Source of the DNA: Anaerolineaceae bacterium
GTDB lineage: Bacteria; Chloroflexota; Anaerolineae; Anaerolineales; Anaerolineaceae
DNA length: 33,882 nucleotides
Assembly (NCBI GenBank): GCA_028714615.1
Contig: JAQTMA010000017.1
Span: forward strand, 1-33,882
Direction: 5' to 3'
In this document: positions 1-33,882 of the stretch, in pieces
How positions within the stretch are numbered: position 1 is the first letter of the stretch
Layout: every line of letters begins with the position of its first letter
Translations under genes and position numbers: made by a program
Notes under the pieces: generated by a model
Database searches by the model: none
Told to the model about the DNA's origin: nothing
Seen by the model: the letters and a program-made list of their open reading frames with translations, nothing else

Positions 1-98
1 ACTCCTTGAAGCATACCGGAGGGGATCGTTAATTGAATTCCATCGTTTGCGCGTACTTTGCCGTAATGTTTATGGATATCGTTAAGCTCGATGATCAT
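1..98 (-). CDS. ABC transporter ATP-binding protein, N-terminal fragment (runs off the left edge)
   Basis: Reading leftward from an ATG at 98, 32 codons are open to the window edge. They give the start of an ABC ATPase of the sugar/nucleoside importer type: an early I-I-E-L-x-D-I-x-K-x-Y-G strand followed by V-R-A-N-D-G-I-x-L-x-I-P-x-G, the residues that normally lie just before the Walker A loop. An in-frame TAG lies six codons upstream, so this ATG is the first possible one; there is no clear Shine-Dalgarno. The gene follows the BMP lipoprotein gene on the same strand, the usual order for BMP-type nucleoside importers, so it is probably the energising subunit of that importer. Walker A and the rest lie outside the window. 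Confidence 0.8.
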   Translation of the reverse strand, partial: MIIELNDIHKHYGKVRANDGIQLTIPSGMLQG

Positions 99-138
99 AC
101 TATAGCCCGTTTTCTACAGGAGAAAATGGAAGAAAAGT

Positions 139-168
139 GGAGGGGAGAGCAGGGTAGCCCTCCCCTCC
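139..168 (-). terminator. Hairpin with T-rich tail after the BMP lipoprotein gene
   Basis: A nine-base-pair perfect stem (GGAGGGGAG at 139-147 with its complement at 160-168) lies just past the stop codon of the lipoprotein gene. Read on the minus strand it is followed by a T-rich run (ACTTTTCTTCCATTTTCT). This fits a rho-independent terminator or an attenuator lowering expression of the downstream ATPase gene relative to the binding protein. Confidence 0.5.
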
Positions 169-182
169 GGTCTACTCATAGA

Positions 183-1511
183 TTATTTACTTGGAACGCT
201 CTGTCCTTGCATTCCTTCAAGCAATTGCGGCATGTACCAGATCTGCTGATCCGTTGCAACCGCATCGGCTTTTAGGAATACCGATTTATCCTGGAAGTTC
301 AACGGTCCCTTCCACAAGTTCAAGCCACCCGCTAATTCAGCGATGAACTTGTCTACATTAGTGGAGGCATCACCAGTCAGCGCCTCACCCTTGACAAAGC
401 CGACGCCTGTCGTGTCTTTATTGTTGATGTCTTTCCAATCCGGAGGAACCCAATCAAACGTGGGTGTGAATTTCCCGTCGATGGCAGATTGGACCAACTT
501 CGTATAGGAAGGTCCCCAGTTAAAGTAGGGGACGCCTAAACAAACTTTGGGTGCAGAGCTGCAGTTGCCAGGATAATCATAGCCAACAGCCCAGACCTTC
601 TTGCCGGCAGCCGATGCCTTACCAGCCTCGACTACAGCTTCTGTAGTATCCAACCCAGACATGAGAACGTCAAACCCACTGTTGATGAAATCATTCGAAA
701 CCGTTGTGGGATCAGCCGTCATACCAGGAATATTGAACCAGAAACCGATCCAAGTGACTTTAAAGGTTAGATCGGCGGGGTTCTTCTTCAAATAGTTCGT
801 CCAGCAGTACTTCGCGCCGAGATATGCGGAATCGACGAAACGCCGGGTTTCATCATTGATCAGCGGACCGACATACCCAATCTTTCCGGTTTGGGTCGTC
901 AGGGCAGCCGCACACCCGGCGATCATTTTGGTGAACTCCATTTTCGGCATCACGTCAGCCAGCATGGGTTGGTTCTGGAAATCTTTACCTTCTTTCCAGG
1001 CATAATCCCCGGACGAGAAAATGGTAGCGATATCAGGATGGGCTTTGGTGAATTCAAGGACTCCATCCTTCATGTCATCCGAGCTAAAGATAACCAGTTT
1101 TGCGCCCTGGGCTACCAGGCTTTCAGCCAATTGGGAAGGACTGGTACCGGGGCGATCAGCGGTATTTACTTTATCAACATAAACCAGCTTGGCGCCAGTC
1201 TTTTCGGCAGCATACTGGGCGCCTTCGTAGTTTGCCTGGCTCCATCCCGAGTCATTTGCTGGGCCAACCAGCAAAATACCGAAGGTGAATGGAGTATTGC
1301 TAACAGGCGCAACCGTAGCTGCTTCTGTCGGAACTGGGGCAGTTGTCGGGACTTCTGTATTCATTACTGGAGCTGCAGTTGGTTGCTCAATTGGTGGGGT
1401 AGTTGGTTGGACAGGTGCGGATGTTGGCGTAGCGGCTGGCGCACAGGCTGAAAGCAACATCGCGAAAAGTACCAGCAGGGTAACGCCCTGCCACATCAAT
1501 TTGGTCTTCAT
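183..1511 (-). CDS. BMP-family substrate-binding lipoprotein of an ABC importer
   Basis: A 442-residue lipoprotein that would capture a nucleoside or related ligand outside the membrane for an ABC importer. Residues 1-23 are a signal peptide ending in the lipobox L-S-A-C (Cys23 lipidated). Residues 24-73 are a low-complexity Thr/Pro/Ala/Val linker, common in lipoproteins of Chloroflexota. From about residue 75 the mature domain has the BMP/Med (PnrA-like) pattern, with G-I-L-L-V-G near 78-83 and the D-S-G-W-S motif near 87-91. A GGAGGAG ribosome site lies six bases before the ATG. BMP proteins usually bind purine nucleosides, which matches the purine enzymes upstream, but some bind other ligands; the exact ligand cannot be read from sequence. 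Confidence 0.9.
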   Translation of the reverse strand: MKTKLMWQGVTLLVLFAMLLSACAPAATPTSAPVQPTTPPIEQPTAAPVMNTEVPTTAPVPTEAATVAPVSNTPFTFGILLVGPANDSGWSQANYEGAQYAAEKTGAKLVYVDKVNTADRPGTSPSQLAESLVAQGAKLVIFSSDDMKDGVLEFTKAHPDIATIFSSGDYAWKEGKDFQNQPMLADVMPKMEFTKMIAGCAAALTTQTGKIGYVGPLINDETRRFVDSAYLGAKYCWTNYLKKNPADLTFKVTWIGFWFNIPGMTADPTTVSNDFINSGFDVLMSGLDTTEAVVEAGKASAAGKKVWAVGYDYPGNCSSAPKVCLGVPYFNWGPSYTKLVQSAIDGKFTPTFDWVPPDWKDINNKDTTGVGFVKGEALTGDASTNVDKFIAELAGGLNLWKGPLNFQDKSVFLKADAVATDQQIWYMPQLLEGMQGQSVPSK

Positions 1512-1597
1512 TAGATCTCCTCCGAATCTGCATTAAACCTAAATGGGTCTCTGGATGATGATCGCTCGACGTATGAACAAACGACTGATGGACGCCG

Positions 1598-1609
1598 TTC
1601 ACCTCCTTT
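1598..1609 (-). promoter_or_regulatory. Extended anti-16S (AAAGGAGGTGAA) element in the leader, far from any start
   Basis: On the minus strand the bases read AAAGGAGGTGAA, matching the complement of the 16S rRNA 3' end over 11 bases. The real ribosome site of the lipoprotein gene lies much closer to its ATG. A near-identical element precedes the permease gene at 22863-22875. No convincing upstream ORF follows here. Confidence 0.35.
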
Positions 1610-1822
1610 CCAGGGGGTATCAAGACGACCGACATTGAGAAATGGAAAGCACAGACTGTTTTCTAGAAGCCTGGCAATCTTTCATCAATATCGCAGAACA
1701 AGATCAATATGAATCTTTAGTATTGTACCGCATTCTTTTTGCGGGTTATTAGTTTTAAGATTCTCAACAAGAATAAAACCTATCGGAGATACCGGTATTG
1801 AACACCATTAGTCTCAAACCGT

Positions 1823-1853
1823 GCGTCCCCGGATCGTTTCGATCCGGGGGCGT
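1823..1853 (-). terminator. Hairpin after carbamate kinase
   Basis: A perfect ten-base-pair stem (CCCCGGATCG at 1827-1836 with CGATCCGGGG at 1840-1849) closes on a three-base loop and extends four more pairs if G-T wobbles are allowed. It begins 15 bases past the carbamate kinase stop. There is no strong T-tract on the minus strand, so it may act as a 3'-end stabiliser or weak terminator. Confidence 0.5.
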
Positions 1854-1867
1854 ATATAGATAATACC

Positions 1868-2821
1868 TTATGGAACGATCCAGGTGCCGGTCTCACCCTT
1901 GAGAGCCCGTCCGATATTCTCGGGATTGGTGATCAGAGCTGATTTGCCGCCGGCCTCCAGGAACCAGATAATGGCCTGGATCTTGGGAGCCATGGAGCCC
2001 TTGGCGAAATGCGTGCCTTCCGCCAAATACTGCTTGGCTTCTGCCAGGGTCATCTTGTCGATAAACTTCTGATCCGGTTTGCCGAAGTTGAGGGCCACCT
2101 TTTCGACGGCGGTCGAAATGAGCAGAAGGTCAGCTTTGAGTTCGCGGGCCAGCAGGCTGCTGGCGAAGTCTTTATCGATGACAGCCGCGACGCCTTCCAG
2201 TTTGCCGGCATCATCACGGATGACCGGGATGCCGCCGCCGCCAACTGTGATCACGACCACGCCGCAGTCGATCAGGTCTTTCACGGCTTCGTACTCAATC
2301 ACCTCTTGGGGGATCGGCGAGGCAACCACCCGGCGCCAACCACGCCCGGCGTCTTCCACGACGGCCCAACCGAGATCCTTTGCCCGTTGTTTTGCCTCGG
2401 TTTCGTCCATGAAACCACCAATCGGCTTGGATGGGTTCTTAAAGGCTTTGTCGTCTTTATCAACCCGCACCTGGGTGATGACGCAGGCTGCGTTCTTTTT
2501 GACGCCGCGCGCCTTGAACTCATTCTGGAGATTCTGCGCCAACGCATATCCGATGGCGCCCTGGCTGTCGGCGCCACACACGTCCAGCGGCACCTCGTGC
2601 ATACCTTCCACTTTGTGGGCGATCTCCGAACGCTGGAGAATGAAACCGACTTGAGGGCCATTGCCGTGACCGATAGCCACATCCCAACCATCCTCGATCA
2701 TATCTGCAATATGGTGGCAAGACTCTTTCGCGGCCAGGTATTGGTCTTCTACGGATTGGTGCTGCTTATCTTTAATCAGGGAGTTGCCGCCAATCGCGAC
2801 GACTGCTACTTTTTTTACCAT
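1868..2821 (-). CDS. arcC: Carbamate kinase (ArcC/AllK/YqeA family)
   Basis: A 317-residue carbamate kinase, which converts carbamoyl phosphate and ADP to ATP, ammonia and CO2. The amino-acid-kinase fold is clear: A-I-G-G-N-S-L at 9-15, G-H-G-N-G-P-Q-V-G at 51-59, and a C-terminal A-K-G-S-M-A-P-K motif followed by I-T-N-P and G-x-x-G-T-W-I. The frame opens at 2830, but that ATG directly abuts the AAGGAG site; the ATG at 2821 lies nine bases from it and gives the usual N-terminus, so I chose it. It is the last gene of a run with two carbamoyltransferase paralogues, so it probably harvests their carbamoyl phosphate, and that made by AllFGH elsewhere in the window. Whether it serves purine, arginine or mixed catabolism is inference. 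Confidence 0.93.
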   Translation of the reverse strand: MVKKVAVVAIGGNSLIKDKQHQSVEDQYLAAKESCHHIADMIEDGWDVAIGHGNGPQVGFILQRSEIAHKVEGMHEVPLDVCGADSQGAIGYALAQNLQNEFKARGVKKNAACVITQVRVDKDDKAFKNPSKPIGGFMDETEAKQRAKDLGWAVVEDAGRGWRRVVASPIPQEVIEYEAVKDLIDCGVVVITVGGGGIPVIRDDAGKLEGVAAVIDKDFASSLLARELKADLLLISTAVEKVALNFGKPDQKFIDKMTLAEAKQYLAEGTHFAKGSMAPKIQAIIWFLEAGGKSALITNPENIGRALKGETGTWIVP

Positions 2822-2855
2822 TCCTATCATCTCCTTGAGTGTTATTATCTTGGGC

Positions 2856-3836
2856 TTAGCCCATTGTCAACGCCATGACGGCTTTTTGGGCATGTAGGCG
2901 GTTCTCGGCCTCGTCATAAACGACAGAGTTCGGGCCGTCGATCACTTCATCGGTCACCTCGATATTGCGGTCGGCCGGGAGGGGATGCATGTAAATGGCA
3001 TCCGGTTTAGCCAACCCGATCCGACGTTGGTCGGTGATCCAACTCTCGTACTTCTTGATGATCTTGGCGCCCTCTTCCGCATCGGGGGTGTGCACCATCG
3101 CGCCCCACGACTTGGCGTAGACAATATCGGCATCTTTGAAGGCGGCATCCATATCATCCACCACTTCGAATCCGACGCCGAATTTTCGCGCCTGTTCTTT
3201 GGCCTGCTCCATAATTTCGGGCATCAGGCGGAATTCCGGTGGGTGAGCCAACACCACGTCCATCCCAAAGCGTGGCATCTGCAACACCAGCGATTGGGGA
3301 ACGGACATGGGTTTCTGGTATGAAGCTGCATACGCCCATGAGACGACCATTTTCTTGCGGCGCAGGTCCCGGCCTTTTTTCTCGATGATGGTCATCAGGT
3401 CAGCCAGGCATTGGAAAGGATGATAGATCTCATCCTGCATGTTGAGCACCGGCACGCGCGAAGCCTTTGCAACGGCGTTGAGATACCCGTTGCCAACGCC
3501 CCAATCAACGTGACGGATGGCGATGCCATCGAAATAACGCCCGAAAATCTCGCCGATCTCTTTGGGGGTATCGCCATGCGAGATCTGCGTGGTACGGGAT
3601 TCGATGAAGGCGCCGTGCCCGCCGAGTTGGGCAATGCCTGCTTCGAAGGAACCACGCGTGCGGGTGCTGCTGAAAAAGAACAGCATTGCCAGCACCTTGT
3701 CTCGCAGGTAGGCGTGTGGTTCGTTCAGCGCGCGTTTGCGCTTCAAGTCAAATGCCACATCCAGGATGGTCTCGACTTCTTCTTTGCTGAAGTCGAGGTC
3801 CCCAATCAAGTCACGTCCGTGGAGGTAAGTTTGCAT
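2856..3836 (-). CDS. Ornithine carbamoyltransferase-family paralogue (YgeW-like)
   Basis: A 326-residue transcarbamylase. The carbamoyl-phosphate loop S-S-T-R-T-R is at 56-61, H-P-F-Q-C-L-A-D at 139-146, and the C-terminal M-H-P-L-P-A-D-R ends at 290, followed by an ornithine-carbamoyltransferase-like tail (E-V-T-D-E-V, N-S-V-V-Y-D-E-A-E-N-R). True ornithine carbamoyltransferases have H-C-L-P; here Cys is replaced by Pro, as in YgeW and other family members of unknown or non-ornithine substrate. The gene is 34 bases upstream of carbamate kinase and belongs to the same run as the deaminases, a layout recalling the E. coli ygeW/yqeA/ssnA region. A catabolic role, phosphorolysis of a ureido compound to carbamoyl phosphate, is inferred; the amino substrate is unknown. 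Confidence 0.85.
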   Translation of the reverse strand: MQTYLHGRDLIGDLDFSKEEVETILDVAFDLKRKRALNEPHAYLRDKVLAMLFFFSSTRTRGSFEAGIAQLGGHGAFIESRTTQISHGDTPKEIGEIFGRYFDGIAIRHVDWGVGNGYLNAVAKASRVPVLNMQDEIYHPFQCLADLMTIIEKKGRDLRRKKMVVSWAYAASYQKPMSVPQSLVLQMPRFGMDVVLAHPPEFRLMPEIMEQAKEQARKFGVGFEVVDDMDAAFKDADIVYAKSWGAMVHTPDAEEGAKIIKKYESWITDQRRIGLAKPDAIYMHPLPADRNIEVTDEVIDGPNSVVYDEAENRLHAQKAVMALTMG

Positions 3837-3876
3837 CGTTTTAGTCTCCTAGTCTTTCGTTGTTCGTCTTTTGTCG

Positions 3877-4347
3877 TTAGTCGCTCGTCGGATAGTCCTT
3901 TGGTGAAGCATCATTGTCTGATGATGTGATTGTCAAGTAGTCTACGGATATCTCACGAACTTGATTTCCAGCTTTCTCATCGGGATCTTTTCGGAGATAA
4001 GCAATGAGCCCATTAATCAAACGTTTGATGTCGCTAGCTTGATCGTAAGCATCATGCATTTGAGCAGGCTGTATGTGTCCTCGGTCAAGCGCCAAATACA
4101 GCTCCGATTGAACTTCGCTTGCAGATCGTCTTGCAATTCTCAAGAACCGGACCATTTCAGGATCAGACCCGGAATCGAACCCTTCGGATATGTTATGCAT
4201 GATGGAACCTACTGCTCTGAGGATTTGGTCTCGTAATGAGTAGTCTCTTACAAAACTCCCCTCTTGGGAAATCTTGTAGATCAGACCGGCTAAACTACGC
4301 GCCTTCTGCCAACTCAATAAATCCTCGAAACGTTTGATTTTAGCCAT
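3877..4347 (-). CDS. Four-helix-bundle protein (23S rRNA intervening-sequence protein family)
   Basis: A 156-residue protein with the pattern of the family first found inside 23S rRNA intervening sequences: F-E-D-L-x-x-W-Q-K-A near the N-terminus, R-D-Y-S-L-R-D-Q-I-x-R-A, I-x-x-N-I-S-E-G-F, and a helix with F-L-x-I-A-R-R-S-A-S-E-V-Q-S-E-L. Members are homopentameric helical bundles of unknown function. The frame extends upstream to 4614, but that part only shadows the neighbouring carbamoyltransferase gene; I start at the ATG at 4347, where the family similarity begins. The ribosome site is weak. It sits between the two carbamoyltransferase genes, and the bases after its stop (3840-3890) are low-complexity CGTT/CGTC repeats. 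It looks like an insertion with no link to the pathway. Confidence 0.85.
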   Translation of the reverse strand: MAKIKRFEDLLSWQKARSLAGLIYKISQEGSFVRDYSLRDQILRAVGSIMHNISEGFDSGSDPEMVRFLRIARRSASEVQSELYLALDRGHIQPAQMHDAYDQASDIKRLINGLIAYLRKDPDEKAGNQVREISVDYLTITSSDNDASPKDYPTSD

Positions 4348-4402
4348 CCTGGTTCGGTTCTTGACTAAAGACTTAGCGACAATACGACGATGCGACTTTG
4401 AA

Positions 4403-5353
4403 CTACTCCATCGCTCCCAACACCAGCGCCAACAGCGCCATGCGCATGACGACACCGTTATAGGCTTCTTGCCAGTAGCGCGACCAGCGGGTAATATCCA
4501 CGTCGGCAGGGATTTCGTCCATGCGGGGCAGCGAGTGCAGCAGGATTGCGCTCGACTTGGCCTTATTCGCCAGCAGGTCACGGGTGATCTTGTAATTAGC
4601 AGGCGTCTGACCATGCTCGCCGGCTTCCTGGCGGCTTTTGGTGTAATCGGGCTGCACTACCGGCTCGACCAGGATGACGTCCGCCTCGCCAATGGCCTGT
4701 TCGACGTGTTCGGCTTCCGAGAAGTTGAGGTTGTAATCGCACAGCTCGGTTTTGAACTCGTCCGTCATGGTCATCCCTTCGGGGCCAATGAAGGTGATGG
4801 GACAGTCAAACTGGGTCAGCGCGTACGCCAGAGAGTGCATGGTGCGCATGCGCATATCACCGACAGCCAACCATCTCAAGCCATCGATATGGCCTTTCTC
4901 AGTCAGAACGGTGAACAGGTCGGTGAGGATCTGGGTGGGATGTTCACCCCAACCGTCTCCGCCGTTGATGATCGGAATAGAAGCCCACTTGGCAGCTTCC
5001 ATGGGAGCACCCTGTTGAAAATGGCGCATAACGATCACATCCCCGTAGTATTCAAGCATCTTTACGGTATCTTTTATTGATTCCTGGTACCAGTCGCCGG
5101 CGCGGGTCATCTTCGCATCGGAAAATCCGGTGACGTGGCCGCCGAGGCGGTGCATGGCAGCTTCATGAGCCAGGCGGGTTCGGGTTGATGGCTGGTAAAA
5201 AGCTGTCACCATGGTTTTCTGGGCAAGCATGTCGCTGTTACGGCGGCTGCGTGCTATGGGTTCTAACTGAGTGGCGACCTGGAACACGTGAAAGAACTCT
5301 TCACGTTCGAAGTCCTTCAGGGAGAGAATATCGCGACCTGAGAAACTACGCAT
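4403..5353 (-). CDS. Aspartate carbamoyltransferase-family paralogue with altered substrate site
   Basis: A 316-residue transcarbamylase closest in pattern to the PyrB catalytic chain: F-Y-Q-P-S-T-R-T-R (STRTR at 56-60), V-M-R-H, G-G-D-G-W-G-E-H-P-T-Q, G-D-M-R-M-R-T-M-H-S-L, and a C-terminal L-P-R-M-D-E-I-P-A-D-V-D. Differences matter: the K-G-E segment of the 80s loop (Lys84 in E. coli) is replaced by A-G-D-W-Y-Q-E-S, the aspartate-binding R-V-Q-x-E-R is replaced by E-P-V-V-Q-P-D-Y, and H-P-L-P-R is H-S-L-P-R. It therefore probably binds carbamoyl phosphate but not aspartate. No pyrI or other pyrimidine-synthesis gene is nearby; instead it lies 87 bases downstream of the GntR gene in the purine run. 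A GGAGG site precedes the ATG. Substrate unknown. Confidence 0.85.
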   Translation of the reverse strand: MRSFSGRDILSLKDFEREEFFHVFQVATQLEPIARSRRNSDMLAQKTMVTAFYQPSTRTRLAHEAAMHRLGGHVTGFSDAKMTRAGDWYQESIKDTVKMLEYYGDVIVMRHFQQGAPMEAAKWASIPIINGGDGWGEHPTQILTDLFTVLTEKGHIDGLRWLAVGDMRMRTMHSLAYALTQFDCPITFIGPEGMTMTDEFKTELCDYNLNFSEAEHVEQAIGEADVILVEPVVQPDYTKSRQEAGEHGQTPANYKITRDLLANKAKSSAILLHSLPRMDEIPADVDITRWSRYWQEAYNGVVMRMALLALVLGAME

Positions 5354-5440
5354 TGTGGAACCTCCTAAAATGGGTATGCAATTTGAAATGTGATTTTACT
5401 TTGCCTTGAAACGCACCGCGTAAACAAACGCAGGCGGATT

Positions 5441-6214
5441 TCACTCAGTGGTCTTCGGCTCGGCTTCGACCGGTCGGTATGCGAGAGTAGGGAAAGCGCC
5501 TATCGAGCGCACTACGTGGAAGCGGAAATAACCTGGCAGGAAATAACTATACGAAAAATCGATCACGCGACCAGTAGTAGTGTAGAGATAAGCGATAAAC
5601 TGGAGCAGTACGTCACCCCGTTGGATCTGCAAGGCACGTGCGATGTCGGCCGGGGCTGCAACCGCGCGGATCTCGGTGCGTGAATTCGCCAAAACCAGGG
5701 TTTCATGCTTTAAGAGCAGGTCAAGCACAGACCCGGTAAAGCCGGTCTGAAGTTCGTCGGGGGTCATTACGTCGTTAGGAAGGATATCAACCAGGTAAGC
5801 CACTGGACGGTTTTCAGCCTGGATAACGCGGGCTACCTGCACCAGTTCGGCGCCTTGTCCGACCCCCATCTCTGATACTTCAGCCTCATCCGCCTGAATC
5901 ATGGTGACTTGAAAATCACCCATAGAAACGTTCAGGTGGATCTTGCTCGCCATCGTTTCGATACTCTCCAACACCTCCAGACCGCTCTCGATCACCTGGG
6001 TGTGACCGACGATGAAGGTCCCCACACCCTGGCGGCGCCGGATCAATCCCTGACCTTCATAAGTTCGCATGGCTTCACGCAATGTGGCGCGCGACACGCC
6101 CATCTGGCGCGCCAGATCCGGCTCTGAGGGCAATCGAGTCCCAGGGGGTGTTTCAGCGATTAGGACCGCCAGGGCAGATTGTAAACGTTGAAATGGATGA
6201 TTTGATTCAGTCAT
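5441..6214 (-). CDS. GntR-family regulator with UTRA domain (HutC subfamily)
   Basis: A 257-residue transcription factor. The N-terminal winged helix-turn-helix spans about 28-68 (R-L-P-S-E-P-D-L-A-R-Q-M-G-V-S-R-A-T-L-R-E-A, then R-R-x-G-V-G-T-F-I). From about residue 95 to 240 is a UTRA-type ligand domain (R-V-I-Q-A-E-N-R-P-V-A-Y, a D-x-L-P segment, and a terminal D-F-S-Y-S-Y-F-L-P-G-Y-F-R-F pattern). HutC-type regulators are usually released from DNA by a pathway metabolite. Its position inside the catabolic run, between the amidohydrolase and the carbamoyltransferase, makes it the likely local regulator. The palindromes TTGTCTGACAA near 9.73 kb are candidate operators, although their T-N-G-T-N3-A-C-N-A form is better known for the FadR subfamily. 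Confidence 0.92.
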   Translation of the reverse strand: MTESNHPFQRLQSALAVLIAETPPGTRLPSEPDLARQMGVSRATLREAMRTYEGQGLIRRRQGVGTFIVGHTQVIESGLEVLESIETMASKIHLNVSMGDFQVTMIQADEAEVSEMGVGQGAELVQVARVIQAENRPVAYLVDILPNDVMTPDELQTGFTGSVLDLLLKHETLVLANSRTEIRAVAAPADIARALQIQRGDVLLQFIAYLYTTTGRVIDFSYSYFLPGYFRFHVVRSIGAFPTLAYRPVEAEPKTTE

Positions 6215-6295
6215 GGTCAGATGCTCCCACCCTCATTCAGGATAACATTTTTGCCTTCATGAAGTCTTCGTCCGAATAGTTGATTGGGAATTCGC

Positions 6296-8131
6296 CTAAG
6301 CAGATATCAGGTCAACAAATTTCGGGGGCTGGCCTGATTTCAGCTCGACATAACCTTTATTCGAAAGATGTAGCTCTTCCAAAACAATTAATCCCAGGAG
6401 GCTGATGGTCATTTCGATCGAATCAAACGGGCTGCCTGCATGCTTGAATGCATCTTCAATCGTACAAATCAACCGGGCGGCTTCGTCCACGGGCGCTAAT
6501 GACATTAACCCAGCCAAAGGCATTGGCATCAGAGCGTCCACTTTATTGTTGACCACTAAAGCCAATCCGCCCCCAACCTTAATCAACTCATTAGCAGCCT
6601 GCGCCATGGCTTCGTCGCTCGTTCCGATAACGAGCAGGTTGTGACAATCGTGAGAAACGGTTGAGGCGTAGGCGCAGTTGGGTTTGAATTGCATTCCGGT
6701 GACGAACCCAAAAGCTTTCGACCCGGTTACCCCAGCTTTGAGCGCGTGCCGGTAGAAAATGGCGACCTTAGCGATGTCTCTGGAAGGATCAGCGGATAAT
6801 GAATTATCTTTGGGTTTTAGCTCGCTCACTTCCTCAGTCGTATGTACCATACCTGGGTAGATACGCATGACACGCACCTTTACTGGCGCCTCAGCCGGAA
6901 CCCGAAAATCCTTTACACTTAAAGTGTCCAGATGAACTGATTTCAATGCCCACTCAGGATACTCGTACTTTGAGAATTCAACCACCATCTTCCCATTTTC
7001 AGCGACCAGAGCGCCATCAGCAAACACCTGGTCGATGGCTAAGTTGACCAGATCGCTGACAATGAGGATATCAGCAGCTCTCCCTGGAGAGATCGTACCA
7101 ATCCAGCGGGATTTTTCAAGCAACTGGGCAGCATTCAGAGTAACCATCTGGATTGCCAGGATCGGCGACACACCCTGCTTAATTGCATCTCGTACGACCC
7201 GATCCAGATGACCCTGCTCAACCACAGTCGCCGGGGTGACGTCATCTGTAACCATGGTAAAGAAACGAGTGTCGATCCCCGGGTTTTCTGTAATTGCCTT
7301 GATCGTGTTGGGCATATCCAACCAGGCAGTTCCATAACGCTGCTGAGGATAGCAGCCAAGCTCTGCCCTGCGGAGCACCGCCTCAGCGGTTGTGCCTTCA
7401 TGGCAAGCATTCATCCCGGCAGCTACAAATGCGGGTAAGCCTTTATCCAATTCCAGACTGGCGTAATGACCGGTAAGGATCACCCCGGCTTTTAGAGATG
7501 CAGCGGTGATCGCATGAACTTGAGGATCTCCATAGATGACCCCCGGGAAGTTCATCTGTTCGCCCTGGACTTGCGCCCACCCTTCTGCATAGGAATGAGC
7601 CACCTCTTTAGCGGTGATCACCGCTCCAGCATCCTCAAAACCCGGGATGGATGGAACACACACAGGCATAGCTACGAGCACTTTCAGGGGTAAACCTTCA
7701 GCAACCTTGTGGAACAGCTCCACCGCTCGCTCGCCGAATACATTGGTGATCTCGTGGTTGTCGCAGGCGATAGTGGTCGTTCCATGCGGCAGTATTCCCG
7801 CGGCAAAGCTGCGGACGTCGACCATGGAGCTCTCTACGTGATCATGCGTGTCGATGAAACCGGGTACCAGGAAGCGCCCGTTGGCGTCAACCACTTTTGT
7901 ATTCTTACCGACCACCAGGTGATCACCTTTGCCAACGAACGCAATGATTCCATGCCTGACAGCGATGTCCATGCCATCTTGGATCCTTCCAACGTTGACA
8001 TTTACCAGGCGTCCATTACGGATGATCAGATCTGCCGGTTCTCGGCCCATGGCTGTAGCCACGACATCCAACGTTACTTCGTGGAGCATTCGCCGGCCAT
8101 GAACATAACTCTTTCTATTCGAGACTGTCAT
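6296..8131 (-). CDS. Adenine deaminase-like amidohydrolase
   Basis: A 611-residue amidohydrolase of the bacterial adenine deaminase (Ade) family, similar in length to E. coli Ade with an N-terminal extension. Metal-binding H-D-H is at 96-98 within P-G-F-I-D-T-H-D-H-V-E-S-S, followed by G-T-T-T-I-A-C-D-N-H-E-I and, in the C-terminal domain, T-V-S-H-D-C-H-N and P-L-A-G-L-M-S as in Ade. Several residues near the Ade active site differ: G-H-C-P-G of E. coli is G-H-Y-A-S, R-E-G-S-A is Q-R-Y-G-T-A, and C-T-D-D-R is V-T-D-D-V. It may deaminate adenine or a related base, or hydrolyse another ring amide. The start at 8131 follows CAGGAG; the open frame reaches 8224 but lacks a ribosome site there. Confidence 0.85.
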   Translation of the reverse strand: MTVSNRKSYVHGRRMLHEVTLDVVATAMGREPADLIIRNGRLVNVNVGRIQDGMDIAVRHGIIAFVGKGDHLVVGKNTKVVDANGRFLVPGFIDTHDHVESSMVDVRSFAAGILPHGTTTIACDNHEITNVFGERAVELFHKVAEGLPLKVLVAMPVCVPSIPGFEDAGAVITAKEVAHSYAEGWAQVQGEQMNFPGVIYGDPQVHAITAASLKAGVILTGHYASLELDKGLPAFVAAGMNACHEGTTAEAVLRRAELGCYPQQRYGTAWLDMPNTIKAITENPGIDTRFFTMVTDDVTPATVVEQGHLDRVVRDAIKQGVSPILAIQMVTLNAAQLLEKSRWIGTISPGRAADILIVSDLVNLAIDQVFADGALVAENGKMVVEFSKYEYPEWALKSVHLDTLSVKDFRVPAEAPVKVRVMRIYPGMVHTTEEVSELKPKDNSLSADPSRDIAKVAIFYRHALKAGVTGSKAFGFVTGMQFKPNCAYASTVSHDCHNLLVIGTSDEAMAQAANELIKVGGGLALVVNNKVDALMPMPLAGLMSLAPVDEAARLICTIEDAFKHAGSPFDSIEMTISLLGLIVLEELHLSNKGYVELKSGQPPKFVDLISA

Positions 8132-8230
8132 ATTCTTCTCCTGTGAATACTGATCGGTGTTTATTGATTTGAAACCGAGGGTTTCGTTATTTGTTCGATG
8201 ACCGGTAAAAGCGGTTCTGCCCACAATGCA

Positions 8231-9619
8231 TCAGGTAGGATTCAATAAATGCCTGGCGGCTACGTTGTGCTTCTCGACCAGACGAGGTACGTCCACTGAA
8301 CAGAGTTCGCCGTCTTCCACGATCGGTCGGCCGTGGACGAAAGTGTAATCCACGTTCTGAGGTGCGCAGAAAATTATTGCGGCAACCGGATCGTGTAACG
8401 CGCCAGCATAATCCAGGCGGTTCAAATTGATTGCGTAGAAATCCGCACATTTCCCGGCTTCCAACGAGCCGATATCTTTCCGCCCGAGGACCGCAGCGCC
8501 ACCCAGAGTGGCCAGCTCCAGGGCATCCCGGGCGGTCAATAACGGCGGGGCAGCCTGCCCGGAAAGGGAAGCGCCTTCCAATCCGGCTCGCAGACGCGCC
8601 AAGAGCAGCGCCTGGCGGGCTTCTGCCAGGAGGTGCGAACTGTCATTGCTGGCTGAGCCATCGACCCCCAGGCCGACGTGCACCCCTGCCTGGCGATACT
8701 CGAATAGCGGAGCGATCCCGGAAGCCAGGCGCATGTTCGAGCTCGGGCAATGCGCCACGCCGCTCCCGGTCGCTGCAAATATAGCCGTCTCCTTTTTTCC
8801 CACATGCACCGCATGGGCAAACCAAACGTCCGGTCCTACCCAGTCAACAGACTGCATGTAGGCGACCGGACGGTGACCAAACCTTTGTATACAGAAGGCT
8901 TCTTCATCCTGGGTCTCGGCTAAATGAGTATGCAGATGCACCCCATACAGGCGAGCCAGGGAAGCCGATTGACGCATCAGCTCGGTGGTCACGCTGAATG
9001 GCGAGCAAGGAGCCAGGACAATCTGCAACATGGAACCCGGGTGAGGATCGTGGTATTGCTCGATCAACCGCTGGCTATCGGCAAGAATGTGATCTTCACT
9101 GTCAACAACCGAATCGGGGGGTAGACCGCCCTGGCTTTCGCCCAGGCTCATTGAACCGCGGGATGCATGCAACCGCAGACCAACTTGCCGCCCGGCTTCG
9201 ATCTCGTCATCCAAGCGCGAGCCATTGGGGAACAGGTAGAGATGGTCAGATGCCGTGGTACAACCTGAGAGCGCCAGTTCTGCTAATGCGGTTTGGGTGG
9301 AGAGGAAAATATCTTCCGGATTCATGCGCGCCCAGATTGGGTAGAGGGTCTTTAACCAATTGAATAAATTCGCGTTCTGAGCCGCCGGGATGGCCCGTGT
9401 GAGAGTCTGGTAGAAATGATGATGGGTGTTGATCAATCCGGGGAGAACGATGTGGCCTGCCAGATCCAGGACGCGATCTGCAATAGACGGCAGGGTATCG
9501 CTCGCACCGACCTGCGTGATGAACCCATCCCGGGCAAAAAAACCACCTCCAGCGATTTCACGGCGTTGGGGATCCATCGTAACGAGGATGGCCGAGTTTT
9601 TTACAAGAAGTGACGACAT
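8231..9619 (-). CDS. 8-oxoguanine deaminase-type amidohydrolase (ATZ/TRZ, SsnA-related)
   Basis: A 462-residue metal-dependent deaminase of the group characterised as 8-oxoguanine deaminase, which converts 8-oxoguanine to urate; other group members are called hydroxydechloroatrazine ethylaminohydrolases. Diagnostic stretches are L-I-N-T-H-H-H-F-Y-Q-T-L-T-R-A (metal His66 and His68), S-G-C-T-T-A-S-D-H-L-Y-L-F-P-N-G, R-G-S-M-S-L-G-E-S-Q-G-G-L-P-P-D, H-L-H-T-H-L-A-E-T, C-P-S-S-N-M-R-L and the metal aspartate in G-V-D-G-S-A-S-N-D-S. It is the first gene after the promoter at 9698-9726. No strong Shine-Dalgarno precedes the ATG. In this context it supplies deaminated purine; activity on guanine or 8-azaguanine is possible. 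Confidence 0.9.
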   Translation of the reverse strand: MSSLLVKNSAILVTMDPQRREIAGGGFFARDGFITQVGASDTLPSIADRVLDLAGHIVLPGLINTHHHFYQTLTRAIPAAQNANLFNWLKTLYPIWARMNPEDIFLSTQTALAELALSGCTTASDHLYLFPNGSRLDDEIEAGRQVGLRLHASRGSMSLGESQGGLPPDSVVDSEDHILADSQRLIEQYHDPHPGSMLQIVLAPCSPFSVTTELMRQSASLARLYGVHLHTHLAETQDEEAFCIQRFGHRPVAYMQSVDWVGPDVWFAHAVHVGKKETAIFAATGSGVAHCPSSNMRLASGIAPLFEYRQAGVHVGLGVDGSASNDSSHLLAEARQALLLARLRAGLEGASLSGQAAPPLLTARDALELATLGGAAVLGRKDIGSLEAGKCADFYAINLNRLDYAGALHDPVAAIIFCAPQNVDYTFVHGRPIVEDGELCSVDVPRLVEKHNVAARHLLNPT

Positions 9620-9697
9620 AAAATAAGGACAGCCATGGATGTGGGTTACCCGTCCAACAAATCCCTACGGCGGGTGCTGGTCTGATCAACTGCCCTA

Positions 9698-9726
9698 AGT
9701 TTACGCACAAACGAATGAATTGTCAA
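9698..9726 (-). promoter_or_regulatory. Sigma-70-type promoter for the deaminase/carbamoyltransferase run
   Basis: On the minus strand a perfect -35 TTGACA (9721-9726) and a -10 TAAACT (9698-9703) are separated by exactly 17 bases. Transcription would begin near 9690, about 70 bases before the 8-oxoguanine deaminase start. The -35 directly abuts the palindrome at 9727-9737. Confidence 0.7.
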
Positions 9727-9737
9727 TTGTCTGACAA
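9727..9737. promoter_or_regulatory. Palindromic operator candidate TTGTCTGACAA, site 1
   Basis: A perfect inverted repeat (five-base arms around one base) immediately upstream of the -35 hexamer of the deaminase promoter. It fits the T-N-G-T-N3-A-C-N-A pattern of GntR-family operators. An identical copy lies 25 bases away, centre to centre. Confidence 0.6.
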
Positions 9738-9747
9738 CACCAAATTC

Positions 9748-10626
9748 TTATTTGTCTGACAACCTGGCGGCCTTTAGGGTATTGCTGAGCAGCATGGCGA
9801 TTGTTAACGGTCCGACCCCACCGGGAACAGGCGTAATGGCGCCGGCTACCTCTTTCGCCTCATCGAATGCCACATCACCTACCAGCCGATAGCCCCGTGG
9901 ACGAGAAGCGTCATCCAGGCGATTGATTCCAACGTCAATGACCACTGCGCCGGGCTTGATCCAATCCCCTCGCACCATTTCGGCTCGCCCTACTGCTGCG
10001 ACCAGCACGTCAGCCTGGCGGACGACCGATTCCAGCTCCTTCGTCCGGCTGTGGCAGATCGTCACCGTGGCATTTTCACGCACCAGCAGCAGAGCGACCG
10101 GCATACCAACGATGTTCGATCGTCCCAGTACTACAGCATTCGCTCCCTGCAAGTCAGGCATGGCTGCATGGATGAGCAGCATGATCCCTTGAGGGGTGCA
10201 TGGCACGAAGAGGGGCTCACGCCCTTTTTGAGCCAGCCGCCCGATATTGATGGAGTTGAATCCATCCACATCTTTCTCGATGCGGATTCCACTGAGCACA
10301 CGCTCCTCATCGATCCCCTGCGGAAGGGGCAACTGTACCAGAATCCCATTGACTTCGGGATTGGCATTGAGATCATTGACCAGGCTCTCTATTTCTTCCT
10401 GAGAAGCGGTCGCTGGAAGTTGATATCCAAAAGATAAAATACCTACCTCACTACAGGCCTTTTGCTTGGAACGCACGTACACATGCGAAGCTGGATTATC
10501 CCCCACCAGGACGGTTGCCAGCCCAGGCGCCTGCTTGCCAGTGGCTACCCAGGCTTTCGCCTCCGCAGCCACTCGAGCGCGCACCTTTTCGGCGATCGCA
10601 GCTCCATCCAATATCTGAGCGGTCAT
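9748..10626 (-). CDS. folD: Bifunctional methylenetetrahydrofolate dehydrogenase/cyclohydrolase FolD
   Basis: A 292-residue FolD, which interconverts methylene-, methenyl- and 10-formyl-tetrahydrofolate in the cytoplasm. The catalytic pair is present as Tyr50 and Lys54 (H-V-Y-V-R-S-K), with Q-L-P-L-P-Q-G, K-D-V-D-G-F-N, P-C-T-P-Q-G, the dinucleotide loop G-R-S-N-I-V-G-M-P and the C-terminal P-V-P-G-G-V-G-P-L-T. Three ATGs run in tandem after GAGGAG; the last (10626) has six-base spacing and gives the standard N-terminus. The open frame reaches 10758, but nothing supports that extension. Its terminal codons overlap the second TTGTCTGACAA palindrome. Beside purine deaminases it may handle one-carbon units released from ring breakdown, but it is also a housekeeping gene. 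Confidence 0.96.
   Translation of the reverse strand: MTAQILDGAAIAEKVRARVAAEAKAWVATGKQAPGLATVLVGDNPASHVYVRSKQKACSEVGILSFGYQLPATASQEEIESLVNDLNANPEVNGILVQLPLPQGIDEERVLSGIRIEKDVDGFNSINIGRLAQKGREPLFVPCTPQGIMLLIHAAMPDLQGANAVVLGRSNIVGMPVALLLVRENATVTICHSRTKELESVVRQADVLVAAVGRAEMVRGDWIKPGAVVIDVGINRLDDASRPRGYRLVGDVAFDEAKEVAGAITPVPGGVGPLTIAMLLSNTLKAARLSDK
9752..9762. promoter_or_regulatory. Palindromic operator candidate TTGTCTGACAA, site 2
   Basis: Second exact copy of the palindrome, inside the last codons of folD (Leu-Ser-Asp). Two identical copies near one promoter, one constrained by coding sequence, suggest a paired regulator-binding site. Confidence 0.5.
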
Positions 10627-10697
10627 CATCATCTCCTCTGTTAACCATACGATTGGTTCTTGGGCTGATTCTACCGCAGAGCGAATTAAAAAGTGTG

Positions 10698-10725
10698 TTT
10701 TCCAGCGGTATTTCTCGCTTATAAT
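10698..10725 (+). promoter_or_regulatory. Probable promoter of the UDP-glucose dehydrogenase gene
   Basis: A consensus -10 TATAAT at 10720-10725 with a weak -35 (TTTTCC at 10698-10703, 16-base spacer) lies about 50 bases before the ATG at 10776 in the 149-base divergent region shared with folD. Only the -10 is convincing. Confidence 0.45.
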
Positions 10726-10775
10726 TGCCATTATTCCTGGACCCCGTAACAACACCATCCGAGAGGAGTTTTTTT

Positions 10776-12095
10776 ATGAGCCAATTATGCGTGATCGGAA
10801 CAGGGTACGTCGGACTGGTCACCGGCGCTTGTTTTGCCGACCTTGGAAATCGAGTCATTTGTCTGGATGTAGACGCGGACCGTATCCAAAACCTGAAACA
10901 AGGGATCATGCCGATTTATGAGCCTGGCCTTGAGCAGCTCGTTGCAGAGAATGTCCGCGCGGGGAGGCTCTCTTTTACAATCGAACTGTCCGAAGCCCTG
11001 GCAGTAGCTGAATTCGCGTTTATCGCCGTAGGAACACCTTCGGGTGTGGATGGCGAGGCAGACCTGCAATTCGTCCGTGCAGCAGCCGAAGCGATTACAG
11101 ATCAAGTCGATCACCCCCTCATCGTGGTCAACAAATCCACCGTCCCGGTTGGAACAGGCGATTGGGTCTCTGATATTATCCAAAAACGGCGCGGCTCACC
11201 CACAGTAAATTTCTGCGTGGTTTCCAACCCCGAGTTCCTTCGCGAAGGCTCCGCCATCAGTGATTTTATGTGCCCCGACCGGGTCGTTCTTGGATCGCTG
11301 GACCGGGAGGCTGCCAGCCGGGTGGCGCAATTGTATTTGAGCCTGCGCTGCCCGATCCTGATTACCGACCTGCGCACCGCTGAGATGATCAAGTACGCTT
11401 CCAATGCCTTCTTAGCTACACGCATCTCTTTTATCAATGAGATCGCCAACATGTGCGAAGAGCTAGGCGCGGACGTGCGCGAAGTAGCCCAGGGGATGGG
11501 CTATGATAAACGGATCGGCCACGACTTTCTGGAAGCCGGTTTAGGTTGGGGAGGTAGTTGTTTCCCGAAGGATGTGAAAGCGCTTGCGCACATGGCGGTG
11601 TTGGAAGGCACCCACCCACAACTGCTGCAAGCCGTCATGGAGATTAACCGTAACCAACGCCGGCGAGCCGTTTTGCGGTTACGCAGGGCTTTGGGTGGCC
11701 TAAATGATCGTGTGATTGGCGTTTTGGGATTGTCCTTTAAACCCTCCACCGACGATATCCGTGAGTCTCCTGCGTTGGAGGTGATCCACCTGTTACGCAA
11801 CGAGGGTGCTATCGTCAAGGCCTACGATCCCCAGGCTATGGAAGCTGTAGCGCGCATTGCACCCGAAATCGAGCTGTGTGAGAACCCCTACCAGGTCGCA
11901 GAAGGCGCAGATGCAGTTTTGCTGGCCACCGCCTGGAACGAGTTTAAAAACCTGGACTTTAGCCGCATGCTCGGTCTGATGCGCCAACCGTATCTGTTGG
12001 ATGGCCGAAATTTATGGGATCCCGAACAACTACGCGAAATGGGTTTCAAGTACATTGGCATTGGCCGCGGGATGCAAGGGAACCATCACTCGTAA
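10776..12095 (+). CDS. ugd: UDP-glucose 6-dehydrogenase
   Basis: A 439-residue UDP-sugar dehydrogenase that oxidises UDP-glucose to UDP-glucuronate with two NAD+ for surface polysaccharide. The Rossmann motif G-T-G-Y-V-G is at 8-13, [10 protein letters not shown] and D-R-V-V-L-G follow, and the catalytic cysteine is Cys262 in G-G-S-C-F-P-K-D. The C-terminal domain carries [15 protein letters not shown]. The start at 10776 follows GAGAGGAG with seven-base spacing; the longer frame from 10725 has none. It is a lone plus-strand gene among minus-strand catabolic genes and has no clear tie to them. UDP-N-acetyl-hexosamine dehydrogenases share the fold, but the pattern fits the glucose enzyme best. 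Confidence 0.93.
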
Positions 12096-12197
12096 ATGGG
12101 AGGATTGTACTGGATGATATCCAGACCTCAACAGGGTTTTTCACTTTTGAGGAGGGTCATCGTGCTTATTGCCCAGGCTACAACTCAATTTCGAACA

Positions 12198-12230
12198 AAC
12201 CTTGACAAGGTTCTAAACCTTGTCAAGGTT
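12198..12230. terminator. Bidirectional hairpin between convergent genes
   Basis: A perfect 13-base-pair stem (AACCTTGACAAGG at 12198-12210, complement at 12218-12230) closes on the seven-base loop TTCTAAA. Each arm is also nearly self-complementary. It lies between the ends of the convergent UDP-glucose dehydrogenase and GNAT-like genes and probably ends both transcripts; it may be a genome-wide dispersed repeat. Confidence 0.6.
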
Positions 12231-12253
12231 AGCTCATCCGTTGTCGAAATGAT

Positions 12254-12979
12254 TTAGACGACGACTTCTTCGGGAACGATCATCGTTTCGTTCGCCTTGA
12301 CGACTCCTTCCGGCACATCGAAGACCAGGTCCGCGCCCACCATTTGACGGACGTAATTCTTGACGCTGCTGTCCCAATACTTCTTGGTGACATAGTAGAC
12401 CCGGGCGCCGCCAAGTTCGTGCTGGTATTCTGGCCAGGGGTAGGAAGGCTGAGCCATACCCAGACCCCAGCGGTGCCAACCGTTGTAGCTTTCGTAGGTG
12501 GCCCACCACTCTTTGTTACCCAGGATTTCAAATCCATAGTAAGCCTTGGCGTAATACATGATTGCGCCGATCCGGCCGCCGCGAGCAAGCGCCATGGTGT
12601 GAAGACTGATGTTGATATCTTCACTGACCAGGCGACCATTGGCAAACCCGACCCATTGGCCATCAATCAAACCTAATAAGGTATAGGGATCCTTCAAGCG
12701 CTGGCGGTACCAGCCCAAGATCTCCGCATAGACGCGAGCGCCGACGATATCATAGAAGTCATGGTCGACTTCCAGCAAGCGCTTGATATACGCGAGCATT
12801 GCCGGAGCTTCTTCCCGGCGGGCTTCGCGGATGTACATGGTGCGGCCGTCTTTCAGGGTGATCATAGCGCCGGGCCAGGGCTTGATATCCATGGGTGGCG
12901 CCTGGAGCAATGGTTCGATTTCGGATACATCGATCGTAATTTTTTCTTGCGATACTTTCTCAGGTGGTTCTAGATACAT
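12254..12979 (-). CDS. Unnamed GNAT-like protein, copy 1
   Basis: A 241-residue cytoplasmic protein of a family I cannot name. Residues 40-115 resemble the start of a GNAT acyltransferase fold (M-I-T-L-K-D-G-R-x-x-Y-I-R-x-A, a helix, then G-L-I-D-G-Q-W-V-G-F-A-N-G-R), followed by an aromatic-rich half with E-W-W-x-T-Y-E-S-Y-N-G-W, W-P-E-Y-Q-H-E-L-G-G-A and Y-Y-V-T. No clear acetyl-CoA loop is visible. Start at 12979 after GGAGGGAG; the frame reaches 13072 but the second copy at 32753 has exactly this N-terminus and length. It is the last gene of the decarboxylase/cyclase operon. Copy 2 is roughly two-thirds identical by eye. Function unknown; acyl transfer or a structural role are both possible. 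Confidence 0.9.
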   Translation of the reverse strand: MYLEPPEKVSQEKITIDVSEIEPLLQAPPMDIKPWPGAMITLKDGRTMYIREARREEAPAMLAYIKRLLEVDHDFYDIVGARVYAEILGWYRQRLKDPYTLLGLIDGQWVGFANGRLVSEDINISLHTMALARGGRIGAIMYYAKAYYGFEILGNKEWWATYESYNGWHRWGLGMAQPSYPWPEYQHELGGARVYYVTKKYWDSSVKNYVRQMVGADLVFDVPEGVVKANETMIVPEEVVV

Positions 12980-13078
12980 GGGGTTTCTCCCTCCAAAGGA
13001 TGATAGGGTTTGACCTTCTGCCGCCAGTGATGGATGGCGAGGCGGGTGGTTACTCACCCACCTCGGTTCCAATCAGGA

Positions 13079-13960
13079 TTAGCGGAGATTGGCTTCACTC
13101 AATTGATTGAGATGCTCAACATGTTCCGGATTGTAAGCATCTCCGAATTTTGTCTTCGGCATCTCAGCCTTCCTCAACATAGCCTGGTCGTAATCATCGT
13201 CGCTCATCATGGCGACACAGCGACCAATGCTTGCTTCTCCATCGACGAAACGCCAGGGGAAGAAGCCAATGGGTACCCGGCGGTTCAAGATCAGGTCGAG
13301 ATCGCCACCGATGCATTCAGCATGGATCAGGCCGTAGGGGAACATTTCCAGGTGCATCAATTGGTACTTGGAGTCATCGAAGAACTCAGCCAGGGGTTTG
13401 CCGAATTTCTTGCGAAAGACTTTGTCTGCCTGGCGTGCCTGGCGGGGCATCCAGTCCCGGATGATGGTGTTCATAGGATGGTCTGCACTGCCGCAGTCTA
13501 CGCCGATCCAGCGTAGTTTTTTAGCCTTTGCCCAATCAGCAAACTCGCGATCAGGTCCGGGGTGCATGACCATGTACCGGATTTCGTTTGCGGTCGGTTG
13601 GTCCCAGCCGAAGTGGTGGTAGCCTGTGTGGATCATGAGGATATCTCCCTCCTTCACCTCAACCCGGTCTTCAACCATCTTGCTGGTGTAGACATCATAG
13701 TCGCCGGCGCAATCGCTCAAATCGACGACCGCCGCATCATGGATCAAGAAATCCATCGGCAATTGAGCCATATCGCGGCCTGGGGTATGGAAGTGGATTT
13801 CTCCATCCATGTGGGTTCCCAAATGGTTGGAATGGGTTAGCACCTGCCCATTGGCGCCGTTGGGCGCTAGCCTTTTGAAGTACTTCACCTGAAGAGGTTC
13901 GTAGGTCGGCCAGGGTGGTGTGCCAATACCCAGGGGGATGGTTAGATCTAGGAATTTCAT
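13079..13960 (-). CDS. Cyclase-family metal-dependent hydrolase (kynurenine formamidase-like fold)
   Basis: A 293-residue member of the cyclase family (PF04199), whose members hydrolyse amides such as N-formylkynurenine or isatin with a Zn or Mn centre. The metal motif is intact: His46, His50, Asp52 and His56 in N-H-L-G-T-H-M-D-G-E-I-H-F-H, with Pro of the classical H-x-D-x-P-x-H replaced by Glu. Other marks are E-G-D-I-L-M-I-H-T-G-Y, R-W-I-G-V-D-C-G-S-A-D-H-P-M-N-T and a C-terminal H-A-E-C-I-G-G-D. The length exceeds kynurenine formamidase (about 210). An AAAGGAG site precedes the ATG. It lies between decarboxylase beta and the GNAT-like gene in one operon and is related to both halves of the double cyclase at 27489. 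Substrate unknown; a cyclic or formyl amide from base breakdown is inferred. Confidence 0.87.
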   Translation of the reverse strand: MKFLDLTIPLGIGTPPWPTYEPLQVKYFKRLAPNGANGQVLTHSNHLGTHMDGEIHFHTPGRDMAQLPMDFLIHDAAVVDLSDCAGDYDVYTSKMVEDRVEVKEGDILMIHTGYHHFGWDQPTANEIRYMVMHPGPDREFADWAKAKKLRWIGVDCGSADHPMNTIIRDWMPRQARQADKVFRKKFGKPLAEFFDDSKYQLMHLEMFPYGLIHAECIGGDLDLILNRRVPIGFFPWRFVDGEASIGRCVAMMSDDDYDQAMLRKAEMPKTKFGDAYNPEHVEHLNQLSEANLR

Positions 13961-14017
13961 TTTTCTCCTTTCAACCTAAGTAGGTTCTCATCGCGAGTGG
14001 CTGAGTGATGGTCCGTA

Positions 14018-15157
14018 TCAAGGGATCAGCAGGGGGAAAACAAATTGGATCAAAATCCCGGCTGCCAGTACAGAAGCGATCTGACCAGCCGTGTTTGCTC
14101 CTAATGCATGCATGAGGATGAAATTCTGATTGTCATCCTCTAATGCCACATTCTGGGCGAGTCTTCCACTCATCGGGAAGGCGCTGATGGCGGCCGCGCC
14201 GACCAAAGGGTTGATCCGGCGTCCGGATATCAGGCAGATCAGCTTCCCAAAGAACAAGCCACCCACTGTATTCAGGGCGAATGCCAATAAGCCCAACCCG
14301 AGGACTTTCAACGTCCCTGCGCTGAGGAAAGTCGCTCCCTGCATGGAAGAGCCGATCACCAGTCCGAGGAAGAGTGTTGCAACGTTGGTGATGGTGTTTT
14401 TTGCAGTCAGGGTTAAGCCTTCAACGACCCCAGATTCCCGCATCAGGTTGCCAAGCATTAACGTCGCTACCAGGGGCGCAGCCTGGGGCAGAAAAATGCC
14501 TGCTATTACGGTCAGAATGATGGGAAAAAGGATTACCACCAACTTCCCGACCGGTCTTGGGGTGTATTCCATCCGAATCATCCGTTCCGATTTGGTCGTG
14601 AACAAGCGCATTAGTGGAGGTTGGATAACTGGCACCAGGCTCATGTATGAATAGGCTGTCACTGCAATCGCAGCCGCCAGGCCTGGCGTTTCGAACAGAC
14701 TGGAGAGTTTTGAGTTCACGAAGATCACCGTCGGTCCATCAATCGCGCCAATCATACCTACTGCCGTAGCTTCTGCCAGGTTGAAACCGAACAAGATGGC
14801 GATGACCAGTGTGGCAAAGATACCCAGGTGGGCTAATGCCCCCATGATAAAAAAGATCGGCTGACTGAGGAGCGGGCGCAAGTCGAGCATTGCTCCGATA
14901 CCCACGAAGATCAAGAGTGGGAACAATTCATTGTCAATGCCAGCCTTTGTGAGGATATCGAATAGACCGTTTGGCCCAAGCATGTTCGCAGCCACCGGTA
15001 GATTACCCAGGATGCAACCAAAGCCTATCGGCAACAACAGGTTGGGTTCGTATTCCTTGGCAATGGCAAGATACATCAGCAAGCCGCCAGCCACCAACAT
15101 AACCAACTGCTGCCATGTGATGGAGAAGAGACCGCCGAGGAGTCCGTTGAGATCCAT
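14018..15157 (-). CDS. Sodium-translocating decarboxylase beta subunit (OadB/MmdB/GcdB family)
   Basis: A 379-residue multi-pass inner-membrane protein, the subunit that decarboxylates carboxybiotin and pumps Na+. The essential aspartate is Asp140 in M-I-G-A-I-D-G-P-T; the second conserved region N-P-L-V-G-A-A-A-I-S-A-F-P-M-S-G-R-L-A-Q is present. Hydrophobic segments cover most of the chain, with a re-entrant-like G-A-I-D-G-P-T loop typical of the family. It is fourth in the operon alpha-gamma-carrier-beta, 16 bases after the carrier gene. The beta subunit is shared by oxaloacetate, methylmalonyl-CoA, glutaconyl-CoA and malonate decarboxylases, so it does not set the substrate; the alpha subunit argues for an acyl-CoA. 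Confidence 0.93.
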   Translation of the reverse strand: MDLNGLLGGLFSITWQQLVMLVAGGLLMYLAIAKEYEPNLLLPIGFGCILGNLPVAANMLGPNGLFDILTKAGIDNELFPLLIFVGIGAMLDLRPLLSQPIFFIMGALAHLGIFATLVIAILFGFNLAEATAVGMIGAIDGPTVIFVNSKLSSLFETPGLAAAIAVTAYSYMSLVPVIQPPLMRLFTTKSERMIRMEYTPRPVGKLVVILFPIILTVIAGIFLPQAAPLVATLMLGNLMRESGVVEGLTLTAKNTITNVATLFLGLVIGSSMQGATFLSAGTLKVLGLGLLAFALNTVGGLFFGKLICLISGRRINPLVGAAAISAFPMSGRLAQNVALEDDNQNFILMHALGANTAGQIASVLAAGILIQFVFPLLIP

Positions 15158-15173
15158 AGTCGATTTTCCTCTC

Positions 15174-15614
15174 TCAGATCAGGTCCATCAAGGGAGAACC
15201 ATGTGGAATCTGCTTGCCATCCGTTACGTAGATCTCACCGATGGTCCCGGGACGGGGAGCGCGGATTACATTCATGGCTTTCATGGCTTCGATCACACAC
15301 AATTCATCGTTGGCAGCAACTTTCTGTCCCTTGCGTACCGCGATGGATTTGATCACTCCCGGTAGCGGAGACTTGATCGTCGCTGCCCCCGCAACCGCTA
15401 CCGGAGCTACTGGGGGTGTTGTTGGAGCTTGGATCGGAGCAGGCGCTGGACGGCGTACAGCGCTCGTGACTGCGGTTGTGGGTTCACCCACCGCTTCAAC
15501 TTTGAGTGTAAAGACTTCGCCATCCACGCTCACTCGGACTTGCTCTTGGCGAAGGTCATCTAATACCTCGACATCGAACGTCTGATCATCCAAGGTGATA
15601 TTATAGTGTCGCAT
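15174..15614 (-). CDS. Biotin carrier (biotinyl domain) subunit of the sodium-pumping decarboxylase
   Basis: A 146-residue carrier. Residues 1-45 form a small beta domain, 50-75 a flexible Pro/Ala/Thr linker, and 78-146 a biotinyl domain with the biotin lysine at Lys112 in E-A-M-K-A-M-N. The usual E-A-M-K-M-M has Ala after Lys, as in several decarboxylase carriers. It would accept carboxylate from the acyl-CoA alpha subunit and deliver it to the membrane beta subunit. A GAGGAG site precedes the ATG, which lies two bases past the gamma stop, indicating tight translational coupling. Confidence 0.93.
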   Translation of the reverse strand: MRHYNITLDDQTFDVEVLDDLRQEQVRVSVDGEVFTLKVEAVGEPTTAVTSAVRRPAPAPIQAPTTPPVAPVAVAGAATIKSPLPGVIKSIAVRKGQKVAANDELCVIEAMKAMNVIRAPRPGTIGEIYVTDGKQIPHGSPLMDLI

Positions 15615-15616
15615 TC

Positions 15617-15955
15617 CTATCTCCTCACGTACACTGACTTACCAAGAGTGCGGTTTCGATGAAATTGAAGCCAGGTATCGACCTGAACCTTCTCCGCCGG
15701 TTGACCGGTCGGGAGAGTGTCATTTTCTGTGGAAGCCAGCCCTAGAGCAATAATTGCCACTCGCTTACGCACAGAATCACCAAGAATTGGAGTGGCTTCG
15801 GGAGCTTGCACAACTTCTGCGACTTCCTCCTCAGGCTTATCCTTGATCAACGCGGTCATCAGATACACAAGCCCAGCAAAGGCAGCCAACACCAGCAACA
15901 ACACCAGAATGCTGGCGCCTGAAATTGTCAGAGCAGTCAATAGGGGGTTGTCCAT
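15617..15955 (-). CDS. Decarboxylase gamma/delta subunit (OadG family)
   Basis: A 112-residue membrane protein: one N-terminal transmembrane helix (about 10-35) followed by a charged Glu/Lys segment with E-E-E-V-A-E-V and a soluble tail. OadG-type subunits (MmdD) tether the alpha and beta subunits. Family sequence conservation is low, so the assignment rests on size, topology and its place between the alpha and biotin-carrier genes, two bases from the latter. Confidence 0.8.
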   Translation of the reverse strand: MDNPLLTALTISGASILVLLLVLAAFAGLVYLMTALIKDKPEEEVAEVVQAPEATPILGDSVRKRVAIIALGLASTENDTLPTGQPAEKVQVDTWLQFHRNRTLGKSVYVRR

Positions 15956-15967
15956 TTGTACCTGCCT

Positions 15968-17560
15968 TTAGAGTGGCATGCAACCATGTTTCTTCGGCAT
16001 TGTCGTGGCTTGTTTGCTCCGGAGTAGTTCCAGCGCAGCGATCAAACGCGGGCGAGTCTCTTCCGGGATGAGGACATCATCAACGAAGCCGCTGCCGGCG
16101 GCCCGGTAAGGATTGGCGAATTTCTCGCGATACTCTGCGACCAGACGCTCGCGTTCGGCGGCTGGATCGGAGCTACCAGTAATCTCCTTGCGATAGAGAA
16201 TGTTCACTGCTCCGTCCGCCCCCATCACAGCGATTTCCGCTGTTGGCCAAGCGAAAACCATATCGGCATGTAGGTGTTTAGAGCCCATGACAATATATGC
16301 GCCGCCATAGCCCTTCCGTGTGATCACAGTTACCAATGGAACGGTCGCTTCTGAATAGGCGTATACGATCTTAGCGCCGTGGCGAATGATGCCATTGTGT
16401 TCTTGGGCCGTGCCCGGCATGAACCCAGGAGTATCGGTGAAGGAAATGATCGGGATATTGAAGGCGTCACAGAAACGCACGAAACGGGCAATCTTATCCG
16501 ATGCGTTGATGTCCAGAACGCCAGCCATGCTCATCGGCTGGTTGGCCACAATCCCAACCGACTCGCCATCTAAACGGGCAAAGCCAACCAGTGCATTGGT
16601 GGCAAAACTTGCGTGCACCTCGAAGAAACTGCCGAGGTCGACGATGCGGGTGACGATCTCATGCATGTCATAAGTCTGTGAAGGATCAACTGGTACAATC
16701 TTGTTTAGAGAGGCATCTTTTCGATTGGGCTCGTCACCGGTTTTTTGGGATGGGGGGCTTTGGGTATTGTTGTCCGGTAAGTACTCTAAGAGCTTGCGCA
16801 CCATAACGAAAGTATCTCCTTCACTCTCGCCAATAAAATGGGCAACCCCGCTCACACCGGCATGCGTGGCAGCGCCACCCAGGGTTTCCATATCGACCTC
16901 TTCACCGGTCACCGTTTTAATCACCTCGGGACCGGTGATGAACATGTTCCCGATTCCTCTAGCCATGAAAATGAAATCGGTTAAGGCTGGGGAATATACT
17001 GCGCCGCCGGCGCAAGGGCCGAGGATCATGCAGATTTGCGGGACGACCCCACTTGCTTGCGCGTTTCGCCAGAACAATTCACCATAAGCCGAGAGGCTGT
17101 AGACGCCTTCCTGGATACGGGCGCCGCCACTATCATTCATAGCGATCACCGGCACGCCGGCCTTCATAGCCATGTCCATGATGAGTGCTGCCTTCTGCCC
17201 CGCCACTTCCCCAAATGACCCGCCTAGCACGGTGAAATCCTGGGCATACACGCATACCCTCCGCCCGTTGATCTTGCCAAAGCCGGCCACAAGGCCATCA
17301 CCCAGCGGGTGACTCTTGTCCATCCCAAAATCACTGTGGCGGTGCGCCATAAACGCATCGATTTCTTGGAAGCTACCCGCATCCAGAAGCTGGTTTACGC
17401 GCTCGTGTGCTGTGAGCTTGCCTTTGGCGTGCTGCGCCTCAATGCGCGTCTTGCCGCCTCCCAGGGCCGCTTCCTGCCGTTGAGCCTTCAGTCCGTCAAT
17501 AGCTTGCTGATGCTCATCCTGTGTTTCGTGGACTTCTGACTTGACTACTTCTGCTGTCAT
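15968..17560 (-). CDS. mmdA: Acyl-CoA decarboxylase/carboxylase carboxyltransferase alpha subunit (MmdA/PccB family)
   Basis: A 530-residue carboxyltransferase of the methylmalonyl-CoA decarboxylase alpha / propionyl-CoA carboxylase beta family, which moves a carboxyl group between acyl-CoA and biotin. Two crotonase-like halves are visible: an N-terminal half with G-K-L-T-A-H-E-R, D-F-T-V-L-G-G-S-F-G-E and D-S-G-G-A-R-I-Q-E-G, and a C-terminal half with D-T-P-G-F-M-P-G, I-T-R-K-G-Y-G-G-A-Y-I-V-M-G-S and F-A-W-P-T-A-E-I-A-V-M-G. AGGAG precedes the ATG at 17560. Followed by gamma, carrier and beta genes it forms a sodium-pumping decarboxylase. Methylmalonyl-CoA is the best substrate guess; malonyl-CoA or another acyl-CoA is not excluded. 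No biotin carboxylase gene is nearby, consistent with decarboxylation. Confidence 0.9.
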   Translation of the reverse strand: MTAEVVKSEVHETQDEHQQAIDGLKAQRQEAALGGGKTRIEAQHAKGKLTAHERVNQLLDAGSFQEIDAFMAHRHSDFGMDKSHPLGDGLVAGFGKINGRRVCVYAQDFTVLGGSFGEVAGQKAALIMDMAMKAGVPVIAMNDSGGARIQEGVYSLSAYGELFWRNAQASGVVPQICMILGPCAGGAVYSPALTDFIFMARGIGNMFITGPEVIKTVTGEEVDMETLGGAATHAGVSGVAHFIGESEGDTFVMVRKLLEYLPDNNTQSPPSQKTGDEPNRKDASLNKIVPVDPSQTYDMHEIVTRIVDLGSFFEVHASFATNALVGFARLDGESVGIVANQPMSMAGVLDINASDKIARFVRFCDAFNIPIISFTDTPGFMPGTAQEHNGIIRHGAKIVYAYSEATVPLVTVITRKGYGGAYIVMGSKHLHADMVFAWPTAEIAVMGADGAVNILYRKEITGSSDPAAERERLVAEYREKFANPYRAAGSGFVDDVLIPEETRPRLIAALELLRSKQATTMPKKHGCMPL

Positions 17561-17585
17561 ATTGCGCTCCTATCATATGAAGTAT

Positions 17586-17741
17586 CAAAGCTATCTTAAT
17601 TCTGCGGACGAAAGTATCTGTGCCGCCGCTCAATATGCGCGCCTACCCGGGATGTTCAATAAGGAATTGGCTGGCTTCTGGTAAGTTGGCCGGGTTTAGG
17701 TACTCGAACTCAGGCAATCCAGCATTGGGTGCGATCATCAT
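17586..17741 (-). pseudogene. Remnant of a molybdenum-hydroxylase FAD subunit (XdhB/CoxM family)
   Basis: From ATGs at 17741 and 17738 the minus strand encodes L-P-E-F-E-Y-L-N-P-A-N-L-P-E-A, then Q-F-L-I-E-H-P-G, then an in-frame TAG, then A-R-I-L-S-G-G-T-D-T-F-V-R-R. This matches the first about 50 residues of FAD-binding molybdenum-hydroxylase subunits, with the FAD-binding (A/S)-G-G-T-D loop. The stop interrupts it after about 32 codons, and similarity ends before the mmdA start at 17560. An AGAGGTTGG sequence still precedes the ATGs. It is unlike the intact FAD subunit at 26565 (A-G-G-Q-S), so it derives from a second enzyme whose other subunits are gone. Seen by conceptual translation; family identity by pattern recognition. 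Confidence 0.7.
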
Positions 17742-18176
17742 CCAACCTCTATGCTGTTAAAGAGAAATGATTCGTTGGTATAGGCGATTGCCCACCGCTG
17801 AGAACTACCGGATAGCAAGCAATAAAAACCCCCAGGTATAGAAGTTCCATCCTTGGGGGAGTTCCGATCCCGGGGTTTATGAAGACAAACCCTGATCACC
17901 CGATTGCGAGTTTTCAGCTTCATATGAAAAACAACCTTGTCCCTATCATCAATATCAAGGAATTCTGGTTATCCATTCGCACAAAATTATACTTCGAATC
18001 TGGCGATTTACGGGGATATTTAAGGTAGTCGTCAGACAACTGGCCCGGACACCTGATTACTATTTTCCCTTGAAAATCAGCCCGTTTCAAATGACGAAAA
18101 TCACCATTGGAAGTGAGAAAGAGCACTCTATGGCTATTGCCGCGTTTTAGAATGCATCAACCCATTGTTCGTTTGG
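17742..18176. other. AT-rich intergenic stretch with possible further gene debris
   Basis: No intact gene is supported. On the minus strand from about 18156 to 18010 a short open stretch reads K-R-G-N-S-H-R-V-L-F-L-T-S-N-G-D-F, which faintly recalls the D-F segment of small toxin-like DUF5615 proteins, but it has no good start and no credible C-terminus. A partial copy of the operator-like palindrome (TCGTCAGACAA, 18029-18039) is present. With the FAD-subunit remnant at 17586 this region looks like decaying sequence between two operons. Confidence 0.4.
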
Positions 18177-18203
18177 TTGAGAGTAGAACATCCAGGGTAT
18201 AAT
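18177..18203 (+). promoter_or_regulatory. Probable promoter of allH
   Basis: A consensus -10 TATAAT at 18198-18203 with TTGAGA at 18177-18182 (15-base spacer, short) lies about 30 bases before the AllH start codon, giving a leader of roughly 22 bases. The exact -10 is persuasive, the -35 less so. Confidence 0.45.
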
Positions 18204-18233
18204 TTGTCCGGTCCATCCTTTATCCAGTAGCCC

Positions 18234-19160
18234 ATGCCGATAAATCCAGTTATCCAACCACCCCGTTCCATCCAGGCCATTTCGGTAGGATCGGTAGCAC
18301 GCCGAGTACTCGAAAATACTGCATACGGGTCAGTCGTGGGTGCGACTTCGCGTGGCATCTTTCTGCGCATCTCCACTAGCCGGGTGATTTTCCTCTCGCA
18401 AGAAGTATTCCGGGGACCGATGACCATCAACCTGCCAGGCGAGGATTTCCCACAGGCTGAATTGGGAAATACTGTTGAAATACTTCCGCAACAACTGAGG
18501 TTCGGGAGGTCGCCTGTTCGAATCCACTTGTCAAACTGCCCCACCTGGAGTGTACCCGCGGTGATGAGTGAGCTCCTCCCGGCGCAACTGCGGGATATAC
18601 GGTTGCGGGAGATTGCCGGTGAGGTAATCCGGGCTAAGGGCAGATGTGGATTAAGCGCGCTATTCGGAAAATTAATAGGCATTTCGAACACACCAACAGG
18701 CGACGGCAAACTCGATCCCCTTTTCCCGGTTCTCTTGGAAGCGCAACAAACCATCCAACAAGGCAGATGTGCACATCTGGCGCCCCAGCTTGCCTGTTTC
18801 TTCGGGCTCGGATCAGGGCTCACTCCATCGGGTGATGATTTATTAATGGGCCTATTGCTCTGTTTGAACCGCTTCCGGCCGGAATCATTATCAAAGTCAG
18901 GAATTAACCAATTCAATCAACAGATGGTCAAGATGGCATATGAGAAGACAACCAGTTTGTCGGCGAATCTTATCGAGTGCGCGGCCCAAGGCCAGGCAGA
19001 TGAACGTCTGATCAAGGGGTTGGACGGGATTTACTGTGATACGCTCTCCTGTTCCGAAAGTGTTAAGGCGCTGCTCGCTTGGGGCCACTCCTCCGGTTTG
19101 GACGCGCTCCTGGGTTTTGCAATCGCAACCCCTGCGGCGACGATGGAAGCGAAGACTTGA
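18234..19160 (+). CDS. allH: Oxamate carbamoyltransferase subunit AllH (DUF2877, YlbF)
   Basis: A 308-residue DUF2877 protein. The signature G-L-G-S-G-L-T-P-S-G-D-D is at 191-202, followed by T-S-L-S-A-N-L-I-E-C-A-A-x-G-Q-A and G-H-S-S-G-L-D-A-L-L-G near the C-terminus. In E. coli AllF (FdrA), AllG (YlbE) and AllH (YlbF) together form the oxamate carbamoyltransferase of allantoin fermentation, which cleaves oxalurate to oxamate and carbamoyl phosphate. Here allH stands alone on the plus strand, about 11 kb from allFG, which keep their own operon. No good Shine-Dalgarno precedes the ATG; with the close TATAAT promoter the mRNA leader would be short. Subunit identity is strong; the actual substrate may differ from oxalurate. 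Confidence 0.87.
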   Translation: MPINPVIQPPRSIQAISVGSVARRVLENTAYGSVVGATSRGIFLRISTSRVIFLSQEVFRGPMTINLPGEDFPQAELGNTVEILPQQLRFGRSPVRIHLSNCPTWSVPAVMSELLPAQLRDIRLREIAGEVIRAKGRCGLSALFGKLIGISNTPTGDGKLDPLFPVLLEAQQTIQQGRCAHLAPQLACFFGLGSGLTPSGDDLLMGLLLCLNRFRPESLSKSGINQFNQQMVKMAYEKTTSLSANLIECAAQGQADERLIKGLDGIYCDTLSCSESVKALLAWGHSSGLDALLGFAIATPAATMEAKT

Positions 19161-19193
19161 TTAACCCATGATTGTGACCATAAGGTACAGACC

Positions 19194-19529
19194 ATGAGAA
19201 TTGAATTGTCGTCGATTGCCCTAATTTTGGCTGTTCTTGGTTTTTATGTAAAGCTCCTTACCTCCCACCGGCGAAAGGTGGTGGAGTGGGAAAAAGCGCA
19301 GGGTTCGCCGAACAAGCTCAAAGTTAAACGGGGAATCGCAAAAACCAAACCCGCACTGGGTACATTCAGCCGGAACAAACGGGATTGGGCTATCGGCGCC
19401 GCAGGTTACTTGCTGATGATGCTTGGGATCCTATTGTATATTGGCTGGCTGCCGATCCCCAGCCTGAAACCGACCTGGTGGTACCCGGTGATGGTTGGAA
19501 TTGTGTTATTTGGCTGGTTCTTCAATTAG
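19194..19529 (+). CDS. Small membrane protein of unknown family
   Basis: A 111-residue protein with a hydrophobic N-terminal helix (about 5-24), a basic middle segment rich in Lys/Arg (about 25-64) and two further hydrophobic helices near 67-84 and 93-110. The basic segment should lie in the cytoplasm. The ATG is 33 bases after allH on the same strand, with a weak AAGG eight bases upstream. I do not recognise the family; co-transcription with allH is likely but functional linkage is unproven. Confidence 0.65.
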   Translation: MRIELSSIALILAVLGFYVKLLTSHRRKVVEWEKAQGSPNKLKVKRGIAKTKPALGTFSRNKRDWAIGAAGYLLMMLGILLYIGWLPIPSLKPTWWYPVMVGIVLFGWFFN

Positions 19530-19538
19530 CCTGGAGTA

Positions 19539-20417
19539 TTACGATAATCCACGGGATTCCTCCCATTCTGCAATCGCCTTAGAGATAAAGCTTGCGAAAG
19601 CTACCGGTTCGTGGCCAAGCAGCATGCTCAACACGCGCGGATTCCCACAGAAACCGAAACGGTCGTAGTATTGGAACATCTTCAGTAACGTCGTCACTGC
19701 ATAATCTCCCATCCCACCCGCCCGAGCCTGAAGCTCCCAAACCGATAAAGATACCTGCTCAGCCCGGACGTTTTTATCCAAGGCCCTCCCCCAAGATTGC
19801 GCCACTTCTCTTTGTGTGAGGGCTTCTCCACCGGAAAGCTCGTAAATGGCGTTTGAATGCCCCGGTTGGGTCAAAACCACTGCGGCCGCTTCGGCGACGT
19901 CGTTTAAATCCACCAGGCTGAGGCGGGTAGAAACCCGGTAAGGCACCGAATAAATTCCTCGAGTGATCACGTGATTCCATTGCGCTAAAACATTTTGCAT
20001 ATATGCACTCGGCTGGATGATCGTATAGTTCAGCCCAGACTCCAGAATTTGCGCTTCGACCAACAGTTTCTGCCAGTGATGCGGCATATCTTCGGTCTGC
20101 GGGTGCAACACGGAATGGTAGCCGAAATGCTGCACACCGGCTGTTTTCGCTGCAGCGAGGATCGCGGTCCCGATAAGGAGTTCATCTGGATTAACGTTGG
20201 AACAGATGTGGTAAACCGATTGCACCCCTTGCATTGCTCGAGCCAACGCTTGTGGATCTGTATAGCTGCCAGTAGTTACCTGTCGAGCGCCCAAACGGGT
20301 CACATCATTGATTTGCTCGGGTCGATGCACCCATGCCCGAATTACTTCTCCACGGGCTGCTACCGCCTGAATGACAGCGCGACCCGTCTTGCCAGCGGCA
20401 CCGGTTATCAGGATCAC
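19539..20417 (-). CDS. NmrA-like NAD(P)-binding oxidoreductase or sensor (atypical SDR)
   Basis: A protein of about 292 residues with an N-terminal Rossmann fold (V-I-L-I-T-G-A-A-G-K-T-G), a V-Y-H-I-C-S segment, the Y-T-I-I-Q-P-S-A-Y-M-Q-N pattern of the NmrA/HSCARG group, and L-V-D-L-N-D-V-A-E-A-A. Members act as NAD(P)-linked reductases or redox sensors. The frame is open from 20525, but the first 36 codons overlap the upstream membrane-protein gene and show no similarity; the GTG at 20417 starts 14 bases past that gene's stop and gives a normal family length, so I prefer it, though no ideal ribosome site is present. It converges with the small membrane protein gene nine bases away. No clear pathway link. 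Confidence 0.85.
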   Translation of the reverse strand: MILITGAAGKTGRAVIQAVAARGEVIRAWVHRPEQINDVTRLGARQVTTGSYTDPQALARAMQGVQSVYHICSNVNPDELLIGTAILAAAKTAGVQHFGYHSVLHPQTEDMPHHWQKLLVEAQILESGLNYTIIQPSAYMQNVLAQWNHVITRGIYSVPYRVSTRLSLVDLNDVAEAAAVVLTQPGHSNAIYELSGGEALTQREVAQSWGRALDKNVRAEQVSLSVWELQARAGGMGDYAVTTLLKMFQYYDRFGFCGNPRVLSMLLGHEPVAFASFISKAIAEWEESRGLS

Positions 20418-20431
20418 GTTCTTCTCACTAC

Positions 20432-21004
20432 CTATTTCTTGGATTTGTGCACCAACTTTTGTGAAGCTGGTTGGGACCGGGCCGGAGGTTCGACTTTCCG
20501 ACCAGACAGCAGAGAGCGCGACCATCCGATCAAACCCGGGTTGGGTGGACCGGACACGCGCCGATACTTCTTCTCAGTCAGGTACTCCACCCCCAACCCT
20601 TTGCGTTTGTCACGAATGGTCAAGGCCGTAGCTACCAAACCCTCGAGAGAAATAAGCGTCAATACCCAGGACATCAGAAACAGGCTTATTACAATTGAAA
20701 TTCCATAGAGGATGATTAATGAGTCACCCTCAAAATGGTAAAAGCGAGAAATGATAAACATCACTGGTATCATGAAGATGACGAACACGATGATACCGGG
20801 CATGATGCGCTGCGTGATGAGTTCTCTGTGGTGGCGTCTGCAAACGGTAACGGACACCGGGGTAATCTGGTTATACTCGCTGGATACCCGCCGAGTGCTC
20901 ATCCTCTTCCCAATCACTTTGCGTTCAATCAACTTCGCGGAATACAGGCTGATCGTCTCCCCAGGATAATCGTACTCAACTCCACATACATCACAAACCG
21001 CCAT
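20432..21004 (-). CDS. Membrane protein with an N-terminal Cys-x-x-Cys motif, unknown function
   Basis: A 190-residue protein. Residues 1-10 hold C-D-V-C-G-V-E-Y, a possible metal-binding pair that could join a later C-R-R-H-H. Two hydrophobic helices follow at about 68-87 and 95-130, then a basic, Pro/Ser-rich C-terminal tail. The frame opens at 21037, but the ATG at 21004 has GAAGGGAT before it and begins directly with the Cys motif, so I use it. Immediately upstream of the NmrA-like gene; probably one transcript. Family not recognised. Confidence 0.7.
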   Translation of the reverse strand: MAVCDVCGVEYDYPGETISLYSAKLIERKVIGKRMSTRRVSSEYNQITPVSVTVCRRHHRELITQRIMPGIIVFVIFMIPVMFIISRFYHFEGDSLIILYGISIVISLFLMSWVLTLISLEGLVATALTIRDKRKGLGVEYLTEKKYRRVSGPPNPGLIGWSRSLLSGRKVEPPARSQPASQKLVHKSKK

Positions 21005-21183
21005 CGTAATCCCTTCGTCTTTCTGATGAATTGACAATCTTCATTCTACCAACAATCCGGGTGCATTGCGAATAACCCGGAAGAATTCCCAATGAGGGAA
21101 AATCCATCTCTCAACTGGAGTTACCGCGGTCAAATGTGAAGGATGCCAGTAAACCAGTAGATGACCTTTCAGCGCCTAGTAGA

Positions 21184-21214
21184 GCGCCCGATATCCGGAG
21201 CGGATATCGGGCGC
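21184..21214. terminator. Strong hairpin after the permease gene
   Basis: A perfect 14-base-pair stem (GCGCCCGATATCCG at 21184-21197, complement at 21201-21214) closes on a GAG loop, about 75 bases past the permease stop. No T-tract follows on either strand, so it may act as a 3' stabiliser or a factor-assisted terminator of the long minus-strand operon. Confidence 0.55.
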
Positions 21215-21289
21215 CTTGTTGTCGAAACCCGTTGAGGGGAGAAGGAACACCCTCTCAGCCGGATTGAATAACGTTGCTGGTTAAGCTGT

Positions 21290-22714
21290 TTAGTCCGCAG
21301 CAGCGCTCTCACCGATGGCTTCGCGAACCACCGATGGTTTGAAGAACACAAAAATGAGGTTCAGCAAGATCCCGAAGACCGCCGCGGTCGCAATCGCCGG
21401 CAGACCGGTGGGGAAGACACCCTGCAGAATCGGGAAGGGCAAGCCATTCGGGAAACCGATGTTGCCACCGATACCAACGATCAGGATGACCGCCCCGATG
21501 GCTAGCTGGCGAGGATCGAACAGGTTTACTCTCTCCGACATCATCAGGGCGATACCCTGCATGCCGATGACCCCGTAGAGGTAAATGGCCAAGCCGCCGG
21601 ATACTGCCGTCGGAATCGAGTTGACGAGATCGGCGAGCGGGCCGATAAAGCCCATGATCATCGCAATCACTCCAGCAGTGATCAGGGCATACCCAGAGTA
21701 GTTACGGGTGATCACCATCAAGGAGTTGTTCTCACCGTAGTTGGTGCCGGCGGTGGAGCCGAAGATGCCGTTAATGAGATCATCCAGGCCGTCCAGCATC
21801 AGGTTCAAGCCGATATATTGGCTCAAGCCATATTTCTTCTCGCCTTTTTCCTCAGCCAGGTGGTCGACGTACAGGCTAATCTGGTATAGGTGCGCTGTGG
21901 ACTCCGGGATGGTGGCGATGCACATGACGCCCACACCGACTAACACGGTCATGGTCATAGGATCATTGAAGACCGGCAGAGTGATGCGCGGGGCGCGGAT
22001 CAGAGCGCTGGTGAAGGAGGGGTGAAGCAGCCCGAATGGCCATGCGACAATATACCCCGTGATACCGCCCATCAGAATGGGAAGAAGGCCGATAAAGCCT
22101 TTGCCTTGCAGGTAAACGGAGTAGCAAACAGTGGCAACCAGCGTGATGAGAGAGACGATCCACCAGGTAGATGATCCGCCGGCAATGCCTCCGGAGGTAC
22201 CAGAAGCCATTCCTAAGGCTGCAGCGCCCAAACCGATGCCAATGGTGCAGGCGACGGAACCGGTGACAACGGGGGGCAGGATGACATCCAGGGCTTTCTT
22301 ACCGCCCATCAGACGAATCAGCAAGCCAACGAGGATATTCAGCACACCGGTGACCAGGAAACCGGCTTGGACGATTGAGATCAGGTGGGGGTCTGACTCA
22401 ACGCCGAAGGTCGGGTGGGTGATCATATTCACAGCGGCAATGTAACTAAAGCTCGAGCCGTAATACAGCGGGATGAACTTCCCCATGCTGAGCTTTGAAC
22501 CAATCAGGGCAACGATGGTGCCAAAGCCGGTGATCGTCAAGACCGTACTAACGTTAAAGCCCATCAGCAAGGCGCAGAGCACGGTAGCGGGGAACATGGT
22601 GATCACATGCTGTAAGCCCAGCAGGATCATCTTGCCGAACTCGGGGCGCTCATTCGGCAAGTACCCCAAGAACACCTGTTTTTGGGCTACTCTGGATTTC
22701 GCGGGTGTGGCCAT
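21290..22714 (-). CDS. NCS2 nucleobase permease (uracil/xanthine permease family, UraA-type site)
   Basis: A 474-residue proton-coupled base permease with many transmembrane helices. Two substrate-region glutamates are in place: Glu271 in P-E-S-T-A-H-L-Y and Glu328 in T-N-Y-G-E-N-N. The G-E-N form is that of UraA-type carriers, whereas xanthine permeases such as XanQ have Q-N there. The start at 22714 follows AAAGGAAGG; the frame reaches 22771 without a ribosome site. It is the last gene of the minus-strand operon after the molybdenum hydroxylase, but a 227-base leader with an extended Shine-Dalgarno and a 17-codon ORF precedes it. It should import the base the operon degrades; uracil-like or oxidised purine substrates are both possible. 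Confidence 0.92.
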   Translation of the reverse strand: MATPAKSRVAQKQVFLGYLPNERPEFGKMILLGLQHVITMFPATVLCALLMGFNVSTVLTITGFGTIVALIGSKLSMGKFIPLYYGSSFSYIAAVNMITHPTFGVESDPHLISIVQAGFLVTGVLNILVGLLIRLMGGKKALDVILPPVVTGSVACTIGIGLGAAALGMASGTSGGIAGGSSTWWIVSLITLVATVCYSVYLQGKGFIGLLPILMGGITGYIVAWPFGLLHPSFTSALIRAPRITLPVFNDPMTMTVLVGVGVMCIATIPESTAHLYQISLYVDHLAEEKGEKKYGLSQYIGLNLMLDGLDDLINGIFGSTAGTNYGENNSLMVITRNYSGYALITAGVIAMIMGFIGPLADLVNSIPTAVSGGLAIYLYGVIGMQGIALMMSERVNLFDPRQLAIGAVILIVGIGGNIGFPNGLPFPILQGVFPTGLPAIATAAVFGILLNLIFVFFKPSVVREAIGESAAAD

Positions 22715-22800
22715 ATGAATCTTCCTTCCTTTGTAGATTGAGTATTCCTTCAATAGGATGGATGGTAACAATCATCTTGAAATCAGGCAAGGCTCCCCTC

Positions 22801-22854
22801 TCAGCTTCGGGCATTCAGCGCCTTTTGGCTTTCAAGTTCGAACCTGACGAACAT
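22801..22854 (-). CDS. Possible 17-residue leader peptide upstream of the permease
   Basis: An ATG at 22854 opens an 18-codon frame ending in TGA (M-F-V-R-F-E-L-E-S-Q-K-A-L-N-A-R-S). It lies eight bases downstream of a 13-base perfect match to the anti-Shine-Dalgarno complement, and 86 bases upstream of the permease start. A leader peptide controlling permease translation is an inference; no homologue is known to me. Confidence 0.3.
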   Translation of the reverse strand: MFVRFELESQKALNARS

Positions 22855-22862
22855 AGTTCTGC

Positions 22863-22875
22863 GATCACCTCCTTT
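22863..22875 (-). promoter_or_regulatory. Extended Shine-Dalgarno AAAGGAGGTGATC in the permease leader
   Basis: On the minus strand AAAGGAGGTGATC matches the complement of the 16S rRNA 3' end over all 13 bases, about 149 bases before the permease ATG and eight bases before the leader-peptide ATG. A second such element lies upstream of the BMP lipoprotein at 1598-1609. Confidence 0.45.
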
Positions 22876-22941
22876 CTCTGGCTTACTCGACGATTTCAGA
22901 AAGGGTATAAAAGCCGGCCGGGTAAGCAGTGCCGCTTGGGT

Positions 22942-23127
22942 TTAGCCCCCGCCCGTTACTTTGGACAGGATTACTGCCACGATGATTAAAATGATCGCCA
23001 CCGGGACGATATACAGAAACATGCGGATTTCTGCGATGTTTTTCCAATCACGCTTTTCGCCATCGGTCTGGGCTAAAGTCTTAATTTCGTCATTACTTCC
23101 GTTGTTTTCGATGAATTTCTCGCCCAT
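22942..23127 (-). CDS. 61-residue tail-anchored membrane protein, next to coxG
   Basis: A small protein with a hydrophilic, charged N-terminal part (1-35) and one C-terminal transmembrane helix (about 37-57, I-V-P-V-A-I-I-L-I-I-V-A-V-I-L) ending in a short Gly tail. The frame is open from 23262, but the ATG at 23127 follows AAAGGAT and marks the start of compositionally sensible sequence. It lies 46 bases after coxG and before the permease. CoxG proteins often carry their own C-terminal membrane anchor, which this CoxG lacks, so this protein may supply it. Family not recognised. Confidence 0.65.
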   Translation of the reverse strand: MGEKFIENNGSNDEIKTLAQTDGEKRDWKNIAEIRMFLYIVPVAIILIIVAVILSKVTGGG

Positions 23128-23173
23128 TTTACATCCTTTTTCGTTTTTTGATTCTCGAATTGAAATCGAATTC

Positions 23174-23641
23174 CTATTGGGTAGCCGCTTTTTCTGCCAA
23201 ACGTTTTGCCAGAACTTTATCCAGGGTGTCAAAGCCCTTATTGATAATGCTTTTTCCAACACTGTCGATCAATCGTTGGCCAACACTCGCCAGCTTGCCG
23301 CCAATATTTAACTCGCCAACGTATGCCAGGCGGGTTTGCATGGCTCCTTCTTCGGATAAATGCACCGTGCCTACTCCCTTGGCAAAACCCGCGCCACCTG
23401 CACCCTGGACAGTAAGCGTGCAACTCTCGGGTGGGAGTTCATTCGAAACGGTTAGTTTTCCGGAGAATTTCCCACTGACCGGGCCAATGCGGATACCGAT
23501 GGCGCCTTCGTATTCGGTTGGGCTGATCTGCTTGAGCGTTTGCGTCCCTGGCAAACATTGCGCCAGTACTTCAGGATCTCGCACCATCGCCCAGACCTCG
23601 TCGCGGGGACCGTGGAAAACGTAATCACCTTCAAGCTTCAT
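23174..23641 (-). CDS. coxG: CoxG-type SRPBCC protein
   Basis: A 155-residue SRPBCC/START-fold protein of the CoxG family (M-K-L-E-G-D-Y-V-F-H-G-P-R-D-E-V-W, L-A-Q-C-L-P-G-T-Q, and Y-E-G-A-I-G-I-R-I-G-P-V-S-G-K-F-S-G). In CO dehydrogenase systems CoxG links the enzyme to the membrane and quinone pool. The start at 23641 follows AGGAGG; the frame to 23761 overlaps the hydroxylase gene without support. It is 58 bases downstream of the molybdenum subunit. It ends shortly after the SRPBCC domain, without the long linker and helix of many CoxG proteins. Confidence 0.88.
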   Translation of the reverse strand: MKLEGDYVFHGPRDEVWAMVRDPEVLAQCLPGTQTLKQISPTEYEGAIGIRIGPVSGKFSGKLTVSNELPPESCTLTVQGAGGAGFAKGVGTVHLSEEGAMQTRLAYVGELNIGGKLASVGQRLIDSVGKSIINKGFDTLDKVLAKRLAEKAATQ

Positions 23642-23699
23642 TTTGCTAACATCCTCCTGAAACGTAGTTGCCAATAACTCGAAAACCAATGGATCAGGT

Positions 23700-26045
23700 T
23701 TATTCGTTTTTGGCTTGTTGGACCAATTCAAACAACCGGTTGGGGCTGAGCGGTGCTTCACAGATGGTCAAATCCAGGTCGTATAGCGCATCTTCAACTG
23801 CCCGGATAAACGCCGGCGGGGTCGGAATGGCACCAGCTTCTCCAACACCCTTTATTCCAAGCGGATTCAACGGTGATGGCGTAGACAGGTGACCCACTTC
23901 CAGGGTCGGCATATCGGTCGCTCGCGGAATCAAGTAATCCGCGAAGGAACCATTTTGTAACTGGCCATTCTTATCCACCACGAGCTTCTCAAAAAATGAG
24001 TTGCCGATCCCGAGTTCAATGCCGCCGTGTACCTGACCATCCAGGATCAAAGCGTTGAGCACCGTTCCGCAGTCATGGGCAATCACGTAACGCAAGATCT
24101 TGACGTTAAAGGTGTCAGTATCTACTTCGACGATCATCGCACAGGTTCCACCCCCAGTTGCACCATAAGGAGGGCCGTAGTATGCCGTGGCTTCCAATCC
24201 GGGTTCACTACCGGGTTCGACCGCGCCGCGCGAGGGATTGGCCTTGGTAGCCAACTCACCCAGAGAAATGCACATACTGGGAATGTCAGCAACGCGAACA
24301 GTGCCGTCAACCAGCTCAAGCTCCTCTTCGGGAGTCTCCAGGATCTTGCTGGCGAGTTTAAGTATCTTTCCACGAACGAGAAGCGCTGCAGCGTTGATGG
24401 CGCTGCCAGCTACTGTGGCGCCGCGGCTGGCAAACGTGCCCGCACCCCAGTGGAAGACTTCCGTATCACCGGTGGTGACGAAGATGTTCTGTGGATCCAC
24501 ACCGATCTGTTCGGCTACTATTTGAGCAAAAGAGGTGAAGTGGCCTTGCCCCTGGGTACCTACACCAGTTGCCACCGCAACCTTACCGCTCGCCTCCACG
24601 GTAACCCGAGCGCCTTCATAAGGTCCGACACCGGAGCCTTCGGTGAACATGGCCACGCCTATGCCTACGTGCCGGCCAGCTTTACGTAGTTTGGGCTGTT
24701 CTTCTGTGATGAACTTCTCGTAATCCACCATTTGCAAACATTTATCCAGTGTGGCAGGAAAATTGCCGCTATCGAGAATGTTCTTGGCAAAGTCTTGACC
24801 GACAATCCCAGTCTTATACGGGAAGTCCTCAGGTTGGATCAAATTTTTACGACGCAGCTCGAGGCGATCCATGCCCAACTTCTTTGCAGCCAGATCCATC
24901 AAGCGCTCCATGACGAAGGTGCCGTACGTGCGACCCGCACCACGCAAAGGTGTGCACATGATGCGATTGGTGAAGACCACTGTGTACTCGGTGTAGTAGT
25001 TCGGCACCTTATATGGTCCCGTGGTATGGGTCTGGGTATTCAACGGAATTGTGAGAGCATATGAGTTGTAAGCGCCGGTATCGTGAAGGAAGGCATCCTT
25101 GACGCCCACGATTTTGCCCTCTTTGGTCAATGCAATCTCCGAATCGTGGATCTGCAACCGCTCTTGAGTGGTAGCCAGGAAGTTTTCCTGCCGGTCTTCA
25201 ATCCATTTGACCGGTTTCCCCAATTGCAAGGAAGCCCATGACACCAGGATCTCTTCGGGTTGGTATAGTAGGATTTTCGGTCCAAAACCACCGCCCACAA
25301 ACGGAGCAATGACCCGGATCTGATGCTCGGAAAGGCCGAGGATGGTGGCCAAGCCATTGCGCAAGGCAATCGGTCCCTGGGTGGTTGCCCACATGGTCAT
25401 GGATTGGTTCTTGGGATCCCAAGAAGCAACATAGCCCCGGTTCTCCAGAGCAGCAGCGGTACCGCGATCCATGATGAACCGCGCCTGGATGACCACGTCA
25501 GCCTTAGCGGCTGCTTCAGCATAATTGCCATTCTCTTGTTGCACGTGCGAGGCCAGGTTGGTATCGAGGTCCTCGTGCACCAAGGGGGAGCCGGGTTCCA
25601 GTGCCTGCTCGAGATCAATGACCACATCCAGGGGTTCCAGGTCGACAATAATGTCAGCCAGGGCATCTTCTGCCACATAACGGCTTTCAGCGACAACCAT
25701 CGCCAAGGCTTCCCCCTGGTGGTGGACGTAGTCCTTCGCCATGGGGACCTGAGTGCGTTTGTTAAAGGTGACACCCGGAATCCCGGAAGGCGGGGGTACA
25801 TTAAGCGGACCAGGTTTCCACACCGCGCCCATATCGGTAGGAGTATAGACAGCCACTACCCCGGGATGCGCTTTCGCGGCGCTGGTATCGATGCTGTTGA
25901 TGCGAGCGTGTGGATAGTCGCTGCGCAGGAAAGCAGCATGCAACATCCCTGGAAGCTCGACATCGTCGACGAAGAGCGCCTGCCCGGTCAGCAGCCGGGG
26001 ATCCTCATTTCGTTTGAGCCTTTGACCTAGATATTTTCCGGCCAC
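23700..26045 (-). CDS. Molybdenum hydroxylase large subunit (xanthine dehydrogenase / form II CoxL family)
   Basis: A 781-residue molybdopterin subunit that would hydroxylate a base or other heterocycle. N-terminal G-Q-R-L-K-R-N-E-D-P-R-L-L-T-G, G-G-G-F-G-P-K, R-G-A-G-R at 368-372 and the catalytic glutamate Glu736 in K-G-V-G-E-A-G are present. The R-G-A-G-R loop resembles form II CoxL; true CO dehydrogenases have a Cys-Ser-Phe-Arg loop, and classical xanthine dehydrogenases an R-G-F-G loop, so neither CO nor xanthine can be assigned from sequence. Start: a GTG at 26045 with GAGGTG before it, four bases past the iron-sulphur gene stop; the earlier GTG at 26075 would overlap that gene. It is third in FAD-FeS-Mo order, then coxG. 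No XdhC/CoxF-type cofactor-insertion gene is in the window. Confidence 0.92.
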   Translation of the reverse strand: MAGKYLGQRLKRNEDPRLLTGQALFVDDVELPGMLHAAFLRSDYPHARINSIDTSAAKAHPGVVAVYTPTDMGAVWKPGPLNVPPPSGIPGVTFNKRTQVPMAKDYVHHQGEALAMVVAESRYVAEDALADIIVDLEPLDVVIDLEQALEPGSPLVHEDLDTNLASHVQQENGNYAEAAAKADVVIQARFIMDRGTAAALENRGYVASWDPKNQSMTMWATTQGPIALRNGLATILGLSEHQIRVIAPFVGGGFGPKILLYQPEEILVSWASLQLGKPVKWIEDRQENFLATTQERLQIHDSEIALTKEGKIVGVKDAFLHDTGAYNSYALTIPLNTQTHTTGPYKVPNYYTEYTVVFTNRIMCTPLRGAGRTYGTFVMERLMDLAAKKLGMDRLELRRKNLIQPEDFPYKTGIVGQDFAKNILDSGNFPATLDKCLQMVDYEKFITEEQPKLRKAGRHVGIGVAMFTEGSGVGPYEGARVTVEASGKVAVATGVGTQGQGHFTSFAQIVAEQIGVDPQNIFVTTGDTEVFHWGAGTFASRGATVAGSAINAAALLVRGKILKLASKILETPEEELELVDGTVRVADIPSMCISLGELATKANPSRGAVEPGSEPGLEATAYYGPPYGATGGGTCAMIVEVDTDTFNVKILRYVIAHDCGTVLNALILDGQVHGGIELGIGNSFFEKLVVDKNGQLQNGSFADYLIPRATDMPTLEVGHLSTPSPLNPLGIKGVGEAGAIPTPPAFIRAVEDALYDLDLTICEAPLSPNRLFELVQQAKNE

Positions 26046-26049
26046 GGAT

Positions 26050-26553
26050 TCACCTCGTTTCAACCACTGCTTCACGCTGCTCGGCTATCGTCCTGGCTGC
26101 GGTCTTCACCGCATTGACGATGTGCTGGTAACCGGTGCAACGGCAAAGGTTCCCATCGATAACTTCACGCACCTCTTGGTCGGTAGGGTTCGCATTGGAT
26201 TCGACGAACGGCAAAACCGACATGATCATTCCAGGCGTGCAAAAACCACACTGTGCGCCATGTTCCTGGCGGAAGGCTTCCTGCAAAGGGTGCAGGTTTT
26301 CCATCGTTCCAAGACCTTCAATTGTGCGAATTTCATGGCCATTGGCCTGGGGAGCGAACATCAGGCAAGAGCGAAGGGGGGCCCCATCAAACAGGATCGT
26401 ACACGTACCGCATACACCGTGCTCGCAACCCACATGGGTGCCTGTCAGGCCCAGTTCATGGCGAATAAAATCCACCAACAACATACGCGGCTCGACAGTC
26501 CGTTCATACAGAGTACCATTCACGGTGACAGTAACATTAACGGGCTCAGTCAT
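26050..26553 (-). CDS. Molybdenum hydroxylase [2Fe-2S] subunit
   Basis: A 167-residue electron-transfer subunit with both cluster motifs complete: the plant-ferredoxin-type cluster on Cys43, Cys48, Cys51 and Cys63, and the C-terminal cluster on Cys102, Cys105, Cys137 and Cys139 (C-G-F-C-T-P-G and L-C-R-C-T-G-Y). It passes electrons from the Mo site to the FAD subunit. GGAGG precedes the ATG; it begins 11 bases after the FAD-subunit stop. Confidence 0.96.
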   Translation of the reverse strand: MTEPVNVTVTVNGTLYERTVEPRMLLVDFIRHELGLTGTHVGCEHGVCGTCTILFDGAPLRSCLMFAPQANGHEIRTIEGLGTMENLHPLQEAFRQEHGAQCGFCTPGMIMSVLPFVESNANPTDQEVREVIDGNLCRCTGYQHIVNAVKTAARTIAEQREAVVETR

Positions 26554-26564
26554 CTCGACCTCCT

Positions 26565-27437
26565 CTACTTCACGCGCTCGATGGCTTTACTCAGCGCCTG
26601 GACCGTAAGGACCTCGATGAGGTGCCGGCGGTATTCAGGAGAGCAATGGATATCACCGGCCGGATCGAAGTCAACATTGGCTGCCGTTTCGGCAGTTTTC
26701 TGGATGAGCTCCGGCGTCGGTACCCGGCCAATCAGAACGCTGGTGGCGTTCGGGGCGAAGGCAGGAGTCTCGCTGACGCTCAAATAAGTCAGGCGAACGT
26801 CCTGGCAGGCGCCCTGTGCATCCAGGGTGACCACGGCAGTAACGCCGACCAGGGCCTGCGCGCCTGCCTGGCGCGCCATCTGCTGGTAGCATACGCCGGT
26901 ATGAGCTGGCAGCGGTGGAATCTCAATCTCCACCAACAGCTCCTCCGGCTCGATCGCGGTCGTGAAGGAGCCGAGATAAAATTCATCCGCCGGGATGACC
27001 CGTTCCCCAGTTTTCCTGCGCAGGTGATAGCGAGCGCCCAATGCCAGAGTAACTGCAGGTAACTGCCCGGTAGGATCTGCATGGGCAATAGCCCCACCAA
27101 ACGTCCCGCGGTTTCGGATCTGGGGATGGGCGATGGTAACCATGGCCTCTTGGATTACCGGGAAGCGTTCAATGACAAGCGGATCGTGTTCTACGTCGCT
27201 ATCACGCGCCATTGCGCCGATCGCCACTCCGCCTTCCGGAGTGGGGCGGATGTACGAGAGTTCCGAGATATTATTCAGATCGAGCAGTGCGGGAGGCTGG
27301 GCCAGGCGGAAATTCATCGCCGGCACCAGGCTCTGTCCACCAGCCAGCACCTTCACGTCATACCCCAGGTCAGCAAGCAAATCCAGGGCTTCTGTAACGT
27401 TAGTCGGTGCATAGTAGTCAAACGGAGCTGGTTTCAT
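26565..27437 (-). CDS. Molybdenum hydroxylase FAD subunit
   Basis: A 290-residue FAD-binding subunit. The pyrophosphate loop V-L-A-G-G-Q-S-L-V-P is at 30-39, and the second FAD motif R-N-R-G-T-F-G-G-A-I-A-H-A-D-P is near residue 107. It completes a heterotrimeric hydroxylase with the two genes downstream. GAGGAGG precedes the ATG. It differs from the broken FAD-subunit remnant at 17586, which has A-G-G-T-D-like sequence, so the two are not recent duplicates. Confidence 0.94.
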   Translation of the reverse strand: MKPAPFDYYAPTNVTEALDLLADLGYDVKVLAGGQSLVPAMNFRLAQPPALLDLNNISELSYIRPTPEGGVAIGAMARDSDVEHDPLVIERFPVIQEAMVTIAHPQIRNRGTFGGAIAHADPTGQLPAVTLALGARYHLRRKTGERVIPADEFYLGSFTTAIEPEELLVEIEIPPLPAHTGVCYQQMARQAGAQALVGVTAVVTLDAQGACQDVRLTYLSVSETPAFAPNATSVLIGRVPTPELIQKTAETAANVDFDPAGDIHCSPEYRRHLIEVLTVQALSKAIERVK

Positions 27438-27488
27438 ATAAGAATTACCTCCTCATCGAGTGGCTAGTTATCCTAAACTCAATTGAAA

Positions 27489-29159
27489 TTAGCCTTCCTT
27501 GAAGGCGACGAAGCGGCCCCACATTGATTCGATTTCCATCGCCTTCTGGACGAAGCAGCCGATGTAGTAACGGCCGCTCGTAGCCGTTGCCAGTTGCCCT
27601 GCCAGGTTTTCGGCGTGGACGATGCGTTTGGGGAACAAGTTGAGGTGCATATCCTGGTAGTATTTATCCAATGGGTACATCTCGTCCCAGTCTTTGCCAA
27701 AGTCACGCTTGAGCTTCTCGTTTGCTTCCTGGAAGGTTTTCGGATGCCAGATGCGCTGGATGGTGTTCATCGGATGATCCGCGGCGACGCAATCGACGCC
27801 AATCCACTTGATCTTCTTGTTTGCAGCCCATTCAGCGAAATCGGGTGACGGTCCCGGGTGTTTGATCATATAGCGGAATTCGTCCGAATCCGGGCTATTC
27901 CAGCCATACCGCCACCAACCGGTCTTGATAATCAGGATGTCGCCTTCGTGGACTTCGACCTGTCCTTCAATCATCTGCGGTGTATAAACACTCGAATTGC
28001 TGACTAGATGCGAGATATCCGCGATGACGCCTGGGCCAACCCACTCTTCCAACGGAACCTGGCCGATAGTCCGTCCATTCGGGTAGAAGTGTTTCTCACC
28101 ATCCATGTGGGTTCCTAAATGAATGGAAGCATTACAAATTGAGCCATTGCGACCCATCCCAAAATGTTGGCCACCAACCCGTTTGTTATACGTGACGGTT
28201 AAGGGAACATAATTGGCCCACTGAGGAGATTGGACGCTGAAGGGGACGGTCAAATCTAGTATCTCGGATTTATCCATTTCAGCGAAGAAAGCATCATCGC
28301 TCATATAACTTGGCGCCTGGTAGGCTGCCACCCGCGCCCAGGCGGCTTCAACTTCCATGAAGGGGATGGGCTGGCAAGTAATCCATGCGCGCTGGTTGCT
28401 CAACTTAGCGATATCGCCGACGATACATTCCACAAACACCAGGTGACCTTTGGGCATGGTGATATGGGTAAGCTCGTAATACTCATCCACCGGGAAATTC
28501 TCATCCCAGGTTTTGCCGGTTTCGCGGCAGATCTTCTCTTCCGCCAGCTTGAAGTGATTCTCGTGCATTCGGCGGATCGGGGTATTCATGGGATGCTCTG
28601 CGCAACCGCAATCCACACCGACCCACTTCAGGTTCATATCCAGCGCCCACTTATAAAAACCCATAGACGGACCTGGGTGACGAACCAGGTATCCAAATTC
28701 CTTGCCTTCGACGCCGCCCTGAGCGTTGGGATTGATTGTATCGGGCTGGTCCCAGGAATAACGGTTGTATCCGGTGTTGACAATCAGAATATCGCCCTTT
28801 TTGACATTCACTTTCTTCATGATCATCTCAGGCGTGTAGACACTGTAATCGGATACCAGGTCAGAAATATCCGCCACAACCCCGGGGCCGCTGAGAGCTT
28901 TGAGGGGAATGTCCGCTATAGCACGAGCACCGGAATGGAAAGCGCGCTCGCCAACCAGGTGAGTTCCGACAGTGTTGCTCCAGTTCAGAATCATCCCGTT
29001 CGCGCCTGCACCGCCGCCGTATGCGCCAGTCAAGCGCTTGAAGAAATGAACTTCGAGGGATTTTTCCCCTGGCCACGGAGGTGTAAAAATACTGCAACCC
29101 TGGGTCAGATCGAACATTTTGGCGTCAGCCATCATTTGAATAAACTTGTTGCGTTCCAT
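27489..29159 (-). CDS. Fused double cyclase-family protein, N-terminal domain lacking metal ligands
   Basis: A 556-residue fusion of two cyclase-family (PF04199) domains, each similar to the single-domain protein at 13079. The C-terminal domain (about 305-556) keeps the metal motif: His347, His351, Asp353 and His357 in H-L-G-T-H-M-D-G-E-K-H. The N-terminal domain (about 10-295) aligns residue for residue but has Thr63, His67, Val69 and Ala73, losing three of four ligands, while retaining the later G-V-D-C-G-C-A-E-H-P-M-N-T stretch. It probably serves as a partner or binding domain. Start at 29159 after GGAGG; the ATG at 29171 overlaps that site. It sits between allG and the hydroxylase genes in one operon. 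Substrate unknown; hydrolysis of a ring-derived amide is inferred. Confidence 0.9.
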   Translation of the reverse strand: MERNKFIQMMADAKMFDLTQGCSIFTPPWPGEKSLEVHFFKRLTGAYGGGAGANGMILNWSNTVGTHLVGERAFHSGARAIADIPLKALSGPGVVADISDLVSDYSVYTPEMIMKKVNVKKGDILIVNTGYNRYSWDQPDTINPNAQGGVEGKEFGYLVRHPGPSMGFYKWALDMNLKWVGVDCGCAEHPMNTPIRRMHENHFKLAEEKICRETGKTWDENFPVDEYYELTHITMPKGHLVFVECIVGDIAKLSNQRAWITCQPIPFMEVEAAWARVAAYQAPSYMSDDAFFAEMDKSEILDLTVPFSVQSPQWANYVPLTVTYNKRVGGQHFGMGRNGSICNASIHLGTHMDGEKHFYPNGRTIGQVPLEEWVGPGVIADISHLVSNSSVYTPQMIEGQVEVHEGDILIIKTGWWRYGWNSPDSDEFRYMIKHPGPSPDFAEWAANKKIKWIGVDCVAADHPMNTIQRIWHPKTFQEANEKLKRDFGKDWDEMYPLDKYYQDMHLNLFPKRIVHAENLAGQLATATSGRYYIGCFVQKAMEIESMWGRFVAFKEG

Positions 29160-29191
29160 TGTTTCCTCCATTTGAATGAAATGGGTTGGAT

Positions 29192-30436
29192 TTAAAACCC
29201 ATATTTCTCAGCATATGCGACCAGGGCATCTTCAAAAATATTGGCGGGCGGAGTTACCACCCCAGCGCCAACTTGACCGACACCGGGTTCCTTGTGAGCC
29301 ACACCGGTATTCACGCGCGGAAGGATGCCTTTTTCCACTACCTTACGGATATCGATTCCGGTAGGGGTTCCGCGGAAGTCAAGGTATGGGATGGTAAAGT
29401 ACTTGTTTTCTGCATAGCAGATTTCGTACATGTCCAGTGTCGTATTGATAGCATCCTTGGCGAGGCCGCCGATGAAAGTCACGATAGCTGGAGCGGAGGC
29501 CATGGCGAACCCACCGATTCCAGCCGTTTCGGTGATAGTGCTATCGCCAATATCCGGGTTCGCGTCGTTCTCCGTGAATCCAGGGAAATACAGGGCGTTT
29601 ACCTTTCCGGCCGGGCCGGTATACCAGCTATTTCCCAATCCGGAAACACGAATTCCAAAATCGGTGCCGTTGCGGGCCATAGCGGTCACAATCGTGCTGC
29701 CCTCGATATTGGCGCCTGCATCCGTGATGGTCTTGCAGCCTGCCATGACCGGGTTGAGGATTGAGAGGGCGTTCTCGCCCAGAAATTTCGTGACTTCGTA
29801 AGCAGTCGCAGAATCTTTGGCTACCTTGGCAATTGCTGGAGCGAGGGCCACGGTGTACAGGAGAGAAGCTGCATCCAGACGGTTGTGGCCATCATCCCCC
29901 ATATGCAGGGCTTTGCTGAGCAAGGAGCGCAAATCAATGCCGCCAGTTGACTCTAGGGCTGCGTTCACCGTCGGCCCTAGCACATCGTTCATCCACTGGA
30001 GTTTCGAGATCACTTCGGGGCTATAAGCCCCCATACGCAGAACTTTCCCACGGCCTTCGTTCAATCCGGAATAGCCTTTGTTGCCGTGGGTTTTGTTCTC
30101 GACCTCGTAAACCAGCATGGATGGCGAGATGACACCCGCCATTGGGCCGACCGCATTATGATGATGGCATGGAGCGAACTCGATCTTGCCCGCTTTGACC
30201 AACGCTACCGCTTCCGCATCGTCCCTGGCCATCCCCTCGAAAATCAAGGCGCCGTAGATAGCACCCTTAACCGGGCCAGCCATCCGTTCCCAGGATATAG
30301 GCGGACCTGCGTGGAGGAAAAGATTCTTGCGCATCCCCGGGATGACGTCGATGGCTTTGGCCACTCTGACAACCACGGGGCGCGATTCCATCATCCGCTC
30401 GACAGTTGCTGTATTAGCTTTTTCAATATCGATCAT
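29192..30436 (-). CDS. allG: Oxamate carbamoyltransferase subunit AllG (DUF1116, YlbE)
   Basis: A 414-residue DUF1116 protein with family stretches L-H-A-G-P-P-I-S-W-E-R-M, P-V-K-G-A-I-Y-G-A, C-H-H-H-N-A-V-G-P-M-A-G-V and M-A-R-N-G-T-D-F-G-I. In E. coli this subunit works with AllF and AllH to release carbamoyl phosphate from oxalurate. It follows allF after 62 bases, with GGAGG before the ATG, and precedes the double cyclase by 32 bases. The cytoplasmic location and complex are inferred from the family. Confidence 0.9.
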   Translation of the reverse strand: MIDIEKANTATVERMMESRPVVVRVAKAIDVIPGMRKNLFLHAGPPISWERMAGPVKGAIYGALIFEGMARDDAEAVALVKAGKIEFAPCHHHNAVGPMAGVISPSMLVYEVENKTHGNKGYSGLNEGRGKVLRMGAYSPEVISKLQWMNDVLGPTVNAALESTGGIDLRSLLSKALHMGDDGHNRLDAASLLYTVALAPAIAKVAKDSATAYEVTKFLGENALSILNPVMAGCKTITDAGANIEGSTIVTAMARNGTDFGIRVSGLGNSWYTGPAGKVNALYFPGFTENDANPDIGDSTITETAGIGGFAMASAPAIVTFIGGLAKDAINTTLDMYEICYAENKYFTIPYLDFRGTPTGIDIRKVVEKGILPRVNTGVAHKEPGVGQVGAGVVTPPANIFEDALVAYAEKYGF

Positions 30437-30498
30437 CAGATTCCCTCCAAAAATATACCGCCCGCGGTAGAGAGCAGATTCGCCGCGAGCGGTTATTA

Positions 30499-32223
30499 TT
30501 ACATTTTCTTCATTTTCTCCAAAATCGACATGAGACGTTCATTGCCGCCGGCCGGAGGTCGCCAATCGACCTGGACGGAAGGCGCTCCCTGGGCAAGTAA
30601 ATTCTCGTAAAAAGATTCCAAACCAATATTGATGCCGGCGGTTGGTTTCTGCAGACTGGCTAGATCCACTGGCTTTTGAGCCGCCACCGGGGCTGCTTCA
30701 GGGGGGTTGAGAGCTTGTAGGATGCGCCCGGCGTAGCGAACGACTTCCTCGTTGCTCGTGCTGACCCAAGCACCGGCCGTCCTGAGCTGATCAATCTGGC
30801 TGTTGAGGTTTTGCGGATCTTCATCGGTGCCCGTTGCCACCGCCACGATCTCCAGGTGGCGTCCAGCTTTTTTGGCGATTTCGAAAGCATTCGAGATAGC
30901 CGGGGCCAACTCACTGGCAGGATTTGGATGCGAACCAAAGCCGATGACGACATCCAGCATAATAACTGCCACGGAGGGGTCATTAGCCTCTTCAAGCAGG
31001 CGGCGGATGCGCAGCTCGTTATCCATCATCGGGTGCAGGCGACCAACGGTGAACTCATCCTCGCCCAGATCTACGATGGTATGTTCTTCGCTGACCAGGG
31101 AATTATGCAGCTTATTCTCTTTATTCAAGGGGGCATTCGCCCATACTTTGGGTATGTATCCCTGCAGAATGTATTGGGCCTCGTAAGCCAGCGTACCACC
31201 GGAGAACAGACCACGTAAATAACGCTGGCCAGCGGCGAAACGCTTGGTATCGACGGTTTTGGGTTGATAACGAGCTCCGGATTTCCACAACTCGATAGCT
31301 ATCTCAGCGGCCTCATCCAGGCTGCCGGCAAAGTTCAGGTTATCGACTACACGGGCAGCCGGGGGACGAGCTACAAAAACGACAACCACCGGTTTCCCGG
31401 TACAGCGCGCCACTGCCAGGACCTCATCAGCCACACGGGGAGCCGGTGGTTTGGAAACCAGGACGATTACCTGGGTTTCCGGATCGCGGGCCAGGACATC
31501 AATTCCCTGCTTAAAGGTGACCGCTCCAACTTTTTCGGTGAGATCTCGTCCGCCTGTACCGATGCCATAAGATACCCCACCACCCAATTGGTGAATTCGC
31601 GATGACACCTGCTGTAAGCCAGTGCCGGCTGCAGCGACGATGCCGATCGATCCCAGGCGACACTTGTTGGCAAAACCCAGGCCGACACCGCGTACAATGG
31701 CCGTGCCGCAGTCCGGACCCATTACCAGCAAACCGCGCTCTGAGGACATCTGCTTCAAGCTAACCTCATCTTCAACAGAGACATTATCGCTGAATAGAAA
31801 CACATGCTTTCCTGCGCGTAAAGCCTCGCGCGCCACACCGGCAGCATACCGACCTGCCACCGATATCAAGACCCACTCGGCTTCTGGAAGCTCTTCAATA
31901 GCGCTTTCCAGGCTCTGCGGGCGATGTTCGCCTGAAGAAGATGTCTTCTTGCGGGTGAGAAGTTCGTCCACTTTACCAAGAGCTGCCTCTGCTGTGGCCG
32001 CGTCCTCGGCGCGAATAACCAGCACCAGGTCATCGGGTTTAGCGCTTTCGATTTCAGGTGAAAGCAGGTCGATGTGAGCGAGTAATTCCTTATTCGAATC
32101 CGTCCCCATGACGACCCCTGCGTCCTGGACACCCGGCAAGCCGGCCAGGGAACGCTGGAGCTGCATCAAGAATGCCGAGTCATAGTACGAGCCCGTTCGA
32201 ATTTCAGCTTTTATTGCAGTCAA
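30499..32223 (-). CDS. allF: Oxamate carbamoyltransferase subunit AllF (FdrA family)
   Basis: A 574-residue FdrA-family protein built on a succinyl-CoA-synthetase-like fold. Marks include R-T-G-S-Y-Y-D-S-A-F-L-M near the N-terminus, V-M-G-P-D-C-G-T-A-I around 167-175, G-T-G-G-R-D-L, and the C-terminal V-D-W-R-P-P-A-G-G at 552-560. In E. coli AllF (formerly FdrA) with AllG and AllH is the oxamate carbamoyltransferase. The start is a TTG at 32223 with GGAGG five bases before it; no ATG fits. It is the first gene of the long minus-strand operon and is read from the promoter at 32557-32585 through a leader of about 325 bases. Carbamoyl phosphate formation is inferred from the family; the substrate may not be oxalurate. 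Confidence 0.9.
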   Translation of the reverse strand: MTAIKAEIRTGSYYDSAFLMQLQRSLAGLPGVQDAGVVMGTDSNKELLAHIDLLSPEIESAKPDDLVLVIRAEDAATAEAALGKVDELLTRKKTSSSGEHRPQSLESAIEELPEAEWVLISVAGRYAAGVAREALRAGKHVFLFSDNVSVEDEVSLKQMSSERGLLVMGPDCGTAIVRGVGLGFANKCRLGSIGIVAAAGTGLQQVSSRIHQLGGGVSYGIGTGGRDLTEKVGAVTFKQGIDVLARDPETQVIVLVSKPPAPRVADEVLAVARCTGKPVVVVFVARPPAARVVDNLNFAGSLDEAAEIAIELWKSGARYQPKTVDTKRFAAGQRYLRGLFSGGTLAYEAQYILQGYIPKVWANAPLNKENKLHNSLVSEEHTIVDLGEDEFTVGRLHPMMDNELRIRRLLEEANDPSVAVIMLDVVIGFGSHPNPASELAPAISNAFEIAKKAGRHLEIVAVATGTDEDPQNLNSQIDQLRTAGAWVSTSNEEVVRYAGRILQALNPPEAAPVAAQKPVDLASLQKPTAGINIGLESFYENLLAQGAPSVQVDWRPPAGGNERLMSILEKMKKM

Positions 32224-32556
32224 CTGAACCTCCGCTTTTCATTGATTTTGGATCGTCACCGGTTTGCTATTGCGCCTGTGAAGCGGCAAAGCCATGAATA
32301 TTGATGTTCTCGTGTCGGGCGAATGTTAATCAAACTCCATACCAGATCAGATTCTGGTATGGAGGTAGGATGGGCGTAGGTGGTTTGAATGGAAGGCAGG
32401 ATGGAGAGTGAGGATTATTAACATCTTCTCGGCTCGGAACGGAAAGCCCGGCACGCAATATATCAAAGGTGGTTTCGAACTACTCTTTTTTTCGTGGTTT
32501 TGACAAAAACCGAAGAAGTGTGGCCTGATCGGGCGACCGGATTGGCCACCGAAGTC
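32224..32556 (-). other. Long untranslated leader of the allF operon
   Basis: About 325 bases separate the predicted start of transcription near 32550 from the allF start. The stretch holds a G+C-rich possible hairpin near 32520-32550 (GTGGCC ... GGCCAC) and an 11-base-pair inverted repeat (TCCATACCAGA at 32336-32346 and its complement at 32353-32363, six-base loop). No ORF with a ribosome site and no recognised riboswitch class is visible. Confidence 0.45.
32336..32363. repeat. Perfect 11-bp inverted repeat in the allF leader
   Basis: TCCATACCAGA, loop TCAGAT, TCTGGTATGGA. It could be an RNA hairpin in the leader or an operator for a dimeric regulator. It lies 113 bases upstream of the TTG start and has no T-tract, so it is a poor terminator by itself. 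Confidence 0.6.
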
Positions 32557-32585
32557 AGTATAGCACCACAAAGAAGCAGAGTCAA
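32557..32585 (-). promoter_or_regulatory. Sigma-70-type promoter of the allF operon
   Basis: On the minus strand a -35 TTGACT (32580-32585) and a -10 TATACT (32557-32562) are separated by exactly 17 bases. This is the only strong promoter found upstream of the ten-kilobase minus-strand operon that ends with the permease. Confidence 0.7.
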
Positions 32586-32609
32586 CAATTTTCGGCAAAT
32601 AAACCGGCG

Positions 32610-32624
32610 TAATGTCTGACATTA
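32610..32624. promoter_or_regulatory. Palindrome TAATGTCTGACATTA, operator candidate
   Basis: A perfect 15-base inverted repeat sharing the TGTCTGACA core with the two sites at 9727 and 9752. It lies between the divergent promoters of the allF operon (25 bases from its -35) and the GNAT-like copy 2, so one regulator could act on both, and also on the deaminase run. Confidence 0.55.
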
Positions 32625-32684
32625 AGCCGATTAAACATCAGGGAAACCTACCAGCAAGAACATCCATAAAGCAGGACGCTCAGG

Positions 32685-32709
32685 TTGCCTGACAATCTCG
32701 GAGTATAAT
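32685..32709 (+). promoter_or_regulatory. Probable promoter region of GNAT-like copy 2 with a second operator-like site
   Basis: A consensus -10 TATAAT at 32704-32709 lies 44 bases before the ATG at 32753. No clear -35 is visible at standard spacing. TTGCCTGACAA at 32685-32695, one base off the TTGTCTGACAA palindrome, lies in the -35/-10 region, where a bound repressor would block polymerase. Confidence 0.4.
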
Positions 32710-32752
32710 CACGTTATATCCTTCCAACTTCATCACTAAGGAGTAAGCAAGC

Positions 32753-33478
32753 ATGAGACTCGAACCCCCAGAGAAAGTATCTCAAGAACAAATTACCATT
32801 GACGTCCGTGAGATTGAGCCATTACTTCAAGCGCCTCCCATGACCGTCAAGCCCTGGCCTGAGGCGATGATTACTCTGAAAGACGGTCGAATCCTGTACA
32901 TTCGCCAGGCAACCCTGGAAGATGTGCCCTTGATGTTGGAATACATGAAGAAAGTAATGGAAGTTGAGCACGACTTCTATGATATCGTCGGTGTCCGCAC
33001 CTACGCCGAAATCCTGGGCTGGGCGCGCAAACGCCTCAAGGATCCATTCCACCTGATTGGCCTTATCAATGGTGAATGGGCGGGATTAGCGAACGGACGC
33101 TTCTTCACCGAAGATGTTGCGATTTCTCTGCATACGATGACTTTCGCACGGGGAGGCCGCATCGGTTATGCCATGTATTACGCCAAGACCTATTATGCCC
33201 TGGAGATCAACAAGGTGAAAGAATGGTGGTCAACCTTCGAGAGCTATAACGGTTGGCGTATGGCCGGCCTCGAAATGGCGCAGCCCACCAAGCCCTGGCC
33301 CGAATACCAACACGAGCTGGGCGGCGCCACGATCTACTACGTCACTCAGCGATACTGGCAAACCTCCCTAAAAAACTTCACCAAGCAAATGATTGGCTCT
33401 GACCTGGTCTTCGACGTGCCCGTCGAAGTGCGCGAGGCCAACAAAGTTTTCCGTTTGCCCGAGAAAGTATTGGTCTGA
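32753..33478 (+). CDS. Unnamed GNAT-like protein, copy 2
   Basis: A 241-residue paralogue of the protein at 12254, equal in length and roughly two-thirds identical by eye, nearly identical over the first 28 residues (L-E-P-P-E-K-V-S-Q-E) and in the blocks H-D-F-Y-D-I-V-G, Y-A-E-I-L-G-W, I-S-L-H-T-M and K-P/Y-P-W-P-E-Y-Q-H-E-L-G-G-A. AAGGAG lies nine bases before the ATG. It is read divergently from the allF operon and followed by a clear terminator, so it is a single-gene unit. Having one copy beside each cyclase gene set suggests a shared role in the pathway; what it does is unknown. Confidence 0.9.
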   Translation: MRLEPPEKVSQEQITIDVREIEPLLQAPPMTVKPWPEAMITLKDGRILYIRQATLEDVPLMLEYMKKVMEVEHDFYDIVGVRTYAEILGWARKRLKDPFHLIGLINGEWAGLANGRFFTEDVAISLHTMTFARGGRIGYAMYYAKTYYALEINKVKEWWSTFESYNGWRMAGLEMAQPTKPWPEYQHELGGATIYYVTQRYWQTSLKNFTKQMIGSDLVFDVPVEVREANKVFRLPEKVLV

Positions 33479-33530
33479 AATCTTGATTTGAAATTGAGCC
33501 GGTTGAATCTGCCCTAGGTGATCTATAGGA

Positions 33531-33575
33531 GAAAGGATCTCGGATATGTTATTCGGGATCCTTTCTTTTCATTTC
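33531..33575 (+). terminator. Rho-independent terminator after GNAT-like copy 2
   Basis: A 12-pair stem with one G-T wobble (GAAAGGATCTCG at 33531-33542, CGGGATCCTTTC at 33554-33565, 11-base loop) is followed by TTTTCATTTC. It lies about 50 bases after the stop codon. Confidence 0.75.
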
Positions 33576-33636
33576 ATCAGCTCGGGTGATTTGTCTTGAC
33601 CGCCACGCGACTGAGCAAAAACCCTCATCCCATCCC

Positions 33637-33882
33637 GATTTGTAGCCCGGGCATCCCTGCCCGGGGTCCTTGGAGTGAGACTCCTCGACCCCCGGGCTGC
33701 TCTGCTGTTTTTTCCTGGTAGTCTCGCCGGTCGGCCATGACCCCCATACCAGCTTGATTTGTAGCCCGGGCATCCCTGCCCGGGGTCCTTGGAGTGAGAC
33801 TCCTCGACCCCCGGGCTGCTCTGCTGTTTTTTCCTGGTAGTCTCGCCGGTCGGCCATGACCCCCATACCAGCTTGATTTGTA
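33637..33882. repeat. 119-bp direct tandem repeat, at least two full units, running off the right edge
   Basis: Units at 33637-33755 and 33756-33874 look identical throughout, and the first eight bases of a third unit (GATTTGTA) end the window. Each unit contains a hairpin (CCCGGGCA, four-base loop, TGCCCGGG), a second small inverted repeat (GGAGT-GAG-ACTCC) and a T6 run. The bases just before unit one (33619-33636) resemble the end of a unit, so an older decayed copy may precede. The open frame across it (33549-33866, minus) only reflects the repeat. Confidence 0.85.

What the first reader, a model, noticed from the sequence alone, without database searches (positions are those of the whole stretch)
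1..33478. Nucleobase/ureide catabolism island with three possible carbamoyl-phosphate-releasing enzymes and one carbamate kinase
Seen: AllF, AllG and AllH, two further transcarbamylase paralogues, carbamate kinase, two base deaminases, a molybdenum hydroxylase, a base permease and a BMP importer within 33 kb. Known: AllFGH plus carbamate kinase gives ATP in allantoin fermentation; YgeW, SsnA and XDH genes cluster in anaerobic purine degraders. Inferred: this organism ferments a base through ureido intermediates. The enzymes that normally make oxalurate (allantoinase, AllC, AllD) are absent, so the intermediate feeding AllFGH may be new, with the cyclase proteins as candidate ring or amide hydrolases. 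An oxidative pyrimidine route is a lower-probability alternative.
Basis: partly seen in the sequence, partly recalled or inferred. Interest (0 to 1): 0.85.

Follow-up and report, generated by a model that had tools for sequence, protein, structure and literature searches.

The report
Two adjoining nucleobase-fermentation gene modules
This stretch of DNA from an uncultured Anaerolineae-type bacterium joins two separate sets of genes for living off DNA and RNA bases, one that looks suited to a uracil-type base and one to purines, and each may save energy by a variant of a known route.

Summary
The gene inventory is right; the single-pathway reading is not. The window joins two independent Anaerolineae modules. 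(A) 183-10758: two base deaminases, GntR, an ATCase-like and a YgeW-like transcarbamylase, carbamate kinase, BMP importer; sister genomes have the uricolytic hydrolase YgeY in the ATCase-like slot and, in one, HyuA downstream. Probably lower reductive urate degradation with a second phosphorolysis replacing hydrolysis; a plain ATCase remains a serious rival, since most of the genomes with this gene showed no other ATCase. (B) 12254-33478: AllF, AllG, AllH, double and single cyclase, Mo hydroxylase, NCS2 permease, two GNAT proteins and, absent from the finding, a Na+-pump acyl-CoA decarboxylase in one operon with the single cyclase. The permease keeps four uracil-site residues of UraA, and the decarboxylase suits a malonyl-type thioester; so I favour oxidative uracil/thymine fermentation (barbiturate, ureidomalonate, AllFGH phosphorolysis) over the purine route. 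Substrates are inferred. In 199 genomes of the class, B's marker and A's transcarbamylase occur independently (p = 0.55); AllH tracks B's marker (p = 8e-8).

The parts
183..1511 (-). Module A: BMP-type importer, binding protein
   Evidence: PF02608 38.5 bits, cut-off 24; followed by ABC and two permease genes in sister loci
1868..2830 (-). Module A: carbamate kinase
   Evidence: TIGR00746 377 bits, cut-off 358; 52% to E. coli YahI, 50% to YqeA, 38% to AllK
2856..3836 (-). Module A: OTCL, YgeW-like transcarbamylase
   Evidence: 34% to E. coli YgeW with the shared WAYxxSYxKPxSVPQ stretch; PF02729+PF00185
3877..4347 (-). 23S-IVP-type gene between the two transcarbamylases
   Evidence: start found; a relative is PF05635, 91.5 bits
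4403..5353 (-). Module A: ATCL, ATCase-like transcarbamylase with an altered amino-acid-side motif
   Evidence: TIGR00670 250.9 bits, cut-off 237; residues
5441..6214 (-). Module A: GntR/UTRA regulator
   Evidence: PF00392, PF07702
6296..8224 (-). Module A: adenine-deaminase-like amidohydrolase (true start probably inside the ORF)
   Evidence: TIGR01178 358 bits, under cut-off 472
8231..9619 (-). Module A: 8-oxoguanine deaminase
   Evidence: NF006055 675 bits, cut-off 532
9748..10758 (-). Module A neighbour: FolD (name from recall of the sequence, not scanned)
   Evidence: relative present in 15 of 33 OTCL loci
12254..13072 (-). Module B: GNATa
   Evidence: 68% to GNATb, no family hit; GNAT near Cyc1 in 16 of 20 loci
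13079..13960 (-). Module B: Cyc1, single cyclase with intact motif HLGTHMDGEIH
   Evidence: PF04199 103 bits
14018..15157 (-). Module B: OadB-type carboxybiotin decarboxylase (Na+ pump, beta)
   Evidence: PF03977 441 bits; TIGR01109 377 bits, cut-off 191
15174..15614 (-). Module B: biotin carrier
   Evidence: PF00364
15617..15955 (-). Module B: small protein in the OadG position
   Evidence: position and length only; no Pfam hit
15968..17560 (-). Module B: MmdA-type carboxyltransferase
   Evidence: PF01039 632 bits; TIGR01117 776 bits, under cut-off 999
17604..17741 (-). remnant of the FAD subunit of a second Mo hydroxylase
   Evidence: 61% over 46 aa to the closest relative's copy
18234..19160 (+). 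Module B: AllH
   Evidence: PF11392 82 bits, cut-off 25
21290..22771 (-). Module B: NCS2 permease of uracil type
   Evidence: NF007995 uracil permease best of 4 models (219.8 bits, under its cut-off 477); UraA E241/H245/G289/E290 kept
23174..23761 (-). Module B: CoxG
   Evidence: PF06240 98.8 bits
23700..26075 (-). Module B: Mo hydroxylase, molybdopterin subunit (CoxL/glyceraldehyde-DH side)
   Evidence: CODH group 827, glyceraldehyde DH 609, XdhA 420 bits, all under cut-off; PDB best CoxL, then quinoline 2-oxidoreductase
26050..26553 (-). Module B: Mo hydroxylase, 2Fe-2S subunit
26565..27437 (-). Module B: Mo hydroxylase, FAD subunit
27489..29171 (-). Module B: Cyc2, double cyclase; C half with the full metal motif, N half without
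   Evidence: PF04199 twice; residues 26 of 26; fold
29192..30436 (-). Module B: AllG
   Evidence: PF06545 308 bits
30499..32223 (-). Module B: AllF
   Evidence: NF004760 549 bits, cut-off 433
32753..33478 (+). Module B: GNATb
   Evidence: no family hit; RimJ-like GNAT fold, Foldseek E 3.7e-7

Best explanation
Two separate energy-yielding base degradation modules lie side by side. Module B: a uracil-type permease imports uracil or thymine (inferred from binding residues); the Mo hydroxylase oxidises it to (methyl)barbiturate (inferred); a cyclase (Cyc2 C half or Cyc1) opens the ring to ureido-(methyl)malonate (inferred from fold and metal motif); AllFGH cleaves this with phosphate into carbamoyl phosphate and (methyl)malonamate, as it cleaves oxalurate into oxamate (inferred by analogy); the amide becomes a CoA thioester (CN hydrolase or amidase plus family-III CoA-transferase in some relatives, perhaps the GNAT pair here); MmdA-OadG-BCCP-OadB decarboxylates it and pumps Na+ (family knowledge). 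Module A: the lower part of reductive urate degradation, in which the YgeW-like OTCL and the ATCase-like ATCL phosphorolyse the two ureido groups of 2,3-diureidopropionate, ATCL standing in for the hydrolase YgeY. The one kinase seen in the window could turn carbamoyl phosphate of both modules into ATP (inferred).
For: Permease: at UraA E241, H245, G289, E290 the residue is kept in 32, 29, 29 and 32 of 32 cluster proteins; XanQ and UacT differ at three. MmdA-OadG-BCCP-OadB-Cyc1-GNATa are spaced by 2-57 bases; at Cyc1 of relatives AllH lies within 3 kb in 16, GNAT in 16, OadB and MmdA in 9 of 20 loci. L013 carries CoA-transferase, MmdA, BCCP, Cyc1, AllF, CN hydrolase, AllG, Cyc2, Mo hydroxylase, CoxG and the uracil-type permease. 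AllH tracks Cyc2 (22 of 30 against 37 of 169, p = 8e-8) and Cyc1 (37 of 49 against 22 of 150, p = 6e-15). The CoA-transferase is nearest to succinate-glutarate/HMG enzymes. Module A: YgeY (474 bits, cut-off 321) or ATCL lies within 4 kb of OTCL in 15 and 13 of 33 loci, both in 1; by genome 12 ATCL only, 17 YgeY only, 4 both, 2 neither, p = 1.4e-4. SsnA passes its cut-off in 30 of 35 genomes. In G011 a HyuA homologue (320 bits) lies 11 kb downstream of OTCL. ATCL keeps STRT, RH and HPTQ but has EPVVQPDY for TRxQKERF in 16 of 16 full-length orthologues; 13 of 13 canonical ATCases fetched keep TRxQ(K/R)ERF.
Against: No CoA-transferase or amidase was identified in the window. OadB is in only 23 of 35 Cyc2 genomes, and 5 of 20 Cyc1 loci have a thiolase instead of or beside the rest. 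3 of 32 permeases lack the uracil pattern; BMP importer genes lie in 14 of 80 loci. Against ATCL as a YgeY substitute: NCBI's model calls it ATCase; 12 of 16 genomes with ATCL showed no second, canonical ATCase at E <= 1e-30, while 16 of 19 without ATCL did (p = 6e-4); none was found in 1.25 of 1.65 Mb of G011. This would be expected if ATCL were their ATCase. A more distant ATCase type could have been missed, and 3 genomes show neither. Four genomes have both ATCL and YgeY. YgeX has only weak counterparts (24.7-44 bits). Counts are not corrected for kinship.
Confidence: 0.37

Rival explanations
1. Module B makes oxalurate by another road (for example hydantoin to parabanate to oxalurate), and AllFGH does its known reaction, giving oxamate and carbamoyl phosphate.
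For: AllFGH activity is reported for oxalurate/oxamate (PMC11326118, abstract and passages); a five-ring imide would suit an isatin-hydrolase-like fold; family-III CoA-transferases include oxalate enzymes.
Against: Uracil-type permease; a biotin/Na+ decarboxylase suits a malonyl-type thioester rather than oxalyl-CoA (family knowledge); no TPP oxalyl-CoA decarboxylase among the recurrent neighbours that were scanned (not all families were scanned); the CoA-transferase is nearer to the glutarate enzyme; the clade's AllG is about as far from E. coli AllG as from YahG.
Confidence: 0.2
2. One integrated purine pathway.
For: All genes lie within 33 kb; in the closest relative G022 Cyc2 and OTCL are 35 kb apart on one contig.
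Against: The halves are more than 60 kb apart or on different contigs in 29 of 30 other genomes and occur independently in the class (p = 0.55); the Mo enzyme is on the CoxL/glyceraldehyde DH side.
Confidence: 0.1
3. ATCL is the organism's own, divergent aspartate transcarbamylase placed in a base-salvage operon, and the YgeY slot pattern is an accident of descent.
For: ATCL passes TIGR00670; 12 of 16 genomes with ATCL showed no canonical ATCase against 3 of 19 without it; four genomes have both ATCL and YgeY.
Against: The TRxQKERF motif and the 80s-loop lysine (aspartate roles recalled) are gone in 16 of 16; four genomes have ATCL and a canonical ATCase; the gene sits with carbamate kinase and base deaminases; two genomes without ATCL and YgeY have tandem OTCL genes plus kinase.
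Confidence: 0.25
4. Module B degrades a non-pyrimidine N-heterocycle by a longer route.
For: A second, more XDH-like Mo hydroxylase precedes MmdA in several relatives, with a remnant in the window; a thiolase gene near Cyc1 in 5 of 20 loci.
Against: No intact second enzyme lies beside MmdA here; the permease pattern.
Confidence: 0.2

Closest known systems
Anaerobic allantoin branch with oxamic transcarbamylase AllFGH and AllK (E. coli; PMC11326118)
   Same: Three homologous subunits, carbamate kinase in the window
   Different: AllB, AllC, AllD not met among 23 proteins scanned; AllG 48%, AllF 39% identical; AllG of the clade separate from E. coli AllG and YahG; AllH encoded apart, with Cyc1 and, in part of the relatives, the Na+ pump
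E. coli yahEFG-yahI-yahJ (function unknown to me)
   Same: AllHFG-type trio; kinase 52%, AllF 45%, AllG 49% identical, nearer than AllK and AllF; an amidohydrolase like that of L077 (26%)
   Different: no cyclase, Mo hydroxylase or Na+ pump among the genes annotated in the stretch fetched
Reductive urate pathway (E. [quoted passage not shown] PMC12507026)
   Same: YgeW-like enzyme, carbamate kinase, YgeY in the same slot in sister genomes, HyuA homologue downstream in G011, SsnA in 30 of 35 genomes, with F420-synthesis-like genes beside it, as that paper reports an F420-type reductase for Chloroflexota
   Different: ATCL instead of YgeY in part of the genomes; module A lies apart from SsnA; deaminases and a BMP importer in the operon; only weak YgeX counterparts
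Oxidative pyrimidine pathway (uracil, barbiturate, ureidomalonate, urea and malonate; recalled)
   Same: Proposed intermediates
   Different: known barbiturase is of the cyanuric-hydrolase family (recalled); here a KynB-fold cyclase and phosphorolysis
Na+-translocating methylmalonyl-CoA/malonate decarboxylases (MmdA/OadB type)
   Same: alpha, beta, biotin carrier and a small protein in the gamma position
   Different: operon shared with a cyclase and a GNAT protein; substrate not known

Membership tests
Oxamic transcarbamylase AllFGH | AllF, AllG and AllH all encoded | tested here: met
   AllH in 34 of 35 Cyc2 genomes searched
Oxamic transcarbamylase AllFGH | phosphorolysis of oxalurate | not testable with these tools
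   needs purified enzyme
Oxamic transcarbamylase AllFGH | allantoin-pathway genes that make oxalurate alongside | tested here: not met
   none among the 23 window proteins scanned; other ORFs not scanned
YgeW carbamoyltransferase | passes TIGR03316/NF005538 | tested here: not met
   175 of 500 and 183 of 453 bits; so YgeW-like, not filed as YgeW
YgeW carbamoyltransferase | shared WAYxxSYxKPxSVPQ stretch | tested here: met
Aspartate carbamoyltransferase (for ATCL) | carbamoyl-phosphate motifs STRT, RH, HPTQ (roles recalled) | tested here: met
   16 of 16 full-length orthologues
Aspartate carbamoyltransferase (for ATCL) | aspartate motif TRxQ(K/R)ERF and 80s-loop lysine (roles recalled) | tested here: not met
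   EPVVQPDY and (A/P)KMTRAGD(W/F)Y in 16 of 16; not filed as ATCase although TIGR00670 is passed
Reductive urate pathway | SsnA in the genome | tested here: inconclusive
   over cut-off in 30 of 35 relatives; the window's own genome is not held
Reductive urate pathway | YgeY | tested here: inconclusive
   not among the window proteins scanned; over cut-off in 21 of 35 relatives
Reductive urate pathway | HyuA | tested here: inconclusive
   not seen in the window; strong homologue 11 kb downstream of OTCL in G011 (320 bits) and in 3 of 33 OTCL loci (156-364 bits); most loci end before that point
Reductive urate pathway | YgeX | tested here: inconclusive
   PALP-fold genes after the importer match E. 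coli YgeX at 24.7-43.9 bits in 16 of 33 loci; under the ammonia-lyase cut-off
Uracil permease (UraA type) | E241, H245, G289, E290 (roles recalled) | tested here: met
   the curated model is best but under its cut-off
Na+-translocating decarboxylase | OadB over curated cut-off with carboxyltransferase and biotin carrier adjoining | tested here: met
PF04199 cyclase/KynB fold | HxGTHxDxxxH metal motif | tested here: met
   Cyc1 and, in the variant H-L-(G/A)-T-H-M-D, the C half of Cyc2; the N half has N66 and V73 in place of His and Asp in 26 of 26

The most novel reading that the evidence does not exclude
Anaerolineae ferment uracil or thymine by an oxidative route not described in anaerobes to my knowledge: Mo hydroxylase to barbiturate, KynB-fold barbiturase, phosphorolytic cleavage of ureidomalonate by an AllFGH-type enzyme, and Na+-pumping decarboxylation of malonyl-CoA, with a pair of GNAT proteins making the thioester directly from the amide in place of amidase plus CoA-transferase (the two solutions do not meet at one AllF locus: 27 against 17 of 51, 0 both, 7 neither); and next to it a urate pathway in which both ureido groups yield carbamoyl phosphate.
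Probability: 0.13. Interest if true: 0.9.

Novelty: new variant of a known kind. Interest (0 to 1): 0.68.

Why it matters
A 2021 study of DNA degraders in marine sediments says it could not look for anaerobic pyrimidine-base catabolism because the enzymes were unknown (PMC8289736, passages seen), and proposes Chloroflexota as DNA users at depth. Module B offers named candidates in a widespread, mostly uncultured group and in records titled Anaerolinea thermophila and Bellilinea caldifistulae. It would extend the AllFGH reaction type beyond oxalurate and give KynB-fold cyclases a role in opening base rings. Module A, if ATCL acts on a ureido acid, would show that the hydrolytic ureido cleavage of the urate pathway can be swapped for a second ATP-yielding phosphorolysis, bearing on the cleavage order that PMC12990295 calls unsettled (part 1 of 2 of the text seen).

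Tried and rejected
The XDH reading of the Mo enzyme: CoxL and glyceraldehyde-DH models score higher than XdhA. Oxalate via a formyl-CoA type CoA-transferase: the glutarate-type model scores higher (416 against 281 bits). A strict rule that GNAT and CoA-transferase exclude each other by genome: G006, G015, G018 and G019, with the CoA-transferase at AllF, have a distant GNAT (37-46%), so I claim it only for the AllF locus. Co-occurrence of the two modules: it looked strong in 35 Cyc2 genomes (30 with OTCL full length at 69% or more), but the class-wide control removed it. AllG tree: FastTree, midpoint root, no branch support used. GNAT fold search: acetyltransferases, no substrate. Cyc2 model: two stretches under pLDDT 50 (28-67, 313-351) reach into or near the metal-motif regions.

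Literature: searches (0 papers; 3, unrelated; 6; 1) gave no paper on a barbiturase of this kind or on ureidomalonate with a carbamoyltransferase; 40 (23 papers, 20 listed), 89 (3) and 112 (0) none on a two-transcarbamylase urate pathway, judged by listings. The library lacks most subscription papers. Papers opened: PMC11326118 (abstract, passages), PMC12625717 (passages; allFGH in nitrifiers, not used above), PMC12507026 (abstract, passages, sections 3 and 9), PMC12990295 (part 1 of 2), PMC8289736 (passages).

Those fetched come from genomes without it; 12 of 16 ATCL genomes showed no canonical one. I read 1,254,487 of about 1,654,487 bases of G011 for one: none, but HyuA was found. The odds of the best explanation were lowered and those of the ATCase rival raised for this.

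Limits of counts: 35 of 80 loci were taken on as genomes, chosen for long contigs; 80 of 150 confirmed loci were kept by the tool; many loci end near the match. The 33 OTCL loci come from 30 genomes and include 6 around OTCL paralogues or more distant copies (L128-L133). My ORF caller missed YgeY in L117 (one search places it beside OTCL) and took antisense ORFs in L006 and L027. FolD, UDP-glucose dehydrogenase and NmrA are named from recall. Ligand and motif roles (UraA, ATCase, KynB) are recalled.

Full report
OBSERVATION. The finding leaves out 14018-17560: MmdA-type carboxyltransferase, a small protein, biotin carrier and OadB, that is, a biotin-dependent Na+-pump acyl-CoA decarboxylase. 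With Cyc1 and GNATa these lie on one strand with gaps of 12, 2, 16, 57 and 6 bases.

RELATIVES. Cyc2 has many close relatives, some named Anaerolineaceae or Anaerolinea thermophila. A scan of genome contigs confirmed 150 loci and kept 80; 76 of the 80 titles name Chloroflexi, Chloroflexota or a group of theirs, the others are L063, L072, L075 and L078. Around Cyc2, by ORF clusters: AllG in 70 of 80 loci, AllF 65, Mo-hydroxylase FAD subunit 64, Mo subunit 60, CoxG 44, NmrA-like 43, permease 31, GNAT 29, CN hydrolase 14, BMP 14, family-III CoA-transferase 13, amidase 9 (named). Many loci are cut short. Carbamate kinase, OTCL, GntR and the two deaminases of the window matched nothing in the 80 at E <= 1e-10; ATCL had one weak hit.

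TWO MODULES, NOT ONE. OTCL was sought in 35 of these genomes (chosen for long contigs): 30 have it full length at 69% identity or more, in a second locus whose usual order is FolD, 8-oxoguanine deaminase, adenine deaminase, GntR, ATCL or YgeY, OTCL, carbamate kinase, BMP, ABC, two permeases. But in 199 genomes of the class Cyc2 occurs in 30 (E <= 1e-150) and OTCL in 114 (E <= 1e-100), together in 19: 19 of 30 against 95 of 169, p = 0.55. In 30 genomes where both were placed they share a contig in 4 and lie within 60 kb in 1, G022. So the window joins two independent systems. By contrast Cyc1 and Cyc2 lie within 20 kb in 10 of 16 genomes where they share a contig (30 placed); in the class Cyc1 goes with Cyc2 (15 of 30 against 34 of 169, p = 0.001), and AllH with Cyc2 (22 of 30 against 37 of 169, p = 8e-8) and with Cyc1 (37 of 49 against 22 of 150, p = 6e-15). 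Kinship is not corrected for.

MODULE B. AllH lies in 34 of 35 genomes, within 3 kb of Cyc1 in 16 of 20 fetched loci; GNAT is there in 16, OadB and MmdA in 9, a thiolase in 5. OadB is in 23 of the 35 genomes. In several relatives a second, more XDH-like Mo hydroxylase precedes MmdA; the window keeps a 46-residue remnant of its FAD subunit at 17604-17741 (61% identity). L013 holds CoA-transferase, MmdA, BCCP, Cyc1, AllF, CN hydrolase, AllG, Cyc2, Mo hydroxylase, CoxG and permease together. The permease is the best substrate clue: at UraA E241, H245, G289, E290 (roles recalled) the residue is kept in 32, 29, 29 and 32 of 32 proteins, while E. coli XanQ and UacT differ at three; the exceptions are L072, L075, L078. 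Cyc2's C half has its metal-motif residues in 26 of 26 sequences, its N half Asn and Val in place of two of them in 26 of 26; the model (mean pLDDT 78, weak at 28-67 and 313-351) matches kynurenine formamidase and isatin hydrolase. The CoA-transferase is closest to succinate-glutarate/HMG CoA-transferase. L077 adds a cytosine-deaminase-like gene, under its model's cut-off. A malonyl-type product fits the decarboxylase; uracil oxidised to barbiturate and opened to ureidomalonate would give it after phosphorolysis. That chain is inference.

GNAT OR AMIDASE PLUS COA-TRANSFERASE. Of 51 loci with AllF starting at least 2 kb in, 27 have a GNAT gene near AllF, 17 a CN hydrolase, amidase or CoA-transferase, none both, 7 neither. 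In the AllG tree L002, L004, L006, L007 (with CoA-transferase) fall inside the mainly GNAT-bearing clade, which suggests more than one old split. Of 19 genomes with a close GNAT 18 have two copies, mostly one at AllF and one at Cyc1; in G026 both lie beside OadB. I read the pair, with low confidence, as the route to the CoA thioester. Against strict exclusion: four CoA-transferase genomes have a distant GNAT.

MODULE A. OTCL is 34% identical to E. coli YgeW and shares its WAYxxSYxKPxSVPQ stretch but fails the YgeW models. YgeY of a sister genome passes its model (474 bits). Within 4 kb of OTCL, YgeY is found in 15 of 33 loci, ATCL in 13, both in 1; by genome 12 have ATCL only, 17 YgeY only, 4 both, 2 neither, p = 1.4e-4. 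The two with neither have tandem OTCL genes and a kinase. ATCL keeps STRT, RH and HPTQ but has EPVVQPDY for TRxQKERF and lacks the 80s-loop lysine in all 16 full-length orthologues; 13 of 13 canonical ATCases fetched from other genomes of the set keep the motif. SsnA is over its cut-off in 30 of 35 genomes; two gene families beside it, present in 18 and 12 of 20 SsnA loci, match F420 synthesis enzymes CofE and CofD, in line with the F420-type variant that Li et al. report for Chloroflexota (PMC12507026; abstract, passages, sections 3 and 9 seen). In G011, of which 1.25 of 1.65 Mb was read, a HyuA homologue (320 bits) and a PALP gene weakly like YgeX (41 bits) follow the module. In the published pathway YgeW phosphorolyses one ureido group of 2,3-diureidopropionate and YgeY hydrolyses the other; ATCL in YgeY's place suggests phosphorolysis of both. 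This is inference from position and residues.

AGAINST THAT READING OF ATCL. Of 16 genomes with ATCL only 4 showed a canonical ATCase at E <= 1e-30, of 19 without it 16 did (p = 6e-4), and none was found in the part of G011 that was read. ATCL may therefore be the ATCase of these bacteria. A more distant ATCase could have been missed, and G004, G027 and G033 show neither. Complementation of a pyrB deletion would decide.

VERDICT. Confirmed genes, partly supported interpretation. Most likely two fermentation modules with carbamoyl phosphate as energy currency: one probably pyrimidine-oxidising and tied to a Na+ pump, one probably the lower urate pathway, perhaps in a two-transcarbamylase form. 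New variants of known kinds, open to direct test.

Noticed in passing
window 3877-4347: A 23S-rRNA-intervening-sequence-type gene sits between ATCL and OTCL; its kind also sits between AllG and Cyc2 in L020, L032, L048, L059 and L079 and around OTCL in L104, as if it inserts into catabolic operons.
   Followed up: partly
window 17604-17741: Remnant of the FAD subunit of a second Mo hydroxylase that the closest relative has (L157).
   Followed up: yes
L215 (G002:C39:34071-35399): One open frame of 486 aa that matches the first half of ATCL and the last two thirds of OTCL, with YgeY close by: a fused or deleted pair, or an assembly fault.
   Followed up: no
L175-L194 (SsnA loci): Families s1 (CofE-like, 18 of 20 loci) and s5 (CofD-like, 12 of 20) lie beside SsnA, supporting an F420-linked urate or yanthine reduction.
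   Followed up: partly
L075, L078: Loci titled Caldiserica/Caldisericota have AllG, Cyc2, a Mo hydroxylase and a GNAT but a permease without the uracil pattern, and my search labelled no AllF there: perhaps another substrate.
   Followed up: no
L130, L131, L132: Tandem OTCL-OTCL-carbamate kinase sets, a second way to two transcarbamylases per kinase.
   Followed up: no
Cyc2 N half, window about 28270-29171: The N-terminal cyclase half has Asn66 and Val73, 26 of 26, where metal ligands are expected: a conserved pseudo-active site or a different chemistry.
   Followed up: partly
35 Cyc2 genomes: Canonical ATCase and ATCL avoid each other by genome (4 of 16 against 16 of 19), unexplained under the main reading of module A.
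   Followed up: partly
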